A DNA stretch of 64,000 bases from the NCBI RefSeq assembly GCF_000621865.1, contig NZ_KK211359.1, positions 154,592 through 218,591 on the forward strand, given 5' to 3'. Below are positions 1 to 64,000 of the stretch, piece by piece; the first letter of the stretch is position 1; each line of letters starts with the position of its first letter. Both the position numbers and the translations under genes were made by a program. The notes beneath the pieces are model-generated. The model made no database searches. It had not been told where the DNA came from and was given only the letters and a program-made list of their open reading frames with translations. This stretch comes from Pseudobutyrivibrio sp. MD2005. Its GTDB lineage: Bacteria > Bacillota > Clostridia > Lachnospirales > Lachnospiraceae.

Positions 1-268
1 AAAAACATTTTTCAAAATGGTTCATTCCGCAACAAGACACATGCGCGATGCATAAATTTGGCCCATAAGAAAAACTGCAATATTCGCAAAATCACGCCAT
101 GTGTATACTGGAGGCCACAGCAGGGTTGAGGGCGTCATATACGTATGCAACTGTGAATGGTAGCGATTTTTTTATATTGTTTATTTACGTCATATACGTT
201 TATTTGGTAAAATAGCCGTAGTTTTGGTTTTGAAATGATAAACATAAATTGAAAGTGAGGCTATTTTT
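1..268. other. Intergenic region upstream of the GH114-like gene
   Basis: No coding region, tRNA or clear terminator is visible. Two things stand out. A 12-bp direct repeat, CGTCATATACGT, occurs at 133-144 and 188-199, starts 55 bp apart. A 7-bp inverted repeat, ACACATG at 37-43 and CATGTGT at 98-104, also occurs. The second direct repeat lies just upstream of a weak -10-like TAAAAT at 208-213, so it could be an operator; this is inference. Confidence 0.4.
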
Positions 269-1111
269 GTGATTAGTAGAAAAAGCTTATATAAAATGCT
301 GGTTTTTATGCTACTTATTATATTCGTTGGAGGAATGTACATGCTCTTTTCGGGATTTATTTCCTGCAAAGCTTACGACAGCGACTATGGAGTGTACATC
401 GGATCGAATCCAGAGGATATCGACCCGGAGTTTTTGCCTCAGACTATTGTGATAGATGCTCAATACTTTTCTGCTGATGAGATTCACAGTTTGAAAGAAG
501 AAGGACATACCGTATATACGTATATAAATCTTGGGTCTATTGAGACTTTCAGAGACTATTACAAGCAATATGAATCATTAACACTTGGAACCTATGAAAA
601 CTGGGAAGATGAAAAGTGGGTAGATGTTTCAGATAAGAATTGGCAGAAGTTTTTCTCTGTTAAAGCAGATGAGTTATTGGCAAAAGGGGTTGATGGATTC
701 TTTGTAGATAATTGCGATGTTTACTACAATTATCAGACTGAAGAAATCTATAATGGCGTCAGTGAGATGCTCAAAGACCTAAAAAGCAAGGATACTTATG
801 TGCTAATAAATGGTGGAGACACATTTGTGCTTGAATACCTGGATAGAAATGGAAGCCTGGATGATGTGCTAGATGGTGTAAATCAAGAAAGTGTTTACAC
901 TTCTATAAATTGGGATGATGAGAGCTTTGGCGTTAATGATGCTGAAGAAAGAGAATATTTCACCAACTATTTAAATAGAGTCATGGCAGATGGAAAAGAT
1001 GCTTATGCACTTGAATATGCTACAGATAGAAAAATAGCCGATAAAGCACTAGAATATGCCAAAGAAAAAGGCTATGGTGTGTACGTGTCAGATTCACTGG
1101 AGCTAAATTAG
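269..1111 (+). CDS. Membrane-anchored or secreted GH114-like TIM-barrel protein
   Basis: A 280-residue protein with one hydrophobic segment at about residues 10-32, then an exported domain. The domain resembles the GH114 / TM1410 family, whose characterised members are endo-alpha-1,4-polygalactosaminidases. Motifs fitting the fold are YINLGSIE (85-92), DGFFVDN with D147, and VNQESVY with E207, placed where catalytic acids occur in this family (family knowledge). It starts at GTG 269, eight bases after GTGAGG. The cysteine at 33 is not in a convincing lipobox, so an uncleaved anchor is as likely as a signal peptide. It stands alone in front of leuS, which has its own promoter. Substrate is unknown; galactosaminoglycan or cell-surface polymer turnover is a guess. 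Confidence 0.7.
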   Translation: MISRKSLYKMLVFMLLIIFVGGMYMLFSGFISCKAYDSDYGVYIGSNPEDIDPEFLPQTIVIDAQYFSADEIHSLKEEGHTVYTYINLGSIETFRDYYKQYESLTLGTYENWEDEKWVDVSDKNWQKFFSVKADELLAKGVDGFFVDNCDVYYNYQTEEIYNGVSEMLKDLKSKDTYVLINGGDTFVLEYLDRNGSLDDVLDGVNQESVYTSINWDDESFGVNDAEEREYFTNYLNRVMADGKDAYALEYATDRKIADKALEYAKEKGYGVYVSDSLELN

Positions 1112-1119
1112 ACTTTTCG

Positions 1120-1148
1120 TTGCAAAAAGCGAGAGGTTTTATTATAAT
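1120..1148 (+). promoter_or_regulatory. Promoter for leuS
   Basis: TTGCAA at 1120-1125 and TATAAT at 1143-1148 are separated by 17 bases. It lies in the 74-base gap before leuS. The leader is too short for a T-box. Confidence 0.65.
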
Positions 1149-1185
1149 TTTTGTTTAGTTAGATAAAGCGCGAGGTATAAGAATA

Positions 1186-3591
1186 ATGAAGCACAATTTC
1201 AAAGCAATTGAGAAAAAATGGCAAGCAGCCTGGGAAAAAGATGATATCTTTAAGGCTGTTGATGGTTCAGATAAGCCTAAATTCTACGGTCTTGTAGAAT
1301 TCCCATATCCATCAGGTGCTGGTATGCACGTTGGTCATATCAAGGCTTATTCTTCTGTAGAAGTAGTTTCTAGAAAGCGTAGAATGCAGGGATACAATGT
1401 ATTATTCCCAATCGGATTTGATGCATTTGGTCTTCCAACAGAAAACTATGCAGTTAAGACAAATACACATCCTAGAAAAATTACTGATGACAATATCAAG
1501 AAGTTCACAACACAGCTTAAGAGTGTAGGTTTTTCTTTTGATTACAGTCGTACAATCGACACAACTCAGGAGGATTACTACAAGTGGACTCAGTGGATTT
1601 TCCTTAAGATGTTTGAGAAGGGCCTTGTTTTCAGAGATAAGACTCTTGTAAATTACTGCCCACATTGTAAGGTAGTTCTTTCAAACGAGGATTCACAGGG
1701 TGGTAAGTGTGATATCTGCGATACAGATGTTATTCAGAAGGAGAAGGACGTTTGGTACCTTCGTATCACAGAATATGCTGATAAGCTTCTTCAGGGACTT
1801 GAAGGTCTTGATTTCCCAGAGAATATCAAGCAGCAGCAGGTCAACTGGATTGGTAAGTCAAAGGGTGCTTTCGTTAACTTTACATTAGATGGAATCGAGG
1901 ACAAGCTCGAGATTTATACAACTCGTCCAGATACGCTTTGTGGTGTTACATTTATGGTAATTGCTCCTGAGCATCCATATATTGATAAGTATGCAGATAA
2001 GATTTCTAACATGGACGCTATCATGGCTTACAGAGCTGAGTGCCAGAAGAAGTCTGAGTTTGAGCGTACACAGCTTGTTTCAAAAGATAAGACTGGTGTT
2101 AGGGTAGAAGGTTTTGATGCTATTAACCCAATCACAGGAAAGAAGATTCCTGTATTTATTTCAGATTACGTAATGATGGGCTATGGTACTGGCGCTATTA
2201 TGGCGGTTCCTGCTCATGATCAGCGTGACTGGGACTTCGCTACAAAGTTTGGCATCGACATCATTCCTGTAATTGAGGGTGGAGATGTTACAAAAGAAGC
2301 TTACACAGGCGAAGGAAATATGATTAATTCTGAGTTCCTTAATGGTCTTAACAACAAGAAGGACTCAATCGATAGAATGATTCAGGAATTAGAGAAGCTT
2401 GGTTGTGGTAAGGCTGGTGTTCAGTTCAAGATGAAGGACTGGGCATTCAACAGACAGCGTTACTGGGGCGAGCCTATTCCAATTGTTCACTGTCCATCAT
2501 GTGGTGATGTAGCAGTTCCATTTGAAGAGCTTCCACTTAAGCTTCCTGTAATGGAGAAGTTTGAGCCAGGTACAGACGGAGAGTCTCCACTTGCTAGAGT
2601 AGAAAGCTTTGTAAATTGCAAGTGCCCTAAGTGCGGCGGCGATGCAAAGCGTGAGACAGATACTATGCCTCAGTGGGCTGGTTCATCTTGGTATTTCCTT
2701 CGTTACATCGATCCACACAACGATAACGAATTTGCTGCAATGGATAAGCTCAACTACTGGATGCCAGTTGATTGGTACAACGGTGGTATGGAGCACGTTA
2801 CACGTCACTTGATTTACTCACGTTTCTGGCATCACTTCCTTTATGACATTGGTGTTGTTAACACTCCAGAGCCATACAAGAAGAGAAGTGCTCAGGGTAT
2901 GATCCTTGGCGAAGATGGTCAGAAGATGTCTAAGTCTCGTGGTAATGTTATTGATCCACTTGATATTGTAGATGCATATGGTGCAGATACACTTCGTACA
3001 TACGTATTATTCATGGGTGACTACGGCGCAGCTGCTCCTTGGTCAGATGCTTCAGTTCGTGGATGTAAGAGATTCCTTGAGAGATTTGCAGGTCTGACTG
3101 ATATTGTTTCAGAAGAAGCTAATAGCGAATCTATCGAGACTGGTATCCACAAGACAATCAAGAAGGTTACAGAAGATATCGAAGCTATGAAGTTCAACAC
3201 AGCGATTGCTGCAATGATGGGACTTCTTAACGATATTATCTCAGAAGGACATATTACAAAGGATAATCTTGTTATTCTTGTTAAGCTTCTTAGCCCATTT
3301 GCTCCACATCTTACAGAAGAGATGTATGCTGAGCTTGGTGGTGAAGGATATTGTTCACTTGCCGCTTGGCCAGAATTTGACCCAGCTAAGATTGTAGAAT
3401 CTACAATCGAAATTGCTGTTCAGGTAAATGGAAAGCTTAAGGCTACAATCAAGATTCCTAACGGCTGCGAGAAGGATGAAGCTCTCGCAACAGCTAAGGC
3501 TGACGAAGCTGTTATCAAGGCTCTTGATGGCAAGAACCTCGTAAAAGAAATTTACGTACCAAACAAGATTGTTAACTTGGTTGTAAAATAA
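1186..3591 (+). CDS. leuS: Leucine--tRNA ligase
   Basis: Charges tRNA-Leu with leucine in the cytoplasm. The 801-residue protein is a normal bacterial LeuRS. The class I HIGH motif is HVGH at residues 48-51 and the KMSKS motif is at 580-584. A zinc-binding CPHC...CDIC pair follows the first catalytic half. The editing (CP1) domain shows the typical TTRPDTLCGVTFMV stretch. It is apparently monocistronic, between its own promoter and a hairpin terminator. No T-box precedes it, which is unusual for Firmicute aminoacyl-tRNA synthetase genes but not rare. Confidence 0.98.
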   Translation: MKHNFKAIEKKWQAAWEKDDIFKAVDGSDKPKFYGLVEFPYPSGAGMHVGHIKAYSSVEVVSRKRRMQGYNVLFPIGFDAFGLPTENYAVKTNTHPRKITDDNIKKFTTQLKSVGFSFDYSRTIDTTQEDYYKWTQWIFLKMFEKGLVFRDKTLVNYCPHCKVVLSNEDSQGGKCDICDTDVIQKEKDVWYLRITEYADKLLQGLEGLDFPENIKQQQVNWIGKSKGAFVNFTLDGIEDKLEIYTTRPDTLCGVTFMVIAPEHPYIDKYADKISNMDAIMAYRAECQKKSEFERTQLVSKDKTGVRVEGFDAINPITGKKIPVFISDYVMMGYGTGAIMAVPAHDQRDWDFATKFGIDIIPVIEGGDVTKEAYTGEGNMINSEFLNGLNNKKDSIDRMIQELEKLGCGKAGVQFKMKDWAFNRQRYWGEPIPIVHCPSCGDVAVPFEELPLKLPVMEKFEPGTDGESPLARVESFVNCKCPKCGGDAKRETDTMPQWAGSSWYFLRYIDPHNDNEFAAMDKLNYWMPVDWYNGGMEHVTRHLIYSRFWHHFLYDIGVVNTPEPYKKRSAQGMILGEDGQKMSKSRGNVIDPLDIVDAYGADTLRTYVLFMGDYGAAAPWSDASVRGCKRFLERFAGLTDIVSEEANSESIETGIHKTIKKVTEDIEAMKFNTAIAAMMGLLNDIISEGHITKDNLVILVKLLSPFAPHLTEEMYAELGGEGYCSLAAWPEFDPAKIVESTIEIAVQVNGKLKATIKIPNGCEKDEALATAKADEAVIKALDGKNLVKEIYVPNKIVNLVVK

Positions 3592-3603
3592 AGAAAAGGT
3601 TTA

Positions 3604-3634
3604 TTAAGCCTGCCTGTTTGGCAGGCTTATTCTA
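3604..3634 (+). terminator. Terminator after leuS
   Basis: A 10-bp stem (TAAGCCTGCC at 3605-3614, GGCAGGCTTA at 3620-3629) with a TGTTT loop. The T-tail is weak (TTCT). Confidence 0.65.
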
Positions 3635-3662
3635 TAGGATTTAAAAAGAAAAGGAGAATAAG

Positions 3663-4868
3663 ATGAGCAAAATTCAAATGACAACACCACTTGTAGAGAT
3701 GGACGGAGATGAGATGACTCGTATCCTCTGGCAGATGATAAAGGATGAGCTTTTGCTTCCATTTATCGATTTGAAGACAGAGTATTACGATCTTGGTCTT
3801 GAGCACAGAAACGAAACAGATGACAAAGTTACTGTTGAATCTGCTGAGGCTACAAAGAAGTATGGTGTAGCTGTAAAGTGCGCAACAATCACACCAAATG
3901 CTGCTCGTATGACTGAGTACAACCTTAAGGAAATGTGGAAGAGCCCAAATGGTACAATCAGAGCTATTCTTGACGGTACAGTGTTCCGTGCGCCTATCGT
4001 TGTAAAGGGGATTGAGCCAAATGTTAAATCTTGGAAGAAGCCTATTACAATTGCACGTCATGCATATGGTGATGTATATAAGAATTCTGAAATGAGAATT
4101 CCTGGCGCAGGTAAGGTTGAGCTTGTATACACAGCAGAAGATGGCACAGAAGAGCGTGCTCTTGTTCATACATTTAATGGCCCTGGCGTTGTTCAGGGAC
4201 AGCACAACATCGATGCTTCTATTGAGAGTTTTGCTCATAGCTGCTTTAAGTTTGCTTTAGATACAAAGCAGGATTTATGGTTCGCTACAAAGGATACAAT
4301 CTCAAAGAAGTATGATCATAGATTCAAAGATATCTTCCAGGAAATCTTTGATAAGGAATACAAGGATGCTTTTGATAAAGCAGGTATCGAATATTTCTAC
4401 ACACTCATTGATGATGCTGTGGCTCGTGTTATGAAGTCAGAAGGCGGATTTATCTGGGCATGCAAGAATTATGATGGTGATGTTATGTCTGATATGATTT
4501 CATCAGCTTTTGGTTCACTTGCAATGATGACATCTGTACTTGTTAGCCCTGCTGGCTACTATGAGTACGAAGCAGCTCACGGAACAGTTCAGCGTCATTA
4601 TTACAAACACTTAAATGGTGAAGAGACATCTACAAACTCTGTAGCTACAATCTTTGCTTGGACTGGAGCGCTTAGAAAGCGTGGCGAGTTAGATAACATT
4701 CCTGAGCTTTCAACTTTCGCAGACAAGCTTGAGCAGGCTTGTATCAAGACAATCGAAGATGGAAAAATGACAAAGGATTTAGCACTTATCACATCTATTG
4801 AAAATCCTACAGTCCTTAATTCTCGTGATTTCATCATCGAAATCCGTAAGACTCTCGAGTCTTTATAG
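3663..4868 (+). CDS. icd: NADP-dependent isocitrate dehydrogenase (homodimeric, eukaryotic-like type)
   Basis: Oxidatively decarboxylates isocitrate to 2-oxoglutarate with NADP, giving the carbon skeleton for glutamate. The 401-residue length and the motifs [30 protein letters not shown] and [13 protein letters not shown] place it in the IDH subfamily shared with eukaryotes, not the E. coli Icd type. The start at ATG 3663 follows AAAGGAGAATAAG. It appears to be a single-gene unit ending at the hairpin at 4930. No citrate synthase or aconitase is next to it, so a biosynthetic role is likely (inference). Confidence 0.95.
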
Positions 4869-4878
4869 AATTGTCAGA

Positions 4879-4926
4879 CAACTATATCTAGTGGTCAAGT
4901 GTATTGACATACACTATATAGTCTTT
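4879..4926. promoter_or_regulatory. Possible tandem NrdR-like boxes
   Basis: Two AT-rich palindromic sites start 32 bp apart: CAACTATATCTAGTGG (4879-4894) and ACACTATATAGTCTTT (4911-4926). By my hand count they match the 16-bp NrdR-box consensus at 12 and 13 positions. The second sits between the -35 and -10 of the next promoter. No ribonucleotide reductase gene lies directly downstream, so this is tentative. Confidence 0.3.
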
Positions 4927-4932
4927 TATAAT
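4904..4932 (+). promoter_or_regulatory. Consensus sigma-A promoter upstream of scpA
   Basis: TTGACA (4904-4909), exactly 17 bases, then TATAAT (4927-4932): a perfect consensus. The predicted start is near 4939. The transcript would run through repeat copy A into scpA. The -10 overlaps the left arm of the icd terminator hairpin. Confidence 0.75.
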
Positions 4933-4966
4933 AGTCTCATGCGTAGTCGTATGAGACTATTTTTAT
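4930..4966 (+). terminator. Terminator after icd, overlapping the scpA promoter
   Basis: An 11-bp stem (4930-4940 with 4951-4961), loop GCGTAGTCGT, then TTTTAT. Most of the left arm lies upstream of the predicted start of the 4904 promoter, so it should act only on transcripts coming from icd. Confidence 0.6.
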
Positions 4967-5014
4967 GTACGTAGAAGATTAAATTTAGATACAAGTATCT
5001 AATATTTTATATGA

Positions 5015-5097
5015 GCCTGTAGGTAACAAGCTATTTGTACTCTCAAGCGAGGCGTGTTGCCGAGCGGAGAGTATGAATGCTTGTTACCGTAACAGGC
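5015..5097 (+). repeat. Structured hairpin repeat, copy A
   Basis: A three-tier stem. Outer 6 bp: GCCTGT / ACAGGC. Middle 10 bp: GGTAACAAGC (5022-5031) / GCTTGTTACC (5079-5088). Inner 7 bp: TACTCTC (5038-5044) / GAGAGTA (5067-5073). The outer and middle stems are separated by A on the left and GTA on the right. The 22-nt apex (5045-5066) contains GA, GGC-GTGTT-GCC, GA. It ends 9 bases before the scpA ribosome-binding site and has no T-run, so it is not a terminator. It shares architecture with copies at 17679, 49783 and 49888. Confidence 0.85.
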
Positions 5098-5119
5098 GGA
5101 TTAAAAGGGAGAGAAAAAC

Positions 5120-5875
5120 TTGGAGATGAATGTTAAGCTTCAGGCGTTTGAGGGTCCTCTGGATTTGCTTCTTCACCTGATAGACAAAAATAAAGTTGAT
5201 ATTTACGATATTCCTATTGTTGAGATTACAGATCAGTATATGGAATATGTTAGGGCTATGGATAATAGCGACTTGGATGTTATGTCTGAGTTTTTATTGA
5301 TGGCTACTACACTTCTAGATATCAAGAGCCGCATGCTTCTTCCAAGAGAGGAAAAGGAAGAGGAAGGTGAGGATGAGGAAGATCCACGTGCAGAACTTGT
5401 TCAGCAGTTGCTGGAATACAAGATGTACAAGACTATTTCTTATCAGCTTAGAGATAGACAGATGGATGCAAGCCTTGTATTCTATAAGGAGCCTTCCATT
5501 CCAGATGAAGTTTTGAAGTATGAGCAGCCTGTAGATTTAGAGGAGCTTATGAGCGATTTAACACTTAATAAGCTTAACGATATTTTTAATCAGGTGCTTA
5601 AGAGACAGGATAATAGAAGGGATCCAATTCGTTCTACTTTTGGCAAGATTAAAAAAGAAGAAGTTTCCCTTGAGCAAAAGATGGAATGGACTATCGCATT
5701 TGCGAAGTTACATAATACATTTAGTTTTAGAACACTGCTTGAAGCAGCACATTCAAAGACAGAGGTTATCGTTACTTTCCTTTGTATTTTAGAGATGATG
5801 AAGGCTGGACAAATCAATATCACACAGGAAGATACATTCACTGATATTATTATTGAATCAAAGATTGCAGCCTAA
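5120..5875 (+). CDS. scpA: Segregation and condensation protein A
   Basis: The kleisin subunit that bridges SMC heads and binds ScpB in the bacterial condensin complex. At 251 residues it is normal for the family. The N-terminal FEGPLDLLLHLIDKNKVDIYDIPI signature is clear, followed by an acidic linker (about residues 73-91) and a C-terminal winged-helix region. TTG 5120 is preferred because GGGAGAG ends 6 bases upstream; ATG 5126 is the alternative. It is followed by scpB after 14 bases. The SMC partner is encoded in this window at 32977. The long leader with a consensus promoter and a structured repeat is unusual. Confidence 0.96.
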   Translation: MEMNVKLQAFEGPLDLLLHLIDKNKVDIYDIPIVEITDQYMEYVRAMDNSDLDVMSEFLLMATTLLDIKSRMLLPREEKEEEGEDEEDPRAELVQQLLEYKMYKTISYQLRDRQMDASLVFYKEPSIPDEVLKYEQPVDLEELMSDLTLNKLNDIFNQVLKRQDNRRDPIRSTFGKIKKEEVSLEQKMEWTIAFAKLHNTFSFRTLLEAAHSKTEVIVTFLCILEMMKAGQINITQEDTFTDIIIESKIAA

Positions 5876-5889
5876 AATAAGAGGACGTT

Positions 5890-6462
5890 ATGAAACAAAA
5901 AGAGATAAAGACTATAGTTGAGGGCATACTTTTTGCTATGGGTGGAACTGTCGAGCCATCTAAGATTGCAAAGGCCCTTGAAATTGATGATAAAGAAGTT
6001 GTTGAAGCAATCGTATCCTTGAAAGAGGATTATGAAAAACAAAAAAGAGGTATTACAATTACTGAGCTTGAGGGCTCATATCAGATGTGCACTAGCCCTG
6101 ATATTTACGAATACCTTATCAGAATTGCAAAGCAGCCTAAGAAGTATGTACTTACAGATGTTCTTCTTGAGACATTGTCTATTATTGCTTACAAGCAGCC
6201 AATCACTAAATCTGAAATAGAAAAGATTCGTGGGGTTTCTAGTGATTTTGCTGTTTCAAAGCTTGTTGAATATGGTCTTTGCACAGAACTTGGTCGTCTT
6301 GATGCGCCAGGTCGTCCAATGCTTTTTGGTACCACAGAAGAGTTCTTACGTTCATTTGGCGTAAGCTCTATTGAGGAGCTTCCAGAACTATCTCAAACTC
6401 AAATCGAAGAGTTTAAAATGGAGGCAGAAAACGAAGCAAATAATGTGGAAGTTACTGTTTAA
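5890..6462 (+). CDS. scpB: Segregation and condensation protein B
   Basis: Dimeric winged-helix protein that binds ScpA and stimulates SMC ATPase during chromosome segregation. It has 190 residues. The family core LETLSIIAYKQPITKSEIE is followed by IRGVSSDFAVSKL and LGRLDAPGRPMLFGTTEEFLRSF. An acidic tail ends the protein. It is co-transcribed with scpA and ends at a strong terminator. Confidence 0.96.
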   Translation: MKQKEIKTIVEGILFAMGGTVEPSKIAKALEIDDKEVVEAIVSLKEDYEKQKRGITITELEGSYQMCTSPDIYEYLIRIAKQPKKYVLTDVLLETLSIIAYKQPITKSEIEKIRGVSSDFAVSKLVEYGLCTELGRLDAPGRPMLFGTTEEFLRSFGVSSIEELPELSQTQIEEFKMEAENEANNVEVTV

Positions 6463-6478
6463 TTTAATAAGGATTTCA

Positions 6479-6511
6479 ATAGCCAATTCGTGATACGAAT
6501 TGGCTATTTTT
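6479..6511 (+). terminator. Terminator after scpB
   Basis: A 12-bp perfect stem (6479-6490 with 6496-6507), loop TGATA, then a T-run. Confidence 0.85.
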
Positions 6512-6574
6512 GCAAGTAAAATACTAACCAATGTTTGTCTCAGAAAATTGTGATAATTTTTTAACATAATCACA

Positions 6575-6603
6575 TTGAAATGGGGTGTCAAAATGTTTAT
6601 CAT
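6575..6603 (+). promoter_or_regulatory. Candidate promoter of the decarboxylase operon
   Basis: TTGAAA (6575-6580), 17 bases, TATCAT (6598-6603). A 6-bp inverted repeat TGTGAT / ATCACA (6549-6554 and 6569-6574) lies immediately upstream and could be an operator. Confidence 0.45.
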
Positions 6604-6651
6604 TATACTTGCGAGAAATTTTGAAACAATTTATATAAATGGAGGTATAAG

Positions 6652-7986
6652 ATGGGTAATGATTTAAATCAGGCTCAGGCTAGAATTAATGCATTGCTTG
6701 ACGAGAATAGCTTTGTAGAGCTACAGTCTTTAGTCACAAGTAGAAGCACTGATTTTAACCTTGACGCAAAGAAAGAACCATCCGACGGAGTAATTATTGG
6801 ACATGGTCTCGTAGACGGAACTTTGGTTTTTGTGTTCAGCCAGAATGCTGATGTTTTGGGTGGAACAATCGGCGAAATGCACGCTAAGAAAATCCTTTCA
6901 GTTTACGACATGGCTCTTAAGGTTGGAGCTCCAGTCATTGGATTTATTGATTGTGGTGGTGTTAGACTTCAGGAGTCTTTTGATGCGCTCGAGGCACTTG
7001 GCTCAGTTATCGAAAGAGCTGCAGATGTTAAAGGGGTTATTCCACAGCTTATGTGTGTTGCAGGACAGTGCGGCGGCGGACTTTCAGTTCTCCCAGCTCT
7101 TGCAGATTTCACATTTATGGTTGATGGAGCTTCATTGTTTATTAATTCACCTGATGCTATTACTGGCAATAGCGCAGATAAGTGCGATACATCATCAGCT
7201 GAGTTCCAGTTTAATGAGGCAGGAACAGTTGATGTTCATGGTTCATTAGATGAAGTTGTATCATCTATGAGACAGGTTATCTCTATGATTCCAAATGATA
7301 TCGTAGAGGCTTCTGATGATCTTAACAGAGCAGCAGAAGGATTAGAGGACAAGCTTTCTGATGCGGCTGCAGTTGCTACAGAGCTTGCAGACAACAGACA
7401 GTTCATCGAGCTTAAGGCTGGTTTTGCTAAGGAAATGGTTACAGGTCTTATGAAGCTTGATGGTGTTACAATTGGTGTTGTTGGTAACAGAGAGGTAGAT
7501 GGAGAAGCAATTCTTTCAGCTGCTGGATGTGAGAAGGCTGCAGATTTTGTTGACCTTTGTGATATGTATGAGATTCCAGTGCTTTCTATTACAAACGTTG
7601 CGGCATTCAAGACATGCACATGCCAGGAAAGACGTCTTCCTAGAGCTCTTTCTCAGATGGCACAGAGATTCGTTGATGCTAGCGTACCAAAGCTTAATCT
7701 TATTACAAAGCAGGGCTATGGCACGCCATACGTTCTTATGAATTCTAAGTCACTTGGTGCTGATTTAGTATATGCATTTGATTCTACAGCAGTTGGCGCT
7801 ATGGAAGCTTCTAAGGCAGCTAAGATTTTAGCTGATAATGGAACAGATGCTGCTTCAATCGAGAAGAGCTATGCTGAGCTTCAGGACAGCGCTCTTACAG
7901 CAGCAGCACATGGTCATATCGATAGAATCGTTTCTATGGCTGATGCTAGAAAATATATTATTGCAGGATTTGAAATGTTCTTTTAG
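6652..7986 (+). CDS. Acyl-CoA carboxyltransferase subunit (MmdA / 12S-like)
   Basis: Carboxyltransferase-domain protein of the family that includes methylmalonyl-CoA decarboxylase alpha, propionyl-CoA carboxylase beta and the 12S subunit of transcarboxylase. It should move a carboxyl group between an acyl-CoA and carrier-bound biotin. The GG(V)-rich oxyanion segments are visible, for example FIDCGGVRLQES and VAGQCGGGLSVLPALADF in the N-terminal half, and a KQGYGTPYVLMNSKSLGADL stretch in the C-terminal half. At 444 residues it is shorter than the roughly 510 of typical MmdA. It is first in a five-gene operon with an OadG-like protein, a biotin carrier, OadB and OadA. Substrate cannot be fixed from sequence; malonyl-, methylmalonyl- or glutaconyl-CoA are options. 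Confidence 0.8.
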   Translation: MGNDLNQAQARINALLDENSFVELQSLVTSRSTDFNLDAKKEPSDGVIIGHGLVDGTLVFVFSQNADVLGGTIGEMHAKKILSVYDMALKVGAPVIGFIDCGGVRLQESFDALEALGSVIERAADVKGVIPQLMCVAGQCGGGLSVLPALADFTFMVDGASLFINSPDAITGNSADKCDTSSAEFQFNEAGTVDVHGSLDEVVSSMRQVISMIPNDIVEASDDLNRAAEGLEDKLSDAAAVATELADNRQFIELKAGFAKEMVTGLMKLDGVTIGVVGNREVDGEAILSAAGCEKAADFVDLCDMYEIPVLSITNVAAFKTCTCQERRLPRALSQMAQRFVDASVPKLNLITKQGYGTPYVLMNSKSLGADLVYAFDSTAVGAMEASKAAKILADNGTDAASIEKSYAELQDSALTAAAHGHIDRIVSMADARKYIIAGFEMFF

Positions 7987-8003
7987 AGCAGGAAGGTGAC
8001 AAT

Positions 8004-8858
8004 ATGAAGAAAAAATTATCATTACTTTTATGCACCTTAGTACTTGCTCTTGGTGTTACATCTTGCGGTAAGGTTTCAGATGATGATGAAATCGCAGGAC
8101 GTACAGTTAAAGAATACCGTGCCGAAATCACAAGCTACATGGAAGCGTACGGCGATGTATTAGCTGGTGATAGTACTGAGCTTAAGACACAGTTGTCTGC
8201 AGAGCTTGCTGCATATTATCAAACAACTTTAGATGAATATGCAAAAGCTCAGGGAATGACAACAGATCAGCTTGTGGCTATGTTTGCAGATCAGTATTTA
8301 GCTAATGCTGGAACAATTGTGTTCCCTGAAGATAGCACAGTACTTTCTGATTTTACAGAAGAGTTCAAAAGTGTAGTTGATGAGGCTGGTGAGTATAAAG
8401 GTGTAGGAGAATGTAAGGTTGAAAAGTCTGGTAAGACAGTTACTTCAACACTTATAGGAGATTTCTCAAAGAGAGATCTTAAGATGACATTTGTTTATTC
8501 AACACTTGATACATCAGTGCCTACAGCAATGAATATTGAGCCTGTTTACACATTAGGCGAGACAATGCAGAAGGCAGCACTTAATACAGTAATGGGAATA
8601 CTTATTGTATTCTGTATGTTGATTATTATGTCCGGCGTTATTAAGTGCTTTGAGATTATTCCTAAGCTTCAGAATAAAGCTAAGGATAAGGCTGAGAAGG
8701 CTGAGGCTGCATCTGTTGCAACAGTAGCTCCTCAGGTAACAGCTACAAAAGAAACAGATGATTTACAGTTAGTTGCAGTTATAGCTGCTGCAATTGCTGC
8801 AAGTACGGGGGCTTCTACAGATTCGTTTGTAGTTCGTTCTATCAAGAAAAGACATTAA
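8004..8858 (+). CDS. OadG-family small subunit with N-terminal lipoprotein domain
   Basis: Likely membrane anchor or assembly subunit of the sodium-pumping decarboxylase. The N-terminus is a lipoprotein signal (lipobox LGVTSC, lipidated Cys 21). An extracytoplasmic domain of about 165 residues follows. One membrane helix at about residues 190-212 (TVMGILIVFCMLIIMSGVI) resembles the OadG / MmdD helix, and a charged Ala/Lys-rich cytoplasmic tail ends the protein. At 284 residues it is about three times the length of classical OadG (about 80-130). The extra exported domain is the odd part; its function is not evident. The gene lies between the carboxyltransferase and the biotin carrier, where a gamma or delta subunit is expected. 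Confidence 0.7.
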   Translation: MKKKLSLLLCTLVLALGVTSCGKVSDDDEIAGRTVKEYRAEITSYMEAYGDVLAGDSTELKTQLSAELAAYYQTTLDEYAKAQGMTTDQLVAMFADQYLANAGTIVFPEDSTVLSDFTEEFKSVVDEAGEYKGVGECKVEKSGKTVTSTLIGDFSKRDLKMTFVYSTLDTSVPTAMNIEPVYTLGETMQKAALNTVMGILIVFCMLIIMSGVIKCFEIIPKLQNKAKDKAEKAEAASVATVAPQVTATKETDDLQLVAVIAAAIAASTGASTDSFVVRSIKKRH

Positions 8859-8875
8859 TTTTTAGGAGGAATACC

Positions 8876-9232
8876 ATGAAAAACTATACAATTACTGTTA
8901 ACGGAACAGTTTATGATGTTACTGTAGAAGATAAAGGAGGTTCTGGCGTATCTCCAGTTACTCCAGCAGCTGCTCCTAAGGCAGCAGCTCCAGCACCAGC
9001 AGCAACAGGTTCTGCAGGTGGCGTTAAGATCGAAGCAGGTGCTGCAGGAAAGGTTGTAAAGATTGCAGCAAGTGCAGGCACAGCAGTTAAGAAGGGTGAT
9101 CCAGTAGTAGTACTTGAGGTTATGAAGATGGAAACACCTGTTGTTGCACCACAGGATGGTACTGTTGCATCTATCAACTGCAACGAAGGTCAGCAGGTTG
9201 ATGCTGGCGCATTACTTGCAACTATGAACTAA
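8876..9232 (+). CDS. Biotin carboxyl carrier protein of the decarboxylase
   Basis: A 118-residue carrier. A short N-terminal part is followed by an Ala/Pro linker (about 25-48) and a biotinyl domain with EVMKMETPV; Lys 84 is the biotinylation site. It shuttles carboxyl groups from the carboxyltransferase(s) to the membrane beta subunit. It resembles MmdC, GcdC and the 1.3S transcarboxylase subunit. As the only biotin domain in the operon, it must serve both carboxyltransferases present (inference). Confidence 0.92.
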   Translation: MKNYTITVNGTVYDVTVEDKGGSGVSPVTPAAAPKAAAPAPAATGSAGGVKIEAGAAGKVVKIAASAGTAVKKGDPVVVLEVMKMETPVVAPQDGTVASINCNEGQQVDAGALLATMN

Positions 9233-9246
9233 TAGGAGGAATTCAC

Positions 9247-10395
9247 ATGAGTTACGTTGGAGAGACATTGTTGAACCTCGCTCATCAGACTGCATTTTTC
9301 AATCTGACTTGGGGTAACTATGTCATGATAGCGGTTGCCTGTGTTTTCCTTTTCCTTGCAATTAAAAAGGGATACGAGCCATTACTTCTTTTGCCTATCG
9401 CATTTGGTATGTTGCTTGTTAACATTTATCCTGACATTATTGCATCGCCTGAGGAAACATCTAACGGTGTAGGCGGCTTGCTTTATTATTTCTACACTCT
9501 TGATGAGTGGTCAATTCTTCCTTCGCTTATTTTCATGGGCGTTGGAGCAATGACAGATTTCGGTCCACTTATTGCTAATCCAATAAGCTTTTGGCTTGGT
9601 GCGGCAGCACAGATTGGTATCTTTACAGCTTACCTTCTTGCAATCCTTTTAGGATTCTCAGATCAGGCAGCTGCTGCAGTATCAATTATCGGTGGTGCAG
9701 ATGGACCTACATCTATTTTCTTAGCTGGTAAGTTAGGACAGTCGGCACTTATGGGACCAATTGCCGTTGCGGCATACTCATATATGTCACTTGTACCTAT
9801 CATTCAGCCACCTATCATGAAGGCTCTTACTACAAAGGAAGAGCGTGCGATTAAGATGGCACAGCTTAGACCTGTATCAAAGCTTGAGAAGATTCTCTTC
9901 CCAATCGTTGTTACAATTATCGTTTGTTTGATTTTACCTACAACAGCTCCACTTGTTGGTATGCTTATGCTTGGTAACCTCTTTAAGGAGTCAGGCGTTG
10001 TTAATCAGCTTACAGAGACTGCATCAAATGCACTTATGTATATCGTAGTTATTTTACTTGGTACATCAGTTGGTGCATCTACATCTGCTGAAGCATTCCT
10101 TAACGCAGCAACACTTAAGATTGTAGTTCTTGGTCTTGTTGCATTCGTATTTGGTACAGCTGCAGGCGTTCTTTTCGGTAAAATTCTTTGCCATGCTACA
10201 CACGGCAAGATTAATCCACTTATTGGTTCGGCTGGTGTATCTGCCGTTCCTATGGCTGCTCGTGTATCTCAGAAGGTTGGTGCAGAAGAAGACCCTACAA
10301 ACTTCTTACTTATGCACGCTATGGGACCAAACGTTGCAGGTGTTATTGGTACAGCTGTAGCGGCCGGCGTATTTATGGCTATTTTTGGAGTCTAA
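9247..10395 (+). CDS. Sodium ion-translocating decarboxylase, beta subunit
   Basis: Integral membrane subunit that decarboxylates carboxybiotin and exports sodium ions (OadB / MmdB / GcdB family). It has 382 residues and many hydrophobic segments. The conserved GGADGPTSIFLA loop is at about 149-160, with D152 matching the aspartate essential for sodium transport in characterised OadB. NFLLMHAMGPNVAGVIGTAVAAG near the C-terminus is a family hallmark. Its presence argues that the operon is an ion pump and not only a soluble transcarboxylase. Confidence 0.93.
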   Translation: MSYVGETLLNLAHQTAFFNLTWGNYVMIAVACVFLFLAIKKGYEPLLLLPIAFGMLLVNIYPDIIASPEETSNGVGGLLYYFYTLDEWSILPSLIFMGVGAMTDFGPLIANPISFWLGAAAQIGIFTAYLLAILLGFSDQAAAAVSIIGGADGPTSIFLAGKLGQSALMGPIAVAAYSYMSLVPIIQPPIMKALTTKEERAIKMAQLRPVSKLEKILFPIVVTIIVCLILPTTAPLVGMLMLGNLFKESGVVNQLTETASNALMYIVVILLGTSVGASTSAEAFLNAATLKIVVLGLVAFVFGTAAGVLFGKILCHATHGKINPLIGSAGVSAVPMAARVSQKVGAEEDPTNFLLMHAMGPNVAGVIGTAVAAGVFMAIFGV

Positions 10396-10432
10396 GATAC
10401 GTTTAAACTTTAATTATTAGGAGGAAAATATA

Positions 10433-11851
10433 ATGGCAGATATTAGTCCAAAGCCAGTTAAGATTACAGAGACCGTGCTCCGTGATGCACATCAGTCTCT
10501 TATAGCAACACGTATGCCAACCTCTATGATGCTTCCTATCATCGATAAGATGGATCAGGTTGGATATAACGCAGTAGAATGCTGGGGCGGTGCTACATTC
10601 GATGCTTGCCTTAGATTCTTAAAGGAAGATCCATGGGAAAGACTTCGTAAGCTTCGTGATGGCTTCAAGAACACAAAGCTTCAGATGCTTTTCAGAGGTC
10701 AGAACATCTTAGGATACAGCCAGTATCCAGATGATGTTGTTGAATATTTCGTACAGAAGTCAATTGCAAATGGTATCGATATCATTCGTATTTTTGACTG
10801 TCTTAACGATATCAGAAACCTTGAGACTGCTGTTAAGGCTACTAACAAGGAAAACGGTCACGCACAGGTTGCGCTTTCATACACACTTGGCGAGGCTTAC
10901 ACACTTGATTATTGGAAGGATATTGCAAAGCGTATCGAAGATATGGGTGCTAACTCAATCTGTATCAAAGATATGGCTGGTTTGCTTGTTCCAGCTAAGG
11001 CTTACGAGCTTGTTTCAGCATTAAAGGAATCTACATCACTTCCTATCGAAATGCATACACACTACACATCAGGTGTAGCTTCAATGACATATATGAAGGC
11101 TGTTGAGGCTGGCGCAGATATCATCGACTGTGCTATGTCACCATTCGCACTTGGAACATCACAGCCTGCAACAGAAGTTATGGCAGCTGCATTTGATGGC
11201 ACACCATATGCAACAGGATTTGATCAGGAGCTTCTTTCTGAAATCGCTGATTACTTCCGTCCATACAGAGAAGAGTGCATCGAGAGTGGACTTATGTCTA
11301 CAAAGGTTCTTGGTGTTAACATCAATACTCTTCGTTATCAGGTACCAGGCGGTATGCTTTCTAACCTTATCAGCCAGTTAAAGGAGCAGGGTAAGGAAGA
11401 TAAGCTTCGTGAGGTTCTTGAGGAAGTACCTCGTGTTCGTAAGGACCTTGGTGAGCCACCACTTGTTACACCTTCATCACAGATTGTTGGTACACAGGCT
11501 GTATTTAACGTACTTATGGGTGAGAGATACAAGGTTGCTACAGAGCAGACAAAAGATATCTTACTTGGTAAGTATGGTCAGACAGTTAAGCCTTTCAATC
11601 CAGAGGTTGTAGATAAGGTTCTTGGTGCTGATAAGGATAAGGCTATTACATGCCGTCCAGCAGACTTAATCGAGCCAGGACTTCAGAAGTTCGAGGAAGA
11701 GTGTGCTAGATGGAAGCAGCAGGATGAGGATGTGTTATCATACGCATTATTCCCAAAGGTTGCTACAGAGTTCTTCGAGTATCGTGAGGCTCAGCAGACA
11801 AAGGTTGATCCTGCAAAAGCTGATAAGGAAAACAAGGCTTATCCAGTATAA
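10433..11851 (+). CDS. Oxaloacetate decarboxylase alpha-type carboxyltransferase (OadA / pyruvate carboxylase subunit B / 5S-like)
   Basis: Transfers a carboxyl group between oxaloacetate or pyruvate and biotin. The 472-residue protein contains the HMGL-like TIM barrel with ETVLRDAHQSLIATRM near the N-terminus, metal ligands H208 and H210 (MHTHYTSG) and the carbamylated lysine K179 (CIKDMAGL). The C-terminal part is the PycB conserved domain. It lacks the C-terminal biotinyl domain of classical OadA, so it depends on the separate carrier at 8876. The combination with a 12S-like subunit is that of a transcarboxylase (5S + 12S + 1.3S). It ends the operon just before a strong terminator. Confidence 0.9.
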   Translation: MADISPKPVKITETVLRDAHQSLIATRMPTSMMLPIIDKMDQVGYNAVECWGGATFDACLRFLKEDPWERLRKLRDGFKNTKLQMLFRGQNILGYSQYPDDVVEYFVQKSIANGIDIIRIFDCLNDIRNLETAVKATNKENGHAQVALSYTLGEAYTLDYWKDIAKRIEDMGANSICIKDMAGLLVPAKAYELVSALKESTSLPIEMHTHYTSGVASMTYMKAVEAGADIIDCAMSPFALGTSQPATEVMAAAFDGTPYATGFDQELLSEIADYFRPYREECIESGLMSTKVLGVNINTLRYQVPGGMLSNLISQLKEQGKEDKLREVLEEVPRVRKDLGEPPLVTPSSQIVGTQAVFNVLMGERYKVATEQTKDILLGKYGQTVKPFNPEVVDKVLGADKDKAITCRPADLIEPGLQKFEEECARWKQQDEDVLSYALFPKVATEFFEYREAQQTKVDPAKADKENKAYPV

Positions 11852-11866
11852 TTAACGCAAATTTTA

Positions 11867-11902
11867 AAGGCGATGCAAGATTTCTTGCATTGCCTTTTTT
11901 TA
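11867..11902 (+). terminator. Terminator of the decarboxylase operon
   Basis: A 13-bp stem with one mismatch (11867-11879 with 11884-11896) and a long T-run. The right arm contains the -35 of the next promoter. Confidence 0.9.
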
Positions 11903-11913
11903 TATAATATAAT
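11885..11913 (+). promoter_or_regulatory. Promoter of the RpiR-type regulator gene
   Basis: TTGCAT (11885-11890), 17 bases, TATAAT (11908-11913). The -35 lies inside the right arm of the preceding terminator. Confidence 0.6.
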
Positions 11914-11945
11914 TAAATCCCTATTAATTTTTTATGAGGTATTTT

Positions 11946-12860
11946 ATGGCTACAACCACAGATTTAATTTCAAAGATAAATGAGAAATACGGCAAGATGT
12001 CTAAAGGACAAAAGCTTTTGGCAAATTACATCATAGATAATTATGATAAAGCGGTTTTCTTAACTGCTGCTAAGCTTGGAGATATTCTTGGTGTGTCCGA
12101 ATCTACAGTTGTTAGATTTGCTTCTTTTATCGGATATAAGGGATATCCTGAGTTTCAGCAGGCTCTTGAGGAGATGGTAAGAACAAAGCTTAACACTTCT
12201 GATAGAATCGAAATCACAAATGGTGGTATCGAGCAAAATGGTGTGCTTCGTACCGTATTGTCTTCTGATGCTCTCAAAATCAAAAACACAATGGAAACTA
12301 TCGATGAGGCTGCATTTGAAAATGCCGTTGAAGCTATCGATAGTGCAAGAAGAATATATATAGTAGGAATTCGTACATGTTCGCCACTTGCGTCATTTTT
12401 ATCATTCTATCTTAATATGATATATGACAATGTGGTCAATCTGCAGACCAGCTCAACTTCAGAGCTATTTGAGCAGATGATTCATATTAATGAGCAAGAT
12501 TGCATTATTGGAATATCTTTCCCAAGATATTCTATGCGTACCCTCAAGGCACTTGAGTTTGCCAATAATCGAAGGGCCAATGTTATTACAATCACAGACT
12601 CAATTCATTCACCTATGAATCTATATAGCTCATGCAATCTTATTGCTGAAAGCGATATGCATTCTGTTGTAGATTCACTGGTTGCGCCTTTGTCTGTTAT
12701 TAATGCTCTTATTGTGGAGCTTTGTAATAGAAATCAATCTACAGTTGCTAACAACCTTGAGATGGTTGAAAATGTTTGGAATAATTATCAGTTCTATGAG
12801 AACGACGAAATAGATTTGGTGGATGATTCTATTAAAATGAATTATTCAGGAGATATGTAA
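11946..12860 (+). CDS. RpiR-family transcriptional regulator (HTH + SIS)
   Basis: A 304-residue regulator with an N-terminal helix-turn-helix of the RpiR type (ILGVSESTVVRFASFIGYKG, about residues 43-62). A SIS sugar-phosphate-binding domain follows (IYIVGIRTCSPLASFLSFYL; ISFPRYSMRTLKALEFA). Such proteins sense phosphosugars. ATG 11946 is chosen because TGAGG lies 6 bases upstream; an in-frame ATG at 11934 has no good site. It probably leads the transcript into the flavoprotein, cmk, ispH and rpsA genes, since only short gaps follow. The target genes are not evident. Confidence 0.88.
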   Translation: MATTTDLISKINEKYGKMSKGQKLLANYIIDNYDKAVFLTAAKLGDILGVSESTVVRFASFIGYKGYPEFQQALEEMVRTKLNTSDRIEITNGGIEQNGVLRTVLSSDALKIKNTMETIDEAAFENAVEAIDSARRIYIVGIRTCSPLASFLSFYLNMIYDNVVNLQTSSTSELFEQMIHINEQDCIIGISFPRYSMRTLKALEFANNRRANVITITDSIHSPMNLYSSCNLIAESDMHSVVDSLVAPLSVINALIVELCNRNQSTVANNLEMVENVWNNYQFYENDEIDLVDDSIKMNYSGDM

Positions 12861-12861
12861 T

Positions 12862-14091
12862 ATGAGTAAGGTTATAGTAGTTGGCGGCGGTGCTGCTGGA
12901 ATGATGGCGGCATATGGTGCTGGCTTATGTGGACATTCAGTCACACTGTTAGAAAAAAATGAAAAGCTTGGAAAGAAGATATATATTACCGGAAAGGGCA
13001 GATGTAATTTTACAAATGCTTGCTCGGAAGAAGATTTTCTTAAGAATGTTGTAAGCAACCCAAAGTTTTTGTTTAGCGCAATTTATACTTTCAATTCTGA
13101 TGCGATGATTGATTTTATTGAGGCCCATGGCACAGAAACAAAGGTAGAAAGAGGCAACCGCGCATTCCCTGCATCGGATCATGCTTCGGATATCACTAAG
13201 GCTCTGAAAAAAGCTCTTGATGAAGTAAATGTTGATGTTCGTCTTAACACTGAAGTGAAATGTGTTTTATTTGCTGATGATCAAGCTGTTGGAGTAGAAA
13301 TCGAAGGTGGCAAAGAGCTTAATTCAGATCATGTAATAATATGTACAGGCGGCTTATCTTATGCGACCACTGGCTCCACAGGAGATGGATTGAAGTGGGC
13401 TAAACAGATGGGACTTAATGTTACAAAGACTCGCCCAGCATTGGTGCCACTTAATGTAAAGGAAGCATATGTTCCAAAGATGCAGGGGCTTGCTCTAAAA
13501 AATGTTAAGCTTAGTATCAATTATGGCGGCAAAAAACTTTATGATGAGTTTGGTGAGATGCTGTTCACTCATTTTGGGGTCTCAGGGCCTCTTGTATTGT
13601 CTGCAAGCTCAATAATAGGAAGCTTTTTGGAAAAGACTGGTACGCTTGATGCTACAATCGATTTAAAACCAGCCTTATCTTACGACGAATTAGATGCTCG
13701 CATTCTTAGAGATTTCAATGACAATATGAACAAACGCTTAAGTTCTGTACTGCGCGGACTTTTACCATCATCAATGGTACCTGTATTTATAGAGATTATG
13801 GATTTTGATGATGATAGACAGATAAATTCAGTTACAAAAGAAGAAAGAGCTGAGCTTATTAAGCTTTTAAAAGCCTTCCCGTTCACGATTTCAGGTCTTC
13901 GTGAGTATAAGGAGGCAATCGTTACGCAAGGTGGAGTTTCTGTGAAAAATATTGACCCATCTACAATGAAATGTAAAAATATAAATGGATTATCTTTTGC
14001 TGGTGAGGTTCTTGATTTGGATGCCTTCACTGGAGGATTTAATTTGCAAATCGCCTGGGCTACAGGTTACCTAGCCGGGTTATCAATATAA
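12862..14091 (+). CDS. BaiN / HI0933-like FAD-dependent oxidoreductase
   Basis: A 409-residue flavoprotein. The N-terminal dinucleotide-binding motif is VIVVGGGAAGMMAAYGAG. Family signatures include GKGRCNFTNAC and, near the C-terminus, GLSFAGEVLDLDAFTGGFNLQIAWATG. Members are called NAD(P)/FAD-dependent oxidoreductase or BaiN; most have no proven substrate and the bile-acid role of one relative should not be transferred here. The start overlaps the end of the regulator gene region closely (one base between stop and ATG), with CAGGAG upstream. Confidence 0.88.
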   Translation: MSKVIVVGGGAAGMMAAYGAGLCGHSVTLLEKNEKLGKKIYITGKGRCNFTNACSEEDFLKNVVSNPKFLFSAIYTFNSDAMIDFIEAHGTETKVERGNRAFPASDHASDITKALKKALDEVNVDVRLNTEVKCVLFADDQAVGVEIEGGKELNSDHVIICTGGLSYATTGSTGDGLKWAKQMGLNVTKTRPALVPLNVKEAYVPKMQGLALKNVKLSINYGGKKLYDEFGEMLFTHFGVSGPLVLSASSIIGSFLEKTGTLDATIDLKPALSYDELDARILRDFNDNMNKRLSSVLRGLLPSSMVPVFIEIMDFDDDRQINSVTKEERAELIKLLKAFPFTISGLREYKEAIVTQGGVSVKNIDPSTMKCKNINGLSFAGEVLDLDAFTGGFNLQIAWATGYLAGLSI

Positions 14092-14112
14092 GATTTTGGA
14101 GGATATATTATT

Positions 14113-14772
14113 ATGGCAATGAATGTTGCAATCGACGGACCTGCAGGTGCAGGAAAATCTACAATAGCAAAGGCTGTTGCAGCAAAGAAAGGATATGTAT
14201 ATGTAGATACAGGTGCTATGTATAGAGCTATGGCCCTTTATTTTATTAGAGCAGGCATTTCTTCAGATGATGAGAAGAGTATTTCAGATTCTGTTGATGA
14301 TATCGTAGTATCTATTAAATATGAGAATGGTGCTCAGCATGTAATCCTTAATGATGAAGATGTTACTGGTCTTATCAGAACAGAGGAAGTAGGCAACATG
14401 GCAAGTGCCACATCTGTATATTCTGCAGTTCGTACAAAGCTTGTTGCATTACAGCAGGAGCTTGCAAAGACAACAGATGTCATTATGGATGGCAGAGATA
14501 TCGGTACAGTGGTTCTCCCTAATGCTGATGTAAAGGTATTCCTTACAGCATCTGTAGAATGTCGTGCCAAGAGACGTTTTGACGAGCTCAAGGCAAAGGG
14601 TGAAAATCCTGATTTTGACAAGATTGCAAAAGATATCGAAGAGAGAGATTATAGAGATTCTCATAGAGAAATCAGCCCACTTAAGCAGGCTGAGGATGCA
14701 ACTTTGGTAGACAGTTCAGATATGACAATCGATGAAGTTGTTAATGCAATTATTAGTTTATGTGATAAATAA
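14113..14772 (+). CDS. cmk: Cytidylate kinase
   Basis: Phosphorylates CMP and dCMP to the diphosphates. It has 219 residues, the P-loop GPAGAGKST near the N-terminus, the CMP-binding DTGAMYRAMALY segment and the MDGRDIGTVVLPNADVKVFL core. ATG 14113 follows GGAGG at 14098-14102. The cmk-ispH-rpsA order is common in Clostridia. Confidence 0.97.
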   Translation: MAMNVAIDGPAGAGKSTIAKAVAAKKGYVYVDTGAMYRAMALYFIRAGISSDDEKSISDSVDDIVVSIKYENGAQHVILNDEDVTGLIRTEEVGNMASATSVYSAVRTKLVALQQELAKTTDVIMDGRDIGTVVLPNADVKVFLTASVECRAKRRFDELKAKGENPDFDKIAKDIEERDYRDSHREISPLKQAEDATLVDSSDMTIDEVVNAIISLCDK

Positions 14773-14783
14773 AGGGTGGTTGT

Positions 14784-15629
14784 ATGGAAGTTATCTTAGC
14801 TGAATCAGCAGGTTTTTGCTTTGGAGTGCAAAGAGCGGTTGATGTTGTAAACAAACAAATTGAAGAGGGCGACGGTTTTCTTTATACATACGGGCCTATC
14901 ATTCACAATGAAGAAGTTGTTAAGGGTTTTGAAAGCCATGGCGTTCAGGTTATGGATGAAAATCGTATAGACGAATATGCACCAGGTACTGTAATCATTA
15001 GGTCACATGGAATTACTAAGGCTGTTGAGGATAAGCTTAACGCTCTAGGGCATAATGTGATTGATGCCACCTGTCCATTTGTAAAGAAAATCCATAGAGC
15101 TGTGGATGAACATTCTAAAAATGGAGAGTACATAGTAATAATAGGAAATCCTAATCATCCTGAGGTTCGCGGTATTGTTGGCTGGATTAATGGAGATAAT
15201 TACCAGGTAATTTCAGACGAGGAGAATGCCAAGGATTTCTCAGTAAACTCAGATACGACAATTTGTATTGTGTCACAAACTACTTTTAACCATAATAAAT
15301 TTCAAGAATTAGTTGAAATTATAAAGCAAAAAGGTTATCATATTATTGTTTTGAATACAATATGCGATGCGACTAATAAAAGACAGGTAGAGGCAGCGGA
15401 AATTGCCTCAAAAGTCGATGCAATGTTAGTAATTGGAAGTAAAAATTCTTCTAATACGCAGAAGTTGTATGAAATATGCAAAACAAAATGCAACAATACT
15501 TACTATATACAGACGGCTGATGACTGTAAGCCATCTGACCTTAGTTCCATTGAAAGTGTAGGTATTACCGCAGGGGCATCCACCCCAAACAATATTATTG
15601 AGGAGGTTCAAAAGAAATGTCAGAAATGA
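14784..15629 (+). CDS. ispH: 4-hydroxy-3-methylbut-2-enyl diphosphate reductase
   Basis: Last enzyme of the MEP isoprenoid pathway, an iron-sulfur reductase giving IPP and DMAPP. It has 281 residues. The three cluster cysteines are in AGFCFGVQRAV, DATCPFVKK and NTICDATNKRQ; the TNKRQ motif is the catalytic loop. The gene overlaps rpsA by 13 bases in another frame. In several Clostridia these two are one fused polypeptide; here they are separate but tightly coupled. Confidence 0.97.
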   Translation: MEVILAESAGFCFGVQRAVDVVNKQIEEGDGFLYTYGPIIHNEEVVKGFESHGVQVMDENRIDEYAPGTVIIRSHGITKAVEDKLNALGHNVIDATCPFVKKIHRAVDEHSKNGEYIVIIGNPNHPEVRGIVGWINGDNYQVISDEENAKDFSVNSDTTICIVSQTTFNHNKFQELVEIIKQKGYHIIVLNTICDATNKRQVEAAEIASKVDAMLVIGSKNSSNTQKLYEICKTKCNNTYYIQTADDCKPSDLSSIESVGITAGASTPNNIIEEVQKKCQK

Positions 15630-16735
15630 GTTTTGAACAAATGTTGGAGGAATCATTTAAAACTATACACAATGGAGAGGTAGTAGACGGTACTGTTATT
15701 AGCGTTAAGCCAGATGAAATCGTTTTAAATATCGGTTACAAGTCAGATGGTATCATTACACGTTCAGAGTACACAAATGAATCTAACATAGATCTTACTA
15801 CTGTTGTTAAAGTCGGCGATCCTCTTTCAGCTATCGTAATTAAGGTTAATGATGGCGAGGGTCAGGTTCTTCTTTCTTACAAGAGACTTGCTCAGGAAAA
15901 GGGCAATGAAAGACTTGCAGAAGCTTTTGAGAACGGTGAAGTTCTTACAGCTACTGTTGATAAGGTACTTAAGGGTGGCCTTACAGTAGTTGTTGATGAG
16001 GCTAGAGTATTTATTCCAGCTTCATTCGTATCAGATGTATACGAAAAGGATCTTGGTAAGTACCAGGGTCAGGAAATCAGCTTTGTTATCACTGAGTTTG
16101 ATCCAAAGCGTCGCAGAATTATTGGTAACAGAAAGACACTTCTTGTTGCTGATAGAGCAAAGGCTCAGGAAGAGCTTATGGCTAAGATTGCTGTTGGCCA
16201 GGAGTTTGAAGGAACAGTTAAGAATGTTAAGGATTTCGGTGCATTCATCGATTTAGGTGGTGCTGATGGACTTCTTCACATCTCTGAAATGAGCTGGGGC
16301 CGTGTTGAGAATCCTACAAAGACTCTTAACGTTGGTGACAAGATTAAGGTATTCGTTAAGGAAATTAAGGATGGCAAGATTGCACTTTCATGCAAGTTTG
16401 ATGATGCTAATCCTTGGAATGGTGCAGCTGATAAGTATGCAGTTGGTACAGTAGTTACAGGTAAGGTAGTTCGTATGAAAGACTTCGGTGCTTTCGTAGA
16501 GCTTGCTCCTGGTATCGATGCACTTCTTCACGTTTCACAGATCTCTAAGGATCGTATCGAGAAGCCTTCAGATGTTCTTACAATTGGTCAGGACGTTGAG
16601 GCTAAGGTTGTTGAGTTCAACGATGCAGATAAGAAGATTAGCCTTTCAATTAAGGCACTTCTTGAGCCAGAGACATCTGATGATGCTGATGTAGCTGATG
16701 TAAACATCGAAGAAGTAGCAGCTGAACAGGAATAG
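15617..16735 (+). CDS. rpsA: 30S ribosomal protein S1-like, four S1 domains
   Basis: RNA-binding protein of 372 residues with four S1 repeats: GTVISVKPDEIVLNIGYKS, then a diverged TATVDKVLKGGLTVVVDE, then GTVKNVKDFGAFIDLGGADG and GKVVRMKDFGAFVELAPG. Enteric S1 has six repeats; four is usual for low-GC Gram-positives. The start ATG 15617 follows GAGGAGG with a 10-base spacer inside ispH. The acidic tail is typical. It may assist translation initiation on structured mRNAs. Confidence 0.93.
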   Translation: MSEMSFEQMLEESFKTIHNGEVVDGTVISVKPDEIVLNIGYKSDGIITRSEYTNESNIDLTTVVKVGDPLSAIVIKVNDGEGQVLLSYKRLAQEKGNERLAEAFENGEVLTATVDKVLKGGLTVVVDEARVFIPASFVSDVYEKDLGKYQGQEISFVITEFDPKRRRIIGNRKTLLVADRAKAQEELMAKIAVGQEFEGTVKNVKDFGAFIDLGGADGLLHISEMSWGRVENPTKTLNVGDKIKVFVKEIKDGKIALSCKFDDANPWNGAADKYAVGTVVTGKVVRMKDFGAFVELAPGIDALLHVSQISKDRIEKPSDVLTIGQDVEAKVVEFNDADKKISLSIKALLEPETSDDADVADVNIEEVAAEQE

Positions 16736-16753
16736 TTCCATAAGATTTTTCAT

Positions 16754-16786
16754 AGCCCATGGCATTTGCTGTGGGCTTTTTCTTTT
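16754..16786 (+). terminator. Terminator after rpsA
   Basis: Stem AGCCCA (16754-16759) / TGGGCT (16772-16777) with extra inner pairing, followed by TTTTTCTTTTT. Confidence 0.85.
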
Positions 16787-16884
16787 TAATTCTTAGATTA
16801 GTAACAATAAATACACATTTGATTAGTATAATGTAGCCATTCAGAGAAACTGTGGATTATTTTCTAAGGATAGGAGTAGAGTAT

Positions 16885-17658
16885 ATGGACAATTACGATG
16901 CTTTTAAGAAAGAAGTTTATGATTTAACGAAAATTGATTTGAGTTCTTATAAAGAAAAACAGATGCGCAGAAGAATCGATTCTTTGGTTACAAAGCATAA
17001 ATGCAAAGAGTATCATGAGTACGTTATGCTTTTAAAGCAGGATAAAGAAGTATTTGAAGAATTTGTAAACTTCCTTACTATCAATGTGTCTGAGTTCTAT
17101 CGTAATCCAGAACAGTGGGATTTGATGACCAAAGAGTTTATTCCTGAGCTTATGAAGCACTCTGGTCAGAATCTTAAGATTTGGAGCGCTGCGTGCTCTA
17201 CAGGAGATGAGCCATATTCACTTGTAATGGCACTTTCTCAGCATCTTCCTATGAATAAGATAAAGATTTATGCTACTGATATAGATAAGCAGGTTATAGC
17301 TACAGCTAAAGTGGGTCTTTACAATGCAAAGAGTATTGCAAACGTGCCTGCTGACCTTAAGAAGAAATTCTTTACTCCTGTTGGTAATTCATTCCAAATC
17401 AGTGAAGAAGTAAAAAGATGTGTAGAATTTAAAGAACACAATCTTTTGAGAGATCCATATCCTTCAAACTATGACATGATTGTATGTAGAAATGTGCTTA
17501 TCTACTTTACTGATGAAGCTAAGGATGAGGTGTATGCTAAGTTTAACAAGTCCTTGAGGACTGGAGGTGTGCTCTTTATAGGATCTACAGAGCAGGTCAT
17601 CAACTACAAAGACTTAGGATACAAGCGCCGCTACTCATTCTACTACGAGAAAGTATAG
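16885..17658 (+). CDS. cheR: CheR-type protein-glutamate methyltransferase
   Basis: A 257-residue SAM-dependent methyltransferase that should methylate chemoreceptor glutamates. The N-terminal CheR helical domain contains KQMRRRIDSL. The C-terminal SAM fold shows WSAACSTGDEPYSLVMAL, YATDIDKQVI and CRNVLIYF. ATG 16885 is used: TAGGAG ends 8 bases upstream, whereas the longer GTG-started frame has no site. TATAAT at 16827-16832 may be its -10. No other chemotaxis gene is adjacent, so it is an orphan here. Confidence 0.92.
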   Translation: MDNYDAFKKEVYDLTKIDLSSYKEKQMRRRIDSLVTKHKCKEYHEYVMLLKQDKEVFEEFVNFLTINVSEFYRNPEQWDLMTKEFIPELMKHSGQNLKIWSAACSTGDEPYSLVMALSQHLPMNKIKIYATDIDKQVIATAKVGLYNAKSIANVPADLKKKFFTPVGNSFQISEEVKRCVEFKEHNLLRDPYPSNYDMIVCRNVLIYFTDEAKDEVYAKFNKSLRTGGVLFIGSTEQVINYKDLGYKRRYSFYYEKV

Positions 17659-17678
17659 TGGCTAGCCTAAGATAACGA

Positions 17679-17769
17679 GCTATCTAGCTACATTCACAAG
17701 CCTTCAGATACTCCGCTCAGCAACACGCTTCGCTTGAGTATCCAAAGAGCTTGTGAATTGCTAGATAGC
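17679..17769 (-). repeat. Structured hairpin repeat, copy B
   Basis: Read on the minus strand. Outer 10-bp stem GCTATCTAGC / GCTAGATAGC. Middle 10-bp stem ATTCACAAGC / GCTTGTGAAT with A on the left and GTA on the right between them. Inner 7-bp stem GATACTC / GAGTATC. The 22-nt apex (17714-17735) differs from copy A at only two positions, and those two would pair with each other (G-C in A, A-T in B). On the plus strand the hairpin is followed by ATTTTTG, so it may also end the cheR transcript. Confidence 0.85.
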
Positions 17770-17771
17770 AT

Positions 17772-17863
17772 TTTTGTTGTGAGGGGCCAATAATAGTGCA
17801 TAGATAGCGGCTAGCATCCATACGCTTGAGAGAATTAAGAGCTTGATACTTGCTAGATAGCAT
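17772..17863 (-). repeat. Structured hairpin repeat, degenerate copy E in tandem with B
   Basis: On the minus strand the first half (17823-17863) repeats copy B: GCTATCTAGC, A, then AGTATCAAGC, then CTCAAGCG at the start of the apex. The second half is diverged and no longer folds back. The repeat period with copy B is 92 bp, about one element length, so this looks like a decayed tandem unit. It begins right after the stop codon of the minus-strand exonuclease gene. Confidence 0.6.
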
Positions 17864-18925
17864 TTAGTGCTTCAGCATGTATCGACATACTTTGACGAGT
17901 AGTGTAGGGGTGAGGTCGGCGATATCTACGTAGGCTTCTTTGGAGTCGTAGGATGGCTTGAAGAGGCGTGTAGATGTGCCTATATCGATTTTTTCTGGAA
18001 GGGCAAGGAATTGTCCTTCTTTTTTTACTTTGCAGTCGGCGCGCTTGGCTGGGCGACGACTGTTTTTGTCCATGCTTTCGCCTAATGATTTTGGAATTAT
18101 AATGTCTTCGTTTATGAGATAGTAATAGTTCTTGTAATCTGGCAGGAAAGTATAAAGTGGGCCTTCAAACAGATTCAGAGTAACGTATATACGGTTCTGC
18201 TTTATAATATATAATCCGTATTCACGTTGTTTGCTAATCTGGTTTGGCAAGTCTATATCAATTTCAATTTCAAATCGAAGCTTATCGCCTGATATTTCGT
18301 GACTTACATATCGTAAATCCGTAGTGAGAAGCTCTGGGTAAGATAGGATATCAGTGATATAAATCATTCCTTTGACGTCTTCATAGTTGTGAAGTAGGAT
18401 AAGTTCTTTGGCACTATTATCGTCTGTTAAGGAATAATGTTGATATACCGGGATAAGCTCGCCGCCGTTGTATTTGTCGTCTCTATGAAGACCTAAGAAT
18501 TCTTCGATTGTCTTTTGTTTATAGTTAGGCAAATCAAGAAGACATCTAGCCTTGGTAGTTCTAAGGTACATGTCTGTATGGCATTTTGATTTGATTGCAG
18601 TGTTAAACTTGTATTTTCGACATCTTTCAACAATAAAAGACTCATCAAAGCGTGTAGAATTAAAGCCTAAAAGCTTATTGAAGTTTGACATTACTTTTTC
18701 AAATTCTTCAATGATTTCCAATTCTTCTGATTCGTTTTTTGCTAAAAGTTGAGTTATTGTAACAGTATTTCCTTTTCTTGTTGCATATCCAATAAGATAT
18801 ATAAAGGATTTTCTAGGCGAAAGACCTGTGCACTCTATATCGAAAAATAGTGTGGTCTCATCAAAATAAATATCGTAAACACGATTTACTTTTTCTAATT
18901 GATAACTGTTATTTATAATTTCCAT
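17864..18925 (-). CDS. YprB-like DEDD exonuclease (ribonuclease H-like domain)
   Basis: A 353-residue predicted 3'-5' exonuclease. The first acidic motif is FFDIECTGLSP, the second region is GFNSTRFDESFIVERC, and the third is LLHNYEDVKGMIYI; together they fit the DEDD / RNase_H_2 fold of the YprB family. The C-terminal 150 residues are not assigned. The start is ATG at 18923-18925, preceded by GAGAGAAAAG; the longer frame to 19036 lacks a site and would run through the promoter region. It converges on cheR and is divergent from rnfC. Substrate is unknown. Confidence 0.8.
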   Translation of the reverse strand: MEIINNSYQLEKVNRVYDIYFDETTLFFDIECTGLSPRKSFIYLIGYATRKGNTVTITQLLAKNESEELEIIEEFEKVMSNFNKLLGFNSTRFDESFIVERCRKYKFNTAIKSKCHTDMYLRTTKARCLLDLPNYKQKTIEEFLGLHRDDKYNGGELIPVYQHYSLTDDNSAKELILLHNYEDVKGMIYITDILSYPELLTTDLRYVSHEISGDKLRFEIEIDIDLPNQISKQREYGLYIIKQNRIYVTLNLFEGPLYTFLPDYKNYYYLINEDIIIPKSLGESMDKNSRRPAKRADCKVKKEGQFLALPEKIDIGTSTRLFKPSYDSKEAYVDIADLTPTLLVKVCRYMLKH

Positions 18926-19023
18926 AATTCTTTTCTCTCTATATAAACCTATTGTTAAATTATACACAAACTTTGCTGATTTGGTACTAAAAAATGTACA
19001 AAATAAATGATAAATTTTATCTC

Positions 19024-19052
19024 TTGCTTGATGCAAAATGATACAATATTAA
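19024..19052 (+). promoter_or_regulatory. Possible promoter of the rnf operon
   Basis: TTGCTT (19024-19029), 17 bases, TATTAA (19047-19052). The match is modest; TTGATG with TATAAA is an alternative in the same place. It is the only non-coding stretch before the operon. Confidence 0.35.
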
Positions 19053-19105
19053 TATAAAAACAAACGTAGCCAAAGTATATGGGCGTAGAAAGAGGGGTAG
19101 AGCTA

Positions 19106-20425
19106 ATGAGCCTAAGAACATTTAAAGGTGGCGTTCATCCTTATGATGGCAAAGAGCTTTCTAAAGAAAAGCCAACAAAAGAGTTGAAGCCACAGGGCGA
19201 AATGGTCTTTCCTTTATCTCAACACATCGGTGCACCAGCACAGGCTTGTGTTGCAGTAGGAGACACGGTGCTCAGAGGACAGAAGATTGCGGATGCAGGT
19301 GGATTTGTTTCTGCACCTATTTTTTCTAGTGTTTCGGGTACAGTTAAGGCTATTGAACCTAGACGCGTAGCTACTGGCGACATGGTAAACTCTATCATTA
19401 TTACAAATGATGGCAGCTTTATCGAAACAGGCTTTGAAAAATGTGATGATTACACTAGTCTTTCAAATGAGGAAATCATCAAAAAAATTCAGGATGCGGG
19501 AGTAGTTGGTATGGGAGGTGCCGGTTTCCCTACTCATGTTAAGCTTTCTCCAAAGAATCCTGAAAATATCGAATTCATCATCGCTAACTGTGCAGAGTGT
19601 GAGCCATATCTTACATCTGATTATCGCAGCATGGTAGAAGAGCCAGAAAAGCTTATTACTGGTATGAAAATTATCTTACAGCTTTTTCCAAAGGCAAAAG
19701 GTCTTCTCGGAATCGAAGATAATAAGAGCGATGTTATCGTTTCACTTCAGAAATTGGTTGAAAAAGAACCTAGAATCGAAGTAGTTCCACTTCTTACAAA
19801 GTATCCACAGGGTGGTGAGCGACAGCTTATCAAGGCATGCACAGACAGGGAAATCAATTCTAAGATGCTTCCTGCTGATGCCGGCTGTATCGTAGATAAT
19901 GTTGCCACTATCAATGCAATCTATACAGCTGTTGTTGAGGGTAAGCCTGTTATGGATCGAATCTTTACTCTCACTGGTGATGCTGTTATGGAACCACGCA
20001 ATTATCGTATATGCATAGGTACAAGCTGCAAGGAGATTCTTGAAGCGGCAGGTGGATTTATCAAAGAGCCAGCTAAGATTATTTCAGGTGGTCCAATGAT
20101 GGGATTTGCAGTTATGGATGTTGATATTCCTACTACAAAGACATCGGGAGCACTCCTTTGCTTGACAGAGGATGAAGTTTCAAAATATGAAACAACAGCC
20201 TGCATTAATTGCGGACGTTGCGTAGATGCTTGTCCAGAAAATCTTATACCTTCTAGACTTTCTAAATTCTCAGATCATGGAGATAAAGAACAGTTCGAAA
20301 AATGGTATGGTCTTGAGTGTATTGAGTGCGGTAGCTGCAGCTTTGCATGCCCAGCTAGAAAGCCTCTGGCACAGTCTATCAAGACTATGAAAAAACAAGT
20401 ACTTGCAGACAAGAGAAAAAAGTAG
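19106..20425 (+). CDS. rnfC: Rnf complex subunit C (NADH-binding, 4Fe-4S)
   Basis: Peripheral subunit that exchanges electrons with NAD in the ferredoxin:NAD oxidoreductase complex. It has 439 residues. GVVGMGGAGFPTHVKL is the NADH/FMN-binding part of the NuoF-like fold. Two 4Fe-4S motifs follow near the C-terminus: CINCGRCVDACP and CIECGSCSFACP. ATG 19106 has AGAGGGG 9 bases upstream and begins with the family start MSLRTFKGGVHP; the upstream ATG 19079 is unlikely. It is the first of six rnf genes. Confidence 0.96.
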   Translation: MSLRTFKGGVHPYDGKELSKEKPTKELKPQGEMVFPLSQHIGAPAQACVAVGDTVLRGQKIADAGGFVSAPIFSSVSGTVKAIEPRRVATGDMVNSIIITNDGSFIETGFEKCDDYTSLSNEEIIKKIQDAGVVGMGGAGFPTHVKLSPKNPENIEFIIANCAECEPYLTSDYRSMVEEPEKLITGMKIILQLFPKAKGLLGIEDNKSDVIVSLQKLVEKEPRIEVVPLLTKYPQGGERQLIKACTDREINSKMLPADAGCIVDNVATINAIYTAVVEGKPVMDRIFTLTGDAVMEPRNYRICIGTSCKEILEAAGGFIKEPAKIISGGPMMGFAVMDVDIPTTKTSGALLCLTEDEVSKYETTACINCGRCVDACPENLIPSRLSKFSDHGDKEQFEKWYGLECIECGSCSFACPARKPLAQSIKTMKKQVLADKRKK

Positions 20426-20442
20426 AAAGGATGGGGTAGAAA

Positions 20443-21399
20443 GTGAGTAATTTATTAAATGTTTCTTCATCTCCACATGTTAGAGGGAAGGACGATACAA
20501 GCCGAATCATGCTTTACGTCATTCTTGCTCTTATGCCAACAACCATCTTTGGTATTTTTAATTTTGGGCTGAGAGCATTACTGCTTGTGGCTGTATGTAT
20601 TATCGCTTGTGTTTTATCTGAATTTTTATTCGAAAAAGCAGTTGGCAAGAAGAGCACAATCGGAGATTTTAGTGCTGTTGTAACAGGTCTTTTGTTGGCA
20701 TTAAATCTTCCTCATACATTACCTGTATGGCAGGCAGTGCTTGGTTCTATCTTTGCTATAGTTGTTGTAAAGATGCTGTTTGGAGGTCTAGGCCAGAACT
20801 TCATGAATCCAGCTCTTGGCGGTAGAGTTTTTCTTATTATATCTTTTGCCGCTACAATGACTAATTTTGAGTTTGATGGGGTTGCTGGTGCTACACCACT
20901 TGCCCTTCTTAAAAATGGTGAGACAGTAAATACACTTGATATGCTTATTGGTAGATGTGGAGGTACAATCGGTGAGACTAGTGCACTTTGCATTTTACTA
21001 GGTGCTATCATTCTAATTTTACTTGGTGTTATTGATTTACTAATCCCAGGTGTTTACATTGTTTCGTTCTCAGCGTTCATCCTTTTGTTTGGTGGACATG
21101 GATTTGATACTACTTATCTTGTTGCACACCTTTGTGGTGGTGGATTAATGCTTGGAGCATTCTTCATGGCAACAGATTATGTAACATCACCAATCACTCC
21201 TGCCGGAAAGGTAGTGTTTGGTATTTGCCTTGGTGTTCTTACCGGTGTATTTCGTATTTTCGGTAACAGCGCAGAAGGCGTTAGCTATGCAATTATCTTT
21301 AGTAATCTTTTGGTACCTCTCATTGAGAAGGTCACTGTTCCAAGAGCATTTGGAGTAGTTAGAGAGAAAAAGGTTAAGGAGGTGAAGGCTAATGAATAA
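20443..21399 (+). CDS. rnfD: Rnf complex subunit D
   Basis: Integral membrane subunit carrying covalent FMN. It has 318 residues with many membrane helices. The flavinylation motif is GVAGATPLA with Thr 151. Start is GTG 20443 after AAAGGATGGGG. It overlaps rnfG by 8 bases. Confidence 0.96.
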   Translation: MSNLLNVSSSPHVRGKDDTSRIMLYVILALMPTTIFGIFNFGLRALLLVAVCIIACVLSEFLFEKAVGKKSTIGDFSAVVTGLLLALNLPHTLPVWQAVLGSIFAIVVVKMLFGGLGQNFMNPALGGRVFLIISFAATMTNFEFDGVAGATPLALLKNGETVNTLDMLIGRCGGTIGETSALCILLGAIILILLGVIDLLIPGVYIVSFSAFILLFGGHGFDTTYLVAHLCGGGLMLGAFFMATDYVTSPITPAGKVVFGICLGVLTGVFRIFGNSAEGVSYAIIFSNLLVPLIEKVTVPRAFGVVREKKVKEVKANE

Positions 21400-22015
21400 A
21401 TTAGTTAAAGACGCACTTATCCTTACTTGTATTACGGTTATTGCAGGTTTCGCCCTTGGCCTTGTTTATGAAATCACAAAGGCTCCTATCGCAAAAGCAG
21501 AGGATGAAGCATTACAGAAGGCATATCAGACAGTATTTGCAGATGCCAAATCATTTGCAGATATAGATGGTTTTGATTCTGCAGCTGCAACAGCTGTTGT
21601 GCAGGAGGCTGGCTACAAGGATGATACAATCGATAATTGTGTTCAGGCTCTTGATGCATCTGGTAATCCTTTGGGATATGTAATCACAGTTACAACATCT
21701 GCAGGTTATGGCGGCAATATTACATTTTCACTTGGTATCACAAATGAAGGTGTAATCAATGGATATTCAATCACTAGCATTTCTGAGACAGCTGGTCTTG
21801 GTATGAAAGCTAGAGATACTGGAGATGGAACTTTTTCATCACAGTTTTTGAATAGAACAGCAGAAATCTTTACAGTCACAAAGACTGGCGCAAAGAATTC
21901 ATCTGAAGTAGATGCAATTTCAGCTGCTACTATCACTTCAAAGGCTGTTACAGGAGGCGTAAATGCAGGCGTCACCTACTTTAATTCTTTAGTAGGAGGT
22001 GCACAAAATGAATAA
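21392..22015 (+). CDS. rnfG: Rnf complex subunit G
   Basis: Single-span membrane protein (about residues 8-28) with an exported FMN-binding domain. The covalent FMN site is SAATITS with Thr 180. It has 207 residues, typical for RnfG. It sits between rnfD and rnfE and overlaps both. Confidence 0.96.
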   Translation: MNKLVKDALILTCITVIAGFALGLVYEITKAPIAKAEDEALQKAYQTVFADAKSFADIDGFDSAAATAVVQEAGYKDDTIDNCVQALDASGNPLGYVITVTTSAGYGGNITFSLGITNEGVINGYSITSISETAGLGMKARDTGDGTFSSQFLNRTAEIFTVTKTGAKNSSEVDAISAATITSKAVTGGVNAGVTYFNSLVGGAQNE

Positions 22016-22868
22016 GAACTTAGAGAGAGTATATAACGGACTTTGGAAAGAAAATCCTACCTTTGTATTGATGCTTGGTATGTGTCCTACACTTGCTGTT
22101 ACTACATCAGCCATCAATGGTATTGGTATGGGACTTTCAACTACAGTGGTTCTGGTGTTATCTAACATGATGATTTCAGCCCTTAGAAATCTTATTCCTG
22201 ATAGAGTTCGAATGCCAGCTTTCATTGTTGTTGTTGCATCATTCGTTACAATAGTACAGTTTTTGATGCAGGGCTTTTTGCCATCACTTTATGAATCACT
22301 TGGAATCTATATTCCACTTATCGTAGTTAACTGTATTATCTTAGGACGTGCAGAAAGCTACGCATCTAAGAATCCTGTTATACCATCTATGTTTGATGGT
22401 ATTGGTATGGGACTTGGATTTACAGTAGGCCTTACTCTTATTGGTATTGTTCGTGAAATCCTTGGCAATGGTTCAGTGTTTGACGTAGCAATTACACCAC
22501 TTAATAATTATCACATTACATTATTTGGACTTGCTCCTGGTGCGTTCTTTGTACTTGGCTGTCTCGTTGCAGTGATGAATGTGGTACGTCGCAAGATGGA
22601 AGAGAAGGGCAAGCCACTTCCAGCTGTTCAGGGTTGCTTAGGTGGCGATTGCTCAGGATGTACTTTATCATCTGCTTGTACTGGTAAGTCTATGGTTCAT
22701 CAGGTAGAGGAAATCCCTCCTGTAGATCCAAAAGATGTTGCAAAGCCAGGGCTTGCTGCATCGGAAGTTAGACATACTGCAAATGCAAAAAATACAGAGG
22801 ATGTTGAAAAATCTGGTTCAGATTCATCTTACGCAGATGACAACATAGCAGGAAAGGAGGAGAAATAA
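22008..22868 (+). CDS. rnfE: Rnf complex subunit E, with cysteine-containing C-terminal extension
   Basis: Membrane subunit of the Rnf electron path. The N-terminal 200 residues are a normal RnfE (NGLWKENPTFVLMLGMCPTLAVTT; ILGRAESYASKN). An extension of about 80 residues follows, beginning CLGGDCSGCTLSSAC and ending in a Ser/Asp/Lys-rich tail. The four-cysteine cluster is not part of the core family. ATG 22008 is used because GGAGG lies 8 bases upstream; the frame could also open at GTG 21999. Its stop shares one base with the rnfA start. Confidence 0.94.
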   Translation: MNKNLERVYNGLWKENPTFVLMLGMCPTLAVTTSAINGIGMGLSTTVVLVLSNMMISALRNLIPDRVRMPAFIVVVASFVTIVQFLMQGFLPSLYESLGIYIPLIVVNCIILGRAESYASKNPVIPSMFDGIGMGLGFTVGLTLIGIVREILGNGSVFDVAITPLNNYHITLFGLAPGAFFVLGCLVAVMNVVRRKMEEKGKPLPAVQGCLGGDCSGCTLSSACTGKSMVHQVEEIPPVDPKDVAKPGLAASEVRHTANAKNTEDVEKSGSDSSYADDNIAGKEEK

Positions 22869-23452
22869 TGAGTTACGTTACAGGTCTTATACTTTTATTA
22901 GTAGCATCAGCAATCGTAAATAACGTTGTTCTTTCTCAGTTCCTTGGACTATGTCCTTTCCTTGGAGTTTCTAAAAGAGTAGAGACTGCTGCCGGAATGG
23001 GTGGTGCTGTTATCTTCGTAATTACGATAGCATCTTTTGTTACATCTATTATTTATAAGTTCATACTTGCTCCTACAGGATTTGAATATATGCAGACAAT
23101 CGTGTTTATTCTCGTTATTGCTGCACTTGTTCAATTTGTAGAAATGTTCCTTAAGAAGAGCGTACCATCGTTGTATCAGTCGTTAGGTGTTTACCTTCCA
23201 CTTATTACTACAAACTGTGCGGTTCTTGGAACAGCAATTAATAATGTTACTAACAATTATGATATCTTGGAATCTGTTATCAATGGTTTTGGCGTTGCAG
23301 TTGGTTTTACAATTGCTATCGTTATTATGGCTGGTATCAGAGAGAAGATTGAGTACAATGATATCCCTGAGACATTCAAGGGCTCAGCTATCGTCCTTAT
23401 TACAGCAGGACTTATGGCTATGGCATTCTTAGGATTCTCAGGTGTAATTTAA
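22868..23452 (+). CDS. rnfA: Rnf complex subunit A
   Basis: Membrane subunit homologous to RnfE and NqrE. It has 194 residues and six likely helices. FLGLCPFLGVSKRVETAAGMG contains a conserved cysteine thought to help bind the intramembrane iron-sulfur centre with RnfE. Start overlaps the rnfE stop (TAATG). Confidence 0.96.
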   Translation: MSYVTGLILLLVASAIVNNVVLSQFLGLCPFLGVSKRVETAAGMGGAVIFVITIASFVTSIIYKFILAPTGFEYMQTIVFILVIAALVQFVEMFLKKSVPSLYQSLGVYLPLITTNCAVLGTAINNVTNNYDILESVINGFGVAVGFTIAIVIMAGIREKIEYNDIPETFKGSAIVLITAGLMAMAFLGFSGVI

Positions 23453-23464
23453 GGAGGTGCGCGA

Positions 23465-24256
23465 ATGAGTATAACAGGAATTTTACTGGCAGCTGTTATC
23501 GTTGGCGCTACCGGTTGTATCATCGGATTTTTCCTTTGCTTTTCAGCAGAGAAATTTAAAGTAGAGGTTGATCCAAAAGAAGAGGCTGTACTTGGAGTTT
23601 TACCTGGTAATAACTGTGGTGGCTGCGGCTACGCAGGATGTTCTGGTCTTGCTGCTGCAATTGCAAAGGGCGAGGCGCCTGTAAATCAGTGTCCAGTTGG
23701 TGGTGCACCTGTTGCAGCCAAGATTTCCGAAATTATGGGAGTTGAGGCAGAAGCTGGTGTTCGCAAAGTTGCATTTGTTATGTGTCATGGTACATGTGAA
23801 AATGCTAAGCAGCTATATGACTACACAGGCGTAGAAGATTGTACTGCAATGGCATTTGTGCCAGGCGGTGGCCCTAAGGCTTGCTCATATGGATGTATGG
23901 GATTTGGCTCTTGCGTAAAGGCGTGTCCTTTCGATGCTATTCATATTGTAGATGGAGTAGCAGTAGTAGATAAGGAGGCTTGTAAAGCCTGTGGCAAATG
24001 TGTAGCTACTTGTCCAAATCATCTTATCGAACTTATTCCTTATGACTTCGGTCATGCAGTTCGTTGCCACAACAATGATAAAGGTAAAGATGTTATGTCG
24101 GTATGTAAGGTGGGCTGTATTGGATGTCACAAATGCGAAAAGGTTTGTGAAAGTGATGCTATCCATGTGGACGGATTCTTTGCTCACATTGATCAAGAGA
24201 AGTGTACAAGCTGCGGTAAATGCGCTGAGGCTTGCCCTCGTCATATCATTTTGTAA
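23465..24256 (+). CDS. rnfB: Rnf complex subunit B (ferredoxin-oxidising, polyferredoxin)
   Basis: Electron entry subunit. A single N-terminal membrane helix precedes a cluster motif NNCGGCGYAGC with a later Cys. Further cysteine motifs are CSYGCMGFGSCVKACP, CKACGKCVATCP, CIGCHKCEKVCE and CTSCGKCAEACP. The 263-residue length is normal for clostridial RnfB. It ends the operon; the gene order C-D-G-E-A-B is that of characterised acetogen and clostridial Rnf. Confidence 0.96.
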   Translation: MSITGILLAAVIVGATGCIIGFFLCFSAEKFKVEVDPKEEAVLGVLPGNNCGGCGYAGCSGLAAAIAKGEAPVNQCPVGGAPVAAKISEIMGVEAEAGVRKVAFVMCHGTCENAKQLYDYTGVEDCTAMAFVPGGGPKACSYGCMGFGSCVKACPFDAIHIVDGVAVVDKEACKACGKCVATCPNHLIELIPYDFGHAVRCHNNDKGKDVMSVCKVGCIGCHKCEKVCESDAIHVDGFFAHIDQEKCTSCGKCAEACPRHIIL

Positions 24257-24294
24257 TTATTTTTCAGAAATCTGAAAAAATTTTAAAAATACCC

Positions 24295-24323
24295 TTGACT
24301 TTGAAAGGGAACCATAGTATTAT
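24295..24323 (+). promoter_or_regulatory. Promoter of the tRNA-Glu gene
   Basis: TTGACT (24295-24300), 17 bases, TATTAT (24318-24323). The predicted start is near 24330, about 25 bases upstream of the mature tRNA. Confidence 0.65.
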
Positions 24324-24354
24324 AATTTTCGTCGCAAGCGACAGAAAAGAATAT

Positions 24355-24426
24355 GGTTCCTTGGTCAAGCGGTTAAGACGTCGCCCTCTCACGGCGAAAA
24401 CAGCGGTTCGATTCCGCTAGGAACTG
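24355..24426 (+). tRNA. tRNA-Glu (anticodon CTC)
   Basis: Cloverleaf: acceptor GGTTCCT / AGGAACT (first pair G-T), D-arm GTCAAGCGGTTAAGAC, anticodon stem TCGCC / GGCGA with loop CTCTCAC, T-arm GCGGT-TCGATTC-CGCT. The anticodon is CTC. Bases after the acceptor are GCTA, so CCA is not encoded. The closest pattern I know is Bacillus tRNA-Glu (TTC). It is a lone tRNA with its own promoter and terminator. Confidence 0.95.
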
Positions 24427-24431
24427 CTAAA

Positions 24432-24457
24432 AGCACTCGATTATCGGGTGCTTTTTT
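24432..24457 (+). terminator. Terminator after tRNA-Glu
   Basis: Stem AGCAC-T-CGA / TCG-G-GTGCT with loop TTA, followed by TTTTTT. Confidence 0.9.
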
Positions 24458-24470
24458 ATTGCATAATATC

Positions 24471-24503
24471 AAAAATCCAGAGCGAAATGCTCTGGATTTT
24501 TTT
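24471..24503. terminator. Bidirectional terminator between tRNA-Glu and tmcAL
   Basis: Stem of at least 12 bp, AAAATCCAGAGC / GCTCTGGATTTT, loop GAAAT, with T-runs on both strands. It should mainly stop minus-strand transcripts of tmcAL. Confidence 0.85.
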
Positions 24504-25671
24504 AAAGATTAGCGAGATTAAATTTTCTTGTGTATTCATTTGGATATAGCTGATTAGTTTTAGATGTAAGGATTGCATTATAAATATTACTTGAAAAAAT
24601 ATCCTGTTTATCGATGATTTCTGTAGGCTTGGTAATAAGAGGAACTGATGATTTCTCTTTAATTTCACCAAGTAATCTGGCGCCGTTTTTACTAAAACCT
24701 AACATTCGTATATACGATATATAATCTACAGCTTTTGCTTTTTCAAAATCTTCGGTGGTTATATCTAAAAGGATGTGAGATAGCACTCGGCTAACCCGTG
24801 ATCTATTAATGTTTTTTGTTTTGATTAGATCACAAAAGCTATTAAAGTCTACATATTCACTCAAGTTATTTCTGATTCTATCTGCAAGGTCAGCACTACA
24901 GTCTAAATACCTTTCATAATCATTAATTGAAAGTAGCTTATAATGGAGCATTTGAGACACATCATCTGCATCAATATATGTTGCGTTTGAATATACGGGG
25001 GCTGCATCGGTTGGAATTGAAGATATTTTTTCTCCCTTTCTTAGAGCTGCCCTTATAGCTGTAGCAGAGCTAATTTCACCAGTTAGATTCTCATCATTAT
25101 AATCATTTCCCTGTCTTTTTATTATTGCAATATCTAATGGGAGATTATTCTCATAGATATAACGACAGTATTCAAGCCCTAAGATATTGTTAGGATTGCT
25201 AATAATATCTGATGGGATGTGCTTTGAAAGTGCGTCAGCCCGGGCTTCTGCAAAGGAGATGCCATTTGACTTAGCTTCATTAATTTCGGAATCTAGTTCA
25301 CCTGATTTTTCCAGTTCCACTAGCTTTTTGGCTGAGGATTTAAATAGCTTAGCATCATCGGTTTCAGCACCAAATAGTATCGTATTTACGATACCTGTAC
25401 TGGCTAAAAGCTGTACACCGGCTGATGCAAATTCTCTGGCTGAAGAAGTTGCAAAAATAGTAGGGATTTCAAGTATGATATCAGCACCACATCTTAGAGC
25501 TGCTTCAGCCCTGGTATATTTATCAAAACAGGCGATTTCACCTCGTTGAGTAAAGCTTCCGGACATAGCGACTACGACAGCATCAGCTCCAAGAACATCT
25601 TTTGCATAATCTATTTGTAGCTTATGTCCATTATGAAAAGGATTGTATTCTGCAACAATTCCAACAATCAT
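24502..25671 (-). CDS. tmcAL: tRNA(Met) cytidine acetate ligase
   Basis: Activates acetate with ATP and acetylates the wobble cytidine of elongator tRNA-Met (function established for the Bacillus YlbM protein). It has 389 residues. The N-terminal nucleotidyltransferase fold shows GIVAEYNPFHNGHKLQ with an HxGH-type motif, then MSGSFTQRGE and AALRCGADIILEIP. AGGAG lies 5-6 bases upstream of the start. It is monocistronic on the minus strand, with its own promoter. Confidence 0.93.
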   Translation of the reverse strand: MIVGIVAEYNPFHNGHKLQIDYAKDVLGADAVVVAMSGSFTQRGEIACFDKYTRAEAALRCGADIILEIPTIFATSSAREFASAGVQLLASTGIVNTILFGAETDDAKLFKSSAKKLVELEKSGELDSEINEAKSNGISFAEARADALSKHIPSDIISNPNNILGLEYCRYIYENNLPLDIAIIKRQGNDYNDENLTGEISSATAIRAALRKGEKISSIPTDAAPVYSNATYIDADDVSQMLHYKLLSINDYERYLDCSADLADRIRNNLSEYVDFNSFCDLIKTKNINRSRVSRVLSHILLDITTEDFEKAKAVDYISYIRMLGFSKNGARLLGEIKEKSSVPLITKPTEIIDKQDIFSSNIYNAILTSKTNQLYPNEYTRKFNLANL

Positions 25672-25728
25672 CTTAATTCTCCTAAAGTATGTTTGCGCTT
25701 ATAAGATTTTTCCGATAAGACTAACAAT

Positions 25729-25757
25729 ATAATACACGTATTTTTAGATTTGCTCAA
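25729..25757 (-). promoter_or_regulatory. Promoter of tmcAL
   Basis: On the minus strand: TTGAGC (plus 25752-25757), 17 bases, TATTAT (plus 25729-25734). Confidence 0.55.
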
Positions 25758-25785
25758 ATTAAATTGTGAAAAAGTCTAAATATTC

Positions 25786-25815
25786 TTGAAATAGTGTGAC
25801 AACTTAAATTATAAT
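25786..25815 (+). promoter_or_regulatory. Promoter of the 7TM / HD-GYP gene pair
   Basis: TTGAAA (25786-25791), 18 bases, TATAAT (25810-25815). It is divergent from the tmcAL promoter. Confidence 0.6.
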
Positions 25816-25854
25816 GAGCATAATGGGGAGGATGCAAGAATGAAGAGGTAGCAA

Positions 25855-26868
25855 ATGATATATTTGATATGTTTTTGTATTGCATTGCTTTTGCTTTTAG
25901 TTGTATTGGGAAATGGGAAAATTAATAACAATAATATTATTCTAATGTGTATTATTGTTGCTGTAAGTAATGGTGGCTATTTTGCCCTTGCAATTTCTAG
26001 TAATTTGCAGGAAGCCATATTAGCTAATACTATTAGCTATGTTCTTGGAATTTTTTCGCCAATTATAATACTATTTACGATATGTGATGTTTGTCGAGTA
26101 CAAGTATCATCTTATTTGAATGCATTTCTTTTATTTCTACAATCTGTTTTGTACCTCAGCATTTGTACTGTTGGTCACAATGATTTCTTCTATAAAACAG
26201 TTGAGTTTCACACAACAGATAAATTTTCATATCTAACCAAGACTTATGGTATAGGGCATACTTTATACTTGATTTCTCTTTTGATTTATACATTGGCAGG
26301 AATGGCTGTTGCAATCGTATCACTTAGTAGAAAAACAATTGTCAGTAGAATTAATGTAGATATCATCCTGTTTGTTTATGTACTATCGGTTGGTGTATAT
26401 CTTGTGGAGAGGTTTTTGAAACTAAGGATAGAGTTAATGCCTATCTTTTCTACGGCTACTATTGGAATCATGCTGATTCCTTTGATTAAAGTCTATTCAT
26501 ATTCTGTGTACAACAATCAGGTTTTCTTTGAGTCTGAGATGAAGAGCAAGGCTTGCTTTATTATTAAGAAAAATCTCAAATATATGGGATGTAACGAGCA
26601 TGCTGTTTATCTGTTTCCGGAGCTTAAAAATTGGGAGCTTGAGAAAAAGATTCCAAGCAATGGAGGTCGATTTAATACATTTTTAAGGCAGCCATTGAAT
26701 AATTATATTAAGGCTGAGGATTATGCTTCTCCTGTTATATCTACCTACAATTATAAAGGAGAAAAGTTTCAGTATGAGATTGGTCCGTTGTTACACAGGA
26801 ATAATACGCTAAAGGGGTTTTATATTCAGGTGCAAAAAATATCAGATGTAAGTGTTGAGCTAAAATAG
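25855..26868 (+). CDS. Seven-helix sensor-like membrane protein with short cytoplasmic PAS-like tail
   Basis: A 337-residue protein. About seven hydrophobic segments fill residues 1-220, in the manner of the N-terminal 7TM regions of some histidine kinases and diguanylate cyclases. The remaining 115 residues are cytoplasmic and could be a PAS-like fold (NTLKGFYIQVQKISD near the end), which is weak evidence. No kinase, GGDEF or HD domain is present. GAGG lies 7 bases upstream of ATG 25855. The next gene encodes an HD-GYP protein 13 bases downstream, so the two probably act together as input and output (inference). Confidence 0.6.
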   Translation: MIYLICFCIALLLLLVVLGNGKINNNNIILMCIIVAVSNGGYFALAISSNLQEAILANTISYVLGIFSPIIILFTICDVCRVQVSSYLNAFLLFLQSVLYLSICTVGHNDFFYKTVEFHTTDKFSYLTKTYGIGHTLYLISLLIYTLAGMAVAIVSLSRKTIVSRINVDIILFVYVLSVGVYLVERFLKLRIELMPIFSTATIGIMLIPLIKVYSYSVYNNQVFFESEMKSKACFIIKKNLKYMGCNEHAVYLFPELKNWELEKKIPSNGGRFNTFLRQPLNNYIKAEDYASPVISTYNYKGEKFQYEIGPLLHRNNTLKGFYIQVQKISDVSVELK

Positions 26869-26881
26869 AAAAGGTGTTTTT

Positions 26882-28708
26882 ATGAAGGGGAAAGTCGCAT
26901 CTATTTTGATGTACACAATTGAAAATATAGTTAGAATAGCTGTGGTTTTTGTGCTGGCTCTGACACTTGTAATTATGATGATTGCAATTTTTGATGATAG
27001 TACTGAGTCAGAGGCAAATATTGGCAGGTTTAATACCTATACACTTGATAAGGGGTGGACTCTGCAAACAAATGGGGATAGTAAAGTTGTTGATTTGCCT
27101 TTAACAATTGATGGTGTAGATGAAACGCTTATAACTAACACTTTACCAGATGATTTAACAAATGGTATGAGTTTGATGTTTAGGGCCTCTTTTGAAGGTG
27201 TAAAGATTTATATTGATGGGAAACTAAGAGAGGAATACACATCAGAATCTTTAGATGGCATTGGCTATAATATTCCCAGCGCTTATATCGTAGTTGATAT
27301 GGATAAGGCTGACGCGGGTAAGGAAATAGCTATTGATATTGAATTTAAAGAATCCAACAGTATTAGCGAAGTAAAGCTTAGCTATGGAAATAATGTCTGG
27401 TTCGATATTATTAAAGATGATATTATTGTTAACTTTTCAGCGGTATTTACCTTAGTTCTTGGTGTGGCTTTGTATTTTGCTGCTGTAACAATTTCTTTAA
27501 TTATTTCGGATGGTTCTTTTAAAGCTGATGCTCCAAGACTTCTGGGATTATTGATGGTGGATATTGCCCTTTGGATAATATCAGAATCGAAGCTTAGACA
27601 GTTTGTATTTAAAAGAGCTTCCATGTCGATTATGTTTTCGTATATTTTGGTGGAGTTGATTTGTGTTCTTTCATGCATGTATTTTGATGAGGTTCAGCAT
27701 CGCATTCACCATAAATCCTATCTAGTGCTTGAATCTGTGTCACTTGCTCAATTGTTTGCCTGCATAATAATGCACACCACAGGTGGACCTGAATTCCGTG
27801 ACACACTTGTTTTTGCGCTGATTGTAAGTGGCATCTGTGCGTTAGTAACTGTGATAAATATTATTATCGATATTAAAAATGGGGCATTTGTAAAATATTC
27901 GATTATTATGGCGGGAATGATTTTCTTTATTGTTCTTGCTGTTTGTGAGCTTATTGGATTTATCACGAATCAATTTCATGTTTTCGGAGTTGAGATGGGC
28001 GTTGCATTACTAATTCTTACGGCCTGCACTGTTATCCAGAATATTCATGATGAAGTTTCTAATTTTAAGCAGCGTGAAGAAAACAACACAGCTATGACTA
28101 TCAATACAATCCTCACCATTGCAAGTACTATTGATGCAAAGGATGGATATACTGGTGGTCATTCACAAAGAGTTGGACAATATGCTGAGCGATTAGCCAG
28201 AGAAATGGCTGCGGATTACGATTTTACAGAAGAAGATATTCGAAGAATTCGTTATATCGGCCTTGTGCATGATATTGGAAAAATTGGTGTGCCAGATAAT
28301 GTTTTAAATAAAGCTGGCAAGCTTACTGATGAAGAATTTGATGCTATGAAACAACATACTGTCATCGGCTACGAAATAATGAAATCTATGGGAAATAGCA
28401 TCGAAGGATTGTTAGGAGGAATAAGGCATCATCATGAACGATTTGACGGAAGCGGTTATCCTGACCATTTGGCAGATGCTGAAATACCTCTTGAGGCAAG
28501 GATTATTGCAATTGCTGATTCTTACGATGCTATGACTACCAACCGAGTTTACCGTCGAAGGCTTACTGATGAGCAGGTTAAAGAGGAGCTAATAAAAGGA
28601 GCTGGCACACAATTTGACCCTGCGTTAGTTGAAATTTTTATTGGACTGTTGGATGAGAAGATTTTTGAGCCTCCTGTACCTTCAGAAATACCAGAAATGT
28701 CCCATTAG
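26882..28708 (+). CDS. Membrane HD-GYP domain protein (probable cyclic-di-GMP phosphodiesterase)
   Basis: A 608-residue signalling protein. One membrane helix (about 14-36) is followed by an exported domain of about 140 residues and seven helices (about 182-390), a 7TM-DISM-like layout. The cytoplasmic HD-GYP domain covers about 405-590: GGHSQRVG (H427), LVHDIGKIG (H463, D464), HHHERFDGSGYPD with the GYP signature at 525-527, and IIAIADSYDAMTTNR. All metal-binding and signature residues are present, so activity on c-di-GMP is expected by family knowledge. The exported domain may bind a carbohydrate ligand, as in other DISM proteins (inference). Confidence 0.88.
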   Translation: MKGKVASILMYTIENIVRIAVVFVLALTLVIMMIAIFDDSTESEANIGRFNTYTLDKGWTLQTNGDSKVVDLPLTIDGVDETLITNTLPDDLTNGMSLMFRASFEGVKIYIDGKLREEYTSESLDGIGYNIPSAYIVVDMDKADAGKEIAIDIEFKESNSISEVKLSYGNNVWFDIIKDDIIVNFSAVFTLVLGVALYFAAVTISLIISDGSFKADAPRLLGLLMVDIALWIISESKLRQFVFKRASMSIMFSYILVELICVLSCMYFDEVQHRIHHKSYLVLESVSLAQLFACIIMHTTGGPEFRDTLVFALIVSGICALVTVINIIIDIKNGAFVKYSIIMAGMIFFIVLAVCELIGFITNQFHVFGVEMGVALLILTACTVIQNIHDEVSNFKQREENNTAMTINTILTIASTIDAKDGYTGGHSQRVGQYAERLAREMAADYDFTEEDIRRIRYIGLVHDIGKIGVPDNVLNKAGKLTDEEFDAMKQHTVIGYEIMKSMGNSIEGLLGGIRHHHERFDGSGYPDHLADAEIPLEARIIAIADSYDAMTTNRVYRRRLTDEQVKEELIKGAGTQFDPALVEIFIGLLDEKIFEPPVPSEIPEMSH

Positions 28709-28731
28709 ATGGTGGTATCTTTTTAAAATTG

Positions 28732-28740
28732 TGATATACT
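28732..28740 (+). promoter_or_regulatory. Extended -10 promoter of ackA
   Basis: TGA directly before TATACT (28735-28740) forms an extended -10. No good -35 is visible. The leader is about 55 bases long. Confidence 0.45.
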
Positions 28741-28798
28741 TTAAAAGTTGAATAATGATTTAAAGAAAGAAATATAAATTTAGGAGGAAATTACAAAT

Positions 28799-29995
28799 AT
28801 GAAGATTTTAGTTATCAACTGTGGTAGCTCATCACTTAAGTATCAGGTTATTGATTCTGAGAGTGAGCAGGTACTCTGCAAAGGTCTTTGCGAGAGAATT
28901 GGTATTGATGGTCGTATCGTATATCAGAAGGCTGGCCTTGATAAGGAAATCACTGATATTGCAATGCCTACACACAAAGAGGCTGTTGCTGCTGTAATCA
29001 ATGCTATTACAAATGACAAGACAGGCGCTATCGCATCCCTTGATGAAATCGATGCTGTAGGTCACAGAGTCGTACACGGTGGTGAGAAGTTTGCTGCTTC
29101 AGCACTTATCACAGATGAGATGATTAAGGTAGTTGAGGAGTGTAACGATCTTGCACCTCTTCACAACCCAGCTAATATCATTGGTATTAATGCTTGTCGT
29201 GAGCTTATGCCAGGTAAGCCTCAGGTTGGTGTTTTTGATACAGCTTTCCATCAGACAATGCCTAAGGAAGCTTACATGTATGCAGTTCCTTACAAGTACT
29301 ATGAGCAGTACGGCGTTCGTCGTTATGGTTTCCACGGAACAAGCCACAGCTATGTATCAAAGCGTGTTGCTGAGATGGATGGATGTGATCTTAAGAATTC
29401 AAAGATTATCGTTTGCCACATCGGTAACGGAGCTAGCTGCTGTGCAGTTTTAAATGGTGAGTCTGTTGATACTTCAATGGGTCTTTCTCCACTTGAAGGT
29501 CTTGTTATGGGTACACGTTCAGGTGATATCGATCCTTCTGCTGTTGAGTTCATGGCTAAGAAGGAAGGTCTTGATTTCGCAGGCGTTATGAATGTACTTA
29601 ACAAGGAGTCTGGAGCACTTGGTATTTCAGGTATTTCTTCAGATTTCCGTGACCTTATTGCAGCTTCAGCAGAAGGCAATGAGAGAGCAAAGCTTGCTAT
29701 GGATATGATTGCTTACCGTATCGCTAAGTATGTTGGCGCTTACGCAGCTGCTATGAACGGTGTAGATATCATCTGCTTCACAGCTGGACTTGGAGAGAAC
29801 AATGCAGGTCTTAGAAAGGCTGTTTGTGATCACCTTGGATTCATGGGCGTTGAGCTTGATGATGCTAGAAACGATGTAGCAGGAGAGGAAAGACTTGTTT
29901 CTTCTGACTCTTCAAAGGTTAAGGTATATGTTGTACCTACAAACGAAGAAGTTATGATTGCTAGAGATACAGCTGAAATCGTAGCTGGCAAATAA
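28799..29995 (+). CDS. ackA: Acetate kinase
   Basis: Interconverts acetyl phosphate and ADP with acetate and ATP, the substrate-level ATP step of acetate fermentation. It has 398 residues. N-terminal ILVINCGSSSLKYQ, central RRYGFHGTSH and C-terminal FTAGLGENNAGLRK are the three family blocks. AGGAGG precedes ATG 28799. No phosphotransacetylase gene is adjacent, whereas pta-ackA pairs are common in Firmicutes. Confidence 0.98.
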   Translation: MKILVINCGSSSLKYQVIDSESEQVLCKGLCERIGIDGRIVYQKAGLDKEITDIAMPTHKEAVAAVINAITNDKTGAIASLDEIDAVGHRVVHGGEKFAASALITDEMIKVVEECNDLAPLHNPANIIGINACRELMPGKPQVGVFDTAFHQTMPKEAYMYAVPYKYYEQYGVRRYGFHGTSHSYVSKRVAEMDGCDLKNSKIIVCHIGNGASCCAVLNGESVDTSMGLSPLEGLVMGTRSGDIDPSAVEFMAKKEGLDFAGVMNVLNKESGALGISGISSDFRDLIAASAEGNERAKLAMDMIAYRIAKYVGAYAAAMNGVDIICFTAGLGENNAGLRKAVCDHLGFMGVELDDARNDVAGEERLVSSDSSKVKVYVVPTNEEVMIARDTAEIVAGK

Positions 29996-30029
29996 TTTAA
30001 AATATAGTGTTAAAAATTAAAGAAAATGT

Positions 30030-30058
30030 TTGACAACTATATTTATGCTATGTATAAT
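30030..30058 (+). promoter_or_regulatory. Promoter of yceD-rpmF
   Basis: A perfect pair: TTGACA (30030-30035), 17 bases, TATAAT (30053-30058). Confidence 0.8.
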
Positions 30059-30084
30059 TGACAAAGTGTGGATAGGAGATATTT

Positions 30085-30615
30085 ATGAAGATTTCTATTA
30101 AGGATGTTACTTCATTAGCTGATCAAAATAAGAAGTTCGCAGGTTCATGCGATATTAAAGATTTTTCTTATCTTGGCAGTGAGTTTTCTATCAATCACAT
30201 AGAGCCATTTGAAGTAGTTTTATCTATGATTGGAAATGGCAAGCTTCATATCACATTCAACACTGAATGTACAATCTCAGGTGCTTGTGATAGATGCTTG
30301 ACAGAAGTTACTTTCAAGGTTCCTGTTTCTGTTGATGAAACCATTCAGGTTTCTGATGGAGAAGTGGTTCCTGATGAGGAACTTGGTCCTTACTCATTTA
30401 TTGATGGCGAGGACATTATTGTAGATGAGCTAATTTTAAACGAGATCTTAGTGAATTTCCCGGCAAAGATATTGTGCCAGGATGACTGCAAGGGCATTTG
30501 CCCAGTTTGCGGAAAGAATCGTAACATTGAAGCTTGCGGCTGCGATGATACAGTTTTAGATCCTAGAATGGCACAATTTTTAGATGTCTTTAATAGCTTT
30601 AAGGAGGTGAAATAG
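30085..30615 (+). CDS. yceD: DUF177 / YceD family protein
   Basis: A 176-residue protein of the family encoded next to rpmF in most bacteria and linked to 23S rRNA accumulation in some. The middle contains CTISGACDRCL; the C-terminus has a likely zinc site, CQDDCKGICPVCG followed by CGC. It overlaps nothing and is followed after one base by rpmF, whose ribosome-binding site (AAGGAGG) lies in its last codons. Confidence 0.92.
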   Translation: MKISIKDVTSLADQNKKFAGSCDIKDFSYLGSEFSINHIEPFEVVLSMIGNGKLHITFNTECTISGACDRCLTEVTFKVPVSVDETIQVSDGEVVPDEELGPYSFIDGEDIIVDELILNEILVNFPAKILCQDDCKGICPVCGKNRNIEACGCDDTVLDPRMAQFLDVFNSFKEVK

Positions 30616-30616
30616 C

Positions 30617-30796
30617 ATGTCTATTTGTCCAAAGAACAAATCTTCTAAGGGAAGAAGAGATAAAAGAAGAGCAAATTGGAAGATGAGCAACCCTACTCTT
30701 GTTAAGTGCAGCAAGTGCGGCGAGCTTATGGTTCCACACAGAGTTTGCAAGAACTGTGGTTCATACAACAAAAAAGAAATCATTACAGTTGACTAA
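30617..30796 (+). CDS. rpmF: 50S ribosomal protein L32
   Basis: A 59-residue protein starting MSICPKNKSSKGRRDKRR. It has a zinc ribbon formed by CSKC and CKNC. The basic N-terminus is followed by RRANWKM, which is typical of L32. AAGGAGGTGA lies upstream with good spacing. The zinc-binding (C+) form is present, which is the common form in clostridia. The gene is translationally close to yceD. Confidence 0.96.
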   Translation: MSICPKNKSSKGRRDKRRANWKMSNPTLVKCSKCGELMVPHRVCKNCGSYNKKEIITVD

Positions 30797-30810
30797 TTAG
30801 TTTGATTTCT

Positions 30811-30846
30811 AAATCCTCTCGTTTGTAAAAGCGGGAGGATTTTTTA
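30811..30846 (+). terminator. Terminator after rpmF
   Basis: Stem AATCCTCTCG / CGGGAGGATT with loop TTTGTAAAAG, then TTTTTT. It separates rpmF from plsX. Confidence 0.85.
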
Positions 30847-30847
30847 T

Positions 30848-30876
30848 TTGTATTTTTTTTGTAATTAAAGTATACT
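30848..30876 (+). promoter_or_regulatory. Promoter of plsX-acpP
   Basis: TTGTAT (30848-30853), 17 bases, TATACT (30871-30876). It begins two bases after the rpmF terminator T-run. Confidence 0.6.
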
Positions 30877-30906
30877 TTTTAGGGTATATGTATGAAAGGA
30901 ATTGTT

Positions 30907-31932
30907 ATGAGTGATAATATAATTGTTGCTTTAGATGCAATGGGCGGAGACAACGCGCCTACTGAAATGGTTAAGGGCGCAGTTGATGCAGTTAGTGCAA
31001 ATAAAAATATTAAGGTAATCCTTGTAGGTAAGGAAGATGTCATCAAAGATGAGCTTAAGGCTTATCCATCTTACCCACAGGAACAGATTTCAATAAAGAA
31101 TGCTACAGAGGTTATCGAGACAGCGGAGCATCCAGTTGCAGCCATTAAAAAGAAAAAGGATTCTTCTATGGTTGTTGGTCTTCATCTTGTTAAGGATGAT
31201 GAGGCAGATGCATTTGTTTCAGCTGGTAATTCAGGAGCGCTTCTTACAGGTGGTCTTGGTATTGTAGGTCGTATCAGAGGTATCGAGCGTGCACCATTTG
31301 GTACACTTTTTCCAGTTAAGACTGGCGTTTCAATCCTTGTAGATACAGGAGCTAATGTAGATTGCAGAGCTAGCCATTTAGTTCAGTTCGCAAAAATGGG
31401 AAGCATCTACATGGAAAAGGTTGTAGGAATTAAGAATCCTCGTGTCGCTTTAGTTAATGTTGGCGCTGAAGAGGAAAAGGGTAATGCTTTAGTTAAAGAG
31501 ACAATGCCTCTTCTTAAGGAATGCAAAGATATCAATTTTATCGGAAGTATCGAAGCTAGAAACATTCCTAACGGTGATGCGGATGTTATTGTCTGCGATG
31601 GTTTTGTTGGAAATGTAATCATAAAATTATACGAAGGTTTGGCAGGCACTCTTATTTCTGTAATTAAGGGTGGCTTAATGAGTACTCTTCGTTCAAAGAT
31701 TGGTGCTGCTTTAGCACTTCCTGCTTTAAAGAGTACACTTAAGACATTTGACGCTACTCAGTACGGCGGAGCTCCTCTTTTAGGTTTAAAGGGGCTTGTT
31801 GTTAAGACTCACGGTAGCGCAAAAGCTGTCGAAGTTAAGAACACTATCTTCCAGTGTGTAACTTTCAAAGAGCAGCAGATTAACGAGCTTATTCGAGATA
31901 ATATTGTAATAGAGAAGAAAAAGGAGGACTAA
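30907..31932 (+). CDS. plsX: Phosphate acyltransferase PlsX
   Basis: Makes acyl phosphate from acyl-ACP for phospholipid synthesis, feeding PlsY (encoded at 51327). It has 341 residues starting MSDNIIVALDAMGGDNAP, the family N-terminus. ATG 30907 has AAAGGA 6-7 bases upstream; ATG 30892 gives five extra residues and is less likely. NSGALLTGGLGIVGRI and VCDGFVGNVIIKLYEG are conserved. It is followed directly by acpP. Confidence 0.95.
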   Translation: MSDNIIVALDAMGGDNAPTEMVKGAVDAVSANKNIKVILVGKEDVIKDELKAYPSYPQEQISIKNATEVIETAEHPVAAIKKKKDSSMVVGLHLVKDDEADAFVSAGNSGALLTGGLGIVGRIRGIERAPFGTLFPVKTGVSILVDTGANVDCRASHLVQFAKMGSIYMEKVVGIKNPRVALVNVGAEEEKGNALVKETMPLLKECKDINFIGSIEARNIPNGDADVIVCDGFVGNVIIKLYEGLAGTLISVIKGGLMSTLRSKIGAALALPALKSTLKTFDATQYGGAPLLGLKGLVVKTHGSAKAVEVKNTIFQCVTFKEQQINELIRDNIVIEKKKED

Positions 31933-31934
31933 AA

Positions 31935-32171
31935 ATGGAATTCGATTTATTAAAAGAAATCATTGCAGAGGTACTTAATGTAGACGCTGCAGAAATTACT
32001 ACTGAGACAACATTTGTTGATGATTTAGGTGCAGATTCTCTTGATGTATTCCAGATTATCATGGGTGTTGAGGAAAAGCTTAACATCGAAGTTGATACAG
32101 AAGCAGCAGAGAAGCTTTCAACTGTTGGTGATGCTGTAGAGCTTATCAAAAAGACAGTTGCAAATAACTAA
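31935..32171 (+). CDS. acpP: Acyl carrier protein
   Basis: A 78-residue acidic carrier of fatty-acid synthesis. The phosphopantetheine site is Ser 35 in LGADSLDVFQ. AAAGGAGG precedes it within the end of plsX. The partner plsX is two bases upstream. Confidence 0.97.
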   Translation: MEFDLLKEIIAEVLNVDAAEITTETTFVDDLGADSLDVFQIIMGVEEKLNIEVDTEAAEKLSTVGDAVELIKKTVANN

Positions 32172-32180
32172 TTGCATACT

Positions 32181-32212
32181 TGAAAGCATCCAGCTTTTAC
32201 TGGGTGCTTTCT
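32181..32212 (+). terminator. Hairpin after acpP
   Basis: Stem GAAAGCATCCAG / CTGGGTGCTTTC with one wobble and loop CTTTTA. The tail (TTAAACTTT) is weak, so it may only attenuate read-through into rnc. Confidence 0.55.
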
Positions 32213-32261
32213 TAAACTTTAGAAGGATGTAACTCATTCTTAATGAAATGGAGAGATACTA

Positions 32262-32966
32262 TTGAACAACGATTTAAAAGAGTTTCAAAAGATTATCGGT
32301 TATGAGTTTAGAGACGAAAGCTTACTAAAGCAGGCACTTACACATAGTTCATATGCTAATGAACATCACATGCCTAAGCTTAGTGACAATGAGAGGCTAG
32401 AATTTTTAGGTGATGCTGTGCTTGAAATTGTTTCTAGTGAGTTTTTGTATCTAAATTATTCTGATTTAAATGAAGGAAAGCTATCTAGGCTTAGAGCTAG
32501 TATTGTATGCGAGCCTACACTTGCTTTTATCTGTAAAGAAATTAATCTAGGAGATTTTGTGCTGCTTTCAAAAGGAGAAGATATGACTGGTGGACGCGAA
32601 AGAAAGTCCATTCTTTCAGATGCTTTCGAGGCAACAATCGGAGCTATTTTCCTTGATGGTGGCATGGAACCTGCCTCAAAATACATTCATCGCTTTGTAT
32701 TAAATGATATTGAACACAAGCAGTTGTTCCATGATAGCAAGACTAGGCTTCAAGAAGTGGTTCAGGCTAATTATAAGGAGCCTCTTACCTACAATCTTAT
32801 TTCTGAGTCAGGACCAGATCATGCTAAGGAATTTAAAGTAGAAGCTGTAGTTGGTGAAAGAGTCTTAGGAACTGGTGTAGGACGCACTAAAAAGGCAGCT
32901 GAGCAGGAAGCTGCCTACGAAGGTCTCATGCGTCTCCACAAGGAAGATTCGATAAAAATAATTTAG
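32262..32966 (+). CDS. rnc: Ribonuclease III
   Basis: Double-strand-specific endonuclease for rRNA and mRNA processing. It has 234 residues. The catalytic signature is NERLEFLGDAVLEIV in the N-terminal domain. The C-terminal dsRNA-binding domain contains TKKAAEQEAAYEGLM. The start is TTG 32262 with GGAGAG about 6 bases upstream; the nearby ATG is out of frame. It precedes smc by 10 bases, a common Firmicute arrangement. Confidence 0.95.
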   Translation: MNNDLKEFQKIIGYEFRDESLLKQALTHSSYANEHHMPKLSDNERLEFLGDAVLEIVSSEFLYLNYSDLNEGKLSRLRASIVCEPTLAFICKEINLGDFVLLSKGEDMTGGRERKSILSDAFEATIGAIFLDGGMEPASKYIHRFVLNDIEHKQLFHDSKTRLQEVVQANYKEPLTYNLISESGPDHAKEFKVEAVVGERVLGTGVGRTKKAAEQEAAYEGLMRLHKEDSIKII

Positions 32967-32976
32967 GGAGAAATAG

Positions 32977-35900
32977 ATGTATCTTAAGAGTATTGAGTTA
33001 TATGGATTTAAGTCATTTGCTCATAAAATGAAGTTTGAATTTCATAACGGAATTACAGGTATCGTAGGTCCAAATGGTTCCGGAAAGAGTAATGTAGCTG
33101 ACGCTGTACGTTGGGTACTTGGAGAACAGTCTGCAAAGCAACTCCGTGGAGCTTCAATGCAGGATGTAATCTTCGCAGGTACAGAGGCAAGAAAGCCACT
33201 TTCATATGCTTATGTAGCACTTACAATGGATAATTCCGATCATGTGCTTCCAGTTGATTACGAGGAAGTAACAATAGCCAGACGTGTTTATCGTTCAGGC
33301 GAGAGCGAATATCTTTTAAATGGTACACCTTGCCGTTTGAAAGATGTATCAGAGCTTTTCTATGATACTGGTGTCGGTAAGGAAGGGTATTCTATTATCG
33401 GACAGGGTCAGATTGAAAAGATTTTGTCTGGTAAGCCAGAAGATAGACGTGAGCTTTTTGATGAAGCTGTTGGTATTGTTAAGTTTAAAAAGAGAAAAGC
33501 TGCATCTGTTAAGAAACTTGAAAGTGAAAGAGAGAATCTCGTTCGTGTAAATGATATTTTGTCTGAGCAGGAACGTCGTATCGGACCACTTGAAAAGCAG
33601 TCTGAAGACGCAAAACAATATTTAAAATATAAAGAAGAGCTTAAAAGAATAGATGTCAACTCATTTATGCTTGAAGTTGATAGACTTCAGGGCAATTTAG
33701 ATGAGGTCGAAAAGAACTCTAACATTGCTAAATCTCAATTAGAAGAAAGCAAGCATTCTCAGGAAGAAATTAGAGAAAAATATGACTCTTTGGAGCAGGA
33801 GATTTCTGCTCTTGATGAGCAAATCGAGACTTTGAAGAAGAATCAGTCTGATTCAACTCTTTTAAAAGGAAAGCTTGAAAATGAAATTGCTCTTTTAGAA
33901 GAGCAGATACGTTCTGCGAATGCAACAGATGAAAGCTTGTCATCTCGTATTGCAGAAATCGAGGCTGATAAAGCTGATAAGGAAAAACAGCTTGCTGATT
34001 TCACAAAAGAGAAAGAAAACCTTGATAAGACATTAGAGGAGGCTGTAGAACGCCTTACATCTGTTAAGGATAATTATTCAGAGCTTCAATCATTAATTAA
34101 TACAAATAACGAAAAGATTGAACAGGATAATAAGGCTATTATGGAATTGCTCAACAACAGAGCTTCCATAAAGTCTAAGGAGCAGCGTCTTGAGACAATG
34201 CTTGAGCAGACTAATATTCGTAAGGCAAAGCTTACACAGCGTCTTCTTGAGAGAAAGACTCGTGAGGAAGATTTAGATGTAGCTGTTACAAAGGCTGAAG
34301 AAGAATTTAAAGCTGCCCAGGGACTTCTCTTAGAGCTGCAGGATAAGGACAAAGAGTTCTCTGAAAAGGCTGTTGAATGGAAGAATAAGGCAAAGGAAAA
34401 TTCTACAAGCTTACAGGCTAAAAAGGATGAATTTGCCCGTGTTCAGACACGTTTAGAGTCTATCAAAAATATTGCAGAGCGCTATGAGGGTTACGGAAAT
34501 TCTACCCGTAAAATCATGGAGCAAAAAGGCAAAATCGAAGGTATCGAAGGTGTTGTTTCTGATATCATCCATGTTGAGAAAAAATATGAGATGGCTATCG
34601 AGACAGCTCTTGGCGGAAATATCCAAAATATCGTTACAAAGGATGAAGCCAGTGCTAAAAAGCTTATCAGCTACTTAAAGGAAAATAAGCTTGGACGTGC
34701 CACATTCCTTCCACTTACATCTGTAGATGGCCGTGGTAATTTCAAAAAGACAGAAGTTCTTAATGAAAAAGGTGTACTTGGTCTTGCGTCAGAGCTTATT
34801 ACTTGTGATAGCAAGTTTGATGGTGTTGTAGCTTACTTGCTTGGTCGAGTAGTTGTTACTGATCATATCGATTCGGCTATAGCTCTTGCAAAGAAAAATA
34901 ATTACAGCATTCACATCGTTACAATTGATGGTGAGTATTTGGCTCCCGGTGGTTCTATGGCCGGTGGTCATTTCAAGAATAAATCAAATCTTCTTGGAAG
35001 AAATAGAGAAATCGAAGAGCTTGAGTCAAAGCTTGATGTTATCTCGAAGGAGATGGATGAGCTAAATGCTAGAGCTACTGAAATAGAAACTGCTACAGCA
35101 CTTCTTGAATCAGATAGAGAAGATAATACAAACAAGTTAAATGAAGCGGCAATCGCTCTTAACACTGCAAAGCTTGGTCTTGATAGAGCTAATGAGCAGA
35201 AAAAAGAAAGTCTTACTGCTTACGAAGGTCTTTCTAAAGAGAGCGAAGAATTAGAGGCTCAGCTTTCTGAAATTGCTTCTGGAAGAAAAGAAATTGAGTT
35301 TGAAAAGCAGGAATCTGAAAATAGAGAGGCGGAACTCAAGGCCGAGATTAAAAAGCTTTCTGATGAAGTGGACGAAAAGACATACATGGAGACATCTGTT
35401 AACAGAACTATGTCTGAGGTTCAGATTGAAGAAGCTAATGCAAGACAGAAGGTTGAATTCGTTCAACAAAACTTAGACCGTGTTATTTCTGAAATTGAAA
35501 AATGCGATAATGATATTGCATCAATAAAAGAAAATGCAAAGTCTACAAAAGAAGAAACAGAGATTAAGAAAAAGCGTATCGAAGAAATCAAGGAGACAAT
35601 ATCTGCTTCTGATGAATCTTTCGGTCAGCTTGAATCAGAAATAAAAGAAGCTGTTGCTAAGAGAGAAGAGATGAATAATTCTCACAAGAATTTCTTCGAG
35701 CAACGTCAGGAAATTTCTGATAGAATTTCTGAACTTGATAAGGAAATCTATCGTTTGGATTCACAGAAGGAAAAGATTTCTGATGCAATTTCAAGTCAGA
35801 ATAACTACATGTGGAATGAGTACGAGTTGACTTACCACAGCGCTGAAGAGCTCAAGGATCCTGAGTACAATGATTTAGATCAGATGAAGAAGGATGCCAG

Positions 35901-36537
35901 CAAAATCAAGAATGCTATCCGTGCAATGGGTAACGTTAATGTTAACGCTATTGAGGAATATAAGGAACTTTCTGAAAGATACAACTTCCTTAAGGGGCAG
36001 CATGATGATTTGGTTGAGGCAGAGGCTTCACTTGTTAGAATTATTGATGAGCTTGATGAAGGTATGCGTAAGCAGTTCGCAGAAGGCTTTAAGGATATTC
36101 AATCTCAGTTTGATAAATCATTTAAGGAGCTGTTCGGTGGTGGTCATGGTACTTTAGAGCTTGTTAATGAGGAAGACTTGCTTGAGACAGGTATTATTAT
36201 CAATGCTCAGCCACCAGGAAAGAAGCTTATCAATATGATGCAAATGTCCGGTGGAGAGAAGTCACTTACAGCTATTGCATTGCTCTTTGCAATTCAAAAC
36301 CTTAAGCCATCTCCATTCTGTCTTCTTGACGAGATTGAGGCGGCCCTTGATGATGCAAACGTAGATAGATTTGCTAACTACTTACATAAGCTTACAAAGA
36401 ATACGCAGTTTATTGTTATCACACACCGTCGTGGTACTATGAATGCTGCAGATAGATTATTTGGTATTACTATGCAGGAGAAGGGTGTATCAGCTCTTGT
36501 TTCTGTAAATCTTATTGAATCGCAATTGGATGATTAA
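32977..36537 (+). CDS. smc: Chromosome partition protein SMC
   Basis: ATPase of the condensin complex, partner of ScpA and ScpB at 5120-6462. It has 1186 residues. Walker A GPNGSGKSN is near residue 32; long coiled coils flank a hinge at about 510-620 (GVVSDIIHVEKKYEMAIETA and following). The ABC signature SGGEKSLTAIALLFA begins at 1091 and Walker B is CLLDEIEAALDD. It lies in the rnc-smc-ftsY order typical of Firmicutes. Confidence 0.98.
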   Translation: MYLKSIELYGFKSFAHKMKFEFHNGITGIVGPNGSGKSNVADAVRWVLGEQSAKQLRGASMQDVIFAGTEARKPLSYAYVALTMDNSDHVLPVDYEEVTIARRVYRSGESEYLLNGTPCRLKDVSELFYDTGVGKEGYSIIGQGQIEKILSGKPEDRRELFDEAVGIVKFKKRKAASVKKLESERENLVRVNDILSEQERRIGPLEKQSEDAKQYLKYKEELKRIDVNSFMLEVDRLQGNLDEVEKNSNIAKSQLEESKHSQEEIREKYDSLEQEISALDEQIETLKKNQSDSTLLKGKLENEIALLEEQIRSANATDESLSSRIAEIEADKADKEKQLADFTKEKENLDKTLEEAVERLTSVKDNYSELQSLINTNNEKIEQDNKAIMELLNNRASIKSKEQRLETMLEQTNIRKAKLTQRLLERKTREEDLDVAVTKAEEEFKAAQGLLLELQDKDKEFSEKAVEWKNKAKENSTSLQAKKDEFARVQTRLESIKNIAERYEGYGNSTRKIMEQKGKIEGIEGVVSDIIHVEKKYEMAIETALGGNIQNIVTKDEASAKKLISYLKENKLGRATFLPLTSVDGRGNFKKTEVLNEKGVLGLASELITCDSKFDGVVAYLLGRVVVTDHIDSAIALAKKNNYSIHIVTIDGEYLAPGGSMAGGHFKNKSNLLGRNREIEELESKLDVISKEMDELNARATEIETATALLESDREDNTNKLNEAAIALNTAKLGLDRANEQKKESLTAYEGLSKESEELEAQLSEIASGRKEIEFEKQESENREAELKAEIKKLSDEVDEKTYMETSVNRTMSEVQIEEANARQKVEFVQQNLDRVISEIEKCDNDIASIKENAKSTKEETEIKKKRIEEIKETISASDESFGQLESEIKEAVAKREEMNNSHKNFFEQRQEISDRISELDKEIYRLDSQKEKISDAISSQNNYMWNEYELTYHSAEELKDPEYNDLDQMKKDASKIKNAIRAMGNVNVNAIEEYKELSERYNFLKGQHDDLVEAEASLVRIIDELDEGMRKQFAEGFKDIQSQFDKSFKELFGGGHGTLELVNEEDLLETGIIINAQPPGKKLINMMQMSGGEKSLTAIALLFAIQNLKPSPFCLLDEIEAALDDANVDRFANYLHKLTKNTQFIVITHRRGTMNAADRLFGITMQEKGVSALVSVNLIESQLDD

Positions 36538-36540
36538 CGT

Positions 36541-37470
36541 ATGGCAGAGAAAATTCCATTTTGGCAGCGCCTTATTAAGGGCCTGACCAAGACAAGAGAC
36601 AATTTCATTAAATCCATGGATTACATATTCAATGGATTTTCCAACATCGATGATGATTTTTATGAGGAGCTTGAAGAAGTTCTTATCATGGGCGATATTG
36701 GAGTGCGCACTACTGAGACAATTCTTGATGATCTTAGAGATGCGGTTAAAAAAGAGCACATAAAAGAGCCTGCTGAATGCAAAGAGTTTCTTATCAACGA
36801 AATCAAGGAGCAGATGTCCTTAGGGCCTGCTGCCTTTGATTTTGAAAATAAGACATCTGTAGTGCTGGTAATTGGTGTTAATGGCGTTGGAAAGACCACT
36901 ACTATAGGAAAGCTTGCTGGAAAGCTTAAAGCAAATGGTAAGAAGGTCATGGTGGCCGGTGCCGATACTTTTAGAGCTGCTGCATCTGATCAGCTTAAAG
37001 AATGGGCAGATAGAGCAAAGGTTGATTTTGTTGGAGGTCCAGAGGGTTCTGATCCTGCATCTGTTGTGTACGATGCTGTGCATGCAGCGAAAGCAAGAGG
37101 CGTTGATGTACTTTTAGTTGATACAGCTGGCCGCTTGCACAATAAAAAGAATCTTATGAATGAGTTGTCTAAGATTAATAACACCATCTCGAAGGAATTT
37201 CCAGAGGCTTACAGGGAAACACTTATTGTTCTTGATGGAACAACAGGTCAAAATGCCCTTGTTCAAGCTAAAGAATTTTCTGATGTTACAGATATTTCTG
37301 GTATAGTTTTAACAAAATTAGATGGAACTGCAAAAGGAGGTATTGCAATTGCAATACAATCTGAGTTAAAATTGCCAGTAAAATACATAGGTGTTGGTGA
37401 AACAATAGACGACTTAGAGAAATTCAACGCAGATGAGTTTGTAGATGCTTTATTCTACGCTGAAGCCTAA
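36541..37470 (+). CDS. ftsY: Signal recognition particle receptor FtsY
   Basis: SRP receptor GTPase at the membrane. It has 309 residues: a helical N domain, then the G domain with GVNGVGKTTTIGKLAG (from residue 112), DTFRAAASDQLKEW, VDTAGRLHNK and TKLDGTAKGG. It lacks the long acidic A domain of enteric FtsY, as is usual in Gram-positives. Three bases separate it from smc. Confidence 0.97.
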   Translation: MAEKIPFWQRLIKGLTKTRDNFIKSMDYIFNGFSNIDDDFYEELEEVLIMGDIGVRTTETILDDLRDAVKKEHIKEPAECKEFLINEIKEQMSLGPAAFDFENKTSVVLVIGVNGVGKTTTIGKLAGKLKANGKKVMVAGADTFRAAASDQLKEWADRAKVDFVGGPEGSDPASVVYDAVHAAKARGVDVLLVDTAGRLHNKKNLMNELSKINNTISKEFPEAYRETLIVLDGTTGQNALVQAKEFSDVTDISGIVLTKLDGTAKGGIAIAIQSELKLPVKYIGVGETIDDLEKFNADEFVDALFYAEA

Positions 37471-37497
37471 GCCTGAGCCAGAAGAGGGAGACTAATT

Positions 37498-38709
37498 ATG
37501 CTTACATTAGACAAATTTGAAGAGGCTTCAAAGATCGTCACAGAGGTGACACACGAGACAAAACTTGTTTACAGCGATTACTTCAGCGAGAAGTGCCACA
37601 ACATGGTATATCTTAAGCCTGAAAACATGCAGCTTACAGGTGCATACAAGCTTAGAGGAGCTTATTACAAAATCAGCACACTTTCTGATGAAGAAAGAGC
37701 TAAAGGGCTTATTACAGCATCAGCTGGTAATCATGCACAGGGCGTTGCTTACGCTGCAAGCAAATACGGTGTTAAGGCTACAATCGTTATGCCTACCACA
37801 ACACCACTTATCAAAGTAAATCGCACAAAGAGCTATGGCGCAGAAGTTGTACTTTACGGAGATGTATATGATGAGGCATGCGAGTATGCATATAAATTAG
37901 CAGATGAGCATGGATATACATTTATTCATCCTTTCGATGATTTAGCTGTTGCTACAGGTCAAGGTACAATTGCAATGGAAATCATTAAAGAGCTTCCACT
38001 TGTAGAATATATTCTTGTCCCAATCGGAGGAGGTGGACTTGCAACTGGTGTATCTACACTTGCAAAGCTTCTCAATCCAAAGATTAAAGTAATTGGTGTT
38101 GAGCCTAGTGGAGCAGCTTCACTTCAGGCATCATTTAATAAGGGCGAGGTTACAACACTTCCTAGTGTTAATACTATTGCTGATGGTACTGCTGTTAAGA
38201 CACCAGGTTCAAATATCTTCCCTTATTTACAAGAAAATATCGATGAGATTATTACAGTAGATGACGATGAGCTTATTGTAGCCTTCCTTGATATGGTTGA
38301 GAATCATAAGATGGTTGTTGAAAATTCAGGCCTTCTTACAGTTGCAGCTCTTAACCATCTTGGATTTAAGGATAAGCGAGTAGTATCAGTTCTTTCTGGT
38401 GGTAACATGGATGTTATAACAATGTCTTCAGTAGTTCAGCAGGGACTTATCTTCAGAGATAGAATCTTTACAGTTTCTGTTCTTCTGCCAGATAAGCCAG
38501 GAATGCTTGCTAAGGTTTCGCAGCTTATCGCTGATCAGCAGGGTAACGTTGTTAAGCTTGAGCACAACCAGTTTGTTACAACAAATCGTTCAGCAGCTGT
38601 TGAGCTTCGTATTACACTTGAAGCATTTGGAACAGAACATAAAGAACAAATCTTCAAGGCTTTAGATGAAGGCGGCTATAGACCAAAAATCGTTAGAACA
38701 AGCTTATAA
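37498..38709 (+). CDS. ilvA: Threonine ammonia-lyase with C-terminal ACT domain
   Basis: PLP enzyme that deaminates threonine to 2-oxobutyrate. The PLP lysine is in TGAYKLRGAYYKI and the glycine loop in PIGGGGLATGVS. A single C-terminal ACT domain (about 325-403, TVSVLLPDKPGMLAKVSQL) suggests amino-acid control. At 403 residues it matches the TdcB-like plus ACT form rather than the two-ACT E. coli IlvA. It follows ftsY by 27 bases with GAGGGAG upstream and probably shares its transcript. Confidence 0.93.
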   Translation: MLTLDKFEEASKIVTEVTHETKLVYSDYFSEKCHNMVYLKPENMQLTGAYKLRGAYYKISTLSDEERAKGLITASAGNHAQGVAYAASKYGVKATIVMPTTTPLIKVNRTKSYGAEVVLYGDVYDEACEYAYKLADEHGYTFIHPFDDLAVATGQGTIAMEIIKELPLVEYILVPIGGGGLATGVSTLAKLLNPKIKVIGVEPSGAASLQASFNKGEVTTLPSVNTIADGTAVKTPGSNIFPYLQENIDEIITVDDDELIVAFLDMVENHKMVVENSGLLTVAALNHLGFKDKRVVSVLSGGNMDVITMSSVVQQGLIFRDRIFTVSVLLPDKPGMLAKVSQLIADQQGNVVKLEHNQFVTTNRSAAVELRITLEAFGTEHKEQIFKALDEGGYRPKIVRTSL

Positions 38710-38718
38710 ATATAATAA

Positions 38719-38757
38719 AAGAGGTGTAAAGTAAAAATGCTTGACACCTCTTTTTTA
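38719..38757 (+). terminator. Terminator after ilvA
   Basis: Stem AAAAGAGGTGT / ACACCTCTTTT with a 14-base loop and T-run. The right side of the loop and right arm contain the -35 of the ylxM promoter. Confidence 0.8.
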
Positions 38758-38769
38758 TTATAGTATATT
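38741..38769 (+). promoter_or_regulatory. Promoter of the ylxM-ffh operon
   Basis: TTGACA (38741-38746), 17 bases, TATATT (38764-38769). It overlaps the ilvA terminator. Confidence 0.75.
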
Positions 38770-38793
38770 ATATGAGGTCGATAGAGGAGAGCA

Positions 38794-39129
38794 ATGGAAG
38801 ATAAGATTAAATCGGGATATTTATACGACTTCTATGGTGAGTTGTTAACTGAACATCAGCGTAGCGTTTACGAAATGAGTATCAATGAGGATTTATCCTT
38901 ATCAGAGATTGCGGATTCACTTTCTATCTCTAGACAGGCAGTACACGATATATTAAAGAGATGCGATAAGCTTTTATCTGATTATGAAAATAGATTGCAT
39001 CTCGTTGATAAGTTTATGAATATTAAAGAGGATGTACTTCGTATTAACGAATTAACTGCTGGTGATTCATCAGATGATACCTTGGCAGAAATATCCCGCA
39101 TATCACAATTGATTTTAGAGGAATTATAA
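38794..39129 (+). CDS. ylxM: YlxM family putative helix-turn-helix protein
   Basis: A 111-residue protein with a sigma-70 region-4-like helix-turn-helix (LSLSEIADSLSISRQAVHDIL, residues about 33-53). It is always next to ffh and is thought to modulate the SRP pathway in some Gram-positives. GAGGAGAG lies upstream. The stop is 3 bases before ffh. Confidence 0.92.
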   Translation: MEDKIKSGYLYDFYGELLTEHQRSVYEMSINEDLSLSEIADSLSISRQAVHDILKRCDKLLSDYENRLHLVDKFMNIKEDVLRINELTAGDSSDDTLAEISRISQLILEEL

Positions 39130-39132
39130 TAT

Positions 39133-40473
39133 ATGGCATTTGATTCTCTTTCAGAGAAGCTTCAAGGAGTATTTAAGAATCTCCGTAGCAAGGGTAGACT
39201 TACCGAGGCAGATGTTAAGGCTGCTTTAAAGGAAGTTAAGATGGCCCTTCTTGAGGCTGATGTTAATTTTAAGGTTGTAAAACAGTTTACAAACACTGTT
39301 ACAGAGCGCGCCATTGGTTCAGATGTAATGAATGGTCTTAACCCTGGACAGATGGTTATCAAGATTGTTAACGAAGAGCTTGTTAATCTTATGGGCTCAG
39401 ATGTTACAGATATTACTTACGGTACTGGCGGAGCCATCACCACTATCATGATGGTTGGTCTTCAGGGTGCTGGTAAGACAACTACCACAGCAAAGCTTGC
39501 TGGAAAGGTTAAGCAGCGTGGTAAGAAACCACTTTTGGTTGCCTGCGATATTTATCGTCCAGCCGCTATTGAGCAGTTGCAGATAAATGGTAAAAAGCAG
39601 CAGGTTGAGGTTTTCTCCTTAGGTGATAAGGAAAAGCCAGTGAAGATTGCTAAGGAAGCAATGGACTATGCTAAGAAGAACGGCTTTGATGTGGTCATAT
39701 TCGATACAGCTGGTCGTCTTCATATAGATGAGGATATGATGGATGAGCTTGCCTCTATCAAGAAAAATATCGATATCCTCAATACTATCTTAGTTGTTGA
39801 TGCCATGACAGGTCAGGATGCAGTTAATGTTTCGCAGACATTTGATGAAAAAATCGGCATTGACGGAGTTATCATCACAAAGCTTGATGGTGACACAAGA
39901 GGTGGTGCAGCACTTTCAATTAAGGCTGTTACCGGTAAGCCTATTTTATTCGCTGGTATGGGAGAAAAGCTTTCAGATTTAGAGCAGTTCCATCCAGACA
40001 GAATGGCAAGCCGAATCCTTGGAATGGGTGATGTACTTTCACTTATTGAAAAGGCCGAGGCAGAAATCGATAAGGATGCAGCCATTGCACTTTCTAAGAA
40101 AGTAAAAAAGGCTTCTTTCGATTTCAACGATTACCTTACTTCTATGGCACAGATGAAAAAGCTTGGCGGATTAACATCAATCCTTGGAATGATGCCAGGT
40201 ATCAATGCCAGCCAGATGGCACAGATAGAAGGAGCAGTCGATGATAAAAAGCTTGCGCATACTGAAGCAATCATCCTTTCGATGACACCTGCTGAGCGCG
40301 AGAATCCAAAATTACTAAATCCTAGCAGAAAGCACAGAATTGCGGCTGGAGCTGGTTTAGATATAGCAGAGGTTAATCGCTTCATCAAACAGTTTGAGCA
40401 ATCAAAGAAAATGATGAAGCAGATGCCAAATATGATGGGCAAGGGCAGACGCGGAATGCGTTTCCCATTTTAG
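39133..40473 (+). CDS. ffh: Signal recognition particle protein Ffh
   Basis: SRP54 GTPase that binds signal peptides and 4.5S RNA. It has 446 residues. G1 is GLQGAGKTTTTAKLAG (from residue 109), then DTAGRLHIDEDMMDEL and TKLDGDTRGGAALS. The M domain at the C-terminus is methionine-rich (KKMMKQMPNMMGKG). The 4.5S RNA gene is not in this window. Confidence 0.98.
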   Translation: MAFDSLSEKLQGVFKNLRSKGRLTEADVKAALKEVKMALLEADVNFKVVKQFTNTVTERAIGSDVMNGLNPGQMVIKIVNEELVNLMGSDVTDITYGTGGAITTIMMVGLQGAGKTTTTAKLAGKVKQRGKKPLLVACDIYRPAAIEQLQINGKKQQVEVFSLGDKEKPVKIAKEAMDYAKKNGFDVVIFDTAGRLHIDEDMMDELASIKKNIDILNTILVVDAMTGQDAVNVSQTFDEKIGIDGVIITKLDGDTRGGAALSIKAVTGKPILFAGMGEKLSDLEQFHPDRMASRILGMGDVLSLIEKAEAEIDKDAAIALSKKVKKASFDFNDYLTSMAQMKKLGGLTSILGMMPGINASQMAQIEGAVDDKKLAHTEAIILSMTPAERENPKLLNPSRKHRIAAGAGLDIAEVNRFIKQFEQSKKMMKQMPNMMGKGRRGMRFPF

Positions 40474-40517
40474 CCAAAGACCATTTAGTTTTATTTATTA
40501 TTTAGGAGGAATTTAAA

Positions 40518-40760
40518 ATGGCAGTAAAGATTAGATTAAAGAGAATGGGTCAGAAGAAGAGACCAATCTACAGAATCGTAGTAGCAGATGCAAGAGCACC
40601 TCGTGATGGAAGAAACATCGATGAGATCGGAACATACGATCCTAACCAGGAGCCAGCTGAGGTAACAGTAGATGCTGAGGCAGCTAAGAAGTGGATTGCT
40701 AACGGTGCAAAGCCAACTGAGACAGTTGCAAGACTTTTCAAGCAGGCAGGTGTTCAGTAA
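40518..40760 (+). CDS. rpsP: 30S ribosomal protein S16
   Basis: An 80-residue ribosomal protein starting [20 protein letters not shown], the family signature. AGGAGG precedes the ATG. It is part of the rpsP-khpA-rimM-trmD-rplS cluster. Confidence 0.98.
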
Positions 40761-40786
40761 TCTAACTCGAAAGGAAAAGGATAGTG

Positions 40787-41023
40787 ATGAAAGAATTAGT
40801 TGAAGTAATTGCTAAGTCACTTGTAGACAATCCTGATGAGGTTGTAGTTTCTGAGAGAGAAGACGCAAAATCAATCGTTGTTGAGCTTCGCGTAGCTCCT
40901 TCAGATATGGGTAAGGTTATCGGCAAACAGGGCAGAATCGCTAAGGCAATTCGTGCCGTTGTTAAGGCCGCAGCCTCAAAGATTGACAAGAAGGTTATAG
41001 TTGACATTATTGACGTTGATTAA
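40787..41023 (+). CDS. khpA: KH-domain RNA-binding protein KhpA
   Basis: A 78-residue single KH domain protein with the GKVIGKQGRIAKAIRAVV loop. Relatives pair with KhpB/Jag and affect cell-wall growth and sRNA biology. ATG 40787 is preferred over GTG 40784; AAAAGG precedes both. It follows rpsP by 26 bases and ends at a terminator. Confidence 0.94.
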   Translation: MKELVEVIAKSLVDNPDEVVVSEREDAKSIVVELRVAPSDMGKVIGKQGRIAKAIRAVVKAAASKIDKKVIVDIIDVD

Positions 41024-41028
41024 TAATT

Positions 41029-41058
41029 AAGGAGTCTGTTTAACAGGCTCCTTTTTTT
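41029..41058 (+). terminator. Terminator after khpA
   Basis: Stem AAGGAG-T-CTG / CAG-G-CTCCTT with loop TTTAA, then seven Ts. Confidence 0.9.
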
Positions 41059-41160
41059 ACTTTATAGGAAATTACTCTGTAAGTGATAGAAAAAAAATCC
41101 TTTCAATGATAAAATAAGTCTTACTGAAAATTAACAAAGGTAATTATAAGGAGTTTAAAT

Positions 41161-41682
41161 TTGGAAGATTTATATCAAGTAGGTGCAATTACACAGACTC
41201 ATGGAATTAAGGGTGAAGTTAAAGTATTTCCTTTAACTGATGATATCTCTCGTTTTAAGAACATGAAGAATCTACTTTTAGACGCAGGCAAGGAAGGTTA
41301 CATTAATCTTGAGGTAGAAAATGCTCGCCCTCAGAAGAATCTTGTTATACTTAAGTTTAAGGGTATTGATAATATTAACGATATTGAAAAATACAAGGGA
41401 CACGGTCTTTATGTTACAAAAGAAAATCGTGTAGAGCTTAAAGAGGATGAGTATTTCATAGCTGATTTAATTGGAGTATCAGTCTATTTAGATAATGATG
41501 AGAACTCTGTTTTCGGAGAGATTACAGATGTGCTTCAGACTGGAGCTAATGATGTATACGAAATCACTCTTTTAGATGGCAGAAGTGTTCTTGTTCCTGC
41601 TATCAAAGACTGCGTAAAGTCAGTTGATATGGAAAATAATAAAATGATTATTCATCTTCTTGATGGATTATTAGGAGAGTAG
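41161..41682 (+). CDS. rimM: Ribosome maturation factor RimM
   Basis: 16S rRNA processing factor that binds S19. It has 173 residues with GAITQTHGIKGEVKVFPLTDD at the start and a PRC-barrel C-terminal half (FGEITDVLQTGANDVYEI). The start is TTG 41161 with AAGGAG 7 bases upstream; no in-frame ATG is near. It precedes trmD by 2 bases. Confidence 0.95.
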   Translation: MEDLYQVGAITQTHGIKGEVKVFPLTDDISRFKNMKNLLLDAGKEGYINLEVENARPQKNLVILKFKGIDNINDIEKYKGHGLYVTKENRVELKEDEYFIADLIGVSVYLDNDENSVFGEITDVLQTGANDVYEITLLDGRSVLVPAIKDCVKSVDMENNKMIIHLLDGLLGE

Positions 41683-41684
41683 CT

Positions 41685-42383
41685 ATGAAATTTTATATAC
41701 TTACTCTATTTCCGGAGATGATTGAAGGAGTTCTCAATACAAGTATTTTAGGGCGCGCTAAGAATGCGGGATGCATTTCTTTTGAGGCTATTAATATCCG
41801 CGATTACACACTTGATAAACACAAGAAAGTTGATGATTATCCATATGGTGGTGGCGCTGGCATGGTTATGCAGGCTCAGCCTATATATGACGCATATCAG
41901 GCTGTATGTGAAAAAGCGGGACATCACGTAAAGTGTATTTATCTAACTCCACAGGGGCAGCTATTTACTCAGCCGGCGGCAAAATCCCTTGCCTTAGAAG
42001 AAGATATTTGCTTGTTGTGCGGTCATTATGAGGGTATTGATGAGAGAGTTCTTGAAGAAATCGTAGATGAATATTATTCAATAGGCGATTATGTGCTTAC
42101 AGGTGGTGAATTGCCATCTCTTGTAATGATTGATGCAATTTCCCGTATGGTTCCTGGAGTACTTACCAATTCTGAATCTGGAGAGGATGAATCATTGGAA
42201 AACAACTTACTGGAATATCCTCAGTACTCAAGGCCAGAGACATGGAATGGCAAGCAGGTTCCAACGATTCTTTTATCGGGAAATCACAAAAAAGTAGATG
42301 AATGGCGCCATGAAAAATCAATTGAGCGAACTAAAGAACGCAGACCAGATTTATATGCTAAATTTCTTGAAAATGAATGTTGA
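41685..42383 (+). CDS. trmD: tRNA (guanine-N1)-methyltransferase
   Basis: SPOUT enzyme making m1G37 in tRNAs reading CNN and related codons. It has 232 residues. VDDYPYGGGAGMVMQ and the knot region LCGHYEGIDERVLEE / SIGDYVLTGGELP are diagnostic. GGAGAG inside the rimM end is the ribosome-binding site. Confidence 0.97.
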   Translation: MKFYILTLFPEMIEGVLNTSILGRAKNAGCISFEAINIRDYTLDKHKKVDDYPYGGGAGMVMQAQPIYDAYQAVCEKAGHHVKCIYLTPQGQLFTQPAAKSLALEEDICLLCGHYEGIDERVLEEIVDEYYSIGDYVLTGGELPSLVMIDAISRMVPGVLTNSESGEDESLENNLLEYPQYSRPETWNGKQVPTILLSGNHKKVDEWRHEKSIERTKERRPDLYAKFLENEC

Positions 42384-42397
42384 AATTAGAATATAAT
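42367..42397 (+). promoter_or_regulatory. Possible promoter of rplS with leader
   Basis: TTGAAA (42367-42372), 19 bases, TATAAT (42392-42397), overlapping the trmD 3' end. It would give a leader of about 85 bases before rplS. The leader has two small hairpins (AGAG-ATGGTC-CTCT and ATTC-AATA-GGGAAT). Whether it is an L19 autoregulatory leader cannot be told by eye. Confidence 0.4.
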
Positions 42398-42489
42398 CAT
42401 GATATTATTAATGAGTTGCTAAAGAAGAGATGGTCCTCTGTTATTCAATAGGGAATATCAAGAACGTCGCAGGTTTAGGAGGAATTAAA

Positions 42490-42840
42490 ATGAACGCAAA
42501 CGAGATTATTAGAAACATTGAAGCTGCAGAGCTTAAGTCAGAAGTTGCTGAGTTTCAGGTAGGTGACACAGTTAAGGTTTACGGCCGTATCGTTGAGGGT
42601 AACCGTACACGTACTCAGGTATTTGAGGGTACAGTTATTAAGAGACAGGGCGGCAGCAACCGTGAGACATTCACAGTTCGTAAGTCATCAAACGGTGTTG
42701 GCGTAGAAAAGACATGGCCACTTCACAGCCCTAACGTTGAGAAGATCGAAGTTGTTAGAAAGGGTAAAGTTCGTAGAGCTAAACTCTTCTACCTCAGAGA
42801 GCTCACAGGTAAGAAGGCTAAGGTTAAAGAGAGAATCTAA
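42490..42840 (+). CDS. rplS: 50S ribosomal protein L19
   Basis: A 116-residue ribosomal protein at the 30S-50S interface. [18 protein letters not shown] and [24 protein letters not shown] are typical. ATG 42490 has AGGAGG with an 8-base spacer. An in-frame ATG at 42430 would add 20 atypical residues and is rejected. Confidence 0.98.
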
Positions 42841-42852
42841 TCTCGAAAGTTC

Positions 42853-42888
42853 GAACACTCGCTTTGCTGCGAGTGTTCTTTATTTTTA
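42853..42888 (+). terminator. Terminator after rplS
   Basis: A perfect 10-bp stem GAACACTCGC / GCGAGTGTTC with loop TTTGCT, then TTTATTTTTA. Confidence 0.85.
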
Positions 42889-42933
42889 TGGCAAAGTGCG
42901 GTATATTTATACTAAAGATTAAAGGGAATAATT

Positions 42934-43530
42934 ATGTTTAATTCAATAAATAGATTTTTTAGTAGATTATTTCGCAAGAGAAATGATGGACTCAATTTTA
43001 ATAGACGTCGTAAGAAGGTAGATTTCGGTAAGATTAGATATATTTTGGTGTTTGTGCTAGAGCTTATGGCTGTTATTGCATTGGCATACGGAGTGGTAAT
43101 CGCCTTTGGAAAACAGGTAGAATGTTCCAATTCATCTATGGAGCCAACCTATAAAACATCCGATAAATTACTTGTAAACACTATTACATATAAGCTGTCC
43201 AGCCCTGAGAATGGTGATATTATAGCTTTCAAGCCTAAATCTAATGTAAATGCAAGCTATAGTGTAAAGCGCGTTATCGCTGTTCCAGGAGACACAATCT
43301 ATATTAATAATGGGCGTATTTATCTTAATGATGAGCTATACAAGGAAAATCTTGATGTTGAGCGTATTGAAAATGCGGGAATAGCTGCTACGCCAATTAC
43401 TTTACTTGACGATCAATATTTTGTTTTAGGAGATAATCGTAATTCATCCGAGGATTCCAGATTCGAGAGTGTTGGTTTTGTTTCAAGCGAAGATATTTTA
43501 GGAAAAATATGGATGAAATATCCGTTTTAG
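42934..43530 (+). CDS. lepB: Signal peptidase I (first of two)
   Basis: Membrane serine protease that removes signal peptides. It has 198 residues. A basic N-terminus precedes one membrane helix (about 36-59). Catalytic Ser 68 is in NSSMEPTYK and the general-base lysine in YSVKRVIAVPGD. The box GDNRNSSEDSRFESVG is near the C-terminus. It lies between rplS and rbgA. A paralogue lies just after rbgA. Confidence 0.95.
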   Translation: MFNSINRFFSRLFRKRNDGLNFNRRRKKVDFGKIRYILVFVLELMAVIALAYGVVIAFGKQVECSNSSMEPTYKTSDKLLVNTITYKLSSPENGDIIAFKPKSNVNASYSVKRVIAVPGDTIYINNGRIYLNDELYKENLDVERIENAGIAATPITLLDDQYFVLGDNRNSSEDSRFESVGFVSSEDILGKIWMKYPF

Positions 43531-43547
43531 ATATTTGAGAGGTGATT

Positions 43548-44387
43548 ATGGAGTTTCAATGGTATCCAGGGCATATGACGAAAGCAAAGCGTCAGATGCA
43601 GGAGGACATAAAACTTATTGATTTAGTAATAGAGGTTATTGATGCTAGATGTCCTATTTCTAGCAGAAATCCTGATATTAATGGACTTGCCAATGGCAAG
43701 CTTAGACTTGTTCTTCTTAATAAGTCTGATTTAGCTGATAAGGCAACTAATAAAAAATGGATTGAGTATTTTAAGAGCCAAGGATTTTATTGCGTAGAGC
43801 TTGATTCTAGAGATAGAAAGAACATGAAGGGGGTTCAAAGTACCCTTGATGAGGTTTGCGCAGCAAAGTTCGAAAAAGATAGAAAGCGTGGAATTAAGAA
43901 TCGTCCTGTTAGAGCGATGGTTGTAGGTATTCCTAATGTTGGCAAATCTACATTTATTAATTCATTTGCTGGACGTGCTGTAGCAAAGACTGGTAACAAG
44001 CCAGGTGTTACAAAGGGCAAACAATGGATTAAACTTAACAAATCTGTAGAACTTCTTGATACACCAGGTATTCTCTGGCCTAAGTTTGAAGACAACACAG
44101 TTGGTTTACACCTTGCATTTATAGGTTCAATAAATGATGCAATTATCGAAACAAGGGAGCTTGCTTTAGAGCTTGTTGATTTCCTTAAGGATAATTACAG
44201 TGGAGTACTAAACAGCAGATATGAAGTAAGTGAGGATTCTGTTAATCACGAGATTATCACTGAAATTGCTGTTAAGAGAAACTTTGTTAAAAAAGGTTCA
44301 GAGCCTGATTTCGACAAAGCTTGTAATGTTTTGATAGATGAGTTTAGAAGCGGAAGTCTTGGAAATATTTCACTTGAAAGGCCATAG
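43548..44387 (+). CDS. rbgA: Ribosome biogenesis GTPase RbgA (YlqF)
   Basis: Circularly permuted GTPase needed for late 50S assembly in Bacillus. It has 279 residues. The permuted order is visible: G4 LLNKSDLAD first, then G1 GIPNVGKSTFIN and G3 LDTPGILWPK. The start MEFQWYPGHMTKAKRQM at ATG 43548 follows GAGAGGTG; GTG 43542 is less likely. Confidence 0.97.
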   Translation: MEFQWYPGHMTKAKRQMQEDIKLIDLVIEVIDARCPISSRNPDINGLANGKLRLVLLNKSDLADKATNKKWIEYFKSQGFYCVELDSRDRKNMKGVQSTLDEVCAAKFEKDRKRGIKNRPVRAMVVGIPNVGKSTFINSFAGRAVAKTGNKPGVTKGKQWIKLNKSVELLDTPGILWPKFEDNTVGLHLAFIGSINDAIIETRELALELVDFLKDNYSGVLNSRYEVSEDSVNHEIITEIAVKRNFVKKGSEPDFDKACNVLIDEFRSGSLGNISLERP

Positions 44388-44390
44388 GAC

Positions 44391-45083
44391 ATGAAGGTAA
44401 TAGACTTTAACGAAGAGGAAAAAATTAAAAGAGATATCGAAAGAGCAAGCCGAAACATGAATAATGTTGAAGATTTGTCTAATTTCGATTCAAAAACAAA
44501 AAAGAAAGCCAAGATGGTTGAAGAGGATGATAATCCTGAAAAAGAATCTCTTGGCAAAGAAGTAATAAGCGTAATAATCAATGTTATAATATGTTTTTTT
44601 ATTGTATTTTTGATTACTCATTTTATAGGACAGAGAACTGTTGTTAGTGGTTCTTCAATGGAAGATACACTTTCAGATGGAGACAATCTTATCGTTGATA
44701 AAATCAGCTATAGATTTCACGACCCAGAACGTTTTGATGTAGTTGTATTTCCTTATAAATACGAGGAAGACACTTATTATATCAAGCGTATCATAGGGCT
44801 TCCAGGGGAAGTTGTTAAGATAGACAGCGCAGGTACCATCTACATTAATGGAGAGATTTTGCCTGAAAACTACGGCACAGAGGAAATACTTAATGCAGGT
44901 CTTGCCAATAGCGAGATTTTACTTGGAGCTGGTGAATATTTTGTTTTAGGTGACAACCGAAATAATAGTACTGATTCAAGATTCGAATCAGTGGGAAATA
45001 TAAAAGGCGAAGATATTGTTGGTAAAGCCTGGCTTAGAATCTATCCATTTAATGAATTTGAACTTGTAGATAACATTGAATAA
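44391..45083 (+). CDS. lepB: Signal peptidase I (second of two)
   Basis: A 230-residue paralogue of the enzyme at 42934. A charged cytoplasmic N-terminus of about 55 residues precedes the membrane helix (about 58-79). Catalytic Ser 89 is in SGSSMEDTLSDGD, the lysine in YYIKRIIGLPGE, and GDNRNNSTDSRFESVG closes the fold. It starts 3 bases after rbgA and has only a weak ribosome-binding site, suggesting translational coupling. Confidence 0.95.
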   Translation: MKVIDFNEEEKIKRDIERASRNMNNVEDLSNFDSKTKKKAKMVEEDDNPEKESLGKEVISVIINVIICFFIVFLITHFIGQRTVVSGSSMEDTLSDGDNLIVDKISYRFHDPERFDVVVFPYKYEEDTYYIKRIIGLPGEVVKIDSAGTIYINGEILPENYGTEEILNAGLANSEILLGAGEYFVLGDNRNNSTDSRFESVGNIKGEDIVGKAWLRIYPFNEFELVDNIE

Positions 45084-45084
45084 T

Positions 45085-45849
45085 ATGAGCGAGAAAAAGA
45101 TTTCAGAAATCCAAAAAGAATATAAAGAGACTGATATTTTAGAGCTGCCTGATTTTATTGAAGAGTACATGAATGATGGCAGACCAGGCGTTTCAAAGAT
45201 TATAGGCGTAGCTCAAAAACGTATGGAAAAATTACGTGTTGAGCAGGCTAGAATTGAAAAGCTTAAAGAATTCGAGAATAAATATTGGGATGAATATCAA
45301 TACATTGGTGGTATTGATGAGGTGGGCAGAGGCCCTCTTGCAGGACCTGTTGTTACAGCTTGTGTTGTCCTTCCTAAGGATTGCAGCATTCTTTATATTA
45401 ATGATTCTAAAAAGCTTTCAGCTGCTAAAAGAGATGAGCTTTATGAGATAATCATGAAGGAAGCTGTATCTGTAGGAATAGGTGTAGTTTCTGAGGCTAG
45501 AATTGACGAGATTAACATCTTACAGGCTACCTATGAAGCTATGAGACAGGCTATTAAAGAATCTTCAGTAGAGCCTCAGCTGCTTTTAAATGATGCAGTT
45601 ACTATTCCAGAGGTTAAAATACCTCAGGTTCCTATTATTAAAGGTGATGCAAAATCCATCAGCATTGGTGCAGCAAGCATCATTGCAAAGGTTACTAGGG
45701 ATAGAATGATGGTTGAATATGACAGTATTTATCCAGAATACCATTTTGCATCCAATAAGGGCTATGGCAGTGCAGAGCATATTGAGGCTTTGAAAAAATA
45801 TGGTCCATGTCCAATACATAGAAGATCTTTCATTGGCAACTTTGTGTGA
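45085..45849 (+). CDS. rnhB: Ribonuclease HII
   Basis: Cuts RNA in RNA-DNA hybrids and misincorporated ribonucleotides. It has 254 residues: an N-terminal extension of about 70 residues as in Bacillus RnhB, then the catalytic core with GGIDEVGRGPLAGPVV, LPKDCSILYINDSKKLS and CPIHRRSF. It starts one base after the lepB stop. No clear ribosome-binding site is seen, so coupling is likely. Confidence 0.96.
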   Translation: MSEKKISEIQKEYKETDILELPDFIEEYMNDGRPGVSKIIGVAQKRMEKLRVEQARIEKLKEFENKYWDEYQYIGGIDEVGRGPLAGPVVTACVVLPKDCSILYINDSKKLSAAKRDELYEIIMKEAVSVGIGVVSEARIDEINILQATYEAMRQAIKESSVEPQLLLNDAVTIPEVKIPQVPIIKGDAKSISIGAASIIAKVTRDRMMVEYDSIYPEYHFASNKGYGSAEHIEALKKYGPCPIHRRSFIGNFV

Positions 45850-45868
45850 TTGGTTAAATAGGTGAACT

Positions 45869-47800
45869 ATGAACATTAACACAGGATTGAATTCTTATAA
45901 TACTAATTTTGTTAATAATACTGTAAACAGTGCCAAAATGAGTCAGAGTCAATCCCTTACTGGGTCTGTCACCGATTCATTAAAAGAGGGCGAAGTATTT
46001 GAAGGCTCTGTAAATTCTATTGAGAATGGCAAAGTGACTATCGGTCTTGCTAATGGGCAGACTATGACTGCCAGATTAGATGCGGGAGTTAGTATTACAC
46101 CTGGTCAATCCATTTTCTTTGAGGTAAAGAGTAATGATGGCAATCTTGTTCAGATTAGGCCTGTTTCCCTTAATGCGTTAGATGCTAATCCAACTTTGCT
46201 TAAAGCTCTTGATATGGCTAATCTTGCGGCTACAGAGCGTACAATCAACATGGTTAATTCGATGATGCAAAATTCAATGAGCGTTAGCCCTGAGAATCTT
46301 GCTGCTATGAATCGCGCAATGATTAATAATCCGGATGTTGATATTCAGACACTTGTTACAATGACAAAGCATGGTATGGAACTGACACCTGACAATGTGA
46401 ATATGTTTCAAAACTATGCTAGCGATAAAGCTATTCTTACTGATAATTTCGATACTATTTCTGAAATGCTGCCTGAACTTATGGCATCAGACGAGCTTTC
46501 CTCAACAGATGTAATCAGCATAAACAACGCTATAAAAGAGATTTTTGTGTCAGGACAACCTGCCACTATGGAAGGTGTGCCTGTAGAAGGCGCAAATACT
46601 GCTGCACAGCAGGCTGTAACTGAAACAGTGGAGGAAAACTTTAATGTAGCGCCTCAAGCTGCTGTAGAGGCAAATGAACCGTCTGCGCAGGCGCAGAGAA
46701 TAGGCCAAGAAGCACCTATATTAGAAGGTGAAGCTTTAATTGTTAAAGATGGTGATGCTACAGCTGTACCAAAGGAAAATTTGACACAGCTTGACGGCTT
46801 AGCAGAAAATATAAGTATGCCTTCGGCAGCTTCTACACAAGTAACGCCAGAAACTACGGGGCCTCAGAATATTGCACCATCTGCAGAGGCTACAGGGGCT
46901 GATGTAGCATTATTAGAAGTTGTGGATTCTGAAAATGGTGCCCATTTAATAAACAGCCTTAGTACAGAAAAGCAGATTGATTCGTTTAATGTGGTATTAA
47001 ACAATCTTCCGGATTTTCCAAAGGACAATCTGGAAATCTTTTCAGAGGATGGAAGCCTCAGGGCTGATGCTGATGTGAAGCAGGTATTTAGAGAAATTAC
47101 AGAATACTTAAATAATCATCCTGATATTCCAAAGGAGACGCTGAATGATATTGTACGGGAGCCACTGTACAAAAACCTTTTGAAGAATATAATAACAAGC
47201 AGCTTTGCAATGGAGCCTAAGGATGTGACAAAGCCGGGAGAAATTTCAAAGCTTTATGAGCGTGTGCTAAAGCAGACAGAGGCATTAGAAAGACTGGTTT
47301 CAAGTTTTAACAATAAGGCAGCTGATGCTATTAAGAATCAGACAAATGAGATTAAGCAGAATGTTAATTTTATGAATTCTGCTAATGAGATGTATAATTT
47401 TGTTCAGATTCCCCTTAAGATGTATAATCAGAATACAGACAGTATGCTTTACGTAAAGCAGAATAAGAAAAGCTCTTATGAAGCCGGTGAAGAAATTACT
47501 GCTTTTTTGCATTTTGATATGGAATATCTTGGTTCTACAGATGTATTTATCAGCCTTAAGGAGGCAAATGTTGCCTGTAAATGGAATCTTGCAAGCGAAG
47601 AATCCATGAAGCTAATAGAAAATAATTTGGATATTCTTACAGAAAGGCTTGCGGCAAAGGGATTTTCAATGTCGGCATCTGTCACTTGTAACGAGCCAAG
47701 AGCCAGCTTTGTTGAGGATTTCCTTGGGGAACCTCCAGTTTCTGCTGATAAGCCTACTGACGGTATGGTACACAGATATAGCTTTGATATGAGGGCGTAA
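45869..47800 (+). CDS. FliK-like / YlqG-type protein of unknown role
   Basis: A 643-residue protein without signal peptide. Residues about 45-100 form a beta-rich segment (GSVNSIENGKVTIGLANGQ). A long Ala/Glu/Gln-rich middle of low complexity follows. The C-terminal 130 residues (FVQIPLKMYNQ onward, with FLHFDMEYLGSTDVFISL) resemble the C-terminal domain of flagellar hook-length protein FliK. In Bacillus subtilis, ylqG and ylqH occupy the same position after rnhB. No flagellar gene is nearby. The next gene is an FlhB C-terminal-like protein, the partner of FliK in type III export, so the pair may be a non-flagellar relic or a new module. Confidence 0.65.
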   Translation: MNINTGLNSYNTNFVNNTVNSAKMSQSQSLTGSVTDSLKEGEVFEGSVNSIENGKVTIGLANGQTMTARLDAGVSITPGQSIFFEVKSNDGNLVQIRPVSLNALDANPTLLKALDMANLAATERTINMVNSMMQNSMSVSPENLAAMNRAMINNPDVDIQTLVTMTKHGMELTPDNVNMFQNYASDKAILTDNFDTISEMLPELMASDELSSTDVISINNAIKEIFVSGQPATMEGVPVEGANTAAQQAVTETVEENFNVAPQAAVEANEPSAQAQRIGQEAPILEGEALIVKDGDATAVPKENLTQLDGLAENISMPSAASTQVTPETTGPQNIAPSAEATGADVALLEVVDSENGAHLINSLSTEKQIDSFNVVLNNLPDFPKDNLEIFSEDGSLRADADVKQVFREITEYLNNHPDIPKETLNDIVREPLYKNLLKNIITSSFAMEPKDVTKPGEISKLYERVLKQTEALERLVSSFNNKAADAIKNQTNEIKQNVNFMNSANEMYNFVQIPLKMYNQNTDSMLYVKQNKKSSYEAGEEITAFLHFDMEYLGSTDVFISLKEANVACKWNLASEESMKLIENNLDILTERLAAKGFSMSASVTCNEPRASFVEDFLGEPPVSADKPTDGMVHRYSFDMRA

Positions 47801-47802
47801 AT

Positions 47803-48090
47803 ATGGCTGAAGAAAAGGTTGTTGACAAAAACAAAACTGCCGTGGCACTATCTTATGAGGCGGGGGATTCTGCGCCTAGGATTCTTGCTTCTGGTAAAGG
47901 GTATGTTGCCGAACAGATTATACAAGAAGCCAAGAAAGCTGATGTTCCTTTTTATCAGGATAACGAGCTTGCCCAGACACTTAGCAAGCTAAACATTGGG
48001 GACGCAATTCCTCCAGAGCTATACGAGGTTGTTGCGGAGATTTTGGTTTTTGTTAACGATATGGAAAAGATAAAATCAAAGCTAGGATAG
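47803..48090 (+). CDS. FlhB C-terminal domain homologue (YlqH-like)
   Basis: A 95-residue soluble protein similar to the cytoplasmic C-terminal domain of FlhB / YscU export-switch proteins (NKTAVALSYE... SAPRILASGKGYVAEQIIQEA... VPFYQDNELAQTL). The membrane part and the self-cleaving NPTH motif are missing; the sequence begins where the motif would end. It follows the FliK-like gene by 2 bases. Function is unknown. Confidence 0.8.
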   Translation: MAEEKVVDKNKTAVALSYEAGDSAPRILASGKGYVAEQIIQEAKKADVPFYQDNELAQTLSKLNIGDAIPPELYEVVAEILVFVNDMEKIKSKLG

Positions 48091-48094
48091 GTTG

Positions 48095-48454
48095 ATGAAT
48101 AACAGAAGACAAGGAAATGATTTTGAAAAGCTTGCAGCTGATTATTTAGTCAGGGAAGGCATGACAATAATTAAGCTTAATTTCTACTGTAAGATGGGCG
48201 AGGTAGACATCATTGCAAAAGATGGAGATTACTTAGTTTTTGTTGAAGTTAAATATAGAAAATCAGCTTCAAAAGGTAGTGGATTTGAAGCGGTTAATTA
48301 TAATAAAATGAGAAAGATTTCCAGGGTGGCCGATTATTATATGTACAGCCACCATTTTAATGGAGATACAAATGTTAGGTTTGATGTTGTTGCAATAGAG
48401 GAAGGACATTTAAAGCATCTAAAAAATGCTTTTGAGTATATACCAGTATGTTAA
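48095..48454 (+). CDS. UPF0102 / YraN family putative endonuclease
   Basis: A 119-residue protein with an endonuclease-like fold. Family residues: GNDFEKLAADYLV near the start, then GEVDIIAKDGDYLVFVEVKYRKS, which carries the D/ExK catalytic pattern. ATG 48095 is preferred over TTG 48092. It overlaps the next gene by 7 bases. Substrate is not established for the family. Confidence 0.9.
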   Translation: MNNRRQGNDFEKLAADYLVREGMTIIKLNFYCKMGEVDIIAKDGDYLVFVEVKYRKSASKGSGFEAVNYNKMRKISRVADYYMYSHHFNGDTNVRFDVVAIEEGHLKHLKNAFEYIPVC

Positions 48455-49767
48455 ATTCAAGTCATAAAATCGCACAGGTAATGGAGGGAAGCCCTGCAGA
48501 TAGGGCGCATCTTATTCCTGGAGATATAATTACCAAAATAAATAATGCAGAGCTTGTAGATATTTTTGACTATCATTATTATTCTGATGATGCTGATATT
48601 ACAGTTGAGCTTCTGCATGAGGATGGCACCACAGAATCGGTCTTTGTTGAAAAGGAAGAGGGCGAGGATTTAGGAGTAATATTCTGCAATGGTCTAATGG
48701 ATGACTATAAATCCTGCTCTAATAAATGCGCATTCTGTTTTATTGATCAGATGCCGCCTGGCATGCGTGATACTTTGTATTTTAAAGATGATGATACAAG
48801 ACTTTCGTTCTTACAGGGCAATTATGTTACCCTTACCAATATGAAGATGGCCGATTTGGATCGTATCATTGCATACAAGCTTGGGCCAATCAATATATCT
48901 GTACATGCAACAAATCCAGAGCTTAGAAAGAAGCTTTTGCATAATAGATTTGCGGGCGATATCTTAGAAAAGATTAAAAAGCTTTATGATGCAGAAATTC
49001 CTATGAATGCGCAGGTTGTATCCTGTCCTGGGCTTAATGATGGGCCTGAGCTTGATCGTACAATTTCTGATTTGCTTTCATTTGCTCCAGTAATGAGCTC
49101 TATGTCGGTGGTTCCTGTTGGAATTACCAAATTTAGAGATGGACTTTTCCCACTTCGCACATATACAGCCGAAGAGGCAGGAAAGGTTATAGATCAGATT
49201 GAACACTGGCAGGAAATTGCCATGGAGCGAATAGGAAATCATTTTGTGCAAGCTTCAGATGAGTGGTATATTCTGGCAGGACGTCCTCTTCCTGAGGCAG
49301 ACAGGTATGACGGATTTATTCAGCTTGAAAACGGAGTAGGAATGCTAAGGCTTCTACATGAAGAGGTTTTAGATGCACTCGAAGATATAAAGAAGCCGCT
49401 ATTTATGAGAAAGCGCCATGTTACAATAGCTACAGGAAAGTTGGCGGCTCCATTCATGAGAGAATTAGCGGATATTATCACAGAAAAGTTCAATCGCGTC
49501 ACTGTAGATGTTGTAGAGATTCGAAACGAATTTTTCGGTGAAGAAATAACAGTTTCAGGTCTGATAACAGGTCAGGATTTAATTAAACAGCTTAGTGGAC
49601 GAAATCTGGGAGACAATCTTTTGTTATCCTGCACGATGCTTAGAAGTGGCGAAGAGGTATTCCTGGATGACATTACGCTTTCAGAGCTTGAGTCTACTTT
49701 ACAAGTTAAAACACGTATAGTACAATCAGACGGTCGCGATTTCGTATACGCGATAATAGGACGATAA
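48448..49767 (+). CDS. DUF512 protein with PDZ and radical SAM-like cluster motif
   Basis: A 439-residue protein. The N-terminal PDZ-like domain contains GSPADRAHLIPGDIITKIN. A CSNKCAFCFIDQMP motif (CxxxCxxC) suggests a 4Fe-4S cluster of radical SAM type. The DUF512 domain follows to the C-terminus. The family is widely conserved in Firmicutes beside der, as here. Its reaction is unknown. Confidence 0.85.
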   Translation: MLNSSHKIAQVMEGSPADRAHLIPGDIITKINNAELVDIFDYHYYSDDADITVELLHEDGTTESVFVEKEEGEDLGVIFCNGLMDDYKSCSNKCAFCFIDQMPPGMRDTLYFKDDDTRLSFLQGNYVTLTNMKMADLDRIIAYKLGPINISVHATNPELRKKLLHNRFAGDILEKIKKLYDAEIPMNAQVVSCPGLNDGPELDRTISDLLSFAPVMSSMSVVPVGITKFRDGLFPLRTYTAEEAGKVIDQIEHWQEIAMERIGNHFVQASDEWYILAGRPLPEADRYDGFIQLENGVGMLRLLHEEVLDALEDIKKPLFMRKRHVTIATGKLAAPFMRELADIITEKFNRVTVDVVEIRNEFFGEEITVSGLITGQDLIKQLSGRNLGDNLLLSCTMLRSGEEVFLDDITLSELESTLQVKTRIVQSDGRDFVYAIIGR

Positions 49768-49782
49768 AATTTACGCTGTGTT

Positions 49783-49868
49783 CAAAATCTTACGTTAACA
49801 ATGATTCCGAATTCTTACGTCGACTGATGTCTCCTTCAGAATTGAAATACATTGTTAACTAGATTTTG
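49783..49868 (-). repeat. Structured hairpin repeat, divergent copy D
   Basis: Read on the minus strand. Outer stem CAAAATCT / AGATTTTG. Then A on the left and GTA on the right. Middle 10-bp stem GTTAACAATG / CATTGTTAAC. Inner 6-bp stem AATTCT / AGAATT. The apex is again 22 nt (49816-49837) and has GA, GAC-ATCA-GTC, GA. Arm sequences differ from the other copies but the plan is the same. It points away from copy C, 19 bases further on. Confidence 0.75.
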
Positions 49869-49887
49869 TTCTACAGTTTATAGATGA

Positions 49888-49976
49888 GTAATCAGTAGTT
49901 CACAAGCTATTATGATTCTCAAGAGAAGCGTGCTGCTGAACGGAGAATTATAATGCTTGTGAACGTAACTGATTAC
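49888..49976 (+). repeat. Structured hairpin repeat, copy C
   Basis: Outer 9-bp stem GTAATCAGT / ACTGATTAC. A on the left and GTA on the right. Middle 10-bp stem GTTCACAAGC / GCTTGTGAAC. Inner 7-bp stem GATTCTC / GAGAATT with one G-T pair. The 22-nt apex (49921-49942) differs from copy B at three positions and keeps both GA dinucleotides. It ends just before the der ribosome-binding site and lacks a T-run. Confidence 0.85.
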
Positions 49977-50001
49977 GGACTAGGAAAGAAAGAGGTAATA
50001 T

Positions 50002-51327
50002 ATGGCAAGACCAGTGGTGGCGATAGTTGGTCGCCCTAATGTTGGAAAATCAACACTTTTTAATGCCCTTGCAGGAGAACGTATCTCCATTGTTAAGGAT
50101 ACACCAGGTGTTACAAGAGATAGAATATATGCAGATATTTCATGGCTTAATTACGATTTTACCATGATTGATACGGGTGGTATTGAGCCAGATACAAAGG
50201 ATATTATTTTATCCCAGATGCGCGAGCAGGCTCAGATTGCTATCGACACAGCAGATGTAATAATTTTCCTTGTGGATGTTAAGCAGGGATTACAGGATAG
50301 CGATTCAAAGGTTGCTGATATGCTTAGACGTAGTCACAAGCCGGTTGTTCTTGTGGTTAATAAAGTAGATAGCTTCGAGCGCGATATGGCAGATGTTTAT
50401 GAGTTTTACAATTTAGGAATTGGAGATCCAATTGCTATTTCTGCATCATCACGTCTTGGTTTTGGTGATATGCTTGATGTTGTTGTAAGCTACTTCCCAG
50501 AGCCTACAGGAGAGGCTGAGGAGGATGATACTCCAAAGATAGCAGTTATCGGTAAGCCAAATGTTGGAAAATCTTCACTTATCAATAAGCTTTGCGGTGA
50601 GGAGCGTGTTATTGTATCTGATATCGCAGGTACTACTCGTGATGCTGTTGATACTAAAGTAAGATACAATCACAAGGATTATATCTTTATTGATACAGCT
50701 GGTCTTCGTAGAAAGAGCAAAATTAAAGAAGATTTAGAGCGTTATTCTATAGTTAGAGCGGTTGCATCTGTAGAAAAATCTGATGTTGTAATAATTATGA
50801 TTGATGCCACTGAAGGCGTTACTGAGCAGGATGCAAAGATTGCAGGTATTGCTCATGAACGTGGAAAGGGTATAATTATATGTGTTAATAAATGGGATGC
50901 CATTGAGAAAAATGACAAGACAATGAAAGAGCACGAGACAAAGATTCGTCAGATTCTTTCATTTATGCCTTATGCATCAATTCTCTTTATTTCTGTTAAA
51001 AGCGGACAGCGTCTCGGCAAGATTTACGAGACAATCGATGCAGTTATTGAGAACAATTCAATGCGTATTGCTACAGGCGTATTAAATGAGATTGTTTCTG
51101 AGGCAGTTGCGCTTCAGCAGCCACCTACAGATAAGGGTAAGCGACTTAAGATTTTCTACACTACACAGGTTGCAGTAAAGCCACCTACCTTTGTCATCTT
51201 TGTTAATGAAAAATATTTAATGCATTTTTCTTATGTGCGTTATCTTGAAAATAGAATTAGAGATGCCTTCGGATTTGAAGGAACATCTTTAAAATTTATC
51301 ATTAGAGAGAGAAAGGAAAACGAATAA
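50002..51327 (+). CDS. der: Ribosome biogenesis GTPase Der
   Basis: Double-GTPase essential for 50S maturation. It has 441 residues. The first G domain has [12 protein letters not shown] and DTPGVTRDR; the second has [12 protein letters not shown] and [12 protein letters not shown]. The C-terminal KH-like domain includes [27 protein letters not shown] precedes ATG 50002. Two structured repeats lie in its 234-base upstream region. The stop shares one base with plsY. Confidence 0.98.
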
Positions 51328-51986
51328 TGATAGTAGTGGGGAGAATAATAGCTTTACTAATCGGTTATTGTTTCGGAATGGTTTTGATGGGATATCTCAT
51401 CGGTAAGTCAAAAAATATTGATTTGACAAAAGTTGGCAGCGGAAATGTTGGCTCAACTAACACAATGCGTAATTTAGGTGTTCCAGCAGGTCTTATTACA
51501 CTGACTTGGGACTGCTTAAAGTGTGTTGTTGCTTGTTTCTTTGTTAAATTAGTTTTTGGTTTCTTTGTAGAGAGTCCTAGTATCTATATGGTTTATGCTG
51601 GACTTGGTTGCGTACTTGGCCATGATTTTCCATGTTATATGCACTTTAAAGGCGGTAAGGGAGTTGCATCTACATTAGGTTTTATCATTGCATTATTCCC
51701 AATTGGACTTCCTATCCCGGCAGTTGTGTTTATTTCACTTGTTGCTTTGACACGTTATGTCTCATTAGGTTCAATTGTTGCAGAGTTATCCTTTGCAATT
51801 GAAATAATTGTTGCTGCTTGTCTTGGCGTATTTGCCGAAAAGTATCCAGGTAATGAAATCAAAGAAGTAGTTATTATTTGTTGCTTTGTTTCAGCTCTTT
51901 CAATCATACTTCACCATGCAAATATAAAGCGACTTCTCAAGGGAAACGAAAACAAATTCTCGTTCCACCCAGAGACAAGAGCGTAA
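51327..51986 (+). CDS. plsY: Glycerol-3-phosphate acyltransferase PlsY
   Basis: Membrane enzyme that acylates glycerol-3-phosphate with acyl phosphate made by PlsX. It has 219 residues. The three motifs are GSGNVGSTNTMRNLG, HDFPCYMHFKGGKGVAST and a late basic segment. It is translationally coupled to der and followed by gpsA, which supplies its substrate. Confidence 0.96.
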   Translation: MIVVGRIIALLIGYCFGMVLMGYLIGKSKNIDLTKVGSGNVGSTNTMRNLGVPAGLITLTWDCLKCVVACFFVKLVFGFFVESPSIYMVYAGLGCVLGHDFPCYMHFKGGKGVASTLGFIIALFPIGLPIPAVVFISLVALTRYVSLGSIVAELSFAIEIIVAACLGVFAEKYPGNEIKEVVIICCFVSALSIILHHANIKRLLKGNENKFSFHPETRA

Positions 51987-52011
51987 TTTTTATAAAGACT
52001 AGAGGTATTAT

Positions 52012-53019
52012 ATGGCTAGAATTAGTGTACTTGGAGCAGGCAGCTGGGGCATCGCTTTAGCTGTTATGCTCAATAAAAATGGTCATGAGGTAAAGGTCTG
52101 GTCCCATAGACAGTCTCAGGTGGATCAGATGAATGATACTCATACCAGCGATAAGATTAAGGGCGTGAAGCTCCCTGAATCTATGATTTTTACTGCTGAT
52201 ATTGAGGATGCCTGTCACACTGCGGATGTTGTTTTGATGGCGGTTCCATCTAAGGCGACTAGAGAGACAGCAGAAAAGATTAAGGATTATGTAAATAACA
52301 ATCAGATATTTATTACAGTAACAAAGGGTATAGAAGAAGATACACTTTTTACTCAGACAGAGATTTTAGAGGATGTATTAGGAGATGATAAGCGCATTTG
52401 TGTTCTTTCTGGTCCTAGCCATGCTGAAGAAGTAGTTGTATTTAAACCTACTTTAGTAGTTGCTGGATCTACAGACAGGCAGACAGCTTTGTTTGTTCAG
52501 AATCTATTTATGAATAAATACTTTAGAGTATATTCTTCACCTGATGTGAAGGGCATCGAGGTCGGAGCTGCACTAAAGAATGTTATAGCTCTTGCTGCTG
52601 GTATGTCAGATGGACTTGGCTTTGGAGACAATGCTAAGGCTGCACTTATTACTCGTGGTATCAAGGAGATTTCATCTCTTGCAGTAGCTATGGGAGGTCA
52701 GGCAGAGACTCTGGCAGGCCTTACAGGCGTAGGCGATCTTATTGTTACTTGCTCATCAATGCACTCTAGAAATAGAATGGCAGGCTTTTACATTGGACAG
52801 GGAATGAGCAAGGATGAGGCCATGGAAAAGGTTGCGATGGTTGTAGAAGGTGTGTATTCTGCCAAAGCAGCCAAGAAGCTTGCAGAAAAATACAATATAG
52901 AAATGCCAATTGTTAATATTGTAAATGCAGTATTATTTGAAAATCTAGCAGCTAAGGATGCTGTTTATGACCTTATGACTCGTTCAAAGAAGGATGAGAC
53001 ATCAGATTTAGATTGGTAA
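52012..53019 (+). CDS. gpsA: Glycerol-3-phosphate dehydrogenase (NAD(P)+)
   Basis: Reduces dihydroxyacetone phosphate to glycerol-3-phosphate for lipid synthesis. It has 335 residues. GAGSWGIALAVMLNKNGHEV is the dinucleotide fold; GPSHAEEVV and GLTGVGDLIVTCSS are family motifs with the catalytic lysine near EVGAALKNVIALAAG. It ends the der-plsY-gpsA operon. Confidence 0.97.
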   Translation: MARISVLGAGSWGIALAVMLNKNGHEVKVWSHRQSQVDQMNDTHTSDKIKGVKLPESMIFTADIEDACHTADVVLMAVPSKATRETAEKIKDYVNNNQIFITVTKGIEEDTLFTQTEILEDVLGDDKRICVLSGPSHAEEVVVFKPTLVVAGSTDRQTALFVQNLFMNKYFRVYSSPDVKGIEVGAALKNVIALAAGMSDGLGFGDNAKAALITRGIKEISSLAVAMGGQAETLAGLTGVGDLIVTCSSMHSRNRMAGFYIGQGMSKDEAMEKVAMVVEGVYSAKAAKKLAEKYNIEMPIVNIVNAVLFENLAAKDAVYDLMTRSKKDETSDLDW

Positions 53020-53056
53020 TAGGACTAAGGGAGAATTAGAGTTCTCTTAAATGATG

Positions 53057-53088
53057 ACGGCTAGCCAATATAGGCTAGCCGTTTTTTA
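53057..53088 (+). terminator. Terminator after gpsA
   Basis: A perfect 10-bp stem ACGGCTAGCC / GGCTAGCCGT, loop AATATA, then six Ts. The T-tract runs to the stop codon of the convergent gene. Confidence 0.9.
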
Positions 53089-53673
53089 GAATATATTTGT
53101 AATTATTGTAATAATGACGTATGGCACAAATATAAAACTAAGTAATAAAGTTTTCATTCTGATAACTTTGATTCCATAAGCCTTGCAAATAGCATCTGCA
53201 TTTTTCATGCAATCAAATCCCATTTGAATGATTACTAGTAAACCTACTGCTGTAGCAGCTGTGCTAACGGCGCCACCCACTGAATTTGCGGTAGAGTTTC
53301 CAGAACGTTTAAGCATTCGTCCGCCGATGGCTGCTGCAGATACACCTGTCATAACATCTTTATCAAGTGTTGGATCGGCAGGAACCTCATAGGCTCCGTC
53401 GGCTAAATCTTGGAATTTAGGATTAGTGTATGCAACCTTTATACATATTAATGCGATGATTCCTATGACACCTTCTGCAATCATAATACCGAAGCCTGTA
53501 ACATCTACAATGCTTCTTAAAGTGTCATTAGTGTAATCAGAGCCGATGGCCACAATCATATCAAACAGAATAGCTGCAAATCCAGATGTAAGCATTGATA
53601 CAAGACCAGCTATTAATAGTTTTGGATATAAAGAACATCTTTTTAAAAATTTGATTTCTTTTATTTCTAACAC
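53086..53673 (-). CDS. Hypothetical membrane protein
   Basis: A 195-residue protein not recognised. Likely membrane helices are at about 17-42, 62-84, 132-155 and 172-193. A soluble loop of about 45 residues (NPKFQDLADGAYEVP) lies between the second and third. The Gly/Ala/Ser-rich stretch GVSAAAIGGRMLKRSG and following is unusual. AGGAGG precedes the start. It is 15 bases downstream of another membrane gene on the same strand, so the two are probably co-transcribed. Confidence 0.65.
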   Translation of the reverse strand: MLEIKEIKFLKRCSLYPKLLIAGLVSMLTSGFAAILFDMIVAIGSDYTNDTLRSIVDVTGFGIMIAEGVIGIIALICIKVAYTNPKFQDLADGAYEVPADPTLDKDVMTGVSAAAIGGRMLKRSGNSTANSVGGAVSTAATAVGLLVIIQMGFDCMKNADAICKAYGIKVIRMKTLLLSFIFVPYVIITIITNIF

Positions 53674-53688
53674 ATTAAACCTCCTAAA

Positions 53689-54645
53689 TTATTTAATTGA
53701 GTGAAATATACTGTATGATTCCTCTAGCTTGCCAGTGCTATAAGCCATGGAATTTCTATTCATTAATCCGCAATTTTCAAGTGTAATCTTAAATTCATCT
53801 GCTCTGTTATCGGCAGTAGCAGCCTTGATAAAATCGTCATTTAGCTGATAGCGACTTAATATTAATTCATCTGTGATAATGCCTTCGTTGCTGGAATCTA
53901 AGACTGCTTCATGAAGTGTGTTGAAATAATCATTAGCATTTTTTAGATTCTCTTCTTCAGATAAATCATTATTTAATGTGTATTCATATTTTATAGATGA
54001 AAGCTCACCATCACTTGTAAAAGCGAAGCTTACAAAGGAATGAAATAAATCATCTTCTGTCAAAGATAGGTAGACATTATAGCTAGTGCCTGGATAATCT
54101 GGATAGTAAGTATCGGTGTAGGCAAGATTGTGCTTCTTAGCGATAGATTCTAGCTTTTCAGCTGGCTCTAAATTTGTAACAGCAGGTTGATCAAGGCCGG
54201 AACTAAATGAAATATTAATTAAATCATATTCAGCAGCACCTCTAACACTAAATGAGATAACCACAAGAAGGAGAAATACAAAAAGGGTCTTAAAGATGAT
54301 TAAATTAGGCAATTTCAAATCTTTATCATAAGCATAATCCTGAATCTCTGGGATTGAATATGAATCGAAATTCATTCCATACATTTCAAGCTCTAACTGG
54401 TTTTTGGCAGATGAAAAACCAATGAAGCAAATAAGGATAAGGCTTATACATAGAAAAATCATAATTAAAACAGGCTCTGTAACTTTATTAATTTCTAATT
54501 TGAATGGTGCGACACCTATTTTTGCCTGAACAGATATAGTGCTAAATAGAACAATAGAAGCGACTATAAGATATATAAAACTGATTTGAATAAGTTTACG
54601 GCATAAATAAATATGCTTAATTAGACTATGTTCTTGTGACATCAT
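53689..54645 (-). CDS. Hypothetical three-helix membrane protein with exported domain
   Basis: A 318-residue protein not recognised. Hydrophobic segments lie at about 17-40, 58-80 and 114-136. The C-terminal 180 residues appear exported and are rich in Asp, Glu and Tyr (YYPDYPGTSYNVYLSL). AGGAGAATGTT precedes two consecutive ATG codons. No cysteine lipobox is present. It leads a two-gene minus-strand unit. Confidence 0.65.
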   Translation of the reverse strand: MMSQEHSLIKHIYLCRKLIQISFIYLIVASIVLFSTISVQAKIGVAPFKLEINKVTEPVLIMIFLCISLILICFIGFSSAKNQLELEMYGMNFDSYSIPEIQDYAYDKDLKLPNLIIFKTLFVFLLLVVISFSVRGAAEYDLINISFSSGLDQPAVTNLEPAEKLESIAKKHNLAYTDTYYPDYPGTSYNVYLSLTEDDLFHSFVSFAFTSDGELSSIKYEYTLNNDLSEEENLKNANDYFNTLHEAVLDSSNEGIITDELILSRYQLNDDFIKAATADNRADEFKITLENCGLMNRNSMAYSTGKLEESYSIFHSIK

Positions 54646-54724
54646 AACATTCTCCTAAAAATTAACAGTAACGTTTGGATATTAATACCTATAGATGTGT
54701 TTGTCAATAAACAAACAAAAGATA

Positions 54725-54753
54725 TTGACTATAAAAAGCAAAAGTATTAAAAT
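54725..54753 (+). promoter_or_regulatory. Promoter of the LprI-like lipoprotein gene
   Basis: TTGACT (54725-54730), 17 bases, TAAAAT (54748-54753). A palindrome AGTATT-AA-AATACT (54744-54757) covers the -10 and could be an operator. Confidence 0.6.
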
Positions 54754-54788
54754 ACTACCTAGAGTTTATAAGGAAATAAGGAGAATGT

Positions 54789-54839
54789 ATGAGAAGAAGT
54801 GTTAAAAATGTTAAAATAGAAGGGAAGATGATTATATGA
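54789..54839 (+). CDS. Putative 16-residue leader ORF overlapping the lipoprotein start
   Basis: ATG 54789 follows AAGGAG with a 5-base spacer, a better site than that of the next gene. It encodes MRRSVKNVKIEGKMII and its stop (ATGA) overlaps the lipoprotein start codon. It could couple translation to the downstream gene. Coding is not proven. Confidence 0.4.
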   Translation: MRRSVKNVKIEGKMII

Positions 54840-55780
54840 AAAGAAAAGTATTAATTTGCATAATTTTAGCATTAAGCTTAGTAGGATGTGGTAACTTTGG
54901 CGAAGATGACAACAGGGGCGAAACTGTAATAGTGTCTAAGGAAAATGATTCTGATGAAAAAGATGAAGATGTAGATGCAGTTGATAAGAAAGAAGATAAA
55001 GCTGAATCATCTGATGAGAAAGAAAGCGATGACAGCATTCAGGCTGAGCTTGCTTCTGTTGAAGAGAAATATCAAAAGCTCTATGACAATACAGATTCCG
55101 GTTCAATGTCACAATGTGAAATGAATGAAGCTGCTTTTAACTTATACGATGTGTGGGATAAGGAACTTAATTCTCTCTGGGAGAGATTGACAGAAGAACT
55201 GGATGAGAGCGAGAAAAAGGAGCTTGTTGCTGAACAGAAGGCTTGGATTGCACAAAAAGAGGCTAATTCAACTGCTGCAGGAATGAGTTGGAGTGGCGGT
55301 TCAGGACAGCCTTGTATCACCTTAGGCGAAGAAGAGGACATGACTCACAAGAGATGCTACGAACTTGCTGAGAGGCTTGCAGAAGTTCGTGGTGAAGATT
55401 TTGAAATCCCTTCAAAGGTAGAAAAGAAAATCGAAGAAGAAAATCCTACATTAGATGAAGTATTCGAAAAGTTCGAAGGACAATGGTGCTTTGATACTGA
55501 TAGAGGAGCTGTAATCGGAATTGATAGAACTGCAAATGATCCAGATATGGCTCCAGAAGGCAGTACATGGTATGTATGGGAAACAGGCGGAGACATAATT
55601 TCTGATTTGGATGTTTATGGTTATAGTGATTCAGATATTATCTTTAAAAGATATAATGAATTTCTTGAAAAAGATTCTTATTATTGGATGAGCTATTGTG
55701 GAGATCGTGTGGAATTTAAATATGCACATTCGTTAGAAGAGTTGGCTGATTGGAATGTTGAGACAACTGTTGGTTATTAA
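54836..55780 (+). CDS. Lipoprotein with LprI-like (DUF1311) domain
   Basis: A 314-residue lipoprotein with lipobox LSLVGC (Cys 18). A highly acidic, low-complexity linker (about 22-68) follows. Residues about 70-185 match the LprI / DUF1311 pattern: MNEAAFNLYDVWDKELNSLW, then EKKELVAEQKAWIAQKEA and CYELAERLAEV. LprI of mycobacteria inhibits lysozyme, but the family is broad. The last 110 residues (WCFDTDRGAVIGIDR onward) are unassigned. Confidence 0.75.
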   Translation: MKRKVLICIILALSLVGCGNFGEDDNRGETVIVSKENDSDEKDEDVDAVDKKEDKAESSDEKESDDSIQAELASVEEKYQKLYDNTDSGSMSQCEMNEAAFNLYDVWDKELNSLWERLTEELDESEKKELVAEQKAWIAQKEANSTAAGMSWSGGSGQPCITLGEEEDMTHKRCYELAERLAEVRGEDFEIPSKVEKKIEEENPTLDEVFEKFEGQWCFDTDRGAVIGIDRTANDPDMAPEGSTWYVWETGGDIISDLDVYGYSDSDIIFKRYNEFLEKDSYYWMSYCGDRVEFKYAHSLEELADWNVETTVGY

Positions 55781-55848
55781 TCTAAATATTAGTAAGTGAA
55801 CAAATTGTTATTTATTTGTGAAACTTCATTTTGTGGTATCTAACCCTA

Positions 55849-55877
55849 TTGACTACTAGATAGTGTGGTGGTAGTAT
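55849..55877 (+). promoter_or_regulatory. Promoter of nrdD
   Basis: TTGACT (55849-55854), 17 bases, TAGTAT (55872-55877). The spacer and -35 overlap a NrdR-like half of an inverted repeat. Confidence 0.5.
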
Positions 55878-55910
55878 AAACCTATCAACACAACATCTAG
55901 TAGTTTTTTA
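55851..55910. promoter_or_regulatory. Inverted repeat and possible NrdR operator upstream of nrdD
   Basis: ACTACTAGAT (55852-55861) is the exact inverse of ATCTAGTAGT (55895-55904). The left site GACTACTAGATAGTGT and right site ACACAACATCTAGTAG each match the NrdR-box consensus partly (11 and 12 of 16 by hand). A T-run follows the right arm, so a terminator or attenuator is also possible. Confidence 0.4.
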
Positions 55911-55981
55911 TTTGTCTTTACTAGATATTGACTGAATTGTATTTACAAATGTTTTTGGTATAGATAAACCCGGAGGTTAAT

Positions 55982-58105
55982 ATGGAGAGATTTGTTGTTA
56001 AGAAAGATGGTGCTCTAGAGCCATTTAATGTACAGAAAGTTGTTGAAGCAGTTGGCAAATCAGCAACTCGAGTACTTGTAAAATTTACACCTGAGCAGGA
56101 AAAGTTTATATGTCAATTTGTTGAAGAAAGAGTGGAGGAACTTGGACTTGAAAAAATTGAGATTGCACAGATGCACAACATTGTTGAAGGAGCTTTGGAA
56201 CGAGTTAATCCAATGGTTGCTAAATCTTATAGAGATTATCGCAACTATAAGCAGGATTTTGTACAGATGCTCGATGATGTTTATAAGAAGTCTCAGAATA
56301 TCATGTACATCGGCGATAAGGAGAACTCTAATACAGATTCGGCTCTCGTATCGACAAAGCGTTCGTTAATCTTTAACGAGCTTAACCGTGAGCTTTACAA
56401 GAAATTCTTCCTTACAACAGAGGAAATTCAAGCTATCAGAGACGGTTACATCTACATTCACGATATGAATGCAAGACGCGACACAATGAACTGTTGTCTG
56501 TTTGATGTTAAGTCAGTACTCGAAGGTGGCTTTGAGATGGGTAATATTTTCTACAATGAGCCTAAGAGTCTTGATGTAGCATTTGATGTTATCGGTGATA
56601 TTGTTCTTTCTGCTGCAAGCCAGCAGTACGGTGGTTTCACTATTCCACAGGCAGATCAAATCCTTGAGAAATATGCTCAAAAGTCTTATGACAAATATAT
56701 GGAAAAGTATTTATCTCTTGGTATTGATAAAGAAAAGGCTGAGGAAGTATCTATGGCTGAGGTTCAGCGCGAGATGGAGCAGGGCTTCCAGGGATGGGAG
56801 TACAAGTTCAACACTGTTGCTTCAAGCCGTGGTGATTATCCATTTATCACTGTTACAATCGGTCTTGGTACATCTACTTTTGCAAAGATGGCATCAAAAG
56901 CATGCCTTAAGGTTCGTTCAATCGGCCAGGGTAAGCCAGGATTTAAAAAGCCTGTTCTTTTCCCTAAGGTTGTATTCCTTTATGATGAAAATCTTCATGG
57001 ACCAGGTAAAGAGCTTGAGGATGTTTTCGAAGCTGGTATTGATTGCTCACGCAAGACTATGTACCCTGATTGGCTTTCGCTTACAGGCGAAGGATATATC
57101 GCAAGTATGTATAAAAAATACGGCAAAGTTATTTCGCCAATGGGATGTCGTGCATTCCTTTCACCTTGGTATGAAAGAGGTGGAATGAAGCCTGCAGATG
57201 ATAAGGATGAGCCTGTATTTATTGGCCGTTTTAATATCGGTGCAGTTTCACTTCATCTTCCAATGATTTTAGCTAAGGCTCGTCAGGAATCAAAGGACTT
57301 CTACGAAGTACTTGATTATTATCTTGAGATGATCAGAAAGCTTCACATTCGTACATATGCTTATCTTGGAGAGATGCGCGCATCTACAAATCCTCTTGCA
57401 TATTGCGAGGGCGGATTCTATGGTGGACATCTTGGATTCCACGATAAGATTAAGCCTTTACTTAAGGCTGCTACAGCATCATTCGGAATTACAGCTTTCA
57501 ATGAGCTTCAGGAGCTTTACAATGGCAAGTCACTTGTAGAGGATGGAGATTTTGCTATTGAAGTGCTTAAACACATTAACGAAAAGGTGAATCAGTTTAA
57601 GGAAGAGGATGGCAATCTTTATGCTATCTACGGTACTCCAGCTGAAAACCTTTGCGGTTTACAGGTAAAGCAGTTTAGAAATAAGTATGGCATTATTGAG
57701 AATGTTTCAGATAGAACTTACGTATCTAACTCATTCCACTGCCATGTTACTGAAGATATTACACCTATTCAAAAGCAGGATTTGGAAGGCAGATTCTGGG
57801 AGCTTTCAAACGGAGGAAAGATTCAGTACGTGCGTTATCCAATCAACTACAACCGCGAAGCTGTTAAGACTTTGGTTCGCAGAGCTATGGCTAAGGGATT
57901 TTATGAAGGTGTAAATCTATCACTTTCATACTGTGATGACTGCGGTCATGAGGAGCTTGAAATGGATGTTTGCCCAGTATGTGGAAGCAAGAACCTCACA
58001 AAAATCGACCGTATGAATGGATACTTATCTTACTCTCGTGTTAAGGGCGATACACGTCTTAACGAGGCAAAGATGGCAGAAATCGCCGATCGTAAATCCA
58101 TGTAA
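55982..58105 (+). CDS. nrdD: Anaerobic ribonucleoside-triphosphate reductase
   Basis: Oxygen-sensitive glycyl-radical enzyme making dNTPs. It has 707 residues. An N-terminal ATP-cone (about 1-90, RFVVKKDGALEPFNVQKV) gives allosteric control. Catalytic cysteines are expected in MNCCLFDV and MGCRAFLSPW. A zinc site CDDCGH...CPVCGS precedes the radical glycine in RMNGYLSYSR near the C-terminus. CGGAGG precedes ATG 55982. The activase gene follows. Confidence 0.96.
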   Translation: MERFVVKKDGALEPFNVQKVVEAVGKSATRVLVKFTPEQEKFICQFVEERVEELGLEKIEIAQMHNIVEGALERVNPMVAKSYRDYRNYKQDFVQMLDDVYKKSQNIMYIGDKENSNTDSALVSTKRSLIFNELNRELYKKFFLTTEEIQAIRDGYIYIHDMNARRDTMNCCLFDVKSVLEGGFEMGNIFYNEPKSLDVAFDVIGDIVLSAASQQYGGFTIPQADQILEKYAQKSYDKYMEKYLSLGIDKEKAEEVSMAEVQREMEQGFQGWEYKFNTVASSRGDYPFITVTIGLGTSTFAKMASKACLKVRSIGQGKPGFKKPVLFPKVVFLYDENLHGPGKELEDVFEAGIDCSRKTMYPDWLSLTGEGYIASMYKKYGKVISPMGCRAFLSPWYERGGMKPADDKDEPVFIGRFNIGAVSLHLPMILAKARQESKDFYEVLDYYLEMIRKLHIRTYAYLGEMRASTNPLAYCEGGFYGGHLGFHDKIKPLLKAATASFGITAFNELQELYNGKSLVEDGDFAIEVLKHINEKVNQFKEEDGNLYAIYGTPAENLCGLQVKQFRNKYGIIENVSDRTYVSNSFHCHVTEDITPIQKQDLEGRFWELSNGGKIQYVRYPINYNREAVKTLVRRAMAKGFYEGVNLSLSYCDDCGHEELEMDVCPVCGSKNLTKIDRMNGYLSYSRVKGDTRLNEAKMAEIADRKSM

Positions 58106-58135
58106 ATAAATTGCGGACTAGGGAGAATAGACATA

Positions 58136-58627
58136 ATGAATTACCATAATATTACTAAGGATGACATGCTTAATGGTGATGGATTGCGCGCAGTGCTTTG
58201 GCTTGCAGGATGCGATCATCATTGTAAAGAATGTCAAAACCCAATCACTTGGGATCCTGACGGAGGCCTTAAATTTGACGAGGCTGCAAAAGAAGAATTA
58301 TACGAGATTCTTTCTCGCGACTATATATCAGGCATTACATTTAGTGGTGGGGACCCACTTTTTCCAGCCAACAGGCAGGAAGTCACGGATCTTGCCCGGG
58401 AGATTAGGGAGAGATTTCCCGGGAAGACCGTCTGGCTCTATACAGGGTTCACATTTGAGCAGATCAAAGATTTGGAAATTATGAAATATTTGGATGTTCT
58501 GGTTGACGGAGAATTTGAAATTGATAAGATAGATTTGCAGGCAAAATGGAGAGGAAGCATCAATCAGCGTGTTATTGATGTGCCTCAAACATTAAAGTTA
58601 GGCCAGATTGTCCTTGCTTGCGACTAG
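58136..58627 (+). CDS. nrdG: Anaerobic ribonucleotide reductase activating protein
   Basis: Radical SAM activase that makes the glycyl radical on NrdD. It has 163 residues with CDHHCKECQNPITW (CxxxCxxC) and GITFSGGDPLF. The stretch about 58370-58450 is visibly richer in G and C, with two CCCGGG sites, than the flanking coding sequence. GGGAG precedes the start. Confidence 0.95.
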   Translation: MNYHNITKDDMLNGDGLRAVLWLAGCDHHCKECQNPITWDPDGGLKFDEAAKEELYEILSRDYISGITFSGGDPLFPANRQEVTDLAREIRERFPGKTVWLYTGFTFEQIKDLEIMKYLDVLVDGEFEIDKIDLQAKWRGSINQRVIDVPQTLKLGQIVLACD

Positions 58628-58648
58628 AATATAGGGAGAATTTTATAC

Positions 58649-59086
58649 ATGGAAATTAATATTTTGCGTTTGACTGATTCTGCAAAGCTTCCAGACAGAG
58701 GCTCAGCATTTGCAGCTGGTTATGATTTGTTTGCGGATGTAGCAGAGGATGTTACTATATTGCCACACGAGACCAAGATGATTGGCACAGGTCTTGCAAT
58801 GGAGATTCCGGAAGGTTATTTCGGTGGGATTTTTGCAAGAAGTGGTCTTTCTGCTAAGGAAGGTCTCAGACCTGCCAACTGTGTTGGTGTTGTGGATTCG
58901 GATTACAGGGGAGAGATAAAGGTTGCTCTTCATAACGATGGAGAGGTTCCTAGAGTTGTGACTAGTGCAGAGAAAATTGCACAGCTTGTGGTTGTTCCAT
59001 TTTTATCAGTTGACTTCAATGAGGTTTCAGAGTTATCTGATACTGTTCGTGGAGCTGGTGGATTTGGTTCCACAGGAAAACATTAA
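58649..59086 (+). CDS. dut: dUTP diphosphatase
   Basis: Hydrolyses dUTP to dUMP. It has 145 residues with the trimeric dUTPase motifs AGYDLFAD, ARSGLSAKEGL, GVVDSDYRGEIKV and C-terminal RGAGGFGSTGKH. It follows nrdG by 21 bases; the three genes form a dNTP-supply unit. Confidence 0.97.
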   Translation: MEINILRLTDSAKLPDRGSAFAAGYDLFADVAEDVTILPHETKMIGTGLAMEIPEGYFGGIFARSGLSAKEGLRPANCVGVVDSDYRGEIKVALHNDGEVPRVVTSAEKIAQLVVVPFLSVDFNEVSELSDTVRGAGGFGSTGKH

Positions 59087-59099
59087 GATTCGTTTATTT

Positions 59100-59126
59100 G
59101 GCGCCTGGTTTTACCAGACGCCTTTG
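59100..59126 (+). terminator. Hairpin after dut
   Basis: Stem GGCG-C-CTGGT / ACCAG-A-CGCC with loop TTT, followed by TTT. The T-tail is short, so strength is uncertain. Confidence 0.6.
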
Positions 59127-59175
59127 ACGCGTTTTAAGTGTCTTAAGATTTATTATTTTGAAAGAGAGTAAATTT

Positions 59176-61101
59176 ATGGCAAAAAAGGTTACTTATGATG
59201 CAAGTAGCATATCGGTTCTAGAAGGATTGGAGGCTGTTAGAAAGCGTCCTGGAATGTATATTGGTTCTACTTCTAGAAAAGGTTTGAATCATCTGATATA
59301 CGAAATCGTTGATAACTCAGTTGATGAGCATCTTGCTGGAGAGTGTGACACAATTTATGTAACACTTGAAAAAGATGGAAGCTGTACTGTAGAGGATAAC
59401 GGTCGAGGTATCCCTGTTGGTATGCATGCAAAAGGCGTTCCAGCAGCAAGACTTGTATTTTCTACACTTCACGCAGGTGGAAAGTTTGACGACAGCGTTT
59501 ACAAAACATCTGGTGGTCTTCATGGTGTTGGTTCTTCAGTTGTTAATGCTTTGAGTGAATACATGACTGTAGATATTTCACGTGAGGGATACGTTCATCA
59601 CGATCGCTACGAGAGAGGTGTGCCTACTGAAAAGCTTGTGGATGGCATGCTTCCAAAAATCGCTAAAACTACAAAACATGGTACTAAAATCAATTTCTTA
59701 CCAGATGCCGAGATTTTCGAGAAGACTTATTTCAAGGAGGATGATATAAAGAGTCGTCTTCATGAGACTGCTTATCTTAATCCAGGTCTTACAATCAATT
59801 ATGCTGATTTGCGCGGCGAGGAGCCAGAATATGAGACGTTCCATGAGCCTGAGGGTATAAAGGGATTTGTTAAAGAAATCAACAAGACAGCAGAAGCTCT
59901 TCATGACGTTATTTACTTTAAGGGCGCAGCAGAAGGCATCGAGCTTGAGGTTGCCTTCCAGTATTGCAATGAATTTAAAGAAAACATTCTTGGATTCTGT
60001 AACAATATTTACAACTCTGAGGGTGGTACACATATCACTGGATTTAAGACTGTACTTACTACAGTTATCAATAACTATGCAAGAGAGCTTGGAATTCTTA
60101 AGGATAAGGATGCCAATTTTACAGGCGCTGATGTAAGAAACGGTATCACAGCTATCGTTTCTATCAAGCATCCTGATCCTCGTTTCGAAGGACAGACAAA
60201 GACTAAGCTTGATAATCCAGATGCATCAAAGGCTACTCAGAAGGTTTGTCAGGATGAGTTCGTTCTCTATTTCGACAGAAATTTAGAGACTCTTAAAGCT
60301 ATTATTTCCTGTGCGGAAAAGAGTGCCAAGATTCGTAAATCAGAAGAGAAAGCGAAGACAAATCTTCTTACAAAGCAAAAGTTCTCTTTTGATCAAAATG
60401 GTAAGCTTGCAAACTGTGAATCACGTGATGCTGAAAAGTGCGAAATTTTTATCGTCGAGGGAGATTCCGCTGGTGGTTCAGCAAAGAAGGCTCGAAACAG
60501 AATGTATCAGGCTATTATGCCTATCAGAGGTAAGATTCTTAACGTTGAAAAGGCTTCAATGGACAAGGTTCTTGCTAATGCAGAAATTAAAACACTTATC
60601 AATGCATTTGGTTGTGGTTTTTCCGAAGGATATGGTAATGATTTTGATATTTCAAAGCTCCGCTATGACAAAATCGTAATCATGGCCGATGCCGATGTGG
60701 ATGGTGCTCATATCAGCACACTTCTTTTGACATTTTTCTATAGATTTATGCCAGAGCTTATTAGAGAAGGACACGTTTATATTGCTATGCCTCCTCTTTA
60801 CAAGGCTATTCCTTCAAAGGGAGAGGAAGAATATCTTTACGATGATGTTGCTCTTGAAAAGTACCGCAAGAAGATGAATGGAAAGACATTTACACTTCAG
60901 CGATACAAAGGTCTTGGCGAAATGGATGCAGAGCAGTTATGGGAGACAACACTTGATCCTGAAAGACGTAAGCTTAAGCTTGTAGAAATCGAGGATGCCC
61001 TTATGGCATCTGAAGTTACAGAGCTTCTTATGGGTAGCGATGTTGCACCACGTAAAGAATTTATTTACAAGCATGCAAAGGAGGCTGAAATAGATGCCTA
61101 G
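59176..61101 (+). CDS. Type IIA DNA topoisomerase subunit B (GyrB/ParE family)
   Basis: ATPase subunit of gyrase or topoisomerase IV. It has 641 residues. GHKL motifs: EIVDNSVDEHLAG, DNGRGIPVGMH and GGLHGVGSSVVNAL. The Toprim part has VEGDSAGGSAKKARNR and MADADVDGAHISTLLL. PLYK follows. ATG 59176 begins MAKKVTYDASSISVLEGLEAV; the TTG-started longer frame is rejected. It overlaps the subunit A gene by 8 bases. The partner lacks a gyrase box, so the pair may be topoisomerase IV-like. Confidence 0.92.
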   Translation: MAKKVTYDASSISVLEGLEAVRKRPGMYIGSTSRKGLNHLIYEIVDNSVDEHLAGECDTIYVTLEKDGSCTVEDNGRGIPVGMHAKGVPAARLVFSTLHAGGKFDDSVYKTSGGLHGVGSSVVNALSEYMTVDISREGYVHHDRYERGVPTEKLVDGMLPKIAKTTKHGTKINFLPDAEIFEKTYFKEDDIKSRLHETAYLNPGLTINYADLRGEEPEYETFHEPEGIKGFVKEINKTAEALHDVIYFKGAAEGIELEVAFQYCNEFKENILGFCNNIYNSEGGTHITGFKTVLTTVINNYARELGILKDKDANFTGADVRNGITAIVSIKHPDPRFEGQTKTKLDNPDASKATQKVCQDEFVLYFDRNLETLKAIISCAEKSAKIRKSEEKAKTNLLTKQKFSFDQNGKLANCESRDAEKCEIFIVEGDSAGGSAKKARNRMYQAIMPIRGKILNVEKASMDKVLANAEIKTLINAFGCGFSEGYGNDFDISKLRYDKIVIMADADVDGAHISTLLLTFFYRFMPELIREGHVYIAMPPLYKAIPSKGEEEYLYDDVALEKYRKKMNGKTFTLQRYKGLGEMDAEQLWETTLDPERRKLKLVEIEDALMASEVTELLMGSDVAPRKEFIYKHAKEAEIDA

Positions 61102-63334
61102 TGAAATTATAAGAACTGAATATTCTGAGATAATGCAGAAATCCTTCATAGATTACTCTATGTCAGTTATCCTTGCACGTGCAGTACCTGATGTTAGAGA
61201 TGGTCTTAAGCCTGTACAGCGTCGTACACTTTACGACATGTACGAGTTGAAGGTTGATTATAACAAGCCATACAAAAAGAGTGCCCGTATAGTTGGTGAT
61301 ACAATGGGTAAATATCACCCTCATGGCGACAGCTCCATCTATGAAGCCCTAGTTGTTATGAGTCAGGACTTCAAAAAGAGTCTTCCTCTTGTTGATGGTC
61401 ATGGTAACTTTGGTTCCATTGAAGGAGACGGTGCCGCTGCAATGCGTTACACTGAGGCACGTCTTGCCAAGGTTGCTCAGGAGGTTTACCTTGGTGATCT
61501 TGATAAAAATGTTGTAGATTTTGTACCAAACTATGATGAGACAGAAAAAGAGCCGGAGGTTCTACCTGTTCGTGTTCCAAATATCCTTATAAATGGATCT
61601 GACGGTATCGCTGTAGGTATGGTTACATCTATTCCTCAACACAATCTAGGAGAGGTTGTTGAGGGCGTTATTGCCTACATGAAAAATCCTGATATCAGCA
61701 CAAAAGAAATGATGCAAATCATTCCTGGACCTGATTTTCCTACAGGTGGAATTGTTACAAACAAGGATGATTTGCTTGAAATTTACTCAACAGGTGTTGG
61801 TAAAATCAAGATTCGTGGTAAAGCTGAAATCGAAAAGGTTAAGGGCGGCAAGGAGCAGATTGTCATTACAGAAATCCCTTATCCTATGATTGGTGCAAAT
61901 ATTGGAAAATTCTTAAATGATATTTTCAATCTTGTAGAGACAAAGAAGACAAACGATATCGCAGATATCTCAAACCAGTCTAAAGGTGAGCAGATGCGAA
62001 TTGTTGTTGAGCTTAGAAAAGGTGCAGACGCGCAAAATGTCCTTAATCTTCTTTACAAGAAGACACGTCTTGAGGACACTTTTGGTGTCAACATGCTTGC
62101 AGTTGCAGATGGCAAGCCGGAAACACTTGGCATTGTTCCAATTATCAAACATCATGTTAATTTCCAGTACGAGCTTTGTACTAGAAAATACACTCATCTT
62201 TTAGGCAAGGAGCAGGAGAAAAAGGAAATCCAGGAAGGTTTGATAAAGGCTTGTGATGTTATCGATCTTATCATCGAAATTCTTCGTGGTTCAAAGGATG
62301 TTAAGCAGGCTAAGGCTTGTCTTGTTGATGGAATCACAGCTGGTATCAATTTCAAGTCAGCTCAGTCTAAGCGTGATGCGGAACAGCTTCGTTTTACAGA
62401 GCGTCAGGCTCAGGCTATTTTAGATATGCGTTTACATCGTCTCATTGGCTTAGAAATTGAAGCTCTTCGTAAGGATTACGATGAGACAATGGACAAAATC
62501 GCTCGTTACACCAAAATCCTTTCAAGCCGAGGCGAAATGGCAAAGGTTATTATCAAGGATTTACAGGCTGTAAAAAAGGAATATGCAAGAGAGCGCCGTA
62601 CAGTAATTGATAATGTTGAGGAGGCTGTAGTAGAAGAAAAGCCTATTGAAGTTATTGATGTTGCCGTACTAATAGATAGATTTGCTTATGCCCGTGTTGT
62701 AGACATGCCTACTTACGAGCGTAACAAAGATGCAGCTGAAGCAGAATCCAAGAAGATTGTTTTATGTAAGAACACCGATAAAATCTGCCTGTTTACAGGA
62801 AGTGGTGAGATGCATGCAATCAAGGTGCTTAGCTTACCATTTGGTAAATTTAGAGATAAAGGTCAGCCAATCGATACTGCAGAACGTGGTTCTAAGCTTG
62901 ACCTTACAAAAGAGAATTTGATTTTTGCTGATTCTATGGAAAATATCATCAAAAAGAAGCTTCTCTTTGGTACAAAGACTGCCATGATTAAGGTTGTTGA
63001 TGGTAGCGAATTTGATGTTACAAGAAAGGCAATTGCTGCTACAAAGCTTGCCGATGATGATAAAGTGATATGTGTAAAGGTTCTTGAACCTTCAAGCACA
63101 GTTGTTATGCAATCTGCAAAGGATATGTTCCTCAGAATCGAAGGTGACACTATTCCTGAAAAGAAAAAGACTGCAGTAGGTGTTAGAGGAATGAAGCTTG
63201 GTAAAGGTGATGAGCTTACAGACATCTACGTCCTTTCCGAAGGTGAAAATATAGACGTTAAGATTAAAGATAAGACAGTATCCATCGGTAGACTTCATGT
63301 GGCATCTCGTGATACAAAGGGCGTTAAGAAATGA
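61094..63334 (+). CDS. Type IIA DNA topoisomerase subunit A (GyrA/ParC family)
   Basis: DNA cleavage-rejoining subunit. It has 746 residues. The winged-helix region shows HPHGDSSIYEALVVMSQDF (quinolone-resistance region) and the catalytic tyrosine in AAMRYTEARL. The C-terminal beta-pinwheel is short and I find no QRRGGKG-type GyrA box. Gyrases are usually 800-880 residues with that box, so a decatenating topoisomerase IV-like role is favoured. A canonical gyrBA pair would then be expected elsewhere in the genome. Confidence 0.92.
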   Translation: MPSEIIRTEYSEIMQKSFIDYSMSVILARAVPDVRDGLKPVQRRTLYDMYELKVDYNKPYKKSARIVGDTMGKYHPHGDSSIYEALVVMSQDFKKSLPLVDGHGNFGSIEGDGAAAMRYTEARLAKVAQEVYLGDLDKNVVDFVPNYDETEKEPEVLPVRVPNILINGSDGIAVGMVTSIPQHNLGEVVEGVIAYMKNPDISTKEMMQIIPGPDFPTGGIVTNKDDLLEIYSTGVGKIKIRGKAEIEKVKGGKEQIVITEIPYPMIGANIGKFLNDIFNLVETKKTNDIADISNQSKGEQMRIVVELRKGADAQNVLNLLYKKTRLEDTFGVNMLAVADGKPETLGIVPIIKHHVNFQYELCTRKYTHLLGKEQEKKEIQEGLIKACDVIDLIIEILRGSKDVKQAKACLVDGITAGINFKSAQSKRDAEQLRFTERQAQAILDMRLHRLIGLEIEALRKDYDETMDKIARYTKILSSRGEMAKVIIKDLQAVKKEYARERRTVIDNVEEAVVEEKPIEVIDVAVLIDRFAYARVVDMPTYERNKDAAEAESKKIVLCKNTDKICLFTGSGEMHAIKVLSLPFGKFRDKGQPIDTAERGSKLDLTKENLIFADSMENIIKKKLLFGTKTAMIKVVDGSEFDVTRKAIAATKLADDDKVICVKVLEPSSTVVMQSAKDMFLRIEGDTIPEKKKTAVGVRGMKLGKGDELTDIYVLSEGENIDVKIKDKTVSIGRLHVASRDTKGVKK

Positions 63335-63984
63335 TAAAGAATGTATATTTTGATTTAGATGGTACACTGGTTGATTCTGCACCAGGTATAATCGATTGTC
63401 TTAAGATTGCAATGGAAAAGTATGGTTATGATATTCCAGATTATGCCACACTTCGTAAATGCGTTGGACCTCCCTTTACCTATTCTTTTCCTAATATTTT
63501 GCATATCAAGGATGAACATTTTCATGATATGGTGGCCACCTATCGTGAATACTATGATGCAAAAGATGGTATGTATAATGCAAAGGTGTATGCAGGCATA
63601 GAAGGTCTTTTATCTGATCTTGTAAAGAGAGGATATTGTTTATTTGTCTGCACATCTAAGCCTGAACCTACAGCTAAAAAGCTTTTGAAGAAGCTTGGAA
63701 TCGATCACTATTTTACAGAAATCTGCGGAGCTACATTCGACGCCAAAATTGATACAAAAGATCAGGTGATTGACCTATGCTTTAGCAGAGCTCCTTGGCA
63801 CAAAAAAGAGGAGACTGTTCTGGTTGGAGACACAAAGTTTGATGCTGCAGGCGCTGTTAAGATGGGAATCGATTGCATCGGAATAACATGGGGCTTTGGC
63901 TCACGATGGGATTTAGAGGATGCAGGAGCAGCTGTAATACTAGACTATCCAGGCGAGGTACTTGATTATATTGAAGCAAATTAA
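63331..63984 (+). CDS. HAD-superfamily hydrolase (phosphoglycolate phosphatase-like)
   Basis: A 217-residue phosphatase. HAD motif I is YFDLDGTLVDS, motif II lies in CLFVCTSKPEPT, and motif IV is VLVGDTKFDAAGA. The helical cap is present. The start overlaps the topoisomerase A stop (ATGA), so the genes are coupled. Exact substrate is unknown; a phosphoglycolate or pyrophosphate-type role is family-based guesswork. Confidence 0.88.
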   Translation: MIKNVYFDLDGTLVDSAPGIIDCLKIAMEKYGYDIPDYATLRKCVGPPFTYSFPNILHIKDEHFHDMVATYREYYDAKDGMYNAKVYAGIEGLLSDLVKRGYCLFVCTSKPEPTAKKLLKKLGIDHYFTEICGATFDAKIDTKDQVIDLCFSRAPWHKKEETVLVGDTKFDAAGAVKMGIDCIGITWGFGSRWDLEDAGAAVILDYPGEVLDYIEAN

Positions 63985-64000
63985 GATAAATAGAATACTA

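Follow-up and report, generated by a model that had tools for sequence, protein, structure and literature searches.

Structured intergenic repeats have long been known, and a role for them as RNA has been argued case by case. Published accounts describe the pneumococcal BOX, RUP and SPRITE families as inserting into each other, with BOX being modular, transcribed and built of boxA, tandem boxB and boxC, and SPRITE being terminator-like (PMC3049150, PMC10969869). The bcr1 repeat of Bacillus cereus has a length of about 150 bp and carries a TTTAT motif (PMC6542083, PMC2267715), and the mRNA hairpins ERIC (Yersinia) and NEMIS/Correia (Neisseria) reportedly alter how RNase E or RNase III processes transcripts (PMC2267715, PMC10969869, PMC3049150). 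The repeat described here, from Pseudobutyrivibrio sp. MD2005, a member of a genus of rumen bacteria, resembles BOX, RUP and SPRITE in being a high-copy structured intergenic repeat of a Gram-positive genus (PMC3049150, PMC10969869), but unlike BOX it is a single, strongly sense-oriented hairpin whose A/GTA loop is nearly invariant and whose interiors differ. Similarly to what is reported of bcr1, it is limited to one group, has mobile features and folds into a common secondary structure (PMC6542083, PMC2267715). In comparison with ERIC and NEMIS/Correia, the hosts are unrelated and processing in Pseudobutyrivibrio is inferred only. The likeness to BOX, bcr1 and ERIC is one of kind only, judged by description rather than by consensus sequence.

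The window is the entire 64,000-nucleotide stretch of DNA that was analyzed. All four copies (A, B, D and C) were found where a preliminary description had placed them, and the features discussed below are as follows.

5015..5097, + strand: copy A, with a 6-bp outer stem, an asymmetric A / GTA loop, a 10-bp middle stem, a near-continuous inner stem and a GA/GA apex
5098..5103, + strand: 3' flank motif of copy A, GGATTA, read from the sequence
17679..17769, - strand: copy B, with a 10-bp outer stem
32262-32966: RNase III gene
49783..49868, - strand: copy D, more diverged than A, B and C and lying antisense to the DUF512-der pair
49882..49887, + strand: 5' flank motif of copy C, AGATGA, read from the sequence, with like flanks on other copies
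49888..49976, + strand: copy C, with a 9-bp outer stem; leader of der (der start 50002)
49977..49982, + strand: 3' flank motif of copy C, GGACTA, preceding the der ribosome-binding region, with like flanks on other copies
58106..58122, + strand: remnant of a lost copy, comprising the 3' outer arm ATAAATTGC plus GGACTAGG

The three-tier fold claimed for these copies is real, as every copy was more stable than 200 of 200 shuffles on both strands, with sense-strand z-scores of -8.9 (A), -9.7 (B), -6.8 (D) and -7.7 (C) against 200 shuffles. A scan of both strands of the window for the A/GTA two-stem pattern (A, a 10-bp stem with 9/10 paired, a loop of 25-69 nt, GTA and an outer stem with 5/6 paired) matched A, B, C and D and nothing else. 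The stems were said to differ yet remain paired, and 18 of 33 pairs are indeed altered on both sides among the four copies; 93.9% of cells in the four-copy alignment are paired, compared to 72.6% in shuffles and 33-44% when slid. The four hairpins are thus confirmed as genuine, with pairing above chance. The proposed 5-6 nt internal loop, by contrast, is mostly paired, the bulge being the first T only; in A and B, TATTTG and TGAAT pair through U-G and G-U wobbles, and in C every pair is Watson-Crick. The 22-nt apex stood as part of the plan, but is itself structured, carrying a motif of GA, a stem of at least 3 bp, a loop, the returning stem and GA. This motif is present in 92 of 119 copies (mean 1.9, maximum 7 in 200 apex shuffles). 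Copy D is more diverged, scoring 70 bits versus 100-105 for A, B and C. By eye, the flanks continue past the ends first given in C (AGATGA upstream, GGACTA downstream) and more weakly in A.

Family-wide comparison of 120 distinct copies gave 95.0% of 3928 cells paired versus 69.4% shuffled, 908 double-change cells versus 248, and a covariation score of 0.634, compared to 0.163 shuffled and at most 0.062 slid. A double change was found in 30 of 33 pairs, with a shuffled mean of 25.7 and 30 reached in 1 of 500 shuffles. There are 73 G·T pairs against 10 A·C pairs (binomial p 5.8e-13), and in 116 of 119 copies the sense RNA folds more stably than the complementary strand, with a mean sense energy of -37.7 kcal/mol. 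The shuffles and binomial tests overstate significance because the copies are related, and one locus (L043) with its 3' end cut slightly blurs the end-anchored covariation and wobble counts.

The genome containing the window has at least 57 copies, and copies were present in 28 of 29 Pseudobutyrivibrio-group genomes using a search model of 83 positions; lengths range from 81 to 87 nt in a set of 58 copies. Many homologues with compensatory changes, which the preliminary description had named as its check, occur across the genus, some at the same site in different species. Across 321 genomes of other genera, two weak matches (L227, 28 bits; L228, 25 bits) were rejected after reading showed an AT-rich hairpin and a stretch that appears to be coding. 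No Rfam family matched the repeat, which the preliminary description had likewise been unable to place in a named RNA family: Rfam at gathering score returned one tRNA alone in the window, and permissive thresholds returned nothing near threshold for the stretch around copy A and eight loci. One exact pattern had no match in viral contigs in a thin sample of one of eight scans. A distant blastn search of the der region against plasmids gave five records, all aligning to the der part of the query. No titles on such repeats in Pseudobutyrivibrio were present among the matches listed by a literature search that lay largely outside subscription journals.

Placement relative to genes is strongly ordered. 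No copy lies inside a called gene in the window's own genome (0/57) or in a relative, G008 (0/59; 0/116 over both). Where both neighboring genes are co-directional, 84 copies in these two genomes are sense and nine antisense (p 2e-16). One of the nine is copy B, a gene-caller error: it is flanked by the convergent cheR (+, ends 17658) and RNase_H_2 (-, 17864-19036) genes, and the automatic gene context overlooked the latter, wrongly filing the copy as antisense. Across the larger set of 120 copies the counts are 80 sense and 14 antisense. This bias could reflect insertion preference rather than function. The median distance to the next start codon is 28 and 28.5 nt in the two genomes; copy A, for example, forms the leader of scpA (start 5120), and each intergenic gap of gap-pgk-tpi holds one copy. 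A second group of copies is located on terminator stems, with the next gene on the opposite strand for 12 of 14 terminator-like copies versus 22 of 103 others. The leader position ahead of start codons, the strong covariation and the conserved apex motif would suit a classical cis-regulatory RNA, i.e. a ligand or protein leader for one regulon. This is nevertheless a decidedly unlikely explanation, as the downstream genes (a list of 41) appear unrelated, eight downstream genes checked by profile show no obvious common regulon, the second class sits on terminators, and sites are gained and lost between species.

Turnover of sites is fast. Only 12 of 57 own sites are also filled in G008, one of these (L076) being doubtful as a 253-nt block at 75%; the other 45 copies have no counterpart slot there, and most copies therefore cannot be essential. 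The remnant at 58106..58122 marks a site where another relative (G015) has an entire hairpin. Copies D and C form a divergent doublet (<- ->), and their block is 98-99% identical in three species in which the flanking genes share 80-88% identity with those of the window, a pattern that suggests recent spread at the site rather than slow constraint. Furthermore, copies are found inside copies, and internal deletions of copies were observed in L088 and G008. Some shared sites retain or compensate the outer stem and differ in the interior; the 13 shared sites compared for the outer stem were chosen by a pattern that presumes it, although these sites had been noticed beforehand. Such differing interiors, the internal deletions and the palindromic DNA itself are compatible with a palindrome acting at the DNA level, its symmetry maintained through template switching, or with a recombination site in cruciform or folded single-stranded form. 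We consider this highly improbable: template switching should remove the near-invariant bulges (A in 119/119 copies, GTA in 115/119), no strand asymmetry of wobble pairs would be expected yet one is seen, and orientation tracks transcription.

A scan of about 1.5 Mb of loci for [AG]TGA / GGA[CT]T ends with a 6-bp stem yielded 49 elements; the interior measured 80-89 nt in 31 of them and less than 75 nt in four, which were judged to be chance; two control motif pairs yielded five and eight. Ends resembling TTTAGATGA / GGACTAAA are shared with the second interior type (P2) at four of nine P2 loci displayed. Together with the palindromic, non-coding character of the repeat and its presence or absence between relatives, these ends would fit a MITE, derived by deletion from a DDE transposon that has terminal inverted repeats, with the RNA structure as a by-product. 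We regard this origin as unlikely. No peak of target-site duplication was observed for k of 3-8 at any boundary in 119 copies, and the excess of G·T over A·C pairs is unexpected for double-stranded ends. Two exact half-site patterns, whose reach leaves out D-type copies, revealed no distant pair recognizable as a larger parent in the own genome. Two candidate half-sites were rejected, C11:104302 being unpaired and by eye coding and C10:35801 being a broken or nested copy.

Most copies (88 of 120) carry GTAG at the foot of the middle stem, and all seven inverted doublets are of the <- -> type. GTAG at the foot, the inverted doublets and the unidirectional and convergent slots are shared with GTAG REPs and REPINs (PMC3733652; see also PMC3116915). 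An alternative, then, is that the repeat is a palindrome with a GTAG tag belonging to the REP/REPIN superfamily, and that the RAYT (Y1) transposase which spread it has since been lost. However, the GT of the tag is not free but pairs with AC of the outer stem, the units of about 80-90 nt are 2-4 times longer than the 20-40 bp of REPs, and copies lie close to downstream starts, whereas REPs reportedly lie near upstream stops (PMC3733652). Y1_Tnp was absent from the own genome and from G008, with matches in only 10 of 29 genus genomes, and none of the 12 loci examined, of 18 Y1 matches, held a hairpin copy; no linked or repeat-flanked RAYT was thus found. Membership in this superfamily is accordingly unlikely. 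Reverse transcriptase (PF00078), present in 15 of 29 genus genomes, is also absent from both the own genome and G008 and is therefore not required in the genome now.

Of the three options raised at the outset (a structured RNA, a protein-binding hairpin and a palindromic mobile element), structured RNA gains support from the wobble asymmetry and gene placement, and a mobile element from site turnover and nesting, and these two readings are compatible. The repeats are present in high copy, intergenic, alike in fold and variably present between relatives, as are structured mobile intergenic repeats. We therefore judge, with moderate confidence and from sequence comparison, that this is probably a non-autonomous, high-copy repeat confined to the genus, similar in kind to REP, BOX, bcr1 and ERIC and acting as an intercistronic or 3'-end mRNA hairpin, a reading that draws on the compensatory fold, the sense bias, the slots before starts or on terminators, the turnover, and the differing interiors under a kept outer stem at some sites. 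A bolder version, to which we give little credence, is a modular system mobile at the RNA level, in which interiors (apex types I, II, III and P2) would be swapped under a frame of outer stem and flanks, entering loops of terminators and of other copies and spreading mainly sense in transcribed regions, with machinery other than any Y1 transposase or reverse transcriptase encoded in the own genome or G008.

As an mRNA hairpin, the long stable stem would, once transcribed, affect its own operon message in cis, most probably as a ribonuclease barrier or processing site; RNase III is encoded in the window. The hairpin would thereby set the relative amounts of neighboring cistrons, 3'-end copies would extend the terminator hairpin, and the conserved GA/GA apex might bind a putative protein partner. 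One genus supplies 28 sequenced species with copies, dozens each in most; sites occur both filled and empty, pairs compensate at the same site, and interiors differ. With this genus-wide material, it becomes testable whether selection acts on repeats as mRNA elements and how palindromic repeats lacking a visible transposase spread, and the hairpin may control the processing of operon messages in Pseudobutyrivibrio.

All four hairpins named in the preliminary description were found in the window sequence:

5015-5097, + strand: copy A
17679-17769, - strand: copy B
49783-49868, - strand: copy D
49888-49976, + strand: copy C

A mechanical scan of both window strands for the described plan (outer stem, A/GTA internal loop, middle stem, inner stem, apex) returned these four only, and their fold energies were unmatched by any of 200 shuffles on both strands. 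R1, a covariance model derived from the four copies, scored 105 (A), 102 (B), 100 (C) and 70 bits (D), while remaining window matches reached at most 13.5 bits, the copies' opposite strands excepted. The proposal that structure is kept over sequence was borne out in the four-row alignment, where 18 of 33 pairs carried both-sided changes and 93.9% of cells were paired, neither value being reached in 500 shuffles. Two details required revision: from the supposed 5-6 nt inner internal loop one bulged T stands, the rest being mostly paired via G-U, and the apex contains an additional small hairpin. An Rfam search of the window matched a tRNA only; with thresholds relaxed, three matches to copy A appeared, all far under gathering scores, and eight other loci gave none.

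Searching relatives with R1, as first suggested, yielded matches in 28 of 61 genomes (the window's own and 60 relatives): 28 of the 29 belonging to the same genus had matches, and none of the 32 in other genera did. G021 (no match), G007 (one) and G004 (four) are 82-86% complete assemblies. A family draw of 299 genomes (297 from other genera plus G014 and the own genome), searched under stricter filters with 15 candidates scored in each, gave two weak matches, judged unrelated once the sequences were inspected; eight genomes (G029-G036) were common to both draws, giving 321 other-genus genomes in all. The loci nearest to the window's der protein were those of Pseudobutyrivibrio. The window spans 154592-218591 of contig C3 in the own genome (G000), which holds at least 57 copies at E <1e-5, a lower bound with 150 of 954 first-look candidates scored; one match is just 53 nt long, and at E up to 1 there were 58, one of which merely repeats a listed copy on its opposite strand. 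Mean identity among own copies was 64% (maximum 96%).

A larger alignment comprised 121 matches (120 distinct) from 100 fetched loci picked to limit duplicates. With rows fitted to the model, which favours the paired result, 95.0% of 3928 cells were paired (shuffles: 69.4%). The covariation score reached 0.634, compared with 0.163 (shuffled) and at most 0.062 (slid controls). Double changes occurred at 30 of 33 pairs, a weak measure here, as shuffles averaged 25.7 and 1 of 500 reached it. Stems were counted from match ends in 119 matches of length 78-92: all 119 had the A bulge, 115 had GTA, 109 had the bulged T, and 92 had the apex motif GA-stem-loop-stem-GA (shuffled mean 1.9). Furthermore, G·T pairs outnumbered A·C pairs (73 versus 10, p 5.8e-13) and the complement folded less stably than the sense RNA in 116 of 119, which suggests that the form under selection is single-stranded sense RNA.

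Genes were called with a home-made codon-based caller that missed some. No copy lay wholly inside a called gene in the own genome (0/57) or in the relative G008 (0/59). In each, 42 copies lay between two sense genes, the others preceding a convergent gene (7 own, 12 G008), being antisense (5 and 4) or having an uncalled neighbour (3 and 1). Copy B, between convergent genes, is filed among the five own antisense copies because the minus-strand RNase_H_2 gene was uncalled. Sense to antisense was 84:9 as called in these two genomes, and 80:14 in a wider, partly redundant set of 120 copies. Divergent slots held 0 of 116 copies, and one copy in the 120 set. In 438 kb of sequence such slots made up 4% of all slots, or 10% when intergenic bases are counted; taken alone, this emptiness is weak to moderate evidence on placement. 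The median gap from hairpin end to next start codon was 28 nt, and AGATGA-like plus GGACTA-like flanks were found by a crude pattern in 29 of 120 copies.

The list of genes that follow own copies has 42 rows for 41 genes, eight of them checked by profile: ScpA, Der, Obg, PurE, PurN, ValS, Tpi and Pgk, the last assigned via its half of a bifunctional model, under that model's cut-off. The others, judged from first residues, we take to be mixed metabolic and housekeeping genes. GapA lies upstream of the Pgk copy by profile, and each gap of the gap-pgk-tpi run holds one copy. A second class, with an outer stem of at least 8 bp and a nearby T-run, comprised 14 of 120 copies; the next gene was on the opposite strand in 12 of these 14 versus 22 of 103 others with a called next gene. 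Separately, all seven inverted doublets under 400 bp in the two genomes, with the der doublet entering both tallies, were oriented <- -> (e.g. window 49783-49976) and none -> <- (p 0.016). About 70 nt before nrdD (55982), a long hairpin with imperfect pairing and a T6 run after it (window 55852-55913) resembles a terminator- or attenuator-like leader.

Between DUF512 and der, 12 of 24 printed Pseudobutyrivibrio loci (L102 left out) had a model match and 12 had none, one of the latter, L099, holding a fragment. The C/D block there is inverted in L085, and copy D has collapsed through an internal deletion in L088. Three species have a block of 98-99% identity, although their upstream gene is only 80-82% identical to the window's; in L116, identity to the window is 94% for D and 85% for C. 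The plsY-gpsA slot (genes named by profile) was filled in 13 of 22 printed loci, 11 of them matched by R1, and holds no copy in the window. Its outer stem pairs GCTRGT with ACYAGC in 12 and with ACCGGC in one, one pair having changed from G-C to A-U in two species, around interiors of three apex types, sorted by eye. Behind nrdD, all that is left in the window (58106-58122) is the 3' arm of a copy, which is whole in the relative G015 and has a 48-bp internal gap in G008.

Twelve slots, one doubtful, are common to the 57 own and 59 G008 copies. At two (L077/L194 and L082/L206) outer bases agree at 12/12 and interiors at 58% and 53%; compensated outer pairs around a differing interior occur at L028/L186, L061/L274 and L073/L274, and other slots seem to hold independent occupants. 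Three relatives carry a copy after the RNase III gene (L225 241-325, L210 294-375, L214 327-407), a possible autoregulatory place; the window's slot (32966-32977) is empty.

Copies are nested within copies at L008, L009, L065 and L021. Of the 29 genus genomes, 16 had type II apex patterns and 9 had type III. One slot is occupied, between the same flanks, by a type II copy in G008 and by another structured module in G015, P2 (e.g. G015:C58:116953-117077, L232; further L233-L241; core GCGCGAGCAAGAGGGCCCCATACCGAG...GTATGGGAGATGGCTTGCGGG). P2 forms a second family of structured, dispersed repeats; with short partial matches counted, 21 of the 29 genomes of the genus have it, at most 37 times in any one, and in 4 of 9 printed loci it has the [AG]TGA / GGACTA ends of the hairpin family. 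Tandem 3'-tail fragments (GTAAC...GGACTTTA-like, GCTTGTGAGYGTAACC-like) adjoin whole copies at L009 1600-1655 and L021 1600-1665.

The family is alike in kind to BOX, bcr1, ERIC, NEMIS and REP repeats. Judged on three points it is not a REP: the tag is paired, the unit is too long and no linked RAYT was found. Y1_Tnp and reverse transcriptase profiles had zero matches in the own genome and G008, two half-site patterns revealed no larger parent element in the own genome, and copies showed no target duplication; the family is not a demonstrated MITE. Three features are unusual: how strongly copies near downstream starts are sense-oriented, an A/GTA loop that hardly varies, with G-U asymmetry, and the kept outer frame over differing interiors. 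Together, a mobile-like, sense-oriented, structure-conserved element is supported. ERIC, NEMIS/Correia and REP-like hairpins are described, in PMC2267715, PMC10969869 and PMC3049150, as mRNA barriers or substrates for ribonucleases. The spacers holding copies are likely transcribed, and the hairpin may similarly act in cis on mRNA, as a ribonuclease barrier or substrate.
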